DNA from: Rhodotorula mucilaginosa
Taxonomy: Eukaryota; Basidiomycota; Microbotryomycetes; Sporidiobolales; Sporidiobolaceae
Direction of reading: 5' to 3'
NCBI GenBank assembly: GCA_034406715.1
Contig: CP137881.1
Coordinates: 1 to 64,000 of the forward strand
DNA: 64,000 nucleotides
In this document: in pieces, positions 1 through 64,000 of the stretch
How positions within the stretch are numbered: position 1 is the first letter of the stretch
Layout: each line of letters starts with the position of its first letter
The notes under the pieces: model-generated
Seen by the model: the letters and a program-made list of their open reading frames with translations, nothing else
Databases searched by the model: none
What the model was told of the DNA's origin: nothing
Position numbers and translations under genes: made by a program

Positions 1-2183
1 ACGAGCCGGCCTGAAATTGAGTTCACGATTGTGTATCCGCCATAGCTCAGTGCCACGTCGGAGGCATACTCCGGCTCCTTGTCCTTCAGTGACAACAAGC
101 CCGAGATGATCGTGGACGCCCAGGCCAAGTTGGCGTAGTGGTCGCTTGCGTAGCGTCGCATGAAATCCAATGCATGCTCGAGCAATTCGAACGTCACGAA
201 CCGCACGTAGAATCGAGCGAGTCTGTCAGTGGAGGACCCGCTCAACTTGTTTGCAGGCGTGTCTTGATTGCTCAGCGGGTCGCCGGTAACAATCGGTGTG
301 GCGGGCGTGCTGGGCGGCTCGATGAAGGGTTTGTCGACGAGGTGCAGGAGGAAGGCGCGGGTTTCCTCGCAGGCTTTGATCGTGCTGAAAACGACGCCCT
401 CGCGCTTCAACGGAGGATGAGGGAACGCACTCTCGTCGAGACGAGCGTTGATGACGGCGAGAAGCCTTGAGCCGTCGTCCATGTCGGCCTGCTTGAGCGT
501 CGCTTCCCGCTCGTCGCGTGCTCGGAGTGCGTCCAGCGCCTCCCTCTCGATTTCGCGCAGTACCGTCCAGGGCCCGTCAACCAGGAGCGGCGCAATGACG
601 GACTCGAGCGGCGCTGCAGTCGTGTTGAGGACAGGGGACGCGCCAGAAATCGCGGTTCCCGTGTGATCCGTCGCAGTTGCCGTTGGGGCCGCCACCGCCG
701 CCACCACCGCCGCTGCCGTCGCAGCCGTAGCCAATGAGCTTGCCATTGGGTTCTTGTACGGGCTCGTCTCTGTCGATGAACCAGCCACGGCTGACTCTGC
801 ACCCGTCGAAATCGGACCTGCGGACAAAGGCAGTGGGCAGGGGAGAGAGTAGCGCCTTTGCGCGACAATGCGCGCAGGAAGCGCAACTTTGCCGTTCTCG
901 TCAAGGCGGAGAGCGTTGCCTGGCCGGACAAGTTTTCTTGTCGTCAGGATCAAGTCTGGCATCAAGAGGCGGGCAGAGCGCAGAGAGCACTCACTCGTAC
1001 TTGTGAGAGGTGGCACAATGTTCATGTTCCCGCTCGTAAGCCCCGCAGCCACCACGGTCGGATCTTGCGAGGTCGAGTTGGGGCCGATGCGCGCCGCCAA
1101 GCCGTGCCGTCGAGCGGTTGGGAGGCCCTTGATGACGTGATCCCGTACAGCGTTCGCGTGTGCAATCTTGGTGTCGTCACGGATGTGGATCCGCCACTGG
1201 CCGCAGGTAACGTACGCGTCAATTTGCAGCTCGAAGCGCTCCTTCTGCGTGCTGTTGCTGGCATCTTTGCGCAGGTACTGAATGCACTGACCTATGCCAA
1301 TCGCGCCCGCAATGGTCGTTCCAATCTCTTGCCGCTTGCGCGCCTGGATTTCGAGTTGCTCGCGGCGGCGCATCTCGGACCGAGCCGCGACAGCGAGACT
1401 CTCCCCTTGTGCCTGGACCAAGAACCACCTCGCAAAGTCGTCGGACGTGGCGAGCATGCACATTGTGGCAAAGTCGCTTGGGAGCGATGTCTGGTTCAAC
1501 CGGACCGAGACTAGCTGCGCGACTCGCGGAGCAGAAGAGAGGAGGTCGCTGTTTTCGATCGCGGCTGGATTCGAGCCTCCGGCGGTCAAGCTTGTCGAAG
1601 GCGAGGACGAGGATATGGCGAGGAGCTTGACTGCGTCTGCAATCGCATCTTCCGCGAGAGGAGGGCCGTCAAAGACGACACTCGAGCTGCGGAGGACGGC
1701 GGACGTGCTCTGCGCACTCCGGAGGGCACCAAAGCGTTGACCGAGGCGGTGCCGCGCCTTGTCGAGCTTGATCGCAAGACCGATATCCTCACAGATCTGG
1801 TCGACGCTCCTCTTGATCTGCTCGAGGTTGATGCAGCCCGCGAGGCGGTGTTCGAGGTGAACTTTGCGCGTGATCTGCAGCTTCACCTCGATAATTGCAG
1901 CGAGACAAACGACGAGGTCTTGTACGGCAGGGTAGTACTTGATAAAGCCGCAGTCGATCTGGTCGAGGTGCAACATCTCGACGCCGAGAGGCCCCTCGAC
2001 GACTTCGAGGGTGCAGACAGAGGCGAGCCAGTCCTTGGCCCAGAGCTCCTTCCACTTGTGCTCCGCTGGTGGTGCAACGTGTTCAAGGAGAGTCCGGGTC
2101 GTTCGGGTTTGGACACCCAAGAACGCTCGTTGTTCCGGCGTATCGACGGTTCCGATCGCGGCACCGATCATCCCCCGGCGCAC
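1..2183 (-). CDS. Array protein, outer-left terminal copy (partial)
   Basis: This is the N-terminal and middle part of the array protein; the C-terminal part lies left of the window. It shares outer-copy markers with the right terminal copy. The MRLQTQ shadow variant near 1640 appears only here and in the 25,897 copy. Arg rather than Cys near 1160 appears here and in the two right-hand outer copies. The Ala/Val tract near 690-720 is four codons shorter than in inner copies. Bases 1-290 are more diverged than any other coding stretch of the left arm. Confidence 0.5.
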   Translation of the reverse strand, partial: MRRGMIGAAIGTVDTPEQRAFLGVQTRTTRTLLEHVAPPAEHKWKELWAKDWLASVCTLEVVEGPLGVEMLHLDQIDCGFIKYYPAVQDLVVCLAAIIEVKLQITRKVHLEHRLAGCINLEQIKRSVDQICEDIGLAIKLDKARHRLGQRFGALRSAQSTSAVLRSSSVVFDGPPLAEDAIADAVKLLAISSSSPSTSLTAGGSNPAAIENSDLLSSAPRVAQLVSVRLNQTSLPSDFATMCMLATSDDFARWFLVQAQGESLAVAARSEMRRREQLEIQARKRQEIGTTIAGAIGIGQCIQYLRKDASNSTQKERFELQIDAYVTCGQWRIHIRDDTKIAHANAVRDHVIKGLPTARRHGLAARIGPNSTSQDPTVVAAGLTSGNMNIVPPLTSTSECSLRSARLLMPDLILTTRKLVRPGNALRLDENGKVALPARIVAQRRYSLPCPLPLSAGPISTGAESAVAGSSTETSPYKNPMASSLATAATAAAVVAAVAAPTATATDHTGTAISGASPVLNTTAAPLESVIAPLLVDGPWTVLREIEREALDALRARDEREATLKQADMDDGSRLLAVINARLDESAFPHPPLKREGVVFSTIKACEETRAFLLHLVDKPFIEPPSTPATPIVTGDPLSNQDTPANKLSGSSTDRLARFYVRFVTFELLEHALDFMRRYASDHYANLAWASTIISGLLSLKDKEPEYASDVALSYGGYTIVNSISGRL

Positions 2184-2195
2184 AATTGAGGACAG

Positions 2196-5100
2196 CTACG
2201 CAAGAGAGAGCAGGTCAGTAGTGGCAACAGGGAATAGACTTGTGAAATCGACACGTACCTTCGACACATGGGTGACAAGAATGGCCGGCTTGACGAGGGC
2301 GAGGAGCCGCGCAACAAAGACAATCGCAATACGCACGAGCTTGTGTCGCAGCTGAATCGACCACAAGTCGACGTATGCAATGAGGGCGATCCACCCGAGT
2401 ACCTCGTCGACCGGCTCTTGCAGGACGCCGCGTGCAATGACATAGCCGGCGTGACTGCCCCGACTCGCGCGAGGACCGAAGAAAGCCTCGCGACCGACGA
2501 GCGAGGAGCGGGTAACGTCTTTCCCGACGACAAAGACGTCGGTGGAAGCATCCTCCTCTGGGGCGAGTACGCCTCGCTGCGAAAAGCTCGTCGCCGCCTG
2601 CTTGATGGCAGCAAACGCGCGACGTCCACCTTCGGTACCGACATCGATTGTCTTGCCTGCCTCGGACGGATCGACTTCCGACTGCCAGAATATGAGCATG
2701 TCGTCGAAGTGATGCCTGACGGCATGCTGAATCTGCTGCTGAGTGTCGGTCGGACTGCGCTCCGGCAGGGCGAGCCGGTCGAGGTCTTCCTGGCGTGCAC
2801 CCGCTGCGGCAAGGAAGGCGTGCTGGCGGGAAAAGGCCGACTCGACGACCTCGAGTCGTCTCCCACCTCTTGCTGAGTTGGTTGAGAACGATCGACAAGC
2901 GGCAATGATGGCAACCTCGCGGTCCGCAATGTGCGCCGCGTTGGCGTCGAGGTCGTCGTTGGCGGCTGTACGAAGCGAGACGAGCTCGCGCGCGTGCAAG
3001 CGGCTTGGCACCGAGTTGCCCATCTTCTTACAGAGGGCAAGCAGGTTTGTCATGCGTGACTGCTCGATGGCGAGGTCGTCGACGAGCCGGCCTGAAATGG
3101 AGTTCGCGATCGTGTATCCACCGTAGCTCAGTGCCACGTTGGAGGCATACTCCGGCTCCTTGTCCTTCAGTGACAACAAGCCCGAGATGATCGTGGACGC
3201 CCAGGCCAAGTTGGCGTAGTGGTCGCTTGCGTAGTGCCGCATGAATTCCAATGCGTGCTTGAGCGATTCGAACGTCACGAACCGTGCGTAAAATCGGGCA
3301 AGCCCGTCCGAGGACTCGCTCAACTCGTTTGCGGGCGCGTCTCGATCGTTCAGCGGGTCGCCGGTAACAATCGGTGTGGCGGGCGTGCTGGGCGGCTCGA
3401 CGAAGGGTTTGTCGACGAGGTGCAGGAGGAAGGCGCGGGTTTCCTCGCAGGCTTTGATCGTGCTGAAAACGACGCCCTCGCGCTTCAACGGAGGATGAGG
3501 GAACGCACTCTCGTCGAGACGAGCGTTGATGACGGCGAGAAGCCTTGAGCCGTCGTCCATGTCGGCCTGCTTGAGCGTCGCTTCCCGCTCGTCGCGTGCT
3601 CGGAGTGCGTCCAGCGCCTCCCTCTCGATTTCGCGCAGTACCGTCCAGGGCCCGTCAACCAGGAGCGGCGCAATGACGGACTCGAGCGGCGCTGCAGTCG
3701 TGTTGAGGACAGGGGACGCGCCAGAAATCGCGGTTCCCGTGTGATCCGTCGCAGTTGCCGTTGGGGCCGCCACCGCCGCCACCACCGCCGCCACCACCGC
3801 CGCTGCCGTCGCAGCCGTAGCCAATGAGCTTGCCATTGGGTTCTTGTACGGGCTCGTCTCTGTCGATGAACCAGCCACGGCTGACTCTGCACCCGTCGAA
3901 ATCGGACCTGCGGACAAAGGCAGTGGGCAGGGGAGAGAGTAGCGCCTTTGCGCGACAATGCGCGCAGGAAGCGCAACTTTGCCGTTCTCGTCAAGGCGGA
4001 GAGCGTTGCCTGGCCGGACAAGTTTTCTTGTCGTCAGGATCAAGTCTGGCATCAAGAGGCGGGCAGAGCGCAGAGAGCACTCACTCGTACTTGTGAGAGG
4101 TGGCACAATGTTCATGTTCCCGCTCGTAAGCCCCGCAGCCACCACGGTCGGATCTTGCGAGGTCGAGTTGGGGCCGATGCGCGCCGCCAAGCCGTGCCGT
4201 CGAGCGGTTGGGAGGCCCTTGATGACGTGATCCCGTACAGCGTTTGCGTGTGCAATCTTGGTGTCGTCACGGATGTGGATCCGCCACTGGCCGCAGGTAA
4301 CGTACGCGTCAATTTGCAGCTCGAAGCGCTCCTTCTGCGTGCTGTTGCTGGCATCTTTGCGCAGGTACTGAATGCACTGACCTATGCCAATCGCGCCCGC
4401 AATGGTCGTTCCAATCTCTTGCCGCTTGCGCGCCTGGATTTCGAGTTGCTCGCGGCGGCGCATCTCGGACCGAGCCGCGACAGCGAGACTCTCCCCTTGT
4501 GCCTGGACCAAGAACCACCTCGCAAAGTCGTCGGACGTGGCGAGCATGCACATTGTGGCAAAGTCGCTTGGGAGCGATGTCTGGTTCAACCGGACCGAGA
4601 CTAGCTGCGCGACTCGCGGAGCAGAAGAGAGGAGGTCGCTGTTTTCGATCGCGGCTGGATTCGAGCCTCCGGCGGTCAAGCTTGTCGAAGGCGAGGACGA
4701 GGATATGGCGAGGAGCTTGACTGCGTCTGCGATCGCATCTTCCGCGAGAGGAGGGCCGTCAAAGACGACACTCGAGCTGCGGAGGACGGCGGACGTGCTC
4801 TGCGCACTCCGGAGGGCACCAAAGCGTTGACCGAGGCGGTGCCGCGCCTTGTCGAGCTTGATCGCAAGACCGATATCCTCACAGATCTGGTCGACGCTCC
4901 TCTTGATCTGCTCGAGGTTGATGCAGCCCGCGAGGCGGTGTTCGAGGTGAACTTTGCGCGTGATCTGCAGCTTCACCTCGATAATTGCAGCGAGACAAAC
5001 GACGAGGTCTTGTACGGCAGGGTAGTACTTGATAAAGCCGCAGTCGATCTGGTCGAGGTGCAACATCTCGACGCCGAGAGGCCCCTCGACGACTTCGAGG

Positions 5101-5273
5101 GTGCAGACAGAGGCGAGCCAGTCCTTGGCCCAGAGCTCCTTCCACTTGTGCTCCGCTGGTGGTGCAACGTGTTCAAGGAGAGTCCGGGTCGTTCGGGTTT
5201 GGACACCCAAGAACGCTCGTTGTTCCGGCGTATCGACGGTTCCGATCGCGGCACCGATCATCCCCCGGCGCAC
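2196..5273 (-). CDS. Array protein unit, unknown function (reference copy)
   Basis: A 1,025-codon frame with strong GC3 bias like the host genes nearby, so it looks truly coding; I do not recognise the family. What can be seen: an N-terminal half rich in charged helices; Ser/Thr-rich linkers near residues 190-215; a low-complexity Ala/Val segment near residues 490-515 encoded by a GCC/ACC tract; charged helical stretches around 560-620 and 800-850; and a hydrophobic C-terminal end (about 960-1003), which may be membrane-associated. No reverse transcriptase, transposase, protease or nuclease motif is visible. The first codon called is GTG, and the first ATG is four codons later. No promoter-like break separates it from the next unit, only 12 bases away. 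The last 20 residues plus stop are probably an intron (2196-2258), so the exonic unit would be 2259-5285 and would continue into its neighbours. A second possible in-phase intron of 177 nt lies mid-unit (20905-21081 in the 19,716 copy). Confidence 0.6.
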   Translation of the reverse strand: MRRGMIGAAIGTVDTPEQRAFLGVQTRTTRTLLEHVAPPAEHKWKELWAKDWLASVCTLEVVEGPLGVEMLHLDQIDCGFIKYYPAVQDLVVCLAAIIEVKLQITRKVHLEHRLAGCINLEQIKRSVDQICEDIGLAIKLDKARHRLGQRFGALRSAQSTSAVLRSSSVVFDGPPLAEDAIADAVKLLAISSSSPSTSLTAGGSNPAAIENSDLLSSAPRVAQLVSVRLNQTSLPSDFATMCMLATSDDFARWFLVQAQGESLAVAARSEMRRREQLEIQARKRQEIGTTIAGAIGIGQCIQYLRKDASNSTQKERFELQIDAYVTCGQWRIHIRDDTKIAHANAVRDHVIKGLPTARRHGLAARIGPNSTSQDPTVVAAGLTSGNMNIVPPLTSTSECSLRSARLLMPDLILTTRKLVRPGNALRLDENGKVALPARIVAQRRYSLPCPLPLSAGPISTGAESAVAGSSTETSPYKNPMASSLATAATAAAVVAAVVAAVAAPTATATDHTGTAISGASPVLNTTAAPLESVIAPLLVDGPWTVLREIEREALDALRARDEREATLKQADMDDGSRLLAVINARLDESAFPHPPLKREGVVFSTIKACEETRAFLLHLVDKPFVEPPSTPATPIVTGDPLNDRDAPANELSESSDGLARFYARFVTFESLKHALEFMRHYASDHYANLAWASTIISGLLSLKDKEPEYASNVALSYGGYTIANSISGRLVDDLAIEQSRMTNLLALCKKMGNSVPSRLHARELVSLRTAANDDLDANAAHIADREVAIIAACRSFSTNSARGGRRLEVVESAFSRQHAFLAAAGARQEDLDRLALPERSPTDTQQQIQHAVRHHFDDMLIFWQSEVDPSEAGKTIDVGTEGGRRAFAAIKQAATSFSQRGVLAPEEDASTDVFVVGKDVTRSSLVGREAFFGPRASRGSHAGYVIARGVLQEPVDEVLGWIALIAYVDLWSIQLRHKLVRIAIVFVARLLALVKPAILVTHVSKVRVDFTSLFPVATTDLLSLA
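3766..3807 (-). repeat. GCC/ACC trinucleotide tract inside each unit
   Basis: A short trinucleotide run that codes the Ala/Val tract of the array protein. Inner copies share one length; the outermost copy on each side (about 687-718 and 27,365-27,396) is 12 nt shorter. It works as a natural length marker of copy identity. Confidence 0.8.
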
Positions 5274-5285
5274 AATTGAGGACAG

Positions 5286-8200
5286 CTACGCAAGAGAGAG
5301 CAGGTCAGTAGTGGCAACAGGGAATAGACTTGTGAAATCGACACGTACCTTCGACACATGGGTGACAAGAATGGCCGGCTTGACGAGGGCGAGGAGCCGC
5401 GCAACAAAGACAATCGCAATACGCACGAGCTTGTGTCGCAGCTGAATCGACCACAAGTCGACGTATGCAATGAGGGCGATCCACCCGAGTACCTCGTCGA
5501 CCGGCTCTTGCAGGACGCCGCGTGCAATGACATAGCCGGCGTGACTGCCCCGACTCGCGCGAGGACCGAAGAAAGCCTCGCGACCGACGAGCGAGGAGCG
5601 GGTAACGTCTTTCCCGACGACAAAGACGTCGGTGGAAGCATCCTCCTCTGGGGCGAGTACGCCTCGCTGCGAAAAGCTCGTCGCCGCCTGCTTGATGGCA
5701 GCAAACGCGCGACGTCCACCTTCGGTACCGACATCGATTGTCTTGCCTGCCTCGGACGGATCGACTTCCGACTGCCAGAATATGAGCATGTCGTCGAAGT
5801 GATGCCTGACGGCATGCTGAATCTGCTGCTGAGTGTCGGTCGGACTGCGCTCCGGCAGGGCGAGCCGGTCGAGGTCTTCCTGGCGTGCACCCGCTGCGGC
5901 AAGGAAGGCGTGCTGGCGGGAAAAGGCCGACTCGACGACCTCGAGTCGTCTCCCACCTCTTGCTGAGTTGGTTGAGAACGATCGACAAGCGGCAATGATG
6001 GCAACCTCGCGGTCCGCAATGTGCGCCGCGTTGGCGTCGAGGTCGTCGTTGGCGGCTGTACGAAGCGAGACGAGCTCGCGCGCGTGCAAGCGGCTTGGCA
6101 CCGAGTTGCCCATCTTCTTACAGAGGGCAAGCAGGTTTGTCATGCGTGACTGCTCGATGGCGAGGTCGTCGACGAGCCGGCCTGAAATGGAGTTCGCGAT
6201 CGTGTATCCACCGTAGCTCAGTGCCACGTTGGAGGCATACTCCGGCTCCTTGTCCTTCAGTGACAACAAGCCCGAGATGATCGTGGACGCCCAGGCCAAG
6301 TTGGCGTAGTGGTCGCTTGCGTAGTGCCGCATGAATTCCAATGCGTGCTTGAGCGATTCGAACGTCACGAACCGTGCGTAAAATCGGGCAAGCCCGTCCG
6401 AGGACTCGCTCAACTCGTTTGCGGGCGCGTCTCGATCGTTCAGCGGGTCGCCGGTAACAATCGGTGTGGCGGGCGTGCTGGGCGGCTCGACGAAGGGTTT
6501 GTCGACGAGGTGCAGGAGGAAGGCGCGGGTTTCCTCGCAGGCTTTGATCGTGCTGAAAACGACGCCCTCGCGCTTCAACGGAGGATGAGGGAACGCACTC
6601 TCGTCGAGACGAGCGTTGATGACGGCGAGAAGCCTTGAGCCGTCGTCCATGTCGGCCTGCTTGAGCGTCGCTTCCCGCTCGTCGCGTGCTCGGAGTGCGT
6701 CCAGCGCCTCCCTCTCGATTTCGCGCAGTACCGTCCAGGGCCCGTCAACCAGGAGCGGCGCAATGACGGACTCGAGCGGCGCTGCAGTCGTGTTGAGGAC
6801 AGGGGACGCGCCAGAAATCGCGGTTCCCGTGTGATCCGTCGCAGTTGCCGTTGGGGCCGCCACCGCCGCCACCACCGCCGCCACCACCGCCGCTGCCGTC
6901 GCAGCCGTAGCCAATGAGCTTGCCATTGGGTTCTTGTACGGGCTCGTCTCTGTCGATGAACCAGCCACGGCTGACTCTGCACCCGTCGAAATCGGACCTG
7001 CGGACAAAGGCAGTGGGCAGGGGAGAGAGTAGCGCCTTTGCGCGACAATGCGCGCAGGAAGCGCAACTTTGCCGTTCTCGTCAAGGCGGAGAGCGTTGCC
7101 TGGCCGGACAAGTTTTCTTGTCGTCAGGATCAAGTCTGGCATCAAGAGGCGGGCAGAGCGCAGAGAGCACTCACTCGTACTTGTGAGAGGTGGCACAATG
7201 TTCATGTTCCCGCTCGTAAGCCCCGCAGCCACCACGGTCGGATCTTGCGAGGTCGAGTTGGGGCCGATGCGCGCCGCCAAGCCGTGCCGTCGAGCGGTTG
7301 GGAGGCCCTTGATGACGTGATCCCGTACAGCGTTTGCGTGTGCAATCTTGGTGTCGTCACGGATGTGGATCCGCCACTGGCCGCAGGTAACGTACGCGTC
7401 AATTTGCAGCTCGAAGCGCTCCTTCTGCGTGCTGTTGCTGGCATCTTTGCGCAGGTACTGAATGCACTGACCTATGCCAATCGCGCCCGCAATGGTCGTT
7501 CCAATCTCTTGCCGCTTGCGCGCCTGGATTTCGAGTTGCTCGCGGCGGCGCATCTCGGACCGAGCCGCGACAGCGAGACTCTCCCCTTGTGCCTGGACCA
7601 AGAACCACCTCGCAAAGTCGTCGGACGTGGCGAGCATGCACATTGTGGCAAAGTCGCTTGGGAGCGATGTCTGGTTCAACCGGACCGAGACTAGCTGCGC
7701 GACTCGCGGAGCAGAAGAGAGGAGGTCGCTGTTTTCGATCGCGGCTGGATTCGAGCCTCCGGCGGTCAAGCTTGTCGAAGGCGAGGACGAGGATATGGCG
7801 AGGAGCTTGACTGCGTCTGCGATCGCATCTTCCGCGAGAGGAGGGCCGTCAAAGACGACACTCGAGCTGCGGAGGACGGCGGACGTGCTCTGCGCACTCC
7901 GGAGGGCACCAAAGCGTTGACCGAGGCGGTGCCGCGCCTTGTCGAGCTTGATCGCAAGACCGATATCCTCACAGATCTGGTCGACGCTCCTCTTGATCTG
8001 CTCGAGGTTGATGCAGCCCGCGAGGCGGTGTTCGAGGTGAACTTTGCGCGTGATCTGCAGCTTCACCTCGATAATTGCAGCGAGACAAACGACGAGGTCT
8101 TGTACGGCAGGGTAGTACTTGATAAAGCCGCAGTCGATCTGGTCGAGGTGCAACATCTCGACGCCGAGAGGCCCCTCGACGACTTCGAGGGTGCAGACAG

Positions 8201-8363
8201 AGGCGAGCCAGTCCTTGGCCCAGAGCTCCTTCCACTTGTGCTCCGCTGGTGGTGCAACGTGTTCAAGGAGAGTCCGGGTCGTTCGGGTTTGGACACCCAA
8301 GAACGCTCGTTGTTCCGGCGTATCGACGGTTCCGATCGCGGCACCGATCATCCCCCGGCGCAC
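5286..8363 (-). CDS. Array protein unit, left copy 3
   Basis: Matches the 2,196-5,273 copy without any difference I noticed, including the 178-codon antisense shadow length set by the longer GCC/ACC tract. Candidate unit-joining intron at 5286-5348. Confidence 0.58.
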   Translation of the reverse strand: MRRGMIGAAIGTVDTPEQRAFLGVQTRTTRTLLEHVAPPAEHKWKELWAKDWLASVCTLEVVEGPLGVEMLHLDQIDCGFIKYYPAVQDLVVCLAAIIEVKLQITRKVHLEHRLAGCINLEQIKRSVDQICEDIGLAIKLDKARHRLGQRFGALRSAQSTSAVLRSSSVVFDGPPLAEDAIADAVKLLAISSSSPSTSLTAGGSNPAAIENSDLLSSAPRVAQLVSVRLNQTSLPSDFATMCMLATSDDFARWFLVQAQGESLAVAARSEMRRREQLEIQARKRQEIGTTIAGAIGIGQCIQYLRKDASNSTQKERFELQIDAYVTCGQWRIHIRDDTKIAHANAVRDHVIKGLPTARRHGLAARIGPNSTSQDPTVVAAGLTSGNMNIVPPLTSTSECSLRSARLLMPDLILTTRKLVRPGNALRLDENGKVALPARIVAQRRYSLPCPLPLSAGPISTGAESAVAGSSTETSPYKNPMASSLATAATAAAVVAAVVAAVAAPTATATDHTGTAISGASPVLNTTAAPLESVIAPLLVDGPWTVLREIEREALDALRARDEREATLKQADMDDGSRLLAVINARLDESAFPHPPLKREGVVFSTIKACEETRAFLLHLVDKPFVEPPSTPATPIVTGDPLNDRDAPANELSESSDGLARFYARFVTFESLKHALEFMRHYASDHYANLAWASTIISGLLSLKDKEPEYASNVALSYGGYTIANSISGRLVDDLAIEQSRMTNLLALCKKMGNSVPSRLHARELVSLRTAANDDLDANAAHIADREVAIIAACRSFSTNSARGGRRLEVVESAFSRQHAFLAAAGARQEDLDRLALPERSPTDTQQQIQHAVRHHFDDMLIFWQSEVDPSEAGKTIDVGTEGGRRAFAAIKQAATSFSQRGVLAPEEDASTDVFVVGKDVTRSSLVGREAFFGPRASRGSHAGYVIARGVLQEPVDEVLGWIALIAYVDLWSIQLRHKLVRIAIVFVARLLALVKPAILVTHVSKVRVDFTSLFPVATTDLLSLA

Positions 8364-8375
8364 AATTGAGGACAG

Positions 8376-11300
8376 CTACGCAAGAGAGAGCAGGTCAGTA
8401 GTGGCAACAGGGAATAGACTTGTGAAATCGACACGTACCTTCGACACATGGGTGACAAGAATGGCCGGCTTGACGAGGGCGAGGAGCCGCGCAACAAAGA
8501 CAATCGCAATACGCACGAGCTTGTGTCGCAGCTGAATCGACCACAAGTCGACGTATGCAATGAGGGCGATCCACCCGAGTACCTCGTCGACCGGCTCTTG
8601 CAGGACGCCGCGTGCAATGACATAGCCGGCGTGACTGCCCCGACTCGCGCGAGGACCGAAGAAAGCCTCGCGACCGACGAGCGAGGAGCGGGTAACGTCT
8701 TTCCCGACGACAAAGACGTCGGTGGAAGCATCCTCCTCTGGGGCGAGTACGCCTCGCTGCGAAAAGCTCGTCGCCGCCTGCTTGATGGCAGCAAACGCGC
8801 GACGTCCACCTTCGGTACCGACATCGATTGTCTTGCCTGCCTCGGACGGATCGACTTCCGACTGCCAGAATATGAGCATGTCGTCGAAGTGATGCCTGAC
8901 GGCATGCTGAATCTGCTGCTGAGTGTCGGTCGGACTGCGCTCCGGCAGGGCGAGCCGGTCGAGGTCTTCCTGGCGTGCACCCGCTGCGGCAAGGAAGGCG
9001 TGCTGGCGGGAAAAGGCCGACTCGACGACCTCGAGTCGTCTCCCACCTCTTGCTGAGTTGGTTGAGAACGATCGACAAGCGGCAATGATGGCAACCTCGC
9101 GGTCCGCAATGTGCGCCGCGTTGGCGTCGAGGTCGTCGTTGGCGGCTGTACGAAGCGAGACGAGCTCGCGCGCGTGCAAGCGGCTTGGCACCGAGTTGCC
9201 CATCTTCTTACAGAGGGCAAGCAGGTTTGTCATGCGTGACTGCTCGATGGCGAGGTCGTCGACGAGCCGGCCTGAAATGGAGTTCGCGATCGTGTATCCA
9301 CCGTAGCTCAGTGCCACGTTGGAGGCATACTCCGGCTCCTTGTCCTTCAGTGACAACAAGCCCGAGATGATCGTGGACGCCCAGGCCAAGTTGGCGTAGT
9401 GGTCGCTTGCGTAGTGCCGCATGAATTCCAATGCGTGCTTGAGCGATTCGAACGTCACGAACCGTGCGTAAAATCGGGCAAGCCCGTCCGAGGACTCGCT
9501 CAACTCGTTTGCGGGCGCGTCTCGATCGTTCAGCGGGTCGCCGGTAACAATCGGTGTGGCGGGCGTGCTGGGCGGCTCGACGAAGGGTTTGTCGACGAGG
9601 TGCAGGAGGAAGGCGCGGGTTTCCTCGCAGGCTTTGATCGTGCTGAAAACGACGCCCTCGCGCTTCAACGGAGGATGAGGGAACGCACTCTCGTCGAGAC
9701 GAGCGTTGATGACGGCGAGAAGCCTTGAGCCGTCGTCCATGTCGGCCTGCTTGAGCGTCGCTTCCCGCTCGTCGCGTGCTCGGAGTGCGTCCAGCGCCTC
9801 CCTCTCGATTTCGCGCAGTACCGTCCAGGGCCCGTCAACCAGGAGCGGCGCAATGACGGACTCGAGCGGCGCTGCAGTCGTGTTGAGGACAGGGGACGCG
9901 CCAGAAATCGCGGTTCCCGTGTGATCCGTCGCAGTTGCCGTTGGGGCCGCCACCGCCGCCACCACCGCCGCCACCACCGCCGCTGCCGTCGCAGCCGTAG
10001 CCAATGAGCTTGCCATTGGGTTCTTGTACGGGCTCGTCTCTGTCGATGAACCAGCCACGGCTGACTCTGCACCCGTCGAAATCGGACCTGCGGACAAAGG
10101 CAGTGGGCAGGGGAGAGAGTAGCGCCTTTGCGCGACAATGCGCGCAGGAAGCGCAACTTTGCCGTTCTCGTCAAGGCGGAGAGCGTTGCCTGGCCGGACA
10201 AGTTTTCTTGTCGTCAGGATCAAGTCTGGCATCAAGAGGCGGGCAGAGCGCAGAGAGCACTCACTCGTACTTGTGAGAGGTGGCACAATGTTCATGTTCC
10301 CGCTCGTAAGCCCCGCAGCCACCACGGTCGGATCTTGCGAGGTCGAGTTGGGGCCGATGCGCGCCGCCAAGCCGTGCCGTCGAGCGGTTGGGAGGCCCTT
10401 GATGACGTGATCCCGTACAGCGTTTGCGTGTGCAATCTTGGTGTCGTCACGGATGTGGATCCGCCACTGGCCGCAGGTAACGTACGCGTCAATTTGCAGC
10501 TCGAAGCGCTCCTTCTGCGTGCTGTTGCTGGCATCTTTGCGCAGGTACTGAATGCACTGACCTATGCCAATCGCGCCCGCAATGGTCGTTCCAATCTCTT
10601 GCCGCTTGCGCGCCTGGATTTCGAGTTGCTCGCGGCGGCGCATCTCGGACCGAGCCGCGACAGCGAGACTCTCCCCTTGTGCCTGGACCAAGAACCACCT
10701 CGCAAAGTCGTCGGACGTGGCGAGCATGCACATTGTGGCAAAGTCGCTTGGGAGCGATGTCTGGTTCAACCGGACCGAGACTAGCTGCGCGACTCGCGGA
10801 GCAGAAGAGAGGAGGTCGCTGTTTTCGATCGCGGCTGGATTCGAGCCTCCGGCGGTCAAGCTTGTCGAAGGCGAGGACGAGGATATGGCGAGGAGCTTGA
10901 CTGCGTCTGCGATCGCATCTTCCGCGAGAGGAGGGCCGTCAAAGACGACACTCGAGCTGCGGAGGACGGCGGACGTGCTCTGCGCACTCCGGAGGGCACC
11001 AAAGCGTTGACCGAGGCGGTGCCGCGCCTTGTCGAGCTTGATCGCAAGACCGATATCCTCACAGATCTGGTCGACGCTCCTCTTGATCTGCTCGAGGTTG
11101 ATGCAGCCCGCGAGGCGGTGTTCGAGGTGAACTTTGCGCGTGATCTGCAGCTTCACCTCGATAATTGCAGCGAGACAAACGACGAGGTCTTGTACGGCAG
11201 GGTAGTACTTGATAAAGCCGCAGTCGATCTGGTCGAGGTGCAACATCTCGACGCCGAGAGGCCCCTCGACGACTTCGAGGGTGCAGACAGAGGCGAGCCA

Positions 11301-11453
11301 GTCCTTGGCCCAGAGCTCCTTCCACTTGTGCTCCGCTGGTGGTGCAACGTGTTCAAGGAGAGTCCGGGTCGTTCGGGTTTGGACACCCAAGAACGCTCGT
11401 TGTTCCGGCGTATCGACGGTTCCGATCGCGGCACCGATCATCCCCCGGCGCAC
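8376..11453 (-). CDS. Array protein unit, left copy 4
   Basis: Full-length frame, apparently identical to its two left-hand neighbours. Candidate unit-joining intron at 8376-8438. It carries the inner-copy Cys variant near 10,430. Confidence 0.58.
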   Translation of the reverse strand: MRRGMIGAAIGTVDTPEQRAFLGVQTRTTRTLLEHVAPPAEHKWKELWAKDWLASVCTLEVVEGPLGVEMLHLDQIDCGFIKYYPAVQDLVVCLAAIIEVKLQITRKVHLEHRLAGCINLEQIKRSVDQICEDIGLAIKLDKARHRLGQRFGALRSAQSTSAVLRSSSVVFDGPPLAEDAIADAVKLLAISSSSPSTSLTAGGSNPAAIENSDLLSSAPRVAQLVSVRLNQTSLPSDFATMCMLATSDDFARWFLVQAQGESLAVAARSEMRRREQLEIQARKRQEIGTTIAGAIGIGQCIQYLRKDASNSTQKERFELQIDAYVTCGQWRIHIRDDTKIAHANAVRDHVIKGLPTARRHGLAARIGPNSTSQDPTVVAAGLTSGNMNIVPPLTSTSECSLRSARLLMPDLILTTRKLVRPGNALRLDENGKVALPARIVAQRRYSLPCPLPLSAGPISTGAESAVAGSSTETSPYKNPMASSLATAATAAAVVAAVVAAVAAPTATATDHTGTAISGASPVLNTTAAPLESVIAPLLVDGPWTVLREIEREALDALRARDEREATLKQADMDDGSRLLAVINARLDESAFPHPPLKREGVVFSTIKACEETRAFLLHLVDKPFVEPPSTPATPIVTGDPLNDRDAPANELSESSDGLARFYARFVTFESLKHALEFMRHYASDHYANLAWASTIISGLLSLKDKEPEYASNVALSYGGYTIANSISGRLVDDLAIEQSRMTNLLALCKKMGNSVPSRLHARELVSLRTAANDDLDANAAHIADREVAIIAACRSFSTNSARGGRRLEVVESAFSRQHAFLAAAGARQEDLDRLALPERSPTDTQQQIQHAVRHHFDDMLIFWQSEVDPSEAGKTIDVGTEGGRRAFAAIKQAATSFSQRGVLAPEEDASTDVFVVGKDVTRSSLVGREAFFGPRASRGSHAGYVIARGVLQEPVDEVLGWIALIAYVDLWSIQLRHKLVRIAIVFVARLLALVKPAILVTHVSKVRVDFTSLFPVATTDLLSLA

Positions 11454-11465
11454 AATTGAGGACAG

Positions 11466-14400
11466 CTACGCAAGAGAGAGCAGGTCAGTAGTGGCAACAG
11501 GGAATAGACTTGTGAAATCGACACGTACCTTCGACACATGGGTGACAAGAATGGCCGGCTTGACGAGGGCGAGGAGCCGCGCAACAAAGACAATCGCAAT
11601 ACGCACGAGCTTGTGTCGCAGCTGAATCGACCACAAGTCGACGTATGCAATGAGGGCGATCCACCCGAGTACCTCGTCGACCGGCTCTTGCAGGACGCCG
11701 CGTGCAATGACATAGCCGGCGTGACTGCCCCGACTCGCGCGAGGACCGAAGAAAGCCTCGCGACCGACGAGCGAGGAGCGGGTAACGTCTTTCCCGACGA
11801 CAAAGACGTCGGTGGAAGCATCCTCCTCTGGGGCGAGTACGCCTCGCTGCGAAAAGCTCGTCGCCGCCTGCTTGATGGCAGCAAACGCGCGACGTCCACC
11901 TTCGGTACCGACATCGATTGTCTTGCCTGCCTCGGACGGATCGACTTCCGACTGCCAGAATATGAGCATGTCGTCGAAGTGATGCCTGACGGCATGCTGA
12001 ATCTGCTGCTGAGTGTCGGTCGGACTGCGCTCCGGCAGGGCGAGCCGGTCGAGGTCTTCCTGGCGTGCACCCGCTGCGGCAAGGAAGGCGTGCTGGCGGG
12101 AAAAGGCCGACTCGACGACCTCGAGTCGTCTCCCACCTCTTGCTGAGTTGGTTGAGAACGATCGACAAGCGGCAATGATGGCAACCTCGCGGTCCGCAAT
12201 GTGCGCCGCGTTGGCGTCGAGGTCGTCGTTGGCGGCTGTACGAAGCGAGACGAGCTCGCGCGCGTGCAAGCGGCTTGGCACCGAGTTGCCCATCTTCTTA
12301 CAGAGGGCAAGCAGGTTTGTCATGCGTGACTGCTCGATGGCGAGGTCGTCGACGAGCCGGCCTGAAATGGAGTTCGCGATCGTGTATCCACCGTAGCTCA
12401 GTGCCACGTTGGAGGCATACTCCGGCTCCTTGTCCTTCAGTGACAACAAGCCCGAGATGATCGTGGACGCCCAGGCCAAGTTGGCGTAGTGGTCGCTTGC
12501 GTAGTGCCGCATGAATTCCAATGCGTGCTTGAGCGATTCGAACGTCACGAACCGTGCGTAAAATCGGGCAAGCCCGTCCGAGGACTCGCTCAACTCGTTT
12601 GCGGGCGCGTCTCGATCGTTCAGCGGGTCGCCGGTAACAATCGGTGTGGCGGGCGTGCTGGGCGGCTCGACGAAGGGTTTGTCGACGAGGTGCAGGAGGA
12701 AGGCGCGGGTTTCCTCGCAGGCTTTGATCGTGCTGAAAACGACGCCCTCGCGCTTCAACGGAGGATGAGGGAACGCACTCTCGTCGAGACGAGCGTTGAT
12801 GACGGCGAGAAGCCTTGAGCCGTCGTCCATGTCGGCCTGCTTGAGCGTCGCTTCCCGCTCGTCGCGTGCTCGGAGTGCGTCCAGCGCCTCCCTCTCGATT
12901 TCGCGCAGTACCGTCCAGGGCCCGTCAACCAGGAGCGGCGCAATGACGGACTCGAGCGGCGCTGCAGTCGTGTTGAGGACAGGGGACGCGCCAGAAATCG
13001 CGGTTCCCGTGTGATCCGTCGCAGTTGCCGTTGGGGCCGCCACCGCCGCCACCACCGCCGCCACCACCGCCGCTGCCGTCGCAGCCGTAGCCAATGAGCT
13101 TGCCATTGGGTTCTTGTACGGGCTCGTCTCTGTCGATGAACCAGCCACGGCTGACTCTGCACCCGTCGAAATCGGACCTGCGGACAAAGGCAGTGGGCAG
13201 GGGAGAGAGTAGCGCCTTTGCGCGACAATGCGCGCAGGAAGCGCAACTTTGCCGTTCTCGTCAAGGCGGAGAGCGTTGCCTGGCCGGACAAGTTTTCTTG
13301 TCGTCAGGATCAAGTCTGGCATCAAGAGGCGGGCAGAGCGCAGAGAGCACTCACTCGTACTTGTGAGAGGTGGCACAATGTTCATGTTCCCGCTCGTAAG
13401 CCCCGCAGCCACCACGGTCGGATCTTGCGAGGTCGAGTTGGGGCCGATGCGCGCCGCCAAGCCGTGCCGTCGAGCGGTTGGGAGGCCCTTGATGACGTGA
13501 TCCCGTACAGCGTTTGCGTGTGCAATCTTGGTGTCGTCACGGATGTGGATCCGCCACTGGCCGCAGGTAACGTACGCGTCAATTTGCAGCTCGAAGCGCT
13601 CCTTCTGCGTGCTGTTGCTGGCATCTTTGCGCAGGTACTGAATGCACTGACCTATGCCAATCGCGCCCGCAATGGTCGTTCCAATCTCTTGCCGCTTGCG
13701 CGCCTGGATTTCGAGTTGCTCGCGGCGGCGCATCTCGGACCGAGCCGCGACAGCGAGACTCTCCCCTTGTGCCTGGACCAAGAACCACCTCGCAAAGTCG
13801 TCGGACGTGGCGAGCATGCACATTGTGGCAAAGTCGCTTGGGAGCGATGTCTGGTTCAACCGGACCGAGACTAGCTGCGCGACTCGCGGAGCAGAAGAGA
13901 GGAGGTCGCTGTTTTCGATCGCGGCTGGATTCGAGCCTCCGGCGGTCAAGCTTGTCGAAGGCGAGGACGAGGATATGGCGAGGAGCTTGACTGCGTCTGC
14001 GATCGCATCTTCCGCGAGAGGAGGGCCGTCAAAGACGACACTCGAGCTGCGGAGGACGGCGGACGTGCTCTGCGCACTCCGGAGGGCACCAAAGCGTTGA
14101 CCGAGGCGGTGCCGCGCCTTGTCGAGCTTGATCGCAAGACCGATATCCTCACAGATCTGGTCGACGCTCCTCTTGATCTGCTCGAGGTTGATGCAGCCCG
14201 CGAGGCGGTGTTCGAGGTGAACTTTGCGCGTGATCTGCAGCTTCACCTCGATAATTGCAGCGAGACAAACGACGAGGTCTTGTACGGCAGGGTAGTACTT
14301 GATAAAGCCGCAGTCGATCTGGTCGAGGTGCAACATCTCGACGCCGAGAGGCCCCTCGACGACTTCGAGGGTGCAGACAGAGGCGAGCCAGTCCTTGGCC

Positions 14401-14543
14401 CAGAGCTCCTTCCACTTGTGCTCCGCTGGTGGTGCAACGTGTTCAAGGAGAGTCCGGGTCGTTCGGGTTTGGACACCCAAGAACGCTCGTTGTTCCGGCG
14501 TATCGACGGTTCCGATCGCGGCACCGATCATCCCCCGGCGCAC
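11466..14543 (-). CDS. Array protein unit, left copy 5
   Basis: Full-length frame, inner-copy variant set, candidate unit-joining intron at 11466-11528. This is the last left-arm unit whose start region is intact on the side facing the centre. Confidence 0.58.
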   Translation of the reverse strand: MRRGMIGAAIGTVDTPEQRAFLGVQTRTTRTLLEHVAPPAEHKWKELWAKDWLASVCTLEVVEGPLGVEMLHLDQIDCGFIKYYPAVQDLVVCLAAIIEVKLQITRKVHLEHRLAGCINLEQIKRSVDQICEDIGLAIKLDKARHRLGQRFGALRSAQSTSAVLRSSSVVFDGPPLAEDAIADAVKLLAISSSSPSTSLTAGGSNPAAIENSDLLSSAPRVAQLVSVRLNQTSLPSDFATMCMLATSDDFARWFLVQAQGESLAVAARSEMRRREQLEIQARKRQEIGTTIAGAIGIGQCIQYLRKDASNSTQKERFELQIDAYVTCGQWRIHIRDDTKIAHANAVRDHVIKGLPTARRHGLAARIGPNSTSQDPTVVAAGLTSGNMNIVPPLTSTSECSLRSARLLMPDLILTTRKLVRPGNALRLDENGKVALPARIVAQRRYSLPCPLPLSAGPISTGAESAVAGSSTETSPYKNPMASSLATAATAAAVVAAVVAAVAAPTATATDHTGTAISGASPVLNTTAAPLESVIAPLLVDGPWTVLREIEREALDALRARDEREATLKQADMDDGSRLLAVINARLDESAFPHPPLKREGVVFSTIKACEETRAFLLHLVDKPFVEPPSTPATPIVTGDPLNDRDAPANELSESSDGLARFYARFVTFESLKHALEFMRHYASDHYANLAWASTIISGLLSLKDKEPEYASNVALSYGGYTIANSISGRLVDDLAIEQSRMTNLLALCKKMGNSVPSRLHARELVSLRTAANDDLDANAAHIADREVAIIAACRSFSTNSARGGRRLEVVESAFSRQHAFLAAAGARQEDLDRLALPERSPTDTQQQIQHAVRHHFDDMLIFWQSEVDPSEAGKTIDVGTEGGRRAFAAIKQAATSFSQRGVLAPEEDASTDVFVVGKDVTRSSLVGREAFFGPRASRGSHAGYVIARGVLQEPVDEVLGWIALIAYVDLWSIQLRHKLVRIAIVFVARLLALVKPAILVTHVSKVRVDFTSLFPVATTDLLSLA

Positions 14544-14555
14544 AATTGAGGACAG

Positions 14556-17500
14556 CTACGCAAGAGAGAGCAGGTCAGTAGTGGCAACAGGGAATAGACT
14601 TGTGAAATCGACACGTACCTTCGACACATGGGTGACAAGAATGGCCGGCTTGACGAGGGCGAGGAGCCGCGCAACAAAGACAATCGCAATACGCACGAGC
14701 TTGTGTCGCAGCTGAATCGACCACAAGTCGACGTATGCAATGAGGGCGATCCACCCGAGTACCTCGTCGACCGGCTCTTGCAGGACGCCGCGTGCAATGA
14801 CATAGCCGGCGTGACTGCCCCGACTCGCGCGAGGACCGAAGAAAGCCTCGCGACCGACGAGCGAGGAGCGGGTAACGTCTTTCCCGACGACAAAGACGTC
14901 GGTGGAAGCATCCTCCTCTGGGGCGAGTACGCCTCGCTGCGAAAAGCTCGTCGCCGCCTGCTTGATGGCAGCAAACGCGCGACGTCCACCTTCGGTACCG
15001 ACATCGATTGTCTTGCCTGCCTCGGACGGATCGACTTCCGACTGCCAGAATATGAGCATGTCGTCGAAGTGATGCCTGACGGCATGCTGAATCTGCTGCT
15101 GAGTGTCGGTCGGACTGCGCTCCGGCAGGGCGAGCCGGTCGAGGTCTTCCTGGCGTGCACCCGCTGCGGCAAGGAAGGCGTGCTGGCGGGAAAAGGCCGA
15201 CTCGACGACCTCGAGTCGTCTCCCACCTCTTGCTGAGTTGGTTGAGAACGATCGACAAGCGGCAATGATGGCAACCTCGCGGTCCGCAATGTGCGCCGCG
15301 TTGGCGTCGAGGTCGTCGTTGGCGGCTGTACGAAGCGAGACGAGCTCGCGCGCGTGCAAGCGGCTTGGCACCGAGTTGCCCATCTTCTTACAGAGGGCAA
15401 GCAGGTTTGTCATGCGTGACTGCTCGATGGCGAGGTCGTCGACGAGCCGGCCTGAAATGGAGTTCGCGATCGTGTATCCACCGTAGCTCAGTGCCACGTT
15501 GGAGGCATACTCCGGCTCCTTGTCCTTCAGTGACAACAAGCCCGAGATGATCGTGGACGCCCAGGCCAAGTTGGCGTAGTGGTCGCTTGCGTAGTGCCGC
15601 ATGAATTCCAATGCGTGCTTGAGCGATTCGAACGTCACGAACCGTGCGTAAAATCGGGCAAGCCCGTCCGAGGACTCGCTCAACTCGTTTGCGGGCGCGT
15701 CTCGATCGTTCAGCGGGTCGCCGGTAACAATCGGTGTGGCGGGCGTGCTGGGCGGCTCGACGAAGGGTTTGTCGACGAGGTGCAGGAGGAAGGCGCGGGT
15801 TTCCTCGCAGGCTTTGATCGTGCTGAAAACGACGCCCTCGCGCTTCAACGGAGGATGAGGGAACGCACTCTCGTCGAGACGAGCGTTGATGACGGCGAGA
15901 AGCCTTGAGCCGTCGTCCATGTCGGCCTGCTTGAGCGTCGCTTCCCGCTCGTCGCGTGCTCGGAGTGCGTCCAGCGCCTCCCTCTCGATTTCGCGCAGTA
16001 CCGTCCAGGGCCCGTCAACCAGGAGCGGCGCAATGACGGACTCGAGCGGCGCTGCAGTCGTGTTGAGGACAGGGGACGCGCCAGAAATCGCGGTTCCCGT
16101 GTGATCCGTCGCAGTTGCCGTTGGGGCCGCCACCGCCGCCACCACCGCCGCCACCACCGCCGCTGCCGTCGCAGCCGTAGCCAATGAGCTTGCCATTGGG
16201 TTCTTGTACGGGCTCGTCTCTGTCGATGAACCAGCCACGGCTGACTCTGCACCCGTCGAAATCGGACCTGCGGACAAAGGCAGTGGGCAGGGGAGAGAGT
16301 AGCGCCTTTGCGCGACAATGCGCGCAGGAAGCGCAACTTTGCCGTTCTCGTCAAGGCGGAGAGCGTTGCCTGGCCGGACAAGTTTTCTTGTCGTCAGGAT
16401 CAAGTCTGGCATCAAGAGGCGGGCAGAGCGCAGAGAGCACTCACTCGTACTTGTGAGAGGTGGCACAATGTTCATGTTCCCGCTCGTAAGCCCCGCAGCC
16501 ACCACGGTCGGATCTTGCGAGGTCGAGTTGGGGCCGATGCGCGCCGCCAAGCCGTGCCGTCGAGCGGTTGGGAGGCCCTTGATGACGTGATCCCGTACAG
16601 CGTTTGCGTGTGCAATCTTGGTGTCGTCACGGATGTGGATCCGCCACTGGCCGCAGGTAACGTACGCGTCAATTTGCAGCTCGAAGCGCTCCTTCTGCGT
16701 GCTGTTGCTGGCATCTTTGCGCAGGTACTGAATGCACTGACCTATGCCAATCGCGCCCGCAATGGTCGTTCCAATCTCTTGCCGCTTGCGCGCCTGGATT
16801 TCGAGTTGCTCGCGGCGGCGCATCTCGGACCGAGCCGCGACAGCGAGACTCTCCCCTTGTGCCTGGACCAAGAACCGCCTCGCAAAGTCGTCGGACGTGG
16901 CGAGCATGCACATTGTGGCAAAGTCGCTTGGGAGCGATGTCTGGTTCAACCGGACCGAGACTAGCTGCGCGACTCGCGGAGCAGAAGAGAGGAGGTCGCT
17001 GTTTTCGATCGCGGCTGGATTCGAGCCTCCGGCGGTCAAGCTTGTCGAAGGCGAGGACGAGGATATGGCGAGGAGCTTGACTGCGTCTGCGATCGCATCT
17101 TCCGCGAGAGGAGGGCCGTCAAAGACGACACTCGAGCTGCGGAGGACGGCGGACGTGCTCTGCGCACTCCGGAGGGCACCAAAGCGTTGACCGAGGCGGT
17201 GCCGCGCCTTGTCGAGCTTGATCGCAAGACCGATATCCTCACAGATCTGGTCGACGCTCCTCTTGATCTGCTCGAGGTTGATGCAGCCCGCGAGGCGGTG
17301 TTCGAGGTGAACTTTGCGCGTGATCTGCAGCTTCACCTCGATAATTGCAGCGAGACAAACGACGAGGTCTTGTACGGCAGGGTAGTACTTGATAAAGCCG
17401 CAGTCGATCTGGTCGAGGTGCAACATCTCGACGCCGAGAGGCCCCTCGACGACTTCGAGGGTGCAGACAGAGGCGAGCCAGTCCTTGGCCCAGAGCTCCT

Positions 17501-17570
17501 TCCACTTGTGCTCCGCTGGTGGTGCAACGTGTTCAAGGAGAGTCTGGGTCGTTCGGGTTTGGACACCCAA
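14556..17570 (-). CDS. Array protein unit, innermost left copy, shifted near its N-terminus
   Basis: The frame runs 1,004 codons instead of 1,025. One extra base near 17,602 relative to the other copies breaks the link to the unit upstream. Two more differences set it apart: Gln for Arg in the N-terminal RTTRTL stretch (near 17,545) and Arg for Trp near 16,877. Candidate unit-joining intron at 14556-14618. The copy next to the centre is thus slightly worn, which fits the centre being the site of rearrangement. A sequencing error at one base is the plain alternative. Confidence 0.5.
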   Translation of the reverse strand: MGVQTRTTQTLLEHVAPPAEHKWKELWAKDWLASVCTLEVVEGPLGVEMLHLDQIDCGFIKYYPAVQDLVVCLAAIIEVKLQITRKVHLEHRLAGCINLEQIKRSVDQICEDIGLAIKLDKARHRLGQRFGALRSAQSTSAVLRSSSVVFDGPPLAEDAIADAVKLLAISSSSPSTSLTAGGSNPAAIENSDLLSSAPRVAQLVSVRLNQTSLPSDFATMCMLATSDDFARRFLVQAQGESLAVAARSEMRRREQLEIQARKRQEIGTTIAGAIGIGQCIQYLRKDASNSTQKERFELQIDAYVTCGQWRIHIRDDTKIAHANAVRDHVIKGLPTARRHGLAARIGPNSTSQDPTVVAAGLTSGNMNIVPPLTSTSECSLRSARLLMPDLILTTRKLVRPGNALRLDENGKVALPARIVAQRRYSLPCPLPLSAGPISTGAESAVAGSSTETSPYKNPMASSLATAATAAAVVAAVVAAVAAPTATATDHTGTAISGASPVLNTTAAPLESVIAPLLVDGPWTVLREIEREALDALRARDEREATLKQADMDDGSRLLAVINARLDESAFPHPPLKREGVVFSTIKACEETRAFLLHLVDKPFVEPPSTPATPIVTGDPLNDRDAPANELSESSDGLARFYARFVTFESLKHALEFMRHYASDHYANLAWASTIISGLLSLKDKEPEYASNVALSYGGYTIANSISGRLVDDLAIEQSRMTNLLALCKKMGNSVPSRLHARELVSLRTAANDDLDANAAHIADREVAIIAACRSFSTNSARGGRRLEVVESAFSRQHAFLAAAGARQEDLDRLALPERSPTDTQQQIQHAVRHHFDDMLIFWQSEVDPSEAGKTIDVGTEGGRRAFAAIKQAATSFSQRGVLAPEEDASTDVFVVGKDVTRSSLVGREAFFGPRASRGSHAGYVIARGVLQEPVDEVLGWIALIAYVDLWSIQLRHKLVRIAIVFVARLLALVKPAILVTHVSKVRVDFTSLFPVATTDLLSLA

Positions 17571-17646
17571 GAACGCTCGTTGTTCCGGCGTATCGACGGT
17601 TCACGATCGCGGCACCGATCATCCCCCGGCGCACAATTGAGGACAG

Positions 17647-18246
17647 CTACGCAAGAGAGAGCAGGTCAGTAGTGGCGACAGGGAATAGACTTGTGAAATC
17701 GACACGTACCTTCGACGCATGGGTGACAAGAATGGCCGGCTTGACGAGGGCGAGGAGCCGCGCAACAAAGACAATCGCAATACGCACGAGCTTGTGTCGC
17801 AGCTGAATCGACCACAAGTCGACGTATGCAATGAGGGCGATCCACCCGAGTACCTCGTCGACCGGCTCTTGCAGGACGCCGCGTGCAATGACATAGCCGG
17901 CGTGACTGCCCCGACTCGCGCGAGGACCGAAGAAAGCCTCGCGACCGACGAGCGAGGAGCGGGTAACGTCTTTCCCGACGACAAAGACGTCGGTGGAAGC
18001 ATCCTCCTTTGGGGCGAGTACGCCTCGCTGCGAAAAGCTCGTCGCCGCCTGCTTGATGGCAGCAAACGCGCGACGTCCACCTTCGGTACCGACATCGATT
18101 GTCTTGCCTGCCTCGGACGGATCGACTTCCGACTGCCAGAATATGAGCATGTCGTCGAAGTGATGCCTGACGGCATGCTGAATCTGCTGCTGAGTGTCGG
18201 TCGGACTGCGCTCCGGCAGGGCGAGCCGGTCGAGGTCTTCCTGGCG
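17647..18246 (-). pseudogene. Array protein, C-terminal fragment at the centre, left arm
   Basis: About the last 200 codons of the unit, cut off at the central junction. It includes the hydrophobic C-terminal end and the candidate intron at 17647-17709. Minor differences from other copies (Lys for Glu near 18,010, Ala for Val near 17,720) show it has begun to drift. Confidence 0.5.
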
Positions 18247-18306
18247 CTGGACGCACTCCGAGGAGGTCTTCCTGGCGTGCACCCGCTGCGGCAAGGAAGG
18301 CGTGCT
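18232..18306. other. Centre of the inverted array: patchwork junction
   Basis: The minus-oriented arm runs to 18246. It shares the four bases GGCG with a plus-oriented piece (18243-18262, equal to 21371-21390). Forty-four bases of minus-oriented unit then reappear at 18263-18306 and repeat the 15 bases at 18232-18246. From 18307 the plus-oriented unit resumes six bases further on than it stopped. A short alternation of this kind with small shared ends is what template switching during repair synthesis leaves. A misassembly could mimic it. Confidence 0.85.
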
Positions 18307-19703
18307 ACGAGCGGGAAGCGACGCTCAAGCAGGCCGACATGGACGACGGCTCAAGGCTTCTCGCCGTCATCAACGCTCGTCTCGACGAGAGTGCGTTCCC
18401 TCATCCTCCGTTGAAGCGCGAGGGCGTCGTTTTCAGCACGATCAAAGCCTGCGAGGAAACCCGCGCCTTCCTCCTGCACCTCGTCGACAAACCCTTCGTC
18501 GAGCCGCCCAGCACGCCCGCCACACCGATCGTTACCGGCGACCCGCTGAACGATCGAGACGCGCCCGCAAACGAGTTGAGCGAGTCCTCGGACGGGCTTG
18601 CCCGATTTTACGCACGGTTCGTGACGTTCGAATCGCTCAAGCACGCATTGGAATTCATGCGGCACTACGCAAGCGACCACTACGCCAACTTGGCCTGGGC
18701 GTCCACGATCATCTCGGGCTTGTTGTCACTGAAGGACAAGGAGCCGGAGTATGCCTCCAACGTGGCACTGAGCTACGGTGGATACACGATCGCGAACTCC
18801 ATTTCAGGCCGGCTCGTCGACGACCTCGCCATCGAGCAGTCACGCATGACAAACCTGCTTGCCCTCTGTAAGAAGATGGGCAACTCGGTGCCAAGCCGCT
18901 TGCACGCGCGCGAGCTCGTCTCGCTTCGTACAGCCGCCAACGACGACCTCGACGCCAACGCGGCGCACATTGCGGACCGCGAGGTTGCCATCATTGCCGC
19001 TTGTCGATCGTTCTCAACCAACTCAGCAAGAGGTGGGAGACGACTCGAGGTCGTCGAGTCGGCCTTTTCCCGCCAGCACGCCTTCCTTGCCGCAGCGGGT
19101 GCACGCCAGGAAGACCTCGACCGGCTCGCCCTGCCGGAGCGCAGTCCGACCGACACTCAGCAGCAGATTCAGCATGCCGTCAGGCATCACTTCGACGACA
19201 TGCTCATATTCTGGCAGTCGGAAGTCGATCCGTCCGAGGCAGGCAAGACAATCGATGTCGGTACCGAAGGTGGACGTCGCGCGTTTGCTGCCATCAAGCA
19301 GGCGGCGACGAGCTTTTCGCAGCGAGGCGTACTCGCCCCAGAGGAGGATGCTTCCACCGACGTCTTTGTCGTCGGGAAAGACGTTACCCGCTCCTCGCTC
19401 GTCGGTCGCGAGGCTTTCTTCGGTCCTCGCGCGAGTCGGGGCAGTCACGCCGGCTATGTCATTGCACGCGGCGTCCTGCAAGAGCCGGTCGACGAGGTAC
19501 TCGGGTGGATCGCCCTCATTGCATACGTCGACTTGTGGTCGATTCAGCTGCGACACAAGCTCGTGCGTATTGCGATTGTCTTTGTTGCGCGGCTCCTCGC
19601 CCTCGTCAAGCCGGCCATTCTTGTCACCCATGTGTCGAAGGTACGTGTCGATTTCACAAGTCTATTCCCTGTTGCCACTACTGACCTGCTCTCTCTTGCG
19701 TAG
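18307..19703 (+). pseudogene. Array protein, C-terminal half at the centre, right arm
   Basis: Open from the junction to the candidate intron at 19641-19703, beginning inside the unit at the stretch that reads ADMDDGSRLLAV. No unique sequence and no promoter-like region precede it, so on its own it is a 5'-truncated unit. An ATG at 18339 opens 454 codons. Confidence 0.5.
19641..19703 (+). other. Candidate 63-nt in-phase intron joining array units
   Basis: Donor GTACGT, branch-like CTGAC 23 nt before the end, pyrimidine tract, acceptor GCGTAG. Its length is a multiple of three and its last codon is the only stop of the unit frame. Removing it joins the Lys codon before 19641 to CTG TCC TCA ATT of the next unit in frame. 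The same intron occurs at 2196-2258, 5286-5348, 8376-8438, 11466-11528, 14556-14618 and 17647-17709 (minus), and at 22732-22794 and 25822-25884 (plus). Splicing itself is inferred. Confidence 0.7.
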
Positions 19704-19715
19704 CTGTCCTCAATT

Positions 19716-22700
19716 GTGCGCCGGGGGATGATCGGTGCCGCGATCGGAACCGTCGATACGCCGGAACAACGAGCGTTCTTGGGTGTCCAAACCCGAACGA
19801 CCCGGACTCTCCTTGAACACGTTGCACCACCAGCGGAGCACAAGTGGAAGGAGCTCTGGGCCAAGGACTGGCTCGCCTCTGTCTGCACCCTCGAAGTCGT
19901 CGAGGGGCCTCTCGGCGTCGAGATGTTGCACCTCGACCAGATCGACTGCGGCTTTATCAAGTACTACCCTGCCGTACAAGACCTCGTCGTTTGTCTCGCT
20001 GCAATTATCGAGGTGAAGCTGCAGATCACGCGCAAAGTTCACCTCGAACACCGCCTCGCGGGCTGCATCAACCTCGAGCAGATCAAGAGGAGCGTCGACC
20101 AGATCTGTGAGGATATCGGTCTTGCGATCAAGCTCGACAAGGCGCGGCACCGCCTCGGTCAACGCTTTGGTGCCCTCCGGAGTGCGCAGAGCACGTCCGC
20201 CGTCCTCCGCAGCTCGAGTGTCGTCTTTGACGGCCCTCCTCTCGCGGAAGATGCGATCGCAGACGCAGTCAAGCTCCTCGCCATATCCTCGTCCTCGCCT
20301 TCGACAAGCTTGACCGCCGGAGGCTCGAATCCAGCCGCGATCGAAAACAGCGACCTCCTCTCTTCTGCTCCGCGAGTCGCGCAGCTAGTCTCGGTCCGGT
20401 TGAACCAGACATCGCTCCCAAGCGACTTTGCCACAATGTGCATGCTCGCCACGTCCGACGACTTTGCGAGGTGGTTCTTGGTCCAGGCACAAGGGGAGAG
20501 TCTCGCTGTCGCGGCTCGGTCCGAGATGCGCCGCCGCGAGCAACTCGAAATCCAGGCGCGCAAGCGGCAAGAGATTGGAACGACCATTGCGGGCGCGATT
20601 GGCATAGGTCAGTGCATTCAGTACCTGCGCAAAGATGCCAGCAACAGCACGCAGAAGGAGCGCTTCGAGCTGCAAATTGACGCGTACGTTACCTGCGGCC
20701 AGTGGCGGATCCACATCCGTGACGACACCAAGATTGCACACGCAAACGCTGTACGGGATCACGTCATCAAGGGCCTCCCAACCGCTCGACGGCACGGCTT
20801 GGCGGCGCGCATCGGCCCCAACTCGACCTCGCAAGATCCGACCGTGGTGGCTGCGGGGCTTACGAGCGGGAACATGAACATTGTGCCACCTCTCACAAGT
20901 ACGAGTGAGTGCTCTCTGCGCTCTGCCCGCCTCTTGATGCCAGACTTGATCCTGACGACAAGAAAACTTGTCCGGCCAGGCAACGCTCTCCGCCTTGACG
21001 AGAACGGCAAAGTTGCGCTTCCTGCGCGCATTGTCGCGCAAAGGCGCTACTCTCTCCCCTGCCCACTGCCTTTGTCCGCAGGTCCGATTTCGACGGGTGC
21101 AGAGTCAGCCGTGGCTGGTTCATCGACAGAGACGAGCCCGTACAAGAACCCAATGGCAAGCTCATTGGCTACGGCTGCGACGGCAGCGGCGGTGGTGGCG
21201 GCGGTGGTGGCGGCGGTGGCGGCCCCAACGGCAACTGCGACGGATCACACGGGAACCGCGATTTCTGGCGCGTCCCCTGTCCTCAACACGACTGCAGCGC
21301 CGCTCGAGTCCGTCATTGCGCCGCTCCTGGTTGACGGGCCCTGGACGGTACTGCGCGAAATCGAGAGGGAGGCGCTGGACGCACTCCGAGCACGCGACGA
21401 GCGGGAAGCGACGCTCAAGCAGGCCGACATGGACGACGGCTCAAGGCTTCTCGCCGTCATCAACGCTCGTCTCGACGAGAGTGCGTTCCCTCATCCTCCG
21501 TTGAAGCGCGAGGGCGTCGTTTTCAGCACGATCAAAGCCTGCGAGGAAACCCGCGCCTTCCTCCTGCACCTCGTCGACAAACCCTTCGTCGAGCCGCCCA
21601 GCACGCCCGCCACACCGATTGTTACCGGCGACCCGCTGAACGATCGAGACGCGCCCGCAAACGAGTTGAGCGAGTCCTCGGACGGGCTTGCCCGATTTTA
21701 CGCACGGTTCGTGACGTTCGAATCGCTCAAGCACGCATTGGAATTCATGCGGCACTACGCAAGCGACCACTACGCCAACTTGGCCTGGGCGTCCACGATC
21801 ATCTCGGGCTTGTTGTCACTGAAGGACAAGGAGCCGGAGTATGCCTCCAACGTGGCACTGAGCTACGGTGGATACACGATCGCGAACTCCATTTCAGGCC
21901 GGCTCGTCGACGACCTCGCCATCGAGCAGTCACGCATGACAAACCTGCTTGCCCTCTGTAAGAAGATGGGCAACTCGGTGCCAAGCCGCTTGCACGCGCG
22001 CGAGCTCGTCTCGCTTCGTACAGCCGCCAACGACGACCTCGACGCCAACGCGGCGCACATTGCGGACCGCGAGGTTGCCATCATTGCCGCTTGTCGATCG
22101 TTCTCAACCAACTCAGCAAGAGGTGGGAGACGACTCGAGGTCGTCGAGTCGGCCTTTTCCCGCCAGCACGCCTTCCTTGCCGCAGCGGGTGCACGCCAGG
22201 AAGACCTCGACCGGCTCGCCCTGCCGGAGCGCAGTCCGACCGACACTCAGCAGCAGATTCAGCATGCCGTCAGGCATCACTTCGACGACATGCTCATATT
22301 CTGGCAGTCGGAAGTCGATCCCGTCCGAGGCAGGCAAGACAATCGATGTCGGTACCGAAGGTGGACGTCGCGCGTTTGCTGCCATCAAGCAGGCGGCGAC
22401 GAGCTTTTCGCAGCGAGGCGTACTCGCCCCAGAGGAGGATGCTTCCACCGACGTCTTTGTCGTCGGGAAAGACGTTACCCGCTCCTCGCTCGTCGGTCGC
22501 GAGGCTTTCTTCGGTCCTCGCGCGAGTCGGGGCAGTCACGCCGGCTATGTCATTGCACGCGGCGTCCTGCAAGAGCCGGTCGACGAGGTACTCGGGTGGA
22601 TCGCCCTCATTGCATACGTCGACTTGTGGTCGATTCAGCTGCGACACAAGCTCGTGCGTATTGCGATTGTCTTTGTTGCGCGGCTCCTCGCCCTCGTCAA

Positions 22701-22775
22701 GCCGGCCATTCTTGTCACCCATGTGTCGAAGGTACGTGTCGATTTCACAAGTCTATTCCCTGTTGCCACTACTGA
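19716..22775 (+). CDS. Array protein unit, first full right copy, with a +1 shift
   Basis: Normal for about the first 870 codons. One extra C near 22,321 then moves translation into another frame, which stays open to 22775; the original frame resumes in a parallel reading to the candidate intron at 22732-22794. Period to the next unit is 3,091 bp. Like the innermost left copy, it sits beside the centre. Confidence 0.45.
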   Translation: MRRGMIGAAIGTVDTPEQRAFLGVQTRTTRTLLEHVAPPAEHKWKELWAKDWLASVCTLEVVEGPLGVEMLHLDQIDCGFIKYYPAVQDLVVCLAAIIEVKLQITRKVHLEHRLAGCINLEQIKRSVDQICEDIGLAIKLDKARHRLGQRFGALRSAQSTSAVLRSSSVVFDGPPLAEDAIADAVKLLAISSSSPSTSLTAGGSNPAAIENSDLLSSAPRVAQLVSVRLNQTSLPSDFATMCMLATSDDFARWFLVQAQGESLAVAARSEMRRREQLEIQARKRQEIGTTIAGAIGIGQCIQYLRKDASNSTQKERFELQIDAYVTCGQWRIHIRDDTKIAHANAVRDHVIKGLPTARRHGLAARIGPNSTSQDPTVVAAGLTSGNMNIVPPLTSTSECSLRSARLLMPDLILTTRKLVRPGNALRLDENGKVALPARIVAQRRYSLPCPLPLSAGPISTGAESAVAGSSTETSPYKNPMASSLATAATAAAVVAAVVAAVAAPTATATDHTGTAISGASPVLNTTAAPLESVIAPLLVDGPWTVLREIEREALDALRARDEREATLKQADMDDGSRLLAVINARLDESAFPHPPLKREGVVFSTIKACEETRAFLLHLVDKPFVEPPSTPATPIVTGDPLNDRDAPANELSESSDGLARFYARFVTFESLKHALEFMRHYASDHYANLAWASTIISGLLSLKDKEPEYASNVALSYGGYTIANSISGRLVDDLAIEQSRMTNLLALCKKMGNSVPSRLHARELVSLRTAANDDLDANAAHIADREVAIIAACRSFSTNSARGGRRLEVVESAFSRQHAFLAAAGARQEDLDRLALPERSPTDTQQQIQHAVRHHFDDMLIFWQSEVDPVRGRQDNRCRYRRWTSRVCCHQAGGDELFAARRTRPRGGCFHRRLCRRERRYPLLARRSRGFLRSSRESGQSRRLCHCTRRPARAGRRGTRVDRPHCIRRLVVDSAATQARAYCDCLCCAAPRPRQAGHSCHPCVEGTCRFHKSIPCCHY

Positions 22776-22806
22776 CCTGCTCTCTCTTGCGTAGCTGTCC
22801 TCAATT

Positions 22807-25800
22807 GTGCGCCGGGGGATGATCGGTGCCGCGATCGGAACCGTCGATACGCCGGAACAACGAGCGTTCTTGGGTGTCCAAACCCGAACGACCCGGACTC
22901 TCCTTGAACACGTTGCACCACCAGCGGAGCACAAGTGGAAGGAGCTCTGGGCCAAGGACTGGCTCGCCTCTGTCTGCACCCTCGAAGTCGTCGAGGGGCC
23001 TCTCGGCGTCGAGATGTTGCACCTCGACCAGATCGACTGCGGCTTTATCAAGTACTACCCTGCCGTACAAGACCTCGTCGTTTGTCTCGCTGCAATTATC
23101 GAGGTGAAGCTGCAGATCACGCGCAAAGTTCACCTCGAACACCGCCTCGCGGGCTGCATCAACCTCGAGCAGATCAAGAGGAGCGTCGACCAGATCTGTG
23201 AGGATATCGGTCTTGCGATCAAGCTCGACAAGGCGCGGCACCGCCTCGGTCAACGCTTTGGTGCCCTCCGGAGTGCGCAGAGCACGTCCGCCGTCCTCCG
23301 CAGCTCGAGTGTCGTCTTTGACGGCCCTCCTCTCGCGGAAGATGCGATCGCAGACGCAGTCAAGCTCCTCGCCATATCCTCGTCCTCGCCTTCGACAAGC
23401 TTGACCGCCGGAGGCTCGAATCCAGCCGCGATCGAAAACAGCGACCTCCTCTCTTCTGCTCCGCGAGTCGCGCAGCTAGTCTCGGTCCGGTTGAACCAGA
23501 CATCGCTCCCAAGCGACTTTGCCACAATGTGCATGCTCGCCACGTCCGACGACTTTGCGAGGTGGTTCTTGGTCCAGGCACAAGGGGAGAGTCTCGCTGT
23601 CGCGGCTCGGTCCGAGATGCGCCGCCGCGAGCAACTCGAAATCCAGGCGCGCAAGCGGCAAGAGATTGGAACGACCATTGCGGGCGCGATTGGCATAGGT
23701 CAGTGCATTCAGTACCTGCGCAAAGATGCCAGCAACAGCACGCAGAAGGAGCGCTTCGAGCTGCAAATTGACGCGTACGTTACCTGCGGCCAGTGGCGGA
23801 TCCACATCCGTGACGACACCAAGATTGCACACGCGAACGCTGTACGGGATCACGTCATCAAGGGCCTCCCAACCGCTCGACGGCACGGCTTGGCGGCGCG
23901 CATCGGCCCCAACTCGACCTCGCAAGATCCGACCGTGGTGGCTGCGGGGCTTACGAGCGGGAACATGAACATTGTGCCACCTCTCACAAGTACGAGTGAG
24001 TGCTCTCTGCGCTCTGCCCGCCTCTTGATGCCAGACTTGATCCTGACGACAAGAAAACTTGTCCGGCCAGGCAACGCTCTCCGCCTTGACGAGAACGGCA
24101 AAGTTGCGCTTCCTGCGCGCATTGTCGCGCAAAGGCGCTACTCTCTCCCCTGCCCACTGCCTTTGTCCGCAGGTCCGATTTCGACGGGTGCAGAGTCAGC
24201 CGTGGCTGGTTCATCGACAGAGACGAGCCCGTACAAGAACCCAATGGCAAGCTCATTGGCTACGGCTGCGACGGCAGCGGCGGTGGTGGCGGCGGTGGTG
24301 GCGGCGGTGGCGGCCCCAACGGCAACTGCGACGGATCACACGGGAACCGCGATTTCTGGCGCGTCCCCTGTCCTCAACACGACTGCAGCGCCGCTCGAGT
24401 CCGTCATTGCGCCGCTCCTGGTTGACGGGCCCTGGACGGTACTGCGCGAAATCGAGAGGGAGGCGCTGGACGCACTCCGAGCACGCGACGAGCGGGAAGC
24501 GACGCTCAAGCAGGCCGACATGGACGACGGCTCAAGGCTTCTCGCCGTCATCAACGCTCGTCTCGACGAGAGTGCGTTCCCTCATCCTCCGTTGAAGCGC
24601 GAGGGCGTCGTTTTCAGCACGATCAAAGCCTGCGAGGAAACCCGCGCCTTCCTCCTGCACCTCGTCGACAAACCCTTCGTCGAGCCGCCCAGCACGCCCG
24701 CCACACCGATTGTTACCGGCGACCCGCTGAACGATCGAGACGCGCCCGCAAACGAGTTGAGCGAGTCCTCGGACGGGCTTGCCCGATTTTACGCACGGTT
24801 CGTGACGTTCGAATCGCTCAAGCACGCATTGGAATTCATGCGGCACTACGCAAGCGACCACTACGCCAACTTGGCCTGGGCGTCCACGATCATCTCGGGC
24901 TTGTTGTCACTGAAGGCCAAGGAGCCGGAGTATGCCTCCAACGTGGCACTGAGCTACGGTGGATACACGATCGCGAACTCCATTTCAGGCCGGCTCGTCG
25001 ACGACCTCGCCATCGAGCAGTCACGCATGACAAACCTGCTTGCCCTCTGTAAGAAGATGGGCAACTCGGTGCCAAGCCGCTTGCACGCGCGCGAGCTCGT
25101 CTCGCTTCGTACAGCCGCCAACGACGACCTCGACGCCAACGCGGCGCACATTGCGGACCGCGAGGTTGCCATCATTGCCGCTTGTCGATCGTTCTCAACC
25201 AACTCAGCAAGAGGTGGGAGACGACTCGAGGTCGTCGAGTCGGCCTTTTCCCGCCAGCACGCCTTCCTTGCCGCAGCGGGTGCACGCCAGGAAGACCTCG
25301 ACCGGCTCGCCCTGCCGGAGCGCAGTCCGACCGACACTCAGCAGCAGATTCAGCATGCCGTCAGGCATCACTTCGACGACATGCTCATATTCTGGCAGTC
25401 GGAAGTCGATCCGTCCGAGGCAGGCAAGACAATCGATGTCGGTACCGAAGGTGGACGTCGCGCGTTTGCTGCCATCAAGCAGGCGGCGACGAGCTTTTCG
25501 CAGCGAGGCGTACTCGCCCCAGAGGAGGATGCTTCCACCGACGTCTTTGTCGTCGGGAAAGACGTTACCCGCTCCTCGCTCGTCGGTCGCGAGGCTTTCT
25601 TCGGTCCTCGCGCGAGTCGGGGCAGTCACGCCGGCTATGTCATTGCACGCGGCGTCCTGCAAGAGCCGGTCGACGAGGTACTCGGGTGGATCGCCCTCAT
25701 TGCATACGTCGACTTGTGGTCGATTCAGCTGCGACACAAGCTCGTGCGTATTGCGATTGTCTTTGTTGCGCGGCTCCTCGCCCTCGTCAAGCCGGCCATT

Positions 25801-25884
25801 CTTGTCACCCATGTGTCGAAGGTACGTGTCGATTTCACAAGTCTATTCCCTGTTGCCACTACTGACCTGCTCTCTCTTGCGTAG
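22807..25884 (+). CDS. Array protein unit, second full right copy
   Basis: Complete frame. It differs from inner copies by Ala for Asp in the LSLKDKEP stretch (near 24,916) and carries the outer-copy Arg variant near 23,836. Candidate unit-joining intron at 25822-25884. Confidence 0.58.
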   Translation: MRRGMIGAAIGTVDTPEQRAFLGVQTRTTRTLLEHVAPPAEHKWKELWAKDWLASVCTLEVVEGPLGVEMLHLDQIDCGFIKYYPAVQDLVVCLAAIIEVKLQITRKVHLEHRLAGCINLEQIKRSVDQICEDIGLAIKLDKARHRLGQRFGALRSAQSTSAVLRSSSVVFDGPPLAEDAIADAVKLLAISSSSPSTSLTAGGSNPAAIENSDLLSSAPRVAQLVSVRLNQTSLPSDFATMCMLATSDDFARWFLVQAQGESLAVAARSEMRRREQLEIQARKRQEIGTTIAGAIGIGQCIQYLRKDASNSTQKERFELQIDAYVTCGQWRIHIRDDTKIAHANAVRDHVIKGLPTARRHGLAARIGPNSTSQDPTVVAAGLTSGNMNIVPPLTSTSECSLRSARLLMPDLILTTRKLVRPGNALRLDENGKVALPARIVAQRRYSLPCPLPLSAGPISTGAESAVAGSSTETSPYKNPMASSLATAATAAAVVAAVVAAVAAPTATATDHTGTAISGASPVLNTTAAPLESVIAPLLVDGPWTVLREIEREALDALRARDEREATLKQADMDDGSRLLAVINARLDESAFPHPPLKREGVVFSTIKACEETRAFLLHLVDKPFVEPPSTPATPIVTGDPLNDRDAPANELSESSDGLARFYARFVTFESLKHALEFMRHYASDHYANLAWASTIISGLLSLKAKEPEYASNVALSYGGYTIANSISGRLVDDLAIEQSRMTNLLALCKKMGNSVPSRLHARELVSLRTAANDDLDANAAHIADREVAIIAACRSFSTNSARGGRRLEVVESAFSRQHAFLAAAGARQEDLDRLALPERSPTDTQQQIQHAVRHHFDDMLIFWQSEVDPSEAGKTIDVGTEGGRRAFAAIKQAATSFSQRGVLAPEEDASTDVFVVGKDVTRSSLVGREAFFGPRASRGSHAGYVIARGVLQEPVDEVLGWIALIAYVDLWSIQLRHKLVRIAIVFVARLLALVKPAILVTHVSKVRVDFTSLFPVATTDLLSLA

Positions 25885-25896
25885 CTGTCCTCAATT

Positions 25897-28800
25897 GTGC
25901 GCCGGGGGATGATCGGTGCCGCGATCGGAACCGTCGATACGCCGGAACAACGAGCGTTCTTGGGTGTCCAAACCCGAACGACCCGGACTCTCCTTGAACA
26001 CGTTGCACCACCAGCGGAGCACAAGTGGAAGGAGCTCTGGGCCAAGGACTGGCTCGCCTCTGTCTGCACCCTCGAAGTCGTCGAGGGGCCTCTCGGCGTC
26101 GAGATGTTGCACCTCGACCAGATCGACTGCGGCTTTATCAAGTACTACCCTGCCGTACAAGACCTCGTCGTTTGTCTCGCTGCAATTATCGAGGTGAAGC
26201 TGCAGATCACGCGCAAAGTTCACCTCGAACACCGCCTCGCGGGCTGCATCAACCTCGAGCAGATCAAGAGGAGCGTCGACCAGATCTGTGAGGATATCGG
26301 TCTTGCGATCAAGCTCGACAAGGCGCGGCACCGCTTCGGTCAACGCTTTGGTGCCCTCCGGAGTGCGCAGAGCACGTCCGCCGTCCTCCGCAGCTCGAGT
26401 GTCGTCTTTGACGGCCCTCCTCTCGCGGAAGATGCGATTGCAGACGCAGTCAAGCTCCTCGCCATATCCTCGTCCTCGCCTTCGACAAGCTTGACCGCCG
26501 GAGGCTCGAATCCAGCCGCGATCGAAAACAGCGACCTCCTCTCTTCTGCTCCGCGAGTCGCGCAGCTAGTCTCGGTCCGGTTGAACCAGACATCGCTCCC
26601 AAGCGACTTTGCCACAATGTGCATGCTCGCCACGTCCGACGACTTTGCGAGGTGGTTCTTGGTCCAGGCACAAGGGGAGAGTCTCGCTGTCGCCGCTCGG
26701 TCCGAGATGCGCCGCCGCGAGCAACTCGAAATCCAGGCGCGCAAGCGGCAAGAGATTGGAACGACCATTGCGGGCGCGATTGGCATAGGTCAGTGCATTC
26801 AGTACCTGCGCAAAGATGCCAGCAACAGCACGCAGAAGGAGCGCTTCGAGCTGCAAATTGACGCGTACGTTACCTGCGGCCAGTGGCGGATCCACATCCG
26901 TGACGACACCAAGATTGCACACGCGAACGCTGTACGGGATCACGTCATCAAGGGCCTCCCAACCGCTCGACGGCACGGCTTGGCGGCGCGCATCGGCCCC
27001 AACTCGACCTCGCAAGATCCGACCGTGGTGGCTGCGGGGCTTACGAGCGGGAACATGAACATTGTGCCACCTCTCACAAGTACGAGTGAGTGCTCTCTGC
27101 GCTCTGCCTGCCTCTTGATGCCAGACTTGATCCTGACGACAAGAAAACTTGTCCGGCCAGGCAACGCTCTCCGCCTTGACGAGAACGGCAAAGTTGCGCT
27201 TCCTGCGCGCATTGTCGCGCAAAGGCGCTACTCTCTCCCCTGCCCACTGCCTTTGTCCGCAGGTCCGATTTCGACGGGTGCAGAGTCAGCCGTGGCTGGT
27301 TCATCGACAGAGACAAGCCCGTACAAGAACCCAATGGCAAGCTCATTGGCTACGGCTGCGACGGCAGCGGCGGTGGTGGCGGCGGTGGCGGCCCCAACGG
27401 CAACTGCGACGGATCACACGGGAACCGCGATTTCTGGCGCGTCCCCTGTCCTCAACACGACTGCAGCGCCGCTCGAGTCCGTCATTGCGCCGCTCCTGGT
27501 TGACGGGCCCTGGACGGTACTGCGCGAAATTGAGAGGGAGGCGCTGGACGCACTCCGAGCACGCGACGAGCGGGAAGCGACGCTCAAGCAGGCCGACATG
27601 GACGACGGCTCAAGGCTTCTCGCCGTCATCAACGCTCGTCTCGACGAGAGTGCGTTCCCTCATCCTCCGTTGAAGCGCGAGGGCGTCGTTTTCAGCACGA
27701 TCAAAGCCTGCGAGGAAACCCGCGCCTTCCTCCTGCACCTCGTCGACAAACCCTTCGTCGAGCCGCCCAGCACGCCCGCCACACCGATCGTTACCGGCGA
27801 CCCGCTGAACGATCGAGACGCGCCCGCAAACGAGTTGAGCGAGTCCTCGGACGGGCTTGCCCGATTTTACGCACGGTTCGTGACGTTCGAATCGCTCAAG
27901 CACGCATTGGAATTCATGCGGCACTACGCAAGCGACCACTACGCCAACTTGGCCTGGGCGTCCACGATCATCTCGGGCTTGTTGTCACTGAAGGACAAGG
28001 AGCCGGAGTATGCCTCCGACGTGGCACTGAGCTATGGCGGATACACAATCGTGAACTCAATTTCAGGCCGGCTCGTCGACGACCTCGCCATCGAGCAGTT
28101 ATCATTGCCGCTTGTTGATCGTTCCCAACCAACTTGGCCAGAGGTGGAAGACGACTCGAGATTGTCGAGTCAGCCTTTTCTCGTCAGCACGCCTTCCGTG
28201 CCGCAGCGGACGCGCGCCAGGCAGACCTCGACCAACCCGCCCTGCCTGAACGCAGTCCGACTGACGCTCAGCAGCAGATTCAGCACGCCATCAGGCGTCA
28301 CTTTGTCGACATGCTCACATTCTGGCAGTCGGAAGTCGATCTGTCAGAGGCAGGCAATACAATTGATGTCGGTACCAAAGGTGGACGTCCGGCTTTTGCT
28401 GCCATCAAGCAGGCAGCGACGAGCTTTTTGCGGCGAGGCGTACTCGCCCCAGAGGAGGATGCTTCCACCGACGTCTTTGTCGTCGGCAAAGGCGTTACTC
28501 GCTCCTCGCTTGTCGGTTGCGAGGCTTTCTTTGGTCCTCGTGCAAGTCGTGGCGGTCACGCCGGCTACGTTGTCACACGTGACCTGCTGCAAGAGCCGGT
28601 CAACAAGGTACTCGGGTTGCAAGACGTACCGTCCGCGAGGAAGCAAGTTGCCTCGAGACGGACGACTCGCGTGAAGGTGGACTTGTAGCTTGTATCTCCA
28701 GTCACAAGAGACAGTGAATCAAGCTTTGTATTCCAATCAGAGAGTGGAAGTGACCTGGAGAGAAGAAGAAGGAAAAGAAGAAGTCGAACAAACATCTACA

Positions 28801-29097
28801 AGTCCAGACGCCGGAGTTGAGTGAAGGGGCTCGAGCGGCGTAGGCGGTGCAGACTCGTCCTCCAAAACCGAGAACCAATTTGTCGATATGACGGAGGCAA
28901 GTCCGATTCGTTCCCCTTGTACGTGGGGCGAAGAAGGGGAAGCCGGAGTTGGAGTCGGAGAAGAAGGCGAACGGCTAACACGGGTGGATTGCTTTCATGG
29001 CATACGTCGACTTGTGGTCGATTCAGCTGCGGCACAAACTTGTCCATATCACTGTTGGCGCTGTCTTTGTTGATGGTCATTGTATGAGTCTGGCCAG
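25897..29097 (+). pseudogene. Array protein, outer-right terminal copy, degenerate
   Basis: Nearly standard up to about 28,010, then clearly diverged. About 145 bp present in other units are missing after 28,099, and the C-terminal part survives as a diverged open stretch (28,134-28,616). The copy is split by the LTR-like insertion at 28,618-28,980 and ends near 29,097. Its stretch at 28,010-28,076 is identical, in reverse complement, to window positions 1-70. The same terminal copy therefore caps both arms. Confidence 0.7.
28618..28980. mobile_element. Solo-LTR-like insertion (363 bp) in the terminal array copy
   Basis: Comparison with intact units gives exact borders. The host sequence CGGGT is single in other copies but present on both sides here (28613-28617 and 28981-28985). 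The insert begins TG and ends CA, and read on the minus strand it starts TGTTAGCC, a common LTR opening. Five-base target duplication plus TG...CA ends is the signature of an LTR retrotransposon. No internal coding region is present, so it is a solo LTR or a similar remnant. The superfamily cannot be decided. It inserted after the array unit existed. Confidence 0.55.
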
Positions 29098-29210
29098 CAA
29101 GATTATGGTCAAGCAAGGACAGTGTGGATAGTGGAGGATCTGGGATCAGGACCTTCACTGATGTCCAGACTCCAGTCTATGCCTGGAGACTGCCATTGTA
29201 CAGAACTCAG

Positions 29211-29243
<33 letters not shown>

Positions 29244-29700
29244 TCACTGCCCACTTTGCCATAAGCAGACACTTGCACTGGCAATCTATTGGCCTGTAGG
29301 ATCAAGTCCTGAGAACAGCTCTTGCACTGATGCCGCAAAAGAAGTCTGTTTTTGAACTGCGTGTCCTGATCACGCAGCACTGTGAGCAGTAATTGTTATT
29401 TGCATGTCTTGCTACAAGTATGGGACACCAGGTCATTGCAAGCACATCTGCTGCAATGAAGGTGGGTCCTGTTTTGGGAAAACTAGTTTCCGAACTCATT
29501 GTTGCTCTGTCATACAGGCCTTGAGGTCAACACACTGTTGTTCATGTACTAGGAGTATACTCACTGCAGTGGCTCATCTGGAGCATGCACAGCAAATCTG
29601 TCACAAAGGACAAGTGGCAGAATCGGGGTTCTCAAAAGGGATCACAACCACTCCACAGGGGAGTTTTGTTAGGGGTCCCTAATCCAGCATACAAAGTGTA
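29098..29700. mobile_element. Probable decayed retroelement fragment, family unknown
   Basis: Base composition falls toward balance compared with the GC-rich surroundings. The stretch contains an A30 tract (29211-29240). A short open piece on the plus strand (about 29,404-29,460) reads like a zinc knuckle, with Cys/His spacing around GTPGHCKHIC. Zinc knuckles occur in retroelement Gag-like proteins, hence the suggestion of a fossil. No ends, target duplication or polymerase domain can be recognised. It abuts the worn end of the array, a typical dumping ground for insertions. Confidence 0.25.
29211..29240 (+). repeat. A30 homopolymer
   Basis: Thirty consecutive A on the plus strand. It could be the tail of a target-primed retrocopy whose body lies to the left (about 29,098-29,210), or simple slippage. 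Confidence 0.95.
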
Positions 29701-29842
29701 GCTCAAGCTTTGCTCAAGACGTGTCTGGACCTGTAGTCAAGTATGTGCTTGAGCGGGGTGAGCGGGGACAGCCCGGAGCAACCAAAAAGACGGAAAACCT
29801 TTGGAGCGTTTTCTAGCCGACCAGACGGTCTCTAGGCGCGCC

Positions 29843-29846
29843 AAAA
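29843..29846 (-). terminator. Pol III T4 terminator of the tRNA-Cys
   Basis: Four T on the minus strand, three bases past the discriminator base; the usual RNA polymerase III stop. Confidence 0.8.
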
Positions 29847-29849
29847 GAG

Positions 29850-29931
29850 AGTCCCCAGCCGGGATTGAACCGGCGACCTACAGATACACAGTTTATTGCA
29901 GTCTGCCGCTCTGCCACTGAGCTATAGAGAC
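29850..29931 (-). tRNA. tRNA-Cys (GCA) with a 10-nt intron
   Basis: The minus strand folds as a full cloverleaf. Acceptor stem GTCTCTA pairs with TGGGGAC, allowing G-T pairs. D arm is GCTC/GAGC. Anticodon stem is GCAGA/TCTGT. T stem is GCCGG/CCGGC around TTCAATC. The 17-nt anticodon loop resolves to CT-GCA-A plus a 10-base intron (TAAACTGTGT) after position 37, then A. The base after the acceptor stem is U73, the identity base of cysteine tRNAs, which supports the GCA reading. No CCA is encoded, as expected in eukaryotes. A- and B-box promoters are internal. Confidence 0.93.
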
Positions 29932-31183
29932 GTTGTTAGAACATCAGGTTTTGTTTTGCGTACTGATCCGGCCAACTAGCTGGACGGACCGGCCCGTGCG
30001 GACTCGCGTTCGTCTCAGCATGAACCACAGCATCCCCAGAGCCAAAAGCCAAAAGCCCGCGAGGACGTCCGAATCTAGTTTCGACCGTCAACCCAATCCC
30101 GTTGGAGCCTTTTCATAGCTAGTCCCCCCCTTCTTTGCCTCCGCAATTCTCACTCTGTCTTGCTACCTGTCCAATTCAGCCTCTGTCAGGTGCCTCATAC
30201 ATGTCTATTATTGGTGTGTACAGGGCCCTTACAGATGACGTCCCGTGCATTCGAGTCCTTTGAGAAGGTCGACCTCTCCCTTCCGAACCCAAGAGTGTTT
30301 CGGCCAGATTCCCTCGGCATAGCGCTTTCTCCGTCCTCTGCAGTGCAGCGGAGTCGGACTCCTCGAAGCTGTACCAGCTGGTCTGATAAGGCACCCCCAG
30401 GTCCGAGGCCGCGTGAGACTTAATCGCCATATGAGCAGCGCATCACCCGAATTGAGGCCCAAACAGGCATCGGCAGCCCACCACTGATTTCCAGTCATCT
30501 GGTTCTTACGCACAACAAGCTGTGCAGAGATGCCAGCACCTGGCTACGACGGGCCTCGTTGAACATCGATGCGTTGAATTGCGGAAGTTTTTTGCACGTG
30601 CTAGACACGCGGCGCCCATATGAACTCAGACCTGACACCTATAGCAGCTACAGCTTCTGCGTTGGCTGCTCTACCAAAATATATGGACCTCGATACCGGG
30701 TCTCCGCTCAGCAAGTTCAGGACTGATTTTCGCTGCTGAACCTCGCTCTCCTCAACATGCTGCTGCTTGCGGGACAGAAATACCGTACGCGCACACTTGA
30801 TCGCGGCTGGTGGGACGCCGGACCGAATCCAGACTGGAAGGCTAGAAAGGACAGGAATTGTGCAATTGATTTGTCACTTCTGCAGCCTTTACGCCCAAAA
30901 ATTCCGGCGCAGCCTCACTGGGGACGAGTCAGAAAGGCAGAGGCGTCCATGTTCCCCCCAGTGCCGATCATCCCATCCGACTGGCCTGCCTGTACAGACA
31001 GCCAGTCGCCCGCCCAGAATCCCGGATTCTCTTGGAGGAGGAAATCTCGGCTCCCGAGATCGTCCTGCCAAAGAAGGGGCGAAGTCCGACCGGATCGCAG
31101 AACAGCGACGGTCGGGTGCGCGAGCGGAGTCAAAGCACCCGGCGCGGAAGTGGTGCCCCAGGACGAGAGGCCAAAGCCGACCA
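29932..31183. other. Gene-poor interval between tRNA-Cys and transcription factor
   Basis: About 1.25 kb without a coding frame I can support. A 200-codon plus-strand frame at 30757-31359 overlaps the 3' end of the transcription factor gene and has an arginine/proline-rich shadow composition. The part next to 31,183 should hold the 3' UTR of the neighbour. I see no repeat, tRNA or element ends here. Confidence 0.6.
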
Positions 31184-33586
31184 CTAGTCAAGAGGGACGA
31201 GTATCAGCACAGCGCTTCTCCGACACCCCCTGCGATCGGAACCAAACGCACCTTCGCCCTCTGCGGGAGTTGCCGAAAGCTGATCCAGCAACTGCGAGCA
31301 CTTCCTCGCCCAGTTGTCCATCCTCGCTTTCGCGAGCATACCCCGGTCCTCGGTCGTGATCGGCGAACCGACGTGGCTCATGTCGATCTCGCGCGCATTC
31401 TTGGTCATCGACTCGAGGTGCCACGACAAGCCGCGCCACGGTCGCTGCATCCGTTCGAGAGTGGTCTGGCAAATAACGATGGCGCGCTCGAGCGGCTCGA
31501 CTTGGTATTTCGGCGTATCCTGCGGTAACGACTTGAGCAACGCCGATGCGGCTCGACCGGCCATCATGATCGGCTGCGAGAGCGTAGGCGTGCACAAAAA
31601 GGCATCGTTCGAGATCAGACCCGAGTAGGCGAGCATGTCGCCGATGCTGATCGCGGTCGAACCGCTCTGAGGCGTCAGCCGGCCGCCGTCCGGGTCGACG
31701 GTGCCGGGTTGCGTGAACAGGAGGGCGGCTTGATGGATCGCGAGATGGATCGCCTGGTGCCATATCGAGAGAAGCAAGAAGGCGGGAGCGCACCCGGCGC
31801 TGACGTACGCGCTGAAAGTCGGGATCGAGAACTGGAGCGCGGCGGGTAAACTCGCTTGGAATTCCGCGAGCTCGAGCTGGACCGCATGCGGCACCCGCGG
31901 GACGTGTGTCGGCGACGAGTTCGAGTTGACGGCGTCGGAGACGTTTCCGAGGATGAGGAACAGGCGGCACAGGACTGGGAACGGATCGGGCAGGACGACA
32001 CCTTGGGCGGTGCGGACCGAGTCTCGAGGAGGCGGTAGTTCGACCTGCAGAGATGGCGAGTCGGTAAGCACACGCGCGAGTCCTCCTAGTAGGCTAAAGG
32101 TCGCATATGCGCACGTCAATCTGAGAGAGAGGCAACGTTGCGACTCGTCCGGTCCCGCACGAGATGATCCGATCGAGGCAAACAACTGCCCAAAAGATGC
32201 GAGATCGCAAAGCCGCCTCGGCCGCGTCCTGCGTGGCGAACGGCTGTGTGTGTGTGTGTGCGAGTCGTTAGTCAACAGAGCGTGTCTTTAAACCGATGCG
32301 AAGAAAACAACGCACCTTGTGCAAGCCCATATCGATGCAAGCCCGGATGGCCATTCCGCTGTACGCCCACAAGCCGCTATCTCGATCCGCGCCGTGCTCA
32401 TGATATGCGAGAAGGAGAAGACTGTAGACAATGTCGAGGGATGGGAGGGCCAGGTGCGCGACGATGAGAGCCTTGGCGCGATCGGCGAGCGCTTCGGCTG
32501 CCGGACATGGCGTTTCGGGTCGCATCCTGCATAGACGGGACGAGCTCAGGGATCTGTTCAAGAAACACTCCGAATTGACTGGACCGACCGTTTGACAAGC
32601 ATGTGCATGCACGTCAACACCAACTCGCTCAGAGTCCCTCGAGACAAGCTCTCGAGCGTGTCGGCGAGCGGCATGTAGGGCAGGTAACTCTCGAACAAGG
32701 TGTAGAAAGTCCGTATTGTCGATTCAGCATCGGCGGACTCGAGCAAGGGGTCGATCGGAGTTGGAGACGTGGGAGAGCGTCCGGTCGTGGTCGAGGGATC
32801 GCGTTCGGCCACGACGACGGAAAGGGAACGGAATGGCGCGCCGGGACCGGGCGGAGCGACCGACGTCAAACCTGTTCGTGCATTTGGTTATTCAACACGT
32901 GAGCGATGGACGGGCGCCGAGACAACCCTTCCCCCTAAAAAAAAAGAGAAGCAATCCTCACCTAGCCAGCGGAAGAACGGCTGTCGCACGACGATGGGCG
33001 GTACTGCGTTGGTCGGCGAGCCTTCTCCCTCGCTCGACTCGGGCGCGAGTAGCGGACCGATCCCTCCTCCTCCGGTTGCAATCGAAGGTCCACTGAAACT
33101 CGCCGCCCTGCCCGCCGCCGCCGCCGCCGCCGCCATTGCTGACGGATCGTCGTTCGCATGCTGCTGCTGTTGGTGGTGCAATCTCTCCGTAGACGATGAC
33201 CCTCGTCTCTTCCTCGGTTGATTCAACTGTCCCTGCTGCTCCTGCTGTTGTTGTTGCTGGCCTTTTCTCGAATTGCCCGCCGGGTCGTAGTAGCACTCGA
33301 CGCTCTTGCGCAAACACCTCGCGCAATGGGGCGCTTCGCCCGAGCAACGGACTTTGGCGGTGAAGCACGCTACGCATGCTCGACGGATGCGACTCTTCGT
33401 CGTCGTCGTCGTCGTTGTCGTCGGTGCGGGGGGTAGAGGAGGAGGAAATGCCGCGGCGCCTTGTTGCTCGACGGCCTGATCCGCGAGTCCTGCGACGCTC
33501 ATCGGCGGTGGGAGCGGCGTCTTTGAAGTCGACGCGAAGCTGTTGCCAGACGTCGTCGAAGAGGCAGCAGCTGCAGCGGCCGACAT
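31184..33586 (-). CDS. Zn2Cys6 fungal transcription factor
   Basis: Five exons: 33586-32962, 32871-32589, 32526-32316, 32243-32115 and 32044-31184, giving 702 residues with all phases consistent. Residues about 71-98 form the binuclear zinc cluster, C-x2-C-x6-C-x6-C-x2-C-x6-C (CVACFTAKVRC, then CARCLRKSVEC). Gln-, Ala- and Gly-rich linkers follow. The fungal-specific (MHR) domain is marked by LWAYSGMAIRACIDMGLHK at about 353-373 and GRVATLPLSQIDVELP at about 400. It is a nuclear DNA-binding regulator; the targets cannot be read from sequence. The first in-frame ATG is used, since the longer frame opens with GTG, and a further 5' exon is possible. The intron at 32244-32315 ends in a CA repeat directly before its AG. 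The second-exon donor (GTCGGT) is the least certain junction. Confidence 0.85.
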
Positions 33587-33853
33587 GGCCTCGCGGGAAA
33601 GCCTCTTGACAACGGGCACTCGAGATTACCGGCTAACTCGGCTAGCAGCCGCTTATTCTGATGAAGCACGAGCGGCGTGGGCGTCAAGAGTGGGACAGAG
33701 CTGGGGAGCGGAGGAACGCGAGATCGAAAACGAGGGGAAGCGAACCGGGGGCCCAACTCCATCGATCTCTTCCGCTGCAGCTGCTGCCGACAGCCGTAAA
33801 GTACTTGTGCCGCAGCGTAGAAGAGTGTATACACGCGCGCCATCACATTACAG

Positions 33854-35448
33854 CTACGCGCCTCCGAGACTTTTCAACAACTCGTCAATGTCCATCATGC
33901 CGGTCGAAGGCGCACCAGACCCTCCTCCGGGGTTGCCATTCGTACCACTTCCCGAGGTGAGGATCGAAAAGTCGAGATCCGACCCTCCTGCTGGTACTGC
34001 ACTCGACGAACCCCCCATCGAGGACGACGACGGCGGCGGCGGCGGCGCGAGTCCGAGGGAAGCGAAATCAAAGCTGGAAAAGTCAAACTCTTCTGAAGCT
34101 GGGATCGCGGTTGCTGCCGGTGCTGGCGCTGGCGCCGGTGTTGGCCGGGTCGTTGTCCCAGAAGTAGCGGCGGTGTTCGTCGTCGTCGTCGTCGCTGCTG
34201 ATCCGGACGACCCAGGCGCCGACGTGCCAGTCCCGCCGCTCGAGGATCCCGCGCCGCCACCATTGCTGCTGCCACCGCCTCCCGTGACGGTCCCTACCGC
34301 GGGGGGTGCCACGTCCAGTCCGAGTCCGAGTCCGAGCCCGGTCGCCTGCCCATGCGCCGCCGAGCCCGCTCCTCCACCGCCGCCGCCACCCGCGCCGCTG
34401 CCACCATCGTGGTTGTTGTTGGCCAGACTCGGATCGAGCAAGAGCGAGGCGTAGTCATCCTCGCCGAAGGTGGGAGCAACTATCGTCGAGCTTGAAGTGC
34501 TGAACGGGGCATTGGGACCGGTGTGGGATAAAGACGCGGAAGAGGCAGAGGCGGAAGAGAAGGCTGGCATGTTGAGGGACGACAGGAGCGCGTCAATGTC
34601 GTCGGCGGTACTGTCTGGGAAGGCAGTCATTGAGGTGGTGTCGCCGAGGTTGTTGTTGACGTCGGAAGAGAGCGGTGCCGAAGACGAGGCGGCGGCGGCA
34701 GCTGTGCTCGTCGACGAGGAAGGCGGTGGGGCGGACGGAACCGGCGCGGCGTTGGTGGACGACGACGATGGCGGCAACTGAAACGGCAGAGACAGGTCCA
34801 TCTCGCTCAGCAGCGACGAGGCCGCGCCTGCTGTGGTCGAGGACGTCGTCGGTGCAGCCTCTGGCGACGATTTCTCGTCCGTCAAGTCGATCTGCATGGT
34901 TGATGTAGTAGCCGCAGAGGGTGCTTCGACGGTGGTTGGCGCTGTCGCAGAAGTAGAAGGAGGGAGCGCAAACGGCATTGCGAGGTCGTCCTGTCGTGGC
35001 CCGTTGTCGTCGTTTGCAGCAGGAGCAGGCGGGGGCGAAACGGCAACGCCTTTGGCTCGCCGGACCTCCCTCTCGAGGACCGCAATGGCGCGCAGCTTCA
35101 GATTTACAAAACTAGTCAATTCCATGTTCCAAGACGCGAGGGTAACAGGGGATGACGGAGACTGACGACTCGTTGCTCGACGGAGCGGCAGACTGCGTCA
35201 AACGCCTGCGTGTCCTTTGCGAGTTGCTTGACGAGGTGGACGGGTGCGGGTGGACCATACTGTGCCGTTCCGTGCTGCTGCAAGCGCGCCTGGTGCGCGA
35301 GTATGCGCGAGAGTTGCAAGGTGGTGGCCTGCCAGGAGAGAGAGAGCGAGTGGGAGGTGAGCTCTGCGGTGGGACTGACAGCCTCGGACAGACACGGACT
35401 TGCCTTGAGTGCAGTCTCGAGTTCTACTTTCGTCTGCGCGTGGCTCAT
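33854..35448 (-). CDS. Ala/Ser/Gly-rich protein of unknown function
   Basis: Two exons, 35448-35167 and 35095-33854, 507 residues. The first about 115 residues are helical and charged (MSHAQTKVELETALKASP, then an LRAIAVLEREVRRAKG helix after the junction) and could form a coiled coil. The rest is almost wholly low-complexity Ser, Ala, Thr, Gly and Pro, with three short acidic-hydrophobic motifs: DDIDALLSSLN, FDFSSFDFASLGL and a C-terminal DIDELLKSL. That pattern of a small helical head and activation-domain-like tails recalls transcription co-regulator subunits, but I cannot name a family. The intron acceptor would be AAG, which is unusual; a slightly different junction is possible. It shares a 128-bp upstream region with the divergent VPS38-like gene. 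Confidence 0.65.
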
Positions 35449-35576
35449 CTCGCACGCCTGCGTGTACTGCAGAGTCGGAGATGAGTTCGGCCGACTGTCT
35501 CGCTCTCGGCCGCTCAACTCTCTCTCGCCTCTTGCACGCGAGCTAATCGCACGCAGGAACGCACCGCGCGAGACGA
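35449..35576. promoter_or_regulatory. Shared 128-bp divergent promoter region
   Basis: The start codons of the low-complexity gene (minus) and the VPS38-like gene (plus) are only 128 bp apart, so both core promoters must lie here or within each other's 5' ends. No TATA box is evident. Confidence 0.4.
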
Positions 35577-38500
35577 TGGTGCTGACCCGCTCCGACAGCG
35601 CCACGTCGGTGTGGGTCTTGCCTCGGCCGCCTCCCGACGCAGATGGCAACTACGCCATCCCGGACCACCGCCAGCTCGCTCAACTCTGCGCAGTCTGCGT
35701 ACACAATCTCGCCCTCGAGCCGCCCTTGCCGTCGCCCGCAGTCGGCGCTGCCGCTCTCGACCAAGACCGGCGCTCGCTCGACTGGACCGCCGGCGGCGGC
35801 ATCCCCACCTCGCAGTGCGACCGCGACCGCGAGGGGATCCGCCCGCTCGCTGGCCCTTCCTCCTCGTCAAACGGAGCCTATCACGGGCCTCGTCGAATAC
35901 GAGCGGCGAGTACAGCCACCGTTGCGGGAGAATGGGCAGGCGCACCCGCACCGACTCCCGACAGGATCCTCTCGTCCTCGTCAACCGTCCCGTCGCCGCC
36001 TCCGCCTCCGCCCGCGTTTCGGAGATCAGTCAGTGCGGGAATGATCAGCACCCGCGGGAGCAACAACACGAGTCGGAGCTCGACCATCATCACGGCGGCG
36101 GCGGCACCACCCGCGTCATCGACGATCGACGAGGAGCAAGAGGTCGCTACGTCTCCTGCGGCTGCAGTTGTCGCCGCCGATGGTCCATCCACTGTCGCCC
36201 GACCAAGCGACTCGACTATCCCGACGAGGAGGCTACGCTCCACATCTCGCGCCTCAGTCGCCTCCTCTTCCGGTTCGACCTCGACCATCCGCGAGGCGCC
36301 TCGAATCCCGCTTCGTCCGCCTTCCGACATCGTCGCCGGACCCTCTGCGGCCTCCAGGCAGCCTCAATCAACCGATTCACGACCCTCGCAGCGCCGCCGT
36401 GCGAAGCAGCCAAAAACTCGCATTCCGGTTCCTCTCGTCGAGAGTTTCGTCTCGCTCGAACTGCTACCGCCTCTCGCTGCTCCAGACGCCGACGGCGCCT
36501 CCGTCACTGAGGCGGCGACGTCGAAGAAAAAGTCCACAACAAGGTCCCGGAGCGGATCCGTGCGGAGCGTGTTTGGCGGAGTAGGCGGTGGAGCAGCAGC
36601 AGCGCCGAGCATGAGTCGAAGCGGGAGTACCGGTTCCGTCCGCGGCGCCGCCGCAACCTCGCCGTCGTCGTCGTCGAGCGCGATCCCTTCCCCTCGAAAA
36701 CGGATGCGACGTCGGACCATCTCGTCCGCTGCGTTATTTGCACCGTTACCGACTCTGGCGTCTCTGGCAGCGGGCAACGGTGCCAACAAGAGCGCGAGCC
36801 CGACAACAGCAACAGAAACAGATGATCGGGCAGATGATGACCAGGGGCACCCTTTCTACGTGTCGGACGTCGCGGATCCGGCGACCCATGCCACGTTCTT
36901 CCTCGACCCGGAGAACTGCTTCCTTCCGTCCGGACCCACCACCACCACCACCACCATTGTCGACGGCGATCCGACCGCCCCTCGCAACAAAGACGACTGC
37001 CCCAGAATCGCCGCTTTTCCCGAAGAGATCCAAGACTGGCCTGGGTGGCGGCAGAGTCGCTTCAAGGCGACGCTGTGGGGTCGCAGGGAGGAGGAGGAGG
37101 GCGCGAAAAGTCGAGATCGAGATCGGATGGCTGGACGAAATGGCAAACAACGACAAGAGATGCCGAATCCTCCTCCTGCTGTTGCTGCTACATCCTCCTC
37201 GGACGGTTGGCGAGTCCTCGTCGAGTGGGAGGTGGACCTTGCGGGGCTGACAAGCCTCGGACGAGATGTGAGTTGTTTGAGGTTCAGCAGAAACAAAAAG
37301 CTGTCGTTGTCCCCCGTTGACGCCTCCCCCCGCACATAGCCCACCGATTTTCCCGAACTGCCGCCAAACACGCTCGTGTTTGCACTCTCGAGTGACGGCG
37401 GGGTGGTCTCGTCCTTCCCGCCCGTGGACCCCTCCACCTCGTCGTCATCAGGCCTGTCGGCGAACCTACCCCCCGCGGACCACCTCGAGTACTTTACCGC
37501 TCCGATCCCGCTCCTGCAGAGGGCGTATCGTCGACGACTCCGGGCGGCGCGACGAGCTCGAATCGCGACGCTGCAGCACCAACACCAGCAACCACATCAA
37601 CAGCGAAGCTGGTCCGAGGATGAGTTGTCGGATTATCTCGACTGTTGCTACGAATCGGATTGCTCATCGTGCGAAGAGGGGGAAGGGAGGAGGTCGGATG
37701 TTGACGATGACGATGAGGATGGAGTTACGGGCGGACATGCATCCGATCCCGGCGTCGTCTCGCAGGCGAGGATGGCCGGGATGCTCGTCGGCGGCGGCGG
37801 GAGGAAGCGGAGCGACACGATTCGTTCCCGCAGAGCGGCGGCCGGGATGGGGAGAAGAGGAGGGACCATTATCTCCCTGCGCAACGGCGGCCCGAACCGG
37901 ACCCGATACCACCACCACCAGACCGTAGCGGAGGAGGAGCAACAACTGCGCCGGCAAGCGCGACTCCGAGCGGCGGAGGAAGTGCTCGAGAAGAGCCGAA
38001 GGGAGACGCGGATGGTTCGAGCGGCGGGGTGGGACGAGATTCGCAGGTTGTGCGAGGCGAGGTGGGAATTGGAAAGGGGCTCGAGGGAGGTCAAGGTGGC
38101 GAGGGAGGCGGTGGAGAGGGCTTTGGGCGCGGACGACGAGACCGGTTGGGCTGCCCAGGTGAGCGGAGAGAGAGGAGCTTCCTTTATTGTTTTTGCGCGA
38201 GTTGTGGGATTTGTTTCCTGATCGACATGTGGCTGGGTCAACAGGAGCGATTCCGATCCGAGCTGCAAGACAGGCTCGACGACCTCGAAGGCGTCAAAGA
38301 AGCCGTCGAGGCCGAACTGTCGGAAGGTCCGTTGCGACTTCCTTTCAACCACATCTCAGCTCGCCCGCAAGCGCGTTTGACCAACGCTTTGTACCGGTGC
38401 AGAACAACACGAGCTCGATATCCGGGCAGCTCTTCTCCGTCAGCGGAGACGGCGGCTCGAGAAAGCCAAGCAGCTCGAGACGGCTCAGCTGGAACAGCTC

Positions 38501-39845
38501 GATCGCAACTCGACACTCCTCGATGGGGTCAGGTTCGTGCCCAATCCCGAAACCTTGCGACTCGCAGGAGACCAGCCCGCTGAAACTGGTTCCTCGGATA
38601 CTATATGTGTGCAGCCAAGAGGTGGCCGATTTGGCTCACTCGACGCAGACCCGGCAAACGCAACTCATCACTCTGCTCTCGCACATCTTCCCCATCGAAC
38701 CCGTGCCGACCGCTCCAAGAGGAGTCTCGCCCGACTTGCTCTTCTCGATCCTGGGCATCGCGCTTCCAAACTCGACATTTCCCTCGTCGTATTCGGACGA
38801 CCTCGCCTCGTCTGCGCTCGGGTACGCCGCACAGGTCACTCAACTCTTGGCAGCGTACCTCGCCGTGCCCGTGGCGTACCCGATCACGTGCCGCGGCAGT
38901 CGGTCCTACCTGCGGGACGAGATCAGCATGATGAAAGGGTCCAGGGCGTTTCCGCTTTTTGCAAAGGGGGTCGACCGGTACCGGTTCGATTATGCCGTCT
39001 TTCTTCTCAACAAAAACATCGAACAGGTGGGTCCCCCTGCGAGCCAAACTCGCCCCCGCAAAGTCTGCAATGCTGACCCGCCGCCGCAGCTCATGTTTTC
39101 GCAGGGCTTGACCGTCCTCGATCTGCGCAACACGCTCCCGAACCTCATGACCCTCATGCTCAGCCTCTCTTACGACCCTTCGCATGACGACTATCTTGCT
39201 TCCACCTTGTTGCCCACGGGCCCTTTCGCCGACCAACCGTCGTCGCCCGTCGCCGTGGACGATGTCGAGGACGCGCGGGTTGCGTCTGCAGACGACGACG
39301 AGGCGAGTTCGCTGCTTCGCCCGAACGGGACGCAAGGAGAAGAACGCGCATCGACGAGGACGCGCTCTTCGCGCTCGGGGTCGAACGCGTCGACGATCAG
39401 GCCATCCCGGCCGCAGGAGAATACCGAAACCCTCATTTCCGACGTCGGCGACCCCGGCACCTCGTCTGCTCCAGCAAGTGACGCGGCAGCCTCGCTCGCC
39501 GAGCCCCGCTCATCGGCGGACGCAGGTCCCGCCCCGACTCCGACCAGCCGCAGCAAAGGCCGTCGCCTCCGCCGACGTTCCTCATCGAGTGCGAGCGAGA
39601 AGGTCACGCTCGTGACGACCGTACAGAAGGCGGCTGCTCAGCCACACGGCCGGTCCAGCTCGAGTGGGAGTACCGCGAGCAGCATCGGGAGTGGTGGTGG
39701 GGGAACTGGCTATGGCGCCAAGCTCCGAGAAGGGCTATGGACTGTGGTGGCTGGGAGTGCGGGAAGGCGCGAATCCTCCGGCCCGCGCGAGGCGGCGACT
39801 CCGGCAGAGGATCGGTCGCACGCCGCCCCGGCGACGACCTCTTGA
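35577..39845 (+). CDS. VPS38/UVRAG-like subunit of PI3-kinase complex II
   Basis: Six exons: 35577-37267, 37340-38158, 38245-38326, 38403-38527, 38568-39027 and 39090-39845, in phase, 1,310 residues. The core resembles the Atg14/UVRAG family, whose members bridge Vps34, Vps15 and Vps30/Beclin in endosomal sorting and autophagy. Evidence: a long charged coiled coil at roughly 690-900 (ERFRSELQDRLDDLEGVKEA; RRRRLEKAKQLETAQLEQL), then LLSHIFPIEPV near 930, a SRAFPLFAKGVDRYRFDYAV block, FLLNKNIEQ near 1,055 and LRNTLPNLMTLML near 1,070. The first 550 residues and the last 230 are Ser/Pro/Thr-rich and probably disordered, so the protein is much longer than yeast Vps38. The intron at 38528-38567 is only 40 nt and is the weakest call. 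A Cys-x2-Cys near residue 40 has no clear role. Confidence 0.78.
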
Positions 39846-40461
39846 TGCAGGGATAACAGTACGGCGGATATCCATAATCACGCAAAGCACCTCCGCATCT
39901 TGTTTATTTGCCGGAAGGAATGATGCATTTCCTGCCCTCACCTCAAATTGCGGGAGAAATGCGAGTCACGATTATGGCGAGTCTCGAATGTCGGCCTGAA
40001 TGCTACCACAGCCCGTCAGAAATAACCGGGAGCAAGAATGATTCGCTCGGTGGATTTGTGTGTGATGATCGAGAAGGAGTCCGAGCCAGCTGCACGTCCT
40101 TGACCCACTCGCTCGACGCGCAAGCCGACAGTGCGACTGCAGTGCTTGACTGCACAGCTGCCTACCCTTGCCCGCTGCAGCGCAAGCGTGCTCTCTGCGC
40201 CTAGTTCTCGCCGACCGCCGCCGTCACCTTTCTCGTTTCCGATCCCGCCGCCGCCGCAAGTCCCGCTCGCTCGCTCGACGCGGCGCTCTCGCTAGCCGTG
40301 CAGCCGACTTGACTGCGACTCTCGTTCAAAACCAAGCGAGACGAGGTGATTGTGCCCGCCCGAACCGAGGCAACATCGGCGTCGTTGCGCCTGTATTTGG
40401 AGCCGGAAAGGAACCTGTTTCCGCCTCAGAGACGACTTAATCGGAGCGTGAACAGTCCACA
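39846..40461. other. Intergenic region between VPS38-like and membrane-protein genes
   Basis: About 600 bp. It should hold the 3' UTR of the upstream gene (left part, relatively AT-rich around 39,850-40,060) and the promoter of the next, with a pyrimidine-rich run around 40,200-40,270. No further feature seen. Confidence 0.6.
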
Positions 40462-42052
40462 ATGAGCTGTGAGTACATACGGGGTGCACTAGCCGAGCCG
40501 AACTGACGCTAAGTGAGCTCGTGCAGCAGCAACAGAGTCCGGCACCGACAGGCCGCCGCCCAACATGCCGCACGCGACGCAGGTCGTGCCGTCGCTCGGC
40601 CTGAACGGTCAGCCGACGACGACGCCCGCGCCGTCCGAGGACAACGGAGGCGACACCTTCCCGCTCGCGGCGATCGCTATCCTCGTCATCGTTCTCGGCA
40701 TCGCCGGACTCGTCTTTGCGTACAAGCTCTACCGGTGGTGTTACCTGCGCGCTCAGCGCGCTCAGGCCATCGAGGACTTTTATGGACCCGACACGCGCCG
40801 AAGTCCTGGACCGGGCGGGTTCGCGAGCCTGCCGAGCCAGATCAGTCTTGGCCAAGGCGGAGGCTTTGACAGCACAGGCCGCAGGTCCATGAGCGGTTTC
40901 GGCGGCGGCGGAGTGCGGAACCGGCAAATGAGCTGGGGCGGCGATTCGTGGGGAGGAGGAGCAATGCCCGCAGGCAAGGAAGGCGGCGACTTTTCTCCGC
41001 CGCAGCAAGGTTCGCGCGAGGCGTCTCCGGGACCTTATGATGCCTCGTCGCGCAACTCGCTCGCGGGATTCCCGTCCTACTCGAGTCGCACCTCGCTCGG
41101 AGGCCCGCCGCCGCCGCGACGCGGCGGGATTTACTCGTCGTCCGCGTCAGGATCGCAGATCCTCTCGCCGACGCGGACCCTCTCGTCCTTCTCTTCGCCG
41201 TACCTCGGCCCGTCTGCTTCTTCGTCGTTCAACTCGCAGCAGCAGCAGTTCTTCCCGTCCGGGAATCGACTCGCCGGCGCTCCACACAGCATCCACTCGC
41301 GGATCGAGGTCGTCCCGCCTTCGCCGTTGGCGCCTCCGCCCGGCCAGGTGATCGCGACCGACAAGAGCACGCTCGACTTTGCCCCGAGCAGCGGGATCGG
41401 GCGCGGTAACGCCATCTTTGGGGGTGCGCTTCCGGTTCCGGTCTCGGCGATGGCAGCGGCAGCACCGACGGCGGTCGCGCCGCCCATCATGGCGAGCAGT
41501 AGCGGGAGTGGCGCCAGTCTTGGTGGGAACCAGAACAGCGACGAGTGGGACCTGATCACGGGCGAAGAGGCGCAAGAGCGACTCGATCCGGCGTTCGATG
41601 CCACTACGCCTTACTCGGTCGCGCCGTTGCTGTCGCCGATCATTCCGCCATCGTCGTCGTCTTCGTCGTCCTCTTCGGGCATGTCGCTGACCGACGCGAG
41701 ACCTCCACCGGCCGCGGCCATCGCGACTGCCGTCCCTTCCTCCTCTCCCTACCATGATTCATCTGCGCCCACGGCGTTCGCTCAGGACCCCGACCCGAGT
41801 CGCCCTTCTCCGCCGCGAGCAGGAGCGACGCGGCACCCTCGACTCGCTTCGATCGACACGGGCGGCGCGTCTGTACCGCCTGCCGTGTCGCGTGCCCGAG
41901 CAGTCGACGACGATGAGGACGACGACGATGTTGGGGCCGGTGGTCCGAAGAGTCCGCTCGAGAAGTTGCAGATGCAGGTCGAGCGGGAACGCAAAGGTCT
42001 CAGTCTGAGGCAGGGACTGAGTCAACACGACGTCGACCAGTACGGGCACTAG
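40462..42052 (+). CDS. Single-pass membrane protein with long disordered tail
   Basis: A seven-base first exon (ATGAGCT, 40462-40468) is joined across a 58-nt intron (40469-40526, branch CTGAC) to the main exon, 40527-42052, giving 510 residues. Residues about 47-69 form one strong membrane helix (PLAAIAILVIVLGIAGLVF). It is followed by a basic, aromatic juxtamembrane stretch (YKLYRWCYLRAQRA), which suggests the long tail is cytosolic. The rest is Ser/Gly/Pro-rich with many possible phosphorylation sites, a Poly-Ser run, an acidic patch (DDDEDDDD) and a terminal helix LEKLQMQVERERKG. There is no signal peptide before the helix. I do not recognise the family; the layout resembles fungal plasma-membrane sensors and Mid2-like adaptors without their extracellular Ser/Thr domain. 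The alternative start at 40565 would drop 15 residues. Confidence 0.72.
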
Positions 42053-42456
42053 TCCCTCCCTACATCGACACACACACACACACATACGCTCCCTCTGTTG
42101 GCCTCTTTCGCCCTTTTCCCGCGAGTATCGCGCCTTTTGCGACCGGATTCGCTCGCTGTTCCTTGATCCCTTAGTAGAGCTTGCCTCTTATACCCTCTTA
42201 CACCTCCTGCCGAGTGCATAGTGACAGACACTGTATACATGTTCGTGACCGTCGAGAAGTTCCCGCCTCGAGAGGAAAAGATGTCCGCTCGTTCTCAACG
42301 AGTTGCCCGAGTCGACTCGCTGGAACGCCAGTCGCCGTCGCTGACTCCTTGCAGGGTCTGCGCACACCAGCACGAGTACAGCGCGCGAGGCTGCGCGATC
42401 GAACGCGATAAGCGGCGACCCCCCACACCGCCTCAGCCGACTGAGCAGCGCAGCGT
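42053..42456. other. Intergenic region upstream of SNF4
   Basis: Contains a (CA)n run at about 42,066-42,084 just after the upstream stop, probably in its 3' UTR. An open plus-strand stretch from 42,221 is out of frame with SNF4 and looks like leader sequence. No other feature seen. Confidence 0.5.
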
Positions 42457-45009
42457 ATGCACGTGCGGATCGCCCAGCAGCACCACTTTGATACCCACGG
42501 CGGACCGCTGCACGCGCTGCACCACATCCCCATCTCGTCCGCGCCGTCGACGCCCGGCACTGGCTCGATCCCTTCGACGACCGAACCGTCGCCGAGCAAC
42601 CGCGACGCGTCCCACTTGCGGAGGACGCACCTCGACGACGCAGCGACTGCAGCCGCCATCGCGCAAGGCTACTTTACGCCCAGGCGACCCCAGCTCCCGC
42701 GGACTAGGACAGGCGCAGGCACCAACGCTTCGCCCGGGATGAGGCGCGCTCTCGAGGGGATCAGGACCTTTGTCGCCTCAAAGAGCTGCTACGATATCCT
42801 CCCAGAGTCGTTCAGGTGAGCAGCTGCTTCGCCCCTCGCCACCTTCCGCCGAGACAGAAGCCGCTCACGTCGCCCCCTCCTTCTTGCCTCTTCCGCCCGC
42901 CCCGCTAGGCTCATCGTCTTTGACACCAAACTCGGCATTACAAAGAGCCTCCAGGCACTCGTCACGAATGGTCAGTCATCTCTCTGAAGCGTCCGCCCTG
43001 GAGGAGATGACCCTGGCTGACTCCACCACGACCTCCAGGCGTCGTCTCGGCTCCGTTGTACGATTCGACCACACACCGCTTCGCCGGCATGTTTACGCTC
43101 GCCGACGTCGTCCACTTGATCCAGTACTACTATTTGACCGCGCACAAGTACGAGAACGTCATCGCCGAGGTCGAAGCGTTCCAGCTCGAGAGCCTGCGAG
43201 GTGCGCCCCTCTCTGCGCGTGCCTACTCTCTTTGTTGCCGGAAACACTGAACTCGGGGGCTGCCGTGCCACACAGAAATCGAACAAGCGATCGATGTTCC
43301 CCCGCCTCCGACCATCTCGGTGCATCCGGATCAACCTTTGGCGGACGCGTGCGCGGCGCTCGTCCGCACCCATGCGCGCCGATTACCGCTCGTCGACCGG
43401 GACGACCAGACCGGCAAAGAGACGATCATCAGCGTCCTGACGCAGTACCGCGTACTCAAATTCATCGCCATCAATGTGAGTCGGAGAGAGAGAGAGAACT
43501 CGCTCACCTCGTCGACTTCTTTTGGCTGAACCCTCGTCCTGGTCCCATTTCAGTGCGCGCACGACTGCGCCCGCCTCGACATGTCGATCGGCGCACTCGG
43601 GATCGGTTCCTATGCCTCGTGGTATCAACCAGCTGAACCCCTCCCGGCTCCGCAAGGAAGCTCGACCGCGCCTTCCTCTGCCAACCCGTCTGCGCCCTCG
43701 TCGGCGAAACCGTCCTCGACCATGCTCGCGTCGCAAGGTCGAGAAGGAGGAGAGGGCGCCAAAGATCTGAGCAGGTCTTCGTCGCTCTCGGCGAGTATCA
43801 AGACGAGCGAGAGCGAGTCGGCGGGTGACGATGTCGAGGAGGGGGCCAAGGAGCCACAAGAGGAGAACGGGAACGGCGAAGGAGGCAATGCTCCCGAGAG
43901 CAGCAGCAGTGGCGGCGGCGCTTCTTCTTCTGATTCGAGTCGACAGTCGTTGTTCCCGCCGCGCAGCTTTAGCGAGTCACAGGGAGGAGGCGAGACTACC
44001 CCGACCGGGATCGGTGCCGCGTCGGACCAACCCGCCCTCTCGGCGTCTTCGACCACCACGACCGCGACCGACTTTGCTGCTTCTTCCTCCTCGTCTACTG
44101 CCAACACTGCCGAACCGCAGCTCACGGATGCGGGAGCCGCTGCGAGCCTCGGCGTTTCGGATCGGTTCTGGCCTCTGTCGACGGCGACGATGCAGACGAG
44201 CGTGTTTGACGTCGTGCACGTCTTTTCGGAACGCGGGATCAGCGCGGTCCCGATTGTTGACGAGGACGGAGTCGTCCTCAACTTGTTCGAAACGGTCGAC
44301 ATTGTGGTGCGTCTGCCGCCCGGTCAGGAAGCGCGCACGAAAGAGACTAATGCTGTTTCTCACGGCGCGCAGGACCTCGTGCGACAGAACGCGTACCAAG
44401 TCCTCGACCAGACGATCGAGGACGCTTTGAACCAGCGCTCGCCCGACTTTACGGGCGTCATGACGTGCACGCCGGCCGACTCGCTCGCTTCGATCCTGGC
44501 GTACGTGCGAGACCGGCGGTGTCACCGGTTCGTGATTGTTGAGCCGGAGGACGTTCCCGCGCGGGATGGCATGCCGGCGCGCAAGAAGGGCTCGCTGGTC
44601 GGGCTGTTGAGCCTGAGTGATGTGCTCAGGTTCATTGTCGGACATGAGAACCTCAAGGGGATGGAGGTGCCCGGTCTCGGTGAGTTTTTTCCGCCTTTCG
44701 GGTTCAAGACGAGCGGTCGGTCTGGCTGACACAGAGGGAGTCTCTCAACTCGCAGGCGTGCACGGCCTACGCGGCGTTCAGCAACCGTCCGCGGCGGGAG
44801 GCGGCGCTGGCGGGGTCGATGCCCACGCGGTCGATTTCGACTACGACGCCTCGTCCGTGACGGACGCTTCGTCGTCCAAGGCGACGAGCCGGCGCAACAG
44901 CGAAGCGACGACCGAGGCGAGTGTCTCGGGCAGCCAGATCGACTTGAGGTTGGCGCAGCAGACGACGGCCGGCTTGGACAATGTTATCGAGGGCAAGGCG
45001 GTCGAGTAA
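42457..45009 (+). CDS. SNF4: AMPK/SNF1 gamma subunit with four CBS motifs
   Basis: Six exons: 42457-42815, 42909-42970, 43039-43200, 43276-43475, 43554-44679 and 44756-45009, 720 residues, all in phase. SNF4 is the nucleotide-sensing gamma subunit of the SNF1 kinase, which controls the response to low glucose. Family landmarks in order: SCYDILPESFRLIVFDTKLG (near 115), SLQALVTNGVVSAPLYDS, FAGMFTLADVVHLIQYYY, the CBS2 block around 210-260, LGIGSYAS, then CBS3 from about 463 (TATMQTSVFDVVHVFSERGI; SAVPIVDEDGVV) and CBS4 (RRCHRFVIVEP; LLSLSDVLRFIVG). Two oddities stand out. A Ser/Ala/Glu-rich insert of about 175 residues separates CBS2 from CBS3, where the family has a short link. A disordered tail of about 90 residues follows CBS4. 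The first ATG of the open N-terminal exon is used. Confidence 0.92.
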
Positions 45010-45266
45010 ACCTTGAGGGTGGTTTTGTGTTCTTTCCGCTTATGGTCCTTGTCGGCGTGTCTTTACTCTCTTTCTAGTTCCTGTCCATGTTGTAGCTCTC
45101 CACCGAGCCCTTTTGCAAAGGTCGATCTCAAGCGAGTCGGCGCTCCTCTCTTGCTCTGCTGCAGATCTATACTCGCCTCGCCTTTCCCCCGCGCCCGACA
45201 GCTCGTTGCGCGCTGTGCTTGCTCAACTTGCCTCGACCGTAGGCCCCGTCTCTCGCGCACCGTTTG

Positions 45267-47807
45267 ATGCCCTTTGAGCCCGCTGCAGACAATGGTAACA
45301 GCGTGAGTAACAATTCCCTCTCGCGGCACGCAGCTGCCTAGGGCGAGTGTGCGTGCGGCCACGAGTCTGCCGAGCTCATATGCGTCTCTCCCGCGCAGAA
45401 TGAAACTATCGAAACCTTGCTCGGGTGCCGCGGCCACGATGCCCTCCTCAGCAGCAGCAGCACCCGATCTCGCTTACAACACCCAGAGCACCCTGTCGTG
45501 CTCGCTGAACCGCCACAGCCGCCCGAGTTTGATGCCAACGCCGACCTGCCCTCGCTCGCCAGCGTCGCCCTGAGCAGCGGCGGCGACGACGTCGCAACTC
45601 GTCCGGTCGAGCACAAGCTCCCGGACCCCGATCGAGGTTCATCGACCGTCACGCACGAGGACCATGCGCAGCAGCAGGCAGTCAGGCGAGCGCAAGAGCT
45701 CGCGTACTCGTATCCGCCACCGCCTGCTCTCGGTTCGGCAGACGACGAGACCGCGTTGCCGTACCCTCCTTCCACTCCCCATCTCACCCGCGCCCCGATC
45801 GAAATCGCCACGCGCGACCCGGCCGTCGGTCGAGGCGTCTTTGCGACGTGCGATATCCCCGCCGGAGAGGTGATCGAGATCAGCCCGGTGCTGGTGCTCG
45901 GCGAGGAAGAGTACACCGGACGCAGGAAGGGCGAACGAGACAGCGACGGAGAACTGCGCGGAGTCGAGGCGAGCCAGTTGAGAGGCTACGTCTTCACGTG
46001 GGGCCGAGACGGAAGTATGGCCGTCGCCCTTGGAATCGGTGCGTCCGCGGCTTCTCTCGACCCGAGCTGAATGACATGCTGAGACCGCTCGCGTGCAGGT
46101 TCTCTCTTCAACCATTCGACCTCGCCCAACATCACATATTCGCTCGATTATACTCAATACACGATCTCGTACCGGACCGCGAAACCGATCCAGAGGGGAG
46201 AAGAGCTGTGCATCTTTTACGGCCACTCTGTCCGCTTCTCGGCTGCTGCCGCCGGTGCAGACGCAAACGCACCACCACAGCGCGACAACATCCTCGACGA
46301 CGAGTCCCAGTCGGTCAACGACGAATGGGGCGGGCTCGGACGCGTCGGTCCATTCGAAACTTCGAGCGAGACGTCGTCGACCCGCGGTGAACCGTCGAGC
46401 CCGGGCGGGATCGCTCGCGCGGAAAAGCTCAGGGCACTCAGGGCTCTCTCGCCAGAGGAGCTCGCCGAGCGGGACAACGAGATCATCGCTCCCACCGATC
46501 CCGAGTTTCGCTGGAAAAAGGTTACCGAGTTGATCGACCCCGAAGACGCCGACTTGTCTCTCTGTGCGTTCGGAGTTTTCTCGGCCCGGTGTATCTTGGT
46601 TCATCTTGCACTGACGCCTGCTTGTTCAGTGACCTGCTACGCGATCGACGTGCCGGCCAGGGTTTCCGCCACGGTGTTCCAGTTCGTCCGCAAGCACACC
46701 GGCCGCAAGTTCAACGAGCTCGCGCACCTTAAGCGCGTCCGACCCGTCTACCAGCCTGCCTCGAACTCGTCAACTCCCGAGCCAGAGACGATCGCCTTGC
46801 CGCGGCAAAACAGCGGGGACATGGGCGGCGATGGAGGAGGACCGCCGTCGCCGACGAGCAGCACGAACGGGAGCGTTACCGGCACGCGCAGCAGCGGCAA
46901 GGGCAAGCGCATCCGCCGACCTCGCACCGGTCCCGACGCGCTGCAGTCTGTCCTCCTCTTCCCCGTCTCGTCCGCCCCTCCGAACCTGGCCGAGTTGCTG
47001 CAGGCTTCCCCCGTCGGACAAGCTCTCCTCCCCGAACCGCTCCCGCCGCTGTACACCGTCGAAGTCCCCGCCGAAGCGGCCGTGACGGACCAGCAGGCGC
47101 ACGAATGGGGCAAGGTCTGGCCGGTCCAGGTGATGCACATCCGCGAGGGGGCCAAGGCTCTCCGGAAGAAGAAGGGGTGGGAAAAGGCAAAGCTTGAGTG
47201 GATCGAATCGCAGGCGAAGAAGGTCTGGGAGCGAGCGCTCGACGCCGGGCGAAGGGGAGAGGTGAGTCTGATGCCGCAGAATGAGTGCTTTCCATAGGCT
47301 GTCTTGAACTGATTCCTCACTCCGTGACTATTCCAGCACCCGATCGCGTGCCGCGTCACCGATTCGTGGTACCCTGGCTTCCACACTTCGCTTCGACCTC
47401 CCGTCACTCTCGTTACCGCCCACGATACGCGCGCCTCGACCGGTAACGTGCTCACTCACGCCGCCTCGAACGCGATCGACGCCGTCGCCTACCTCGACTG
47501 CCAAGGCGCACGCCCGGCCGCTTCGGTCCTCTCGCCCGAGACCGCTTTCCCGCCATACCTCTTGACGGGCCTGAGCGTCTTCCTCTCGCACGAGCCGTGC
47601 CTCCTCTGCGCGATGAGTCTCCTGCACTCGCGGATCAAGAACCTCTTCTACATCAAAGCGGCGCCGGGCGCAGGTGGTTGCGGGAGCTTGTACAGCGTTC
47701 ACGAGGATCGCGGGCTCAACCACCGCTTCGAGGTGTACGAGTGGGACGGTGGTGACTTTGAAGGGATCGGTGCCGGCCTGCAGGGCGAGCTGAGGCTCGA
47801 TCCGTGA
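45267..47807 (+). CDS. TAD3: SET-domain protein fused to tRNA adenosine deaminase subunit TAD3
   Basis: Five exons: 45267-45302, 45399-46038, 46099-46563, 46630-47261 and 47337-47807, 747 residues, every junction in phase. The first half holds a SET domain (about 135-275): GRGVFATCDIPAGEVIE, SLFNHSTSPNITY and GEELCIFYGHS are its substrate- and cofactor-site motifs. A typical protein N-methyltransferase role is likely, substrate unknown. From about 375 the protein is ADAT3/TAD3, the structural partner of TAD2 in making inosine at tRNA position 34: ELAHLKRVRPVY, VTAHDTRAS, THAASNAIDAVAYL (632) and HEPCLLCAMSLLHSRI (676-691). As in TAD3 generally, the active-site Glu of the HAE motif is replaced (HAA here), while Cys 679 and Cys 682 of the zinc site remain. 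The intron at 46564-46629 lies at the join and keeps the frame. Two overlapping transcripts are the alternative. Confidence 0.82.
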
Positions 47808-47999
47808 ATGGAAGCGTGGTGTGGTTCTTAGAGGGGCTGGAATCGGAGCGTACAGTAGATATACTCCGCGGTTTGTGAAAAGTAACTTTAGTAATTTGCC
47901 TGAGACATAGTGCTACGATGGATGTCGGACGGCCGAAATCCTCCTCGGCGGCACCCGGGCGCTCGCGACCTCATGGACCGCTTCGGTAATCTCAACTCT

Positions 48000-49492
48000 T
48001 CACACGCCCCAGAAGACGGTCTTGGCTCCCCACAGCCCACAGACCAGTCTCGCGCCGTTCTTGGGCCCGCCCGTGCTGCCGGCGCCTTCGGCGGCGTAGA
48101 TCGGGACGAAATGTTCTTCTCGAGGATGCGCAGCTCGGAACCCCGGGTGGTGGACAAGGTTTGCCATTGCGCGATGGCGTTGTTCCGGCTTCGAGTACAC
48201 AAAGACAAATGTCAGTCTTTTCCGTGCCGCTGGAGAGCTGGACGCTGGGTTACAGGCCTTGACTCACATCAGTTTGCGTCACGGCGTCGACGATGCTCTT
48301 CTCCCAGGTCCGGAAGACGGGCTTGGCCGTTTCGGGTGAGAAAGCCGAAAAGTCTCGGAAGGTGTGAACCGTCAAGCCTCCGCTGATGAGGAGGATGCCC
48401 TCGGAGCGTAGGGGCGCGAGCGCGGCGCCGAAGCGGTACTGCGTGGCCGGAGACAAGTCGGACGGGATCGAGACCTGCGGACAATTGCTGTCAGTCTTGC
48501 GCGCCGGAAGAAGTCAATGTGTTCGAGGTGTCTGTAGCTCACCTCGACAATGGGGACAGGCGCCGTCTTGCCAAACATGTGGATGAAGGGGACGAACACG
48601 CCGTGATCTGCGAGCAACGTCGTGAGGAGCGGATCAGCCAACGCTCGGCAGCTCGTAACGAGAAGATGGGGTAAAGTCTGCGCTACCGTACCGAGACCTG
48701 GTCCCTCGAAACCCCGTCCATCTTGCCCTCGCGCCTCGAGCTTGGTCGTGAGCCTGGCGGACTTGATTCCAGCCGTTTGGAGGACCTGCACGACCTTTTC
48801 CGCAACGGCGTGATCGCCCTTAGAATTAAACTCGACCTCGTACAGCTGCGAGAGCGGTCAAAAAGCTGTCAGTGCACATGTCTATACAGAAGCGGCGGCC
48901 CAAGACGATGTACCGGCGTCCGGATGCAGAGAATAGACCCACCTCGTCCGGGAAGCCAAAGTAGTCAAACAGGAGCGGGTTTTGATCGCCATAGTCCGTC
49001 ACGATACCTCCACCCGGCGACTCCCAATGCGCCGAGAGCACAACGATCGCCTTGGGCTTGTACTTCTCCATGACGGCAGGTCCAAGGTCTTGTAGAAACT
49101 TGGCGAGGCCGCCATTGGGACCCTGAACTCCATTGAGCGGGCCGCCGCGCGCGTCCGCAAGATGAGGCGGATGAATAAGCATCGGTCTGGGGAAATCTAA
49201 GGTCAATGACCGAGGTCCGCAGTCTCGTCGGACGAAAGAGAGCTTCTTACGAGCCGTGAGCGAGAAAGATCGAGGGCAGGACTCCGCCGAGGTCTTCCAG
49301 GCTGGGCAGAGCAGCCAGTTCCTTGCGCCATAAATCTGGCGAGTCGTTCACTTCTGCGCCGTCATTCCGACCGGTCGAGGAAGTCATGCTTGAGTAAGCC
49401 GCGGCTCGGCTTGTTGCGTTCGTCGGGGTCGGCGTCTGAGCGCTCGGAGCGGCACCGGACAAAAGGCTGATGCGCCGCAAGAGGCTTTGCAT
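48000..49492 (-). CDS. LigB/DODA-type extradiol dioxygenase
   Basis: Six exons: 49492-49251, 49186-48943, 48845-48692, 48607-48543, 48474-48268 and 48188-48000, 366 residues in phase. The family opens catechol-type rings next to the diol (4,5-DOPA dioxygenase and relatives) using a metal held by His residues. Visible motifs: PSIFLAHGSPMLIHPP, AIVVLSAHWESPGGG, DYFGFPDELYEVEFN, GLDHGVFVPFIHMFG, PVPIVEVSIP, ILLISGGLTVHTFRD and AHPREEHFVPIYAAEG. Together they span the whole catalytic fold and include the usual metal-site His residues. The start is uncertain. ATG 49492 gives an Arg-rich leader (MQSLLRRISLLSGA) that could target mitochondria; ATG 49387 gives a plain cytosolic form. Upstream open sequence codes a membrane-like helix but begins only with GTG. 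The last intron ends in AAG, an uncommon acceptor. The natural substrate is not predictable. Confidence 0.87.
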
Positions 49493-50237
49493 GCGCTGGA
49501 AGGTGGGCAAGCCGATTGCGCTTTGCGAAGACGCCGGAATGGACTTGTTCCCTGACAGCGACGGGGCGACGAGGATCGCCGAGAGCAAGACTGCAAGACT
49601 CGCTGCGAGTACGAGCGGAGTTGTCGTCCGTAAGCGGCTTATGGTGACGAGCTCTGCGCTTGGATAAGCGCACACAGAAAGCACGAGAAAGGTCGTCCGA
49701 GGATACTCTCAGCACAACTCAGCAGCGACGCTGCCGTCAGAGGAGCAGCTGAATTTGGCAATCTTGATTACCAAAAATGATTAATGATGCCGAGCGGTGG
49801 GGCTTTCATCTAAACTCCACGTATATAACACCTTGGATTTCATTTCAACCCTTGTCGTCCAGAGTTGTTCTCTCGCGCTCTTGAGGAAATGGTAGCTAGC
49901 TGGGATGTGTTTGATCCACTGATGCGACTGAGGAATCAGTCAGGGCTCCCCAGCGGAAAATGATAAGCTGGCGAGTCACGTGCCTGGAAACTGCGCACCG
50001 CGTGTGGCCGTCTGCTCGAGTCGAGTCCGGACCGTCTTCTCCGTCGGCAGGCGTCTGACTCTGCCGCAGCGAGTCAAGCGCTGTAGCTCCTGGCGGTCGT
50101 TTAGCCAGGTCCGAGTCGGAACTGCAGGGCTCAAACTCGCGGCGCTGCTCGACTCGCTCGCTCGCGGATCCTCCAAGAAGGCCGACTGAAACTGTGCTCG
50201 TCCAGCACCGCACCGACCTAGAACAGACCGACCCAGA
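49493..50237. other. Divergent intergenic region, dioxygenase / ABC transporter
   Basis: About 740 bp. The stretch 49,741-49,860 is markedly AT-rich and includes a TATATAA element at 49822-49828. Either gene could use it; it lies about 410 bp before the ABC transporter start. No coding frame is supported, apart from a possible 5' extension of the dioxygenase up to 49,684. Confidence 0.5.
49822..49828 (+). promoter_or_regulatory. TATA-like element
   Basis: TATATAA within the most AT-rich stretch of a GC-rich intergenic region. It is placed between divergently transcribed genes, so assignment to one of them is open. Confidence 0.35.
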
Positions 50238-53200
50238 ATGGAGCAACAGTTACGCCTCGTCATGCCGGACCAGGCTCTGCCCACAAGGGAGTGGTGTCGC
50301 GTGCCCGAGGGTGCACCGAAGTGGAACGGACTCGACTTTGAGCCGTGCTTCCGAACTCGGTATGTGTGCATGTGCAGCAGGGGGCGTATAACGGAGAGAA
50401 GATTACAGCATACTCACGCTATCCGTCCAACAGGCTCTTCGACGGGTACATTCCGCTCGCTTTCCTCGCCCTCTCGATATCTTATTTCACCTATCGACTC
50501 TGCGCCGTTCTCGCCGGCCACGTCTCGCGACGCCGCATCGCCCTCTACCAGCCTGTACCGACCAGCGATACCTCCATATCTACCAAAACGAGCGAAGGCT
50601 CGAGACCGATCGCCCTCGCAGAAGCGCGAGTCCTCCAGAACGTCGCCAAGTCGGAATCGCCCGACTGGTCCGACCCGCTCACCCAGCGCGAGTTGCTCGG
50701 CTCGAGTGAAGCGGTCCAACTCGCAACAGCCTCGGCCGCGCTCGAAACCAGCTTGGGTGCGCCGCTCGCCGTTCCGAGGGCGATTTGGGGTTGCAAGAAG
50801 GACCTGCTTGCGGTCGCCTGCTCGGCCGCGATCTCTGGCCTCTGCGCGTGGAAGGTAGCGCTCGCGTATAGGATACGTACAGACGGTCGGGCTTGGATGG
50901 TCTTCGAGTTGGCAGCCTGGGTGAGTTCATCCGCTGCGGCTCCGTTACCGCGCCTGGCGATTTTTAAGGAGCCCTCGGTGGACTGACCCAGGATTCAAAC
51001 CGTGCAGGCCTGGGCCCTCGTATTGGCGCTCGTCAAGCTCTCGTTCGGCGTCCGACACCGCCTCTACGCAATCCGGAACCCCGACGCTCCTCACCGATCC
51101 GCTTCGCCGTTCTACACGACCCTGGAAAAGCAACTCATTCCGTTCTATATCGCCTACAGCGGCGCGACTGCTTTTGTCGGTCTCAGAAGCGCCATCCTCG
51201 ACCATTCGGCGTATCCGACCCGCGCAAACGATGAGAGTCTTCGGGTCGAAGCCGCGCTCTTTGCGGTGTCGACCGGCCTGTTCCTCCTCGAAGTTTTCTC
51301 GCCTCGACCTTCTCGTTACTCGTCGCGCTCGAAGCGCGCACGAAAGGCATCGAAGGCATCCTCGCGTCCGGCTCCGACCGAAATGAACGCCTCGCTCTTC
51401 TCGCTCGCAACCTTTTCCCACATCGACAACTTCCTCCTCCAGTCGGCGTTCCCGCGTGTGTTCAAGGGCGAGCTCATCTCGGCGGAGAACGTGCCCGATC
51501 TGCGACCAGACGACAAGACTGCCCGCGTCCTCCTCTCGTATCGCCAGTCTCTTCGGCGTCTCGACTCGCGACTCGCCCGCGTTCCGCGCTTCATTCGCCG
51601 GATCGCGCTCCGCGACGAGGATGGCGTCGAAGAGCTCGGTCTGACGTGGAAGCTCGTCTACCACTTCTGGCCGATGCTACTCGTGCAAATCTCGTGGGCC
51701 GTTTTGCCCGTGCTCGTGAACGGCGTCCCGCCCGTCATGCTTAACCAGATCCTCTCGGCAATCTCAGCTCGTCAGCGTGGAGAATATGTTCCGAATCATG
51801 TTCTTTTCCTCTACGCCTGGGTCACCTTTGTCGCGACGATCGCCGTCAGTATCGGTCGCTCCCTCTCACTGTTCCTCGGTCGCCGCATCTGCATCCGTCT
51901 GCGGTAAGTGGCCGGCTCTGGCGGAATCAAGTCACGGGCAAAAGCTACAAACTGACGCAACTAACTCGGGTGCAGGTCTATCATCGTCGGCGAGGTGTTC
52001 ACCAAGGCGCTGCGTCGGAAAGATCAGGCAGGACATTCCTCCATCGACAAATCGACGCTCGAAGCTGACAGCGAAGGCGCTGTCCCGCAAGAGGCCGAAG
52101 TGCCCACGATCAAGGTCTCGGACGAAGCTGCTCCCGAGCAGGACGCCGCGAAGGAACTGTCGGCGCTCGAGGAGGAGCTCGACAAGGCTACGTCGGGCAA
52201 GATCATGAACTTGATCTCGAGTGACACTTACCAGCGTGAGTTCACGGACACGTTATCAGCTCAGCGCAGCGCCGTTCTGACCCTCCTGAGGCACATATGC
52301 AGTTTCGGAAGTAGTCAGTCAAGATCTCGGATTGAACCGCCTGGACTCGACCGCATCTGACTTGATTCTTCTTCGCAGTGCGCGTACCTGCACTTCATCG
52401 CGAGCGAGATGCCGGGCACGATGATCGTTTCCATCTACCTCCTCTACCGGCTCCTCGGAATCAGCGCATTCGTGGCGGTGCGTGCTTCTTCGGCGTCTAT
52501 CATGAGCTCTCGGTCAAACACCTCTGACCCGTCGCTCGCTGCACAGATCGCGATCCTTCTCATTCTCGTGCCGGTTCAGGGACAGGTCAGCAGCCTCTTC
52601 AACCGGTACCAGCTCCGGTTGTTGGCGGCTGCAGACCAGCGCCTTGCCCTCGCCACCGAAGTGATCGGTCAGATTCGCATCGTCAAGTTCTTCGCGTGGG
52701 AAAAGTCGTTCCTGAAACGCATGGACGCGACGAGGCAGAAGGAGCTGGCGGCGCTTTGGAAGCGCGCACTCACTATCGTCGCCTCCACTTTCATGGCGTT
52801 CGGCGCGCCCATCTTCGTCTCTGTCAGCGTCTTCGTCTTCCACACGAAAGGTAGGATCTTTTGAGCGCCTTGATGAGTTGGTTCACAAAAGCTGACGGTG
52901 ACTCTGCAGTCCTCAAGAAGGAGTTGACGGCCGAAACGGCGTTTACTGCGCTCGTTCTCCTTCAGATTCTCCGTGCGCCCCTCGAGACCATCGGCGACAG
53001 TAAGTGACTGTTTGTTCGCGCTGCTGCATGTAAAACAGTTCTGACAGCGTTTTTCTTTCTGTCCCGCAGTGCTTGTCCATGTCTTGCAGGCGAACGTCTC
53101 GCTGCGTCGAATCGACGAATACCTCCATGAGCAAGAGACGCAGAAGTACGCAGTCCTCGCAGAGGCGCCGGCTGCGAGCAAGACCAAGGTTGGTTTTGTC

Positions 53201-56200
53201 AACGCGACCTTCACTTGGGCAGACGAGAGTCAGGCCCGCGAGGACGCTTCGGTCTTCCGGCTGCGCGATGTCGATCTCGCTTTCCCTGATGGCCAGCTGA
53301 GCATTGTCCTCGGTCCTGGTGAGTTCATCGCCATCTCGGTACTGGGCGCTAGCTTCTGATGCGCTTTCTCGTCAGTCGGTTCCGGCAAATCGACTCTTCT
53401 CCTGTCTCTCCTCGGCGAGACGAATCGCCTCTCGGGTTCGGCGTATCTGCCATCACCCGTCATCCGCTCGACCGACCTCGACCCCTCGCTTCTCACCGAC
53501 ACTACCGCCTATGCCGCTCAGACCCCCTGGCTTCAGTCAGCGACAATCCGCGAGAACATCGTTTTCGGTGCGATGTTTAACCAGCGCCGATATGAAGCCG
53601 TTCTCGAAGCGTGCGCGCTCAAGCCCGACCTCGCCCAATTCGAACTTGGAGACGAGACCGAAGTGGGCGAGAAGGGGACGGTGTTGAGTGGCGGACAGAA
53701 GGCCCGCATTTCGCTCGCTCGCGCGATTTATTCGTCGGCCAAGGTCGTTCTACTCGACGACGTGCTCTCGGCGGTCGACAGCCACACGGCGCAGCACCTC
53801 GTCGAGCGTTGCCTTCGTGGCAAACTCATGCGACACCGGACTTGCGTTTTGGTCACGCACGCTGTCGACCTCTGCCTTCCGGCGGCTGGCTTCGTCGTTT
53901 CGCTCGACCAAGGCTCGGTCGTCACGGCTGGCAAACCGGACGTCCCCGGCCTCCAGGCGAGCTTGGAAGTAGCACGCCACGACCAGCCTCTGGTCTCCGA
54001 ATCCTCCTTCACGATTGAAGAGCTCGCGGGCGAGGAAGTCGACGAAGCCGAGTCGGCAGAGCGCAAGCGCCGAATGGAGCAACTCAAACTCGTCAAGGAG
54101 GAAACTCGTTCCGAGGGCTCTGTCAAGAGGGAGGTCTACGCAACCTACATACGCGCATTCGGAGGATGGAGCGTGCTCCTCGCAGTACTCGCCGTGTACG
54201 GCGCGGCTCAGTTGGCTGACATCGGTGAGTTGCCAATCTCGCTCATGCCGCTCCTCCGGCTGCTGATCAACCTCTCTCCCGCAGCTGTCACTCTCACACT
54301 GCGATACTGGGCTGGCAGCTTCGAAGCGCGTCAGACTTCGACGCTCTCTTTCTTTGCAGTAGGCAATCCTGCGGCTAGGCTGCGTTCGGCAATGTCGAAC
54401 ATGATCCCTTCGGCGTCGAACGTCACCCTTCTCTCCAGTCCCGCCGCCGCAGATGGCTCGCCGGAGGTTGGTAGGTCGCCCGACTACTGGCTCGGCATGT
54501 ACTGCCTCGCAGCGCTGGTCAACATCGTCTTGGCGAATGTCCGAGCGGCCTTTTGTACGTTCCGTAACTTTCGTTACCACCATTTCCGCAGCTGACATCC
54601 GACGACCACCCTCAGTCTTCTGGCGTGGACTCAAGGCGAGTTCGACCTTGTACAGCCAGCTCATCACGCGTATTATGGGAGCGCGCAGTGAGTGCTCTTA
54701 TTCTGCTTGCTCCTCACGCCGGAAAGTCGCTCATGCAGCACCCGCGCAGCTCGGTTCTTCGACTCGACGCCTTCCGGTCGTATCTTGAACAGGCTCAGCC
54801 GCGACGTCCAAGTTATCGATCAAGACCTGCCGACAAGCGGCATGTTCTGGACGTACGAGATCCTGGCTGCTCTCGCCATCGTCGTCGTGATCTCGGTCAA
54901 CCTGCCAGCATTCCTCATCGTCTCCGTTTTCATCACGCTCGCTTATGCGTTCCTCGGCCAACTCTACGTGACATCCTCGCGAGAGCTGAAGCGTCTCGGT
55001 GCGTGACGCGAGTGATCCGCTCTGCTCTCGCAGCTGTTCTGACCGCTTCCTCCCTACCGCAGAGAGCGTCTCCAAGTCGCCAATCTTTTCCGTTTTCGGC
55101 GAGGCGCTTCAAGGCGTGGCGACGATCCGAGCGTACGGCGACGCGAGCCGGTTCATGACTCAGATCTTCAGTCTCCTCGATGCGAACAATCGACCATTCT
55201 TCAACCTCTGTAAGACCCACGATCCGCTTGCATTCCCGACTCGCAGCTGCTGATTCTCAATCCTTCGCAGGGATCGCCAACCGGTGGCTGTCGCTTCGAG
55301 TCGACGCTTTCGGTGGCTTGGTCGCGCTTCTGGCAGTCGTCTTCATCACCTACACCCCGTCGATCGATGCGGCCCTCGCTGGGTTCATTCTGTCGTTTGC
55401 GGTCTCGTTCCAAGACCGTTTGCTGTGGGTTGTTCGCCTCAGCGCAGACCTCGAGGTCCAAGCCAACTCGGTCGAGCGGATCCAAGAATGTGAGCACTTG
55501 CTGCAGGTTCTCGAGGGAGACGCTTTATTAACAGCAACCCGCCAATGCAGACCTCGACATCGACCAAGAGTCGCAAGGAGGCGTCAAGCCGCCGGCAATC
55601 TGGCCGACTCGGGGCGGATCGATCGAAGTCAACAAGCTCACAGCGTCCTACGCGCCCGAGCTTGACCCTGTGTTGAAGGGCGTTTCGTTCAAGGTCAAAG
55701 GCGGCGAAAAGGTCGGCATTGTCGGCCGGACTGGCAGCGGCAAGAGTTCGCTCGCGTTGAGCTTCTTCCGCTTCATCGAGCCTTCGAGCGGCAACATCAC
55801 CATCGACGGGTTGAACATCAACACGCTCCGGCTGGAGGACTTGCGCAGTCGCTTGACCATCGTCGCGCAGGAGGCGGCGCTGTTTGCCGGCACCCTGCGC
55901 TTCAATCTCGGTGCGCGGGCTCTCTGTGCACGCGAATAGCGACTGAAGGGAGTGGTCTCAACTGACGCGAATCTGCCTGCACAGATCCGTTTGACGAGCA
56001 TGACGATCGCGACGTGTGGGATGCGCTCCGTCGCGTGCAGATGGCGGCGCCCGGCGCGAGCGGTATCACGCCGAAACCTACACCGCGTCCGACGCCCGGT
56101 CCCAGTCGCGCGGCGAGCATCAAAGACGACGACTCGGAGACCATCGCCGCCGAAGAAGCAGACCGTTTTGTCGTCAAGAGCCTCGACATGCAGGTCAAGG

Positions 56201-56708
56201 AGGGCGGCAAGAACTTTTCTGCCGGTGAGCACCGTTCGCTCCAGCTCACGGAGTGCCCCTCGCTGACCATTCGGTATCTATGCAGGCCAACGGCAACTGC
56301 TCGCTCTCGCTCGCGGGATCCTCAAGCTCAAGTCGTCGTCGATCCTGATCCTCGACGAATCGACGGCCAGTCTCGACTCGGCTACGGACGAGCGCATTCA
56401 GCAGACCATTCGCGATGAGATGACGGATGCGACGATTCTCTGCATTGCTCGTAAGTACTCGCAGTACAGTCGGATCTCACGGGCACAGTTACTGACCTCG
56501 GTCCGCGCTTTCTCAAACAGACCGCCTTCGGACCATCATCGACTACGACAAGGTTCTCGTGCTCGACCACGGTGTCGTGCTCGAATACGACAGTCCGTCC
56601 AACCTCCTCGCCAAAGAAGACTCTTCGTTTGCAGGCTTGTGCCGGAAGTCGGGCGAGTTTGACATTCTCAAAAAGATGGCGGAGGAAGCGGAGCAGGCGC
56701 GGCGGTAA
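50238..56708 (+). CDS. ABCC-family full ABC transporter (MRP/YCF1/YBT1 type)
   Basis: About 18 introns by my reading, 19 exons, a protein of roughly 1,700 residues. The layout is TMD0-TMD1-NBD1-TMD2-NBD2. An N-terminal hydrophobic region (LFDGYIPLAFLALSISYF; GLCAWKVALAYR; FYIAYSGATAFVGL) precedes TMD1 (HFWPMLLVQISWAVLPVLVN). NBD1 has Walker A GPVGSGKSTLL built across an intron (donor near 53,319), Q-loop YAAQTPWLQSATIRENI, signature LSGGQKAR, Walker B VVLLDDVLSAVD and an H-loop VTHAVD. NBD2 has GRTGSGKSS, IVAQEAALFAGTLR, signature FSAGQRQLLALARG, Walker B SILILDESTASLD and CIAHRLRTI. NBD1 keeps D rather than E after Walker B, as ABCC proteins do, so only the second site should hydrolyse ATP well. 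An insert of about 50 residues precedes the NBD2 signature. The likely role is vacuolar or plasma-membrane export of conjugates. One exon, 52303-52310, is only 8 nt. Confidence 0.9.
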
Positions 56709-57009
56709 TGTCTGTTTCGCCGACGTTTGGTTCTTAGAAGGGAAGATCTGCAATCGCATTCGCACTCGAGCACTCGAGAGTCGGGTTGCGCGGTGCCAAA
56801 GAGGAAATTCTCGCAGACGCCGTGACTTGCTCTCTTGCATCACTTGCAGCTCTTCCATACCAGTACAAAAGCGCACTTCGACAGCGGAGAGACAGCAGAG
56901 CAGCCTGCTAATCGACAACAGTGCTGCTGCCCTTCGACCTCCCGTCGTCGTCGTTGTCCTCCCTCCAGCCTCACTCAACTCGTCGGCGCCGGTGTGCACC
57001 AAGGACAGG
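56709..57009. other. Intergenic region after the ABC transporter
   Basis: About 300 bp carrying the 3' end of the ABC transporter transcript and the leader of the next gene. An open plus-strand stretch covers it but has shadow composition. Nothing else seen. Confidence 0.5.
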
Positions 57010-58338
57010 ATGGCGGGCCAGCTGCGCTTGATGTTCTGGGGCCTGCTGCTCGGTCTGATCTCGGCCTTGCTGCCGCGGTACCTGCCGGACGCCGTCTCTT
57101 CGCGGCTACCGTTCTACTCGGACCCCCACCAGCGCCTCCGCGCGACTCCGATGGGCAAACGCTGGTCCGACACGCTGCACCGCTACGTGTCGTCGAACCC
57201 GATCGCCAAGAATCACGAACACTCGCGCGAGGCCGAGTGGGAAGCCGAGATTGAGCAGCAGCTCCGGTTCGGGAGCAAGGATGGCGGCAAGGAGCTCGAG
57301 AAGGAGTACAAGCGCCAGCTGAGAGAGGTCGAACGGAGGGCGGAACATGCAGGCGAGGAGAACCTGATCAAGGACATGCTCCCGGTCTACTACCTCGAAC
57401 AGGGTGCGTGGCCACAGATTGAGTCGGTCGCGATGGACGGCTGACATTTCGCCCCCGCCAGGCGAGCTCGCGGACCCGTCTGCGGTATCCGCTATTGCAC
57501 GCGAGCTCGAATCTCTACGACCACAATCCCTCGTTCTGCTCGTCCCGCAACAGTGAGTCCGGCTCGTCTGCCCGTCCCTCGAAAAACCTGATCCTGACTC
57601 GCGACTCGCCGCCAGAATCGATGTCTCGCACTTGATCATCTCCTCCGGTCCCTCTATTCACACCTCGGAGCCGCCCATCACCTCCTATACCGGTTCTCCC
57701 CGCCTCGCCTCTCACTTGGTCCGCGCCTTTGCGCACGTCGAACCGGCCGGAGTCCCAGCGACCGGTTCCGCCGTGACCAAACTCGCGCCTCCAGTCGCCT
57801 CGATCGTCTCGGATCTCGGACTGGAACGAGGAGTCGAAGTCGTGCAAGTCTTGTTGCCCGTCTTGGAAGGGGATAAAGGGTGGGAGGCGGAAAAGTGGTG
57901 GGATGCCGGAAAGGCGTTGCACGAGTACCTGCATGCGCACGACGTCGCTGTCGGGAACCGACGCGTGTACAAGAACACGATCGTGTTGGCAATTGGGAGT
58001 GCCGCTCCGCGCTACGTGAGTGCCCTGCGAAACTTCTGAGCTGGCCTGTCTCTTTTGAACAACGCCAAAATCTGACCTGACACAAAATCCTCGCCTTGCA
58101 GGCATCTCCTGCCTTTCCGGACCTGCTCGCTTCCGCCTTGGGCCACCACACCTCTCACGCGCGCGACCTCGCCCTGCACGCGCTGTACAGCGGCTCGAGC
58201 GGCACCAAGCCGCGGAAACCGATCCCGGGGAACCTCGTGGCGCTCTACATGGCGGTGGCGGCGGCTGGAGAAGGCGAGGGCCACTCCCTCACGAGTTCGG
58301 GAGAGGCTTGGCGGTTCGGAAACTTGCCGGTGCGGTAG
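57010..58338 (+). CDS. Membrane-anchored protein, possibly a divergent LigB/DODA-like fold
   Basis: Four exons: 57010-57403, 57462-57552, 57616-58015 and 58102-58338, 373 residues in phase. Residues about 6-24 form a membrane helix (LRLMFWGLLLGLISALLP), followed by a charged helix with a likely coiled coil (about 75-125). From about 135 the order of blocks follows a LigB-like dioxygenase: a P-x-S-LVLLVPQ strand, then ISSGPSIHTSEPPITSYTG, a VQVLLPVLEG block, a DAGKALHEYLHAH helix, NTIVLAIGSA, and a final PGNLVALYMAVAAAG. The His residues that would bind metal are mostly absent at those places, so if related it is not a working dioxygenase of the usual kind. I give this only as a structural hint. 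It lies two genes from a true family member. Confidence 0.65.
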
Positions 58339-58656
58339 TATAGCTGCGGTGCACATATCTGTTGTCCCGACCGCTGGTTTGTGCGAGAAGAATACGGTTG
58401 TGTTGCAAGGGAGGAGGGGGAAAAGGTCTCAAAGAGAGCAGATGATCAGCTAGAACGAGGGGGTTGTATGATGCGAATGGGGAGAGGGGAAGTGAGTAGG
58501 GATGGAGGGGCAAAGGGGTATGCTACAAGTACAGAGGGTGAATGCATGGCTCGTCGTCCGGCATCCATCGAATATAGGGAGGGCCGTCTCTTCTCTGAAC
58601 CGGCTTCTAGCGGACGGGCGTTTCAAGCGTCGCCAAAACTGGAGAGCTTGCGCCGC
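58339..58656. other. Convergent 3' region
   Basis: About 320 bp between the convergent ends of the membrane-anchored gene (+) and TIM16 (-). It is rich in A and G runs at 58,400-58,520 and should hold both 3' UTRs. No gene seen. Confidence 0.5.
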
Positions 58657-59449
58657 TCAGGGTTTGCCCTCGGGTGCCTTTGGTGCGGCGGCGCCTCCCT
58701 CGGCGGCAGCTGCTCCTCCGGCGGGTGCGTTCCCTCCCTTTGCGGCGGCGGCGAGTTCTGCCTCTATCCGTTCCTTGGCGCGGACAATCTTGGACTGGAG
58801 GTAATGCGACGAGTGGGGTTTGCCTTCGGGCGTCAGGGGCGTGTTGGCTTGGAAGAGGTGGTCAAAGTTCTGATGAGGAGTCCGAAGGCGAGCGAACGCC
58901 CGAGTCAGCGTGCCAGGTTCGCGGACGGACGGGCAGAAGGAGTGGGCGTGGGCGCACCTTGAGCATCTTTTGGAGTTCGGTTTCCTCTGCGGCCTGGATC
59001 CCTGCGCGCTTGACGTTGAGGATGTTTGCCGCCTCGTCGATCGTCATGCCGTGGTTCCTCGTGATGGCATCGACGTTGCCAGCGCGACCTCCCGAAGTCC
59101 CTGCTGCTCCACCGCCGGCTGCTTCACCGCCTGCTCGTGCGTCTGGGGGAACGGGGGAGGAGAGGAGGTTAGTTGGGTGGGAAGGGGCCCGACGAAGAGA
59201 GAGGACGACTCACTCCGCGCTGCTTGTCGCCATGCTTGGACAAAGGCCTTTCCGAGGATTTGCGAACCGAGGATGACGACCTGCGCAATCACACGTGGTG
59301 CAGACTGCAGGCGGAACCGAGTCGGAAAAAAAAGCGACGAGGGGTCAGTTCCAATTCGCGCGGTATCAGACGGGCGGGCGCTTCGCAGGTTGGGCGCTGC
59401 AAGGCACAGTCCCCGTCTAGTACGAGTCTAGTCTAGCGTGACTTGCCAT
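58657..59449 (-). CDS. PAM16: TIM16/PAM16, regulator of the mitochondrial import motor
   Basis: Four exons: 59449-59447 (just ATG), 59304-59214, 59142-58958 and 58869-58657, 163 residues, in phase. The protein begins MSAPRVIAQVVILGSQILGK, the conserved hydrophobic segment that anchors TIM16 to the inner membrane, followed by AFVQAWRQA. The J-like domain spans about 60-140 (MTIDEAANILNVK, NFDHLFQAN, SSHYLQSKIVRAKERIEAEL). As in the family it lacks the HPD tripeptide; TIM16 holds TIM14 and restrains its stimulation of mtHsp70. An Ala/Gly/Pro-rich tail of about 25 residues is added. The first intron (59305-59446) starts with GCAAGT instead of GT. With a GT-only rule the gene has no ATG, so the GC-AG reading decides the start. 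A Gly/Ala linker at about 32-50 is encoded across intron 2. Confidence 0.92.
59305..59446 (-). other. GC-AG intron directly after the TIM16 start codon
   Basis: Donor GCAAGT, acceptor CTGCAG, 142 nt, placed after a three-base coding exon. GC donors with otherwise perfect consensus, as here, are the known tolerated class. Confidence 0.8.
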
Positions 59450-59627
59450 GATCTGTGGTTGAAGTGGGTGAGAGACTTGCAAAGGCAGTGGCGGTGCTGC
59501 TGCCGAGCGCGCTTCTCCGAGGCGAGCCGGAGCCGGTATTTCCTCTCTTTCCCTCTACCCATTTGGATTGCTCCGGACAACAGGGTTGTAAACCACAGAG
59601 ATCTTGCACAGCGCGGCGCAGTTCGAG

Positions 59628-60715
59628 CTACATGTCCGGGTTCAGATCCAGATCAAACACAAAGTCCGAGACTCCCTCTCCTTCGACGAGCCCTTCACCG
59701 CCCAGACTCGCTCCATGCAGTTTCGCTTCGTGCTCGAGCCGCGCGGCAGTGTCGTCCGCCGGTCTCTGCGCGGTTGTCGCGGCTCCGTGCATCTCGACTT
59801 CCGGAGGGATGAGGGCACCCGTGGTCGAGTCTCTTCGGCCTGTGCGGTTCCCCATGCCAAAGAATGCAGCATGCGTGAGTGACGACTTGAGGATAAAATT
59901 GTGTAGCTTCTCCACCGGTTTGGCACGGAAGCGAGGTTCGCAATGCGGGTGGCGGTGGAAAACGTACCTGCTCCGACTGGTTCCGTCTCGCCGAGGTATC
60001 CGTGTAGCAACCCTTCGCTCCCGAATTGCAACCTCCCTCCGCGCATCGTCGCCTCGGTCGGGAACGGTGGGATCGCCCCCGCCGGCAACGTCCTCCCCGT
60101 CGGGTCGGTCGCTCCGACTCCCTTCAATTTCACTTCGGGCGGGAACAAGGACGCGGGCGGGGCGGACGTGAACGGCGCGAGTAACCTCGCGTACGAGAGG
60201 ACCGTTTCGGGTTTGAGGTCGGCTTGTCGGGCGGTCGAGATGGCTTTGCGGTCGAGGGCGCCCGATTCGATCACGGGCGACAAGTCGGCGAGGCACTGTT
60301 GCAGCGTCAGGGCCGAATCGCGCCATTGCGAGTCGAGGGTGCCCAGTTCTCGAATCAAGGCTTCGATGCGACGTTGTCGACGGCGGTGACTGTCGTACAT
60401 GACCAGGAGAGCGGCGAGTTTCCGATCCACAGCAGCGAGAGCCTCATAGATCGGTTCGGTGGCCGAGGAGCTCTGGGTCCCCGCTGCTGCTGCTGCTGCT
60501 GCTGCTGAGAGAAGGGCCGACGGCGAAGTGGTCGAGATGATGGCAAACAGCTGAATAGTCAACTGGGTAAACTCGCCGAGGAGGTGCGAGATTTGGAGTC
60601 CGATCGGGAGCGAGGCGGAAGGGATCCGGGCGACCTCGTCCTGCGTCAACGGCTCATCGACTGCTCCTGCGGCGGCGGTGGCGGCGGCGGCAGCGGCGGA
60701 AATGCCGGGAGCCAT
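59628..60715 (-). CDS. MED4: Mediator subunit 4
   Basis: Two exons, 60715-59968 and 59839-59628, 319 residues, joined across a 128-nt intron. MED4 is part of the Mediator middle module that relays regulator signals to RNA polymerase II. Visible: an Ala-rich N-terminus, a helical coiled-coil region (about 85-155; AVDRKLAALLVMYDSHRRRQ, then LIRELGTLDSQWRDSALTL), the family's most conserved stretch KPETVLSYARLLAPFTSAPP (about 173-192), an FPTEATMRGG motif, and the acidic end VSDFVFDLDLNPDM typical of fungal MED4. It starts at the only ATG at the head of the frame. Poly-Ala runs near residues 8-20 and 70-80 are GCC-repeat encoded. Confidence 0.9.
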
Positions 60716-61323
60716 CTCTCTCTTGCCCTTAGGTGATCTGACCTCCTCTCGGTCGCGTCGGTTTGTCCTCGACTAGTGTTGAGAGATGAAAACCTCCTCG
60801 CGAGCGAGCGAACGGCGGGTTCCGGGGCGAGGCTCGTTCAGGCGTCCGTCCCGTTCGTGGTCTCTAGAGCCTCACGGCGCACTCGGCGATTGTACTCGCA
60901 AACAGAGAGAGAGAGTGTGTGCCCCACCGTCGGCCGTCGTGACGAATGATGAGAAAGGAGCGCGAGTTGTACCCAGCGACGACGAGGGGCTGGATCGAGC
61001 GTAAACGCTCTCAAAATGGGGGCAGAATGCTCCAAGTCTAAGTCTGGGCAGGGCGAGGTGTGACGGGATCAGAAAGAACGGGCGATGGAGAGACCGGTTC
61101 CCTCTTGGTTCCAACTTTCGATCCAACTTGACTTCGAGAACCAACAAGGCATGTAATGTATGGCATGTACGGGGTAGACAATGCAAAACGACGGGGCGGC
61201 GGTACTGGGGTAGAACAAAAAGCAAAACAAAGCGACACAAAAAAAAGCTCCAGTGCCCGCCCTCCGCACACCTCAGGAGACATCAAGCTTCAAGCGCCCC
61301 CTTTTTACAGGGCGTTCAGATCT
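60716..61323. other. Intergenic region MED4 / CSN7
   Basis: About 600 bp: promoter of MED4 (right next to 60,716) and the 3' UTR of CSN7. It has a GA/GT-rich simple run at about 60,900-60,920. Nothing else seen. Confidence 0.5.
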
Positions 61324-62866
61324 TCAGATCCGACCCCTTTTGCGAGTCCGACCCGTCGACCCGGACCCAGCTCCGCCGCCACCGCCACCGCCCTTACTCG
61401 GACTCTGGACGCCACTACCACCGCCTCCTCCTCCTCCTCCTGCACCCGCCGTCGTCGCGGTCGCAGCGTCGTGCGCGTCGTCGTTGTCGTCGTCGAGGTC
61501 CATCATCCTGGTCGTCTCGTCCGCATCAGCGGCGGTGGTCCCGGCTCCTTGCAACCCAGCACCACCACCACCACTACCGCCGGCAGCAGCCCCAGCGCCT
61601 TGTCCTCCTCCCCCAAATCCACTCGCAGCCTTCCACGAGCCACCACCACCACCACTCGATTGCGCCTTGCCCTTGCCACCTCCTCCTCCTTTACCGCCCC
61701 CGCCCCCGCCCCCGCCTCCCGCGGAGGGAACCGCCTCCCCCACGACAGCCCTGACGCGTTCCTCGTGCTGCAATTTCGAGTGGGCCGAATTGACTTGGTC
61801 GGCGTGGACGGCGCCGAGGTGAGACTCGAGGGACCGGATCAGGTTCAGGAGGGTCGTTTGCCACGACGAGAGGATCGCGTGCAGCGAAGCGGTGGTCGGA
61901 GTGGGAGTCGCGCTCGTCGTCGCGGTCGCGGTGTTGCCCTGGTCGACTTGCATCGCGTTCGATTCACCACCGTCGCCTTGGACGGCACCGGCAACGGGGA
62001 CGGGGACATGACGGACATCGCGACCGCGCGCGCTGATGACTTCGAGGCGTTCGTGTTTCTGGTCGAGGCGGCCGGCGAGGACGTTGGCGTAGAACAACTC
62101 GATCAGGACGTCTTCGAGTTGGGGGACTGAATCGAGCGAGAGGGTCGAGAGCAAAGTCGAGTAGGGCAGGATCTGGGGGTGGGTGGGGGTGGGAATGAAG
62201 ACACGAGATTAGAGGTGTGAGGTGTGAGCGTGTGAGGGGGTGGAACTTACGCGACTTTGGGCGGCGAGCGAGAGGATGGTCAAGTGTTTCAGCTTGGCCT
62301 CCTGTTCGCGCGACAGGTTGGGGTACTGGTCGCGGTGGTCTGCATTCACGCGAGCGGGTTCAGGTCAGTATCCGGGAGACTCGGGCGGCGTGCTGCAGAA
62401 GACGGACCGTTGTAGTCTGCCCAGGTCCCGTACGCAAAGAGTTCGAGCAGGCGGTAGCTCTTGACGTGCTGTTCCTGGTTCGCGAGCTGGCGGGACCGAT
62501 CGAGGTTAGTTCTGTGCAGCCATTCATGCCAGAGAGGGCGAACGGACGTCTTTGATCGAGGGTTGCAGGAGGAGTTCGGCAAAGACGTAGACGGCGGGGG
62601 CGGCGGTGGCCTTTTCGACGAGTCCGGCTGCGGCTGCTCCGCGGGCTGATTTGCTCAAGAGAATGAAAGGCTGCACTGGCACACACAGTCAGTCCAACGG
62701 CCTGCAGGTGGTGCGTGCAGGGAGAGGGACTGACCTCGAGGTGGGGGTCGAGGGCGAACGAGGGTCCGGCGGTGTGCGACTGGACGGGTTTGCGCAGCTC
62801 GGAGGGGACGGCGACGCGTTCACCGATGGTCGTGTACGCTGCGAAATCATCCTCGATCGCCGCCAT
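61324..62866 (-). CDS. CSN7: COP9 signalosome subunit 7 with glycine-rich tail
   Basis: Five exons: 62866-62735, 62670-62548, 62486-62408, 62339-62251 and 62172-61324, 423 residues in phase. The COP9 signalosome removes Nedd8 from cullin-RING ligases; CSN7 is one of its PCI-domain scaffold subunits. Landmarks: PFILLSKSARGAAAAGLVEK, APAVYVFAELL, YRLLELFAYGTWADYN, EAKLKHLTILSLAAQSRILP, PQLEDVLIELFYANVLAGRL and DQKHERLEVISARGRDV, which together make the PCI domain (about 40-205). A helical segment follows (SSWQTTLLNLIRSLESHL). The last 120 or so residues are Gly-rich with an acidic DLDDDNDD patch and a basic GRTRKRGRI end that may be a nuclear-localisation signal. This tail is longer than in animal CSN7. 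Many basidiomycete yeasts keep only part of the signalosome, so this is worth recording. Confidence 0.9.
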
Positions 62867-62941
62867 CTCCGTTCGGTGCAGTCGGTGTGAGGGGGAGAGC
62901 AGGAGAACGTTCGCTTCTTCCCTCGCCCTCACTCGAGAGCC
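62867..62941. promoter_or_regulatory. Very short divergent promoter, CSN7 / LCMT1
   Basis: Only 75 bp separate the two start codons, so the core promoters overlap. It contains a G-rich/A-rich run but no TATA box. Confidence 0.4.
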
Positions 62942-64000
62942 ATGCTGCGAACGCAAGCCAGTCCAGCTCAGACAGCACTGTCCGACGATGCAGCCGTCCG
63001 TTCGACCGACTCGGACGCGCTCGTCTCGCGGCACTGCGCCCACTCGCTCGGCTACCTCGACGACCCCGCCGCGACTCACTTTCTCTCGCCGAGTCTGCGC
63101 AGAGCGCGCGAGCAGAGACCGCCGTTGATCAACATCGGAACCCACGCTCGCACGTGGGCCATCGACACCCTCGTCGACCAGTTCCTCGACCAGAACGAGA
63201 ACGGAGCGCAACCCTGTCAAGTCCTCTCGCTCGGAGCTGGCACCGACTCGCGCTTCTGGAGGCTCAAAAAGAAAAGACGCCAGCATGCCAATGCTAGTCC
63301 TCCGTGGCAATGCGCAAACTGGGTCGAAGTCGATTTCCCCGAACAGACGGCCCCGAAAGCGCGCGCCATCGCCACCAAACCCGACCTCAAAACCTGGCTC
63401 GGATCATCCAATGTCCGCATCGAGCGCGGCGGACTCGGACTCTCTTCAGAGCACTACACCCTCGTGCCAGGCGACCTCCGCCACCTCGAACAACTCTCCG
63501 AATCGCTCCTCGGAGGCACCTCCACCCGACCGCCTCTCGATCCTACGTTACCGACCCTCCTCCTCCTCGAATGCGTCCTCGTCTACCTCGAACCAGAAAT
63601 CACCGCGTCCCTCCTATCCTGGTTCTGCGACACCTTCCGCCAGGCTCGCGGGAGTGCCATCGTCGGGTACGACCCGTTCCGCTTGCAAGACCAGTTCGGA
63701 ACCGTCATGAAACGCAACCTCGCCGTGAGTTTGTTCTCCGGGTTCCTTGAGAGCGCCCAGGTGTTCCATTTGGAGAGCGCCGCCAAAGTCCTCGAGTGCT
63801 CGTGGCTACCCGCTGACTGGCGAACGTTACTACCGCCCCGCTCTCGCGCTCTCACACACAATGTACCCGCAGCTCCGCTCGCTCACCCTCCCAGGAGCCG
63901 ACTCGACCCCGACTCTCGCCTCACTGACAGATCGTTTCGTCGCCGCCGGCGTCAAAGGCCCGTGCGGCGCCCTCTCGATCAAACAAATCCGCGACGACGT
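62942..64000 (+). CDS. PPM1: Leucine carboxyl methyltransferase 1 (5' part)
   Basis: Exon 1 is 62942-63724; an intron (63725-63872, 148 nt) leads to exon 2, which runs off the window. The enzyme methylates the C-terminal Leu of the PP2A catalytic subunit with S-adenosylmethionine, which controls PP2A holoenzyme assembly. Visible: LGYLDDPAATHFL, PPLINIGTHARTWAIDTLVD, the SAM-binding motif I QVLSLGAGTDSRFW (about 90-103), WVEVDFPEQTAPKARAI and LLLECVLVYLEPE, the PPM family's post-motif acidic strand. After the intron LPGADSTPTLASLTDRFVAA matches the family's C-terminal part. A basic insert (KKKRRQHANAS) follows motif I. The intron is longer than its neighbours and might hide a small exon. Confidence 0.88.
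   Translation, partial: MLRTQASPAQTALSDDAAVRSTDSDALVSRHCAHSLGYLDDPAATHFLSPSLRRAREQRPPLINIGTHARTWAIDTLVDQFLDQNENGAQPCQVLSLGAGTDSRFWRLKKKRRQHANASPPWQCANWVEVDFPEQTAPKARAIATKPDLKTWLGSSNVRIERGGLGLSSEHYTLVPGDLRHLEQLSESLLGGTSTRPPLDPTLPTLLLLECVLVYLEPEITASLLSWFCDTFRQARGSAIVGYDPFRLQDQFGTVMKRNLAVSLFSGFLESAQVFHLESAAKVLECSWLPADWRTLLPPRSRALTHNVPAAPLAHPPRSRLDPDSRLTDRSFRRRRRQRPVRRPLDQTNPRRR

What the first reader, a model, noticed from the sequence alone, without database searches (positions are those of the whole stretch)
1..28688. Tandem units may be spliced into one giant repeat protein
The only stop in each unit frame is the last codon of a consensus 63-nt intron (GTACGT...CTGAC...GCGTAG), and the intron length is a multiple of three. 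Removing it carries the frame into the next unit, so n units would give n x 1,009 residues. The left arm reads without interruption from 17,570 to position 1, more than 5,600 residues. If no splicing occurs, the result is a row of 1,025-codon frames only 12 bases apart with no room for promoters, which is hard to explain for separate genes. I know of no described family with repeats of this size and kind.
Basis: partly seen in the sequence, partly recalled or inferred. Interest (0 to 1): 0.82.

Follow-up and report, generated by a model that had tools for sequence, protein, structure and literature searches.

The report
In-frame tandem array of yeast gene
A red yeast carries near-identical head-to-tail copies of one gene, fused in frame and folded into a large inverted repeat; the sequence would allow a giant protein, but no start, no proper end and no transcript are known, so it may simply be a gene-derived repeat.

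Summary
Window 1-28,100 is a tandem array of a 3,090-nt unit (7 full, 4 partial copies) in two arms diverging from a fold-back at about 18,250. The only stop in the unit frame is the last codon of a 63-nt intron. With it removed the left arm reads 5,751 codons without a stop.

The unit border is misplaced. A paralogue on contig C6 and other relatives match the unit circularly permuted: the natural protein starts in mid-unit, crosses the intron and runs into the next unit. Splicing is thus needed even for one ordinary protein. Still, no stop separates successive copies, so the DNA does spell an in-frame fusion of 984-1,009 residues per unit.

Against a working giant gene: the 5' end of both arms is the fold-back, made of unit pieces only; the right-hand last copy is broken by a deletion and a solo LTR; 2 of 7 full units carry a 1-nt frameshift; the family's C-terminal region is not found in the unit. 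Best reading: in-frame tandem amplification of a gene with only Rhodotorula among its named relatives, then inverted duplication. A translated giant protein remains possible (about 0.2).

The parts
1..18246 (-). Left arm: 5 full units (17634-14544, 14543-11454, 11453-8364, 8363-5274, 5273-2184), one partial unit at the inner end (18246-17635) and one edge-type partial unit at the contig start (2183-1)
   Evidence: blastn of the unit against the window; variants
18243..18306 (.). Fold-back junction: - unit down to 2479, + unit 1656-1675, - unit 2493-2450, + unit from 1682, with 3-4 nt shared at two of the switches
   Evidence: maximal exact matches
18304..28100 (+). Right arm: partial unit 18304-19715, full units 19716-22806 and 22807-25896, edge-type partial unit 25897-28099
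   Evidence: 1-nt insertion in the unit at 19716
24250..26931 (+). One gene-equivalent in natural order: unit codon 482 to the unit end, intron 1, then codons 1 to about 345 of the next unit; significant profile match reaches codon 237 of the next unit
   Evidence: family profile
25822..25884 (+). Intron 1 (63 nt), example copy; other right-arm copies 19641-19703 and 22732-22794; left-arm copies 2196-2258, 5286-5348, 8376-8438, 11466-11528, 14556-14618 and, with one substitution, 17647-17709
   Evidence: profile test
23996..24070 (+). Intron 2 (75 nt, probable), example copy; 9 copies in all
   Evidence: skipped in gene model P0004 but kept in P0005; non-coding-like codon score
23842..24447 (+). 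Linker (unit 1036-1641) between one core and the next, open in the joining frame
24277..24314 (+). 12-nt-period microsatellite GCGGCGGTGGTG inside the linker; example of 7 in the array
28101..28617 (+). Diverged remnant of the edge copy (88% identity to unit 2365-2881, dN/dS 0.26)
28618..28981 (+). Solo LTR of a retrotransposon inserted in the edge copy
   Evidence: LTR pairs on C3 and C7; coding part of the C7 element
28179..30429 (+). Flank repeated at the start of contig C17 (99.73% identity over 2,252 nt)
33854..35125 (-). Neighbour gene whose relative in Rhodotorula sp. CCFEE 5036 is modelled in one piece with an array unit in the same sense

Best explanation
A recent, homogenised tandem amplification of one member of a gene family whose named relatives here are all Rhodotorula. 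Shown: the unit holds most of one gene body in permuted order, an internal 63-nt intron and a linker, with no stop between copies. Inferred: the unit arose by recombination within the gene region, perhaps at the 12-nt-period Ala/Val microsatellite, whose length keeps the frame; the natural start and the C-terminal end with its stop were left out of the unit. Inferred: a fold-back, template-switch event then made an inverted duplication of the array with its 3' flank, so that contigs C17 and C18 are probably two sides of one chromosome. As assembled, the array has no outside promoter and, on the right, no intact last copy. It most likely persists as a gene-derived repeat kept uniform by gene conversion or unequal exchange, not as a working giant gene. 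If it is transcribed, intron 1 is probably spliced (about 0.9), and translation would run on through several units.
For: Permuted match to the C6 paralogue and to the family profile in one stretch across the intron site. Copies nearly identical, four inner left units identical to each other. Both outer copies share a 12-nt deletion and seven substitutions that inner units lack, and the flank 28,179-30,429 recurs at C17:1-2252, as expected of an inverted duplication. Alternating switches with short shared sequence at the fold-back. No outside sequence between the arms. Right edge broken by a deletion of about 149 nt and a solo LTR. Two of 7 full units frameshifted. Of 6 coding substitutions confined to inner copies 5 change the protein, so there is no sign of present constraint there. 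C-terminal family region not found in the unit.
Against: The whole unit keeps a codon-like base pattern, and the linker is open and frame-0-like in the calibrated codon test, more than a dead repeat needs. The decayed edge segment shows dN/dS 0.26 against the unit, so copies were once under constraint. The 1-nt insertions may be sequencing errors. Recombination at the microsatellite is not shown.
Confidence: 0.55

Rival explanations
1. A working giant gene: one transcript from a first copy with its own promoter, not resolved in this assembly; introns removed in every unit, giving n x 984-1,009 residues, perhaps cut at the linkers.
For: 5,751 codons without a stop in the left arm. Linker open: 1.5% of 5,000 shuffles are open over its 606 nt. 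Linker codon score 0.039 lies above the 95th percentile of wrong frames in the calibrated test. Models P0004 and P0005 read through the linker in frame although their linkers are 33 residues shorter. P0007 shows that in CCFEE 5036 an array unit lies next to non-array sequence on its 5' side.
Against: No outside 5' end here; right-hand last copy broken; frameshifts in 2 of 7 full units. The linker scores below the 25th percentile of true frames and looked non-coding in the first codon test. Over the linker's 330 nt without intron 2 and the low-complexity end, 8.4% of shuffles are open. P0004 also leaves out two core stretches, so these gene models are not reliable.
Confidence: 0.2
2. Separate one-unit genes: each unit has a promoter and poly(A) signal inside the linker, or the chain ends at the intron-1 stop when that intron is kept, giving about 545 residues from the Met near codon 480.
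For: One possible start codon lies in the linker of every unit. A relative on C6 is a gene of about this kind standing alone.
Against: No stop lies between the core end and the next core in the unit frame, so a complete one-unit protein with both gene halves cannot end inside the linker in that frame. The linker is only about 600 nt.
Confidence: 0.1
3. The inverted layout or the copy number is an assembly artefact (not exclusive of the other readings).
For: The contig starts inside the array. Contig ends C17 right and C18 right carry low-complexity tails. One of the 1-nt insertions lies in a C run. In CCFEE 5036 the neighbour gene and the array unit are modelled in the same sense, the opposite of the right arm here.
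Against: The fold-back shows alternating switches with short shared sequence, and the C17 copy of the flank differs by 5 substitutions and a gap, which fits two real copies better. It would not touch the unit, intron or permutation results.
Confidence: 0.25

Closest known systems
Unnamed family of hypothetical proteins: C6 paralogue (P0009), JCM8115_001049 (P0013), JCM3774_004518 (P0010), P0011, P0012
   Same: Profile positions 184-999 of 1,412 align in order with the rotated, spliced unit, 219.0 bits
   Different: They stand alone, with extra N- and C-terminal parts; the C-terminal Cys/His-rich part (zinc-finger-like by eye) is not found in the unit. Identity of the unit to P0009 is about 29%
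Array gene in other assemblies: P0004 (JCM8115_001598), P0005, P0006 (C6P46_003715), P0007 (B0A53_06497)
   Same: 89-93% identical over the best local stretch; P0004 covers parts of two successive units in one gene model
   Different: P0004 has 178 extra residues at about unit codon 340 and, like P0005, a linker 33 residues shorter
Genes that encode head-to-tail repeats in one frame, such as polyubiquitin (recalled, not tested here)
   Same: Near-identical units joined in frame without a stop
   Different: Unit of about 1,000 residues instead of 76; an intron in each unit; no intact start or end seen; transcript and processing unknown

Membership tests
P0009/P0010/P0013 family | Core of the family in natural order | tested here: met
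   One match, profile 184-999, E = 1.6e-68 for the rotated spliced unit
P0009/P0010/P0013 family | C-terminal Cys/His-rich region and natural end | tested here: not met
   C-terminal profile against unit codons 251-420: -0.8 bits; P0004 gives 10.2 bits
P0009/P0010/P0013 family | N-terminal domain before the low-complexity stretch | tested here: not met
   Linker against a profile of four N-terminal parts: negative scores; P0009 as cut from its ATG lacks it too
Head-to-tail in-frame repeat gene (polyubiquitin-like arrangement) | Units joined in one frame without a stop | tested here: met
   Left arm, 5,751 codons, intron 1 removed; the right arm is frameshifted near 22,319
Head-to-tail in-frame repeat gene (polyubiquitin-like arrangement) | Intact first copy with start and last copy with stop | tested here: not met
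   Inner ends are a fold-back of unit pieces; right-hand last copy broken; left-hand last copy runs off the contig
Head-to-tail in-frame repeat gene (polyubiquitin-like arrangement) | One transcript, one translated chain | not testable with these tools
   No RNA or protein data at hand
Modular giant enzymes (such as peptide synthetases) | Known catalytic domains in each unit | tested here: not met
   No Pfam family at E <= 1 in the unit read from its own border
Transposable element | Transposase, reverse transcriptase or integrase domain in the unit | tested here: not met
   No Pfam family at E <= 1; no convincing terminal inverted repeats around the C6 gene (25 of 50 pairs shown)

The most novel reading that the evidence does not exclude
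The array is expressed as one spliced transcript from a first copy not resolved in this assembly, giving a protein of several thousand residues built from nearly identical units of 984-1,009 residues. Each copy of intron 1 acts as a switch: keeping it ends the chain there, so splicing efficiency would set the chain length, and unequal exchange would change the number of units.
Probability: 0.15. Interest if true: 0.72.

Novelty: new variant of a known kind. Interest (0 to 1): 0.42.

Why it matters
A gene model that crosses unit borders is already in a public database (P0004), so such arrays mislead annotation. If translated, this would be an extreme repeat protein with near-identical units of about 1,000 residues and a chain length that could change by unequal exchange. 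If not, it is a clear case of a gene turned into a tandem repeat and then into a large inverted repeat while its frame stayed open.

Tried and rejected
Domains: Pfam on the unit, on P0009, P0004, P0005, P0007 and the C6 3' ORF and on the 7 members of A2 gave only sub-threshold hits (best Nop10p, E = 0.01, one member of 7); a PDB sequence search of the unit gave nothing. Structure: AlphaFold on P0012 with 10 sequences gave mean pLDDT 34.4, so no fold search was made. Transposon ends around the C6 gene: only short or weak inverted pairs among the 25 of 50 shown. Linker as the family's N-terminal domain: suspected by eye, not supported by a profile. Further relatives: a profile search with A2 gave 9 proteins; the 3 with an organism name are Rhodotorula; only the 7,987 candidates sharing most words were scored. 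Other copies in the genome: protein searches gave only C18, the C17 start and C6; a DNA search gave the C17 start and six microsatellite matches on C1, C5 and C8, but that tool skips very common words and did not even list C18; these are lower bounds. Plasmid-like contigs of R. babjevae (passages of PMC9027234): nothing there links them to this array. A 13-sequence alignment that mixed permuted and natural orders was not used.

The two codon-usage tests differ. Trained on the C6 gene alone, the linker pieces scored -0.14, -0.01, -0.12 and -0.01 bits per codon in frame 0, against 0.26 and 0.30 for the core and -0.22 and -0.10 for introns 1 and 2. Trained on nine ORFs, frame 0 of the linker pieces scored 0.08, 0.00, 0.07 and 0.17 against 0.14 and 0.15 for the core and -0.21 and -0.10 for the introns; in the low-complexity piece a wrong frame scored higher (0.18), and one of the nine training ORFs scored best in a wrong frame. 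I give the second test more weight because it was calibrated by leave-one-out.
Full report
WHAT IS THERE. The window is the first 64 kb of contig C18 of a 20.35-Mb, 19-contig genome. Four of the five protein matches to the unit bear a name, three from Rhodotorula mucilaginosa and one from Rhodotorula sp. CCFEE 5036, so I take the source to be R. mucilaginosa or a close relative. A 3,090-nt unit occurs as 7 full-length and 4 partial copies. The - strand arm runs from 18,246 to 1, the + strand arm from 18,304 to about 28,100. Four inner left units are identical to each other and differ from the copy at 22,807 by two substitutions. In the unit frame the single stop is the last codon of the 63-nt intron; the other five frames hold 10 to 36 stops per unit. 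With the five intron-1 copies removed, 17,570-1 reads 5,751 codons with no stop. In the right arm a 1-nt insertion near 22,319 breaks the unit frame; another lies near 17,603.

THE UNIT IS PERMUTED. A search of the same genome with the unit protein found one further locus besides C18 and the C17 start: G000:C6:298755-301031 on the - strand, 30-33% identical, read in the order 508-762, 758-1004, 15-196 within one open frame (pairwise comparison). A profile of eight relatives (P0009-P0016) aligns in one stretch from unit codon 482 through the unit end to codon 237 of the next unit. Gene models P0004, P0006 and P0007 also omit it; P0005 starts after it and says nothing.

IS THE FUSION CODING? The part between one core and the next (unit 1036-1641, with a probable 75-nt intron 2) is open in the frame that joins them. 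Of 5,000 dinucleotide-preserving shuffles, 1.5% are open over the 606 nt and 8.4% over the 330 nt that leave out intron 2 and the low-complexity end. Two codon-usage tests differ (numbers in Tried and rejected). In the calibrated one the 110 linker codons score 0.039, above the 95th percentile of wrong frames (0.00) and below the 25th percentile of true frames (0.08). P0004 and P0005 read through the same linker in frame although theirs is 33 residues shorter; as gene models they are biased towards open frames, and P0004 also skips two core stretches. P0004 skips intron 2, P0005 keeps it. The decayed edge copy over unit 2365-2881 differs from the unit with dN/dS 0.26 (32 synonymous, 28 non-synonymous changes), so copies were once under protein-level constraint. 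Among 42 distinct coding substitutions between the copies 19 are synonymous, against 34% expected for random transitions; of the 6 confined to inner copies only 1 is (my count).

ENDS OF THE ARRAY. Transcription of both arms would run away from the fold-back at 18,243-18,306, which consists of unit pieces, so no promoter from outside is present there. The two outer copies share a 12-nt deletion and seven substitutions that inner units lack. On the right the edge copy loses about 149 nt at 28,100, continues at 88% identity and is interrupted by a 364-nt sequence. That sequence occurs elsewhere in pairs about 6.7 kb apart (C3 twice, C7 once), singly on C2 and C10, and as weaker or broken matches. 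The C7 element encodes reverse transcriptase, RNase H, integrase, protease and a chromodomain, so the window copy is a solo LTR. The left outer copy runs off the contig before the place of the deletion. The flank 28,179-30,429 recurs at C17:1-2252 with 5 substitutions and a gap. If the left edge copy ends as the right one does, C18:1 and C17:1 lie about 100 nt apart and probably join. C18's right end carries TTAGGG repeats about 400 nt before its end; the C17 left end shows none in its first 6 kb, and a tandem-repeat scan of the window none either. C17's right end is A/C-rich low-complexity sequence.

OTHER STRAINS. P0007 (CCFEE 5036, a 13.7-kb contig) joins part of a relative of the gene at window 33854-35125 (-) to an array unit in the same sense; the match in this genome covers query 109-201 at 72% identity. 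The right arm here has the opposite sense. Either the array was inverted between strains or one assembly or gene model is wrong.

LITERATURE. Seven searches (two of them empty) listed nothing, by title and start of abstract, on this array or family. I saw passages of PMC9027234 and the whole text of PMC12509554; what I saw does not describe it. The library lacks most subscription papers.

VERDICT. The array, the intron and the missing stops are real. The natural repeat is one gene body plus a linker. In-frame tandem amplification followed by inverted duplication explains the layout. Whether a giant protein is made cannot be told from the DNA; the missing first copy, the broken right-hand last copy, the frameshifts and the lost C-terminus argue against it in this assembly.

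Noticed in passing
28618-28981: Solo LTR of a chromodomain-bearing retrotransposon; full elements lie on C3 (two) and C7.
   Followed up: partly
28179-30429: Flank with the tRNA-Leu(CAA) gene at 29849-29931 is repeated at C17:1-2252, so this tRNA gene is probably present twice.
   Followed up: partly
G000 C17 and C18 right ends (L038, L039): The last 3 kb of C17 is A/C-rich sequence unlike the genome, and C18 has about 400 nt of G-rich sequence beyond its telomere repeats: probably assembly tails.
   Followed up: partly
P0008 and P0016: Relatives in other assemblies are joined in one model to integrase (PF00665) or DDE transposase (PF13359) domains, perhaps insertions of mobile elements into family copies or faulty gene models.
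   Followed up: no
L009 (G000:C6:295500-304500): The single-copy paralogue: a 1,040-codon ORF at 5406-2284 (-); a further same-strand ORF at 2336-1848 looks like its 3' exon after an intron.
   Followed up: partly
30429-64000: Ordinary gene neighbourhood with matches to ATG14, CBS, ABC transporter, Med4 and leucine carboxyl methyltransferase families.
   Followed up: no
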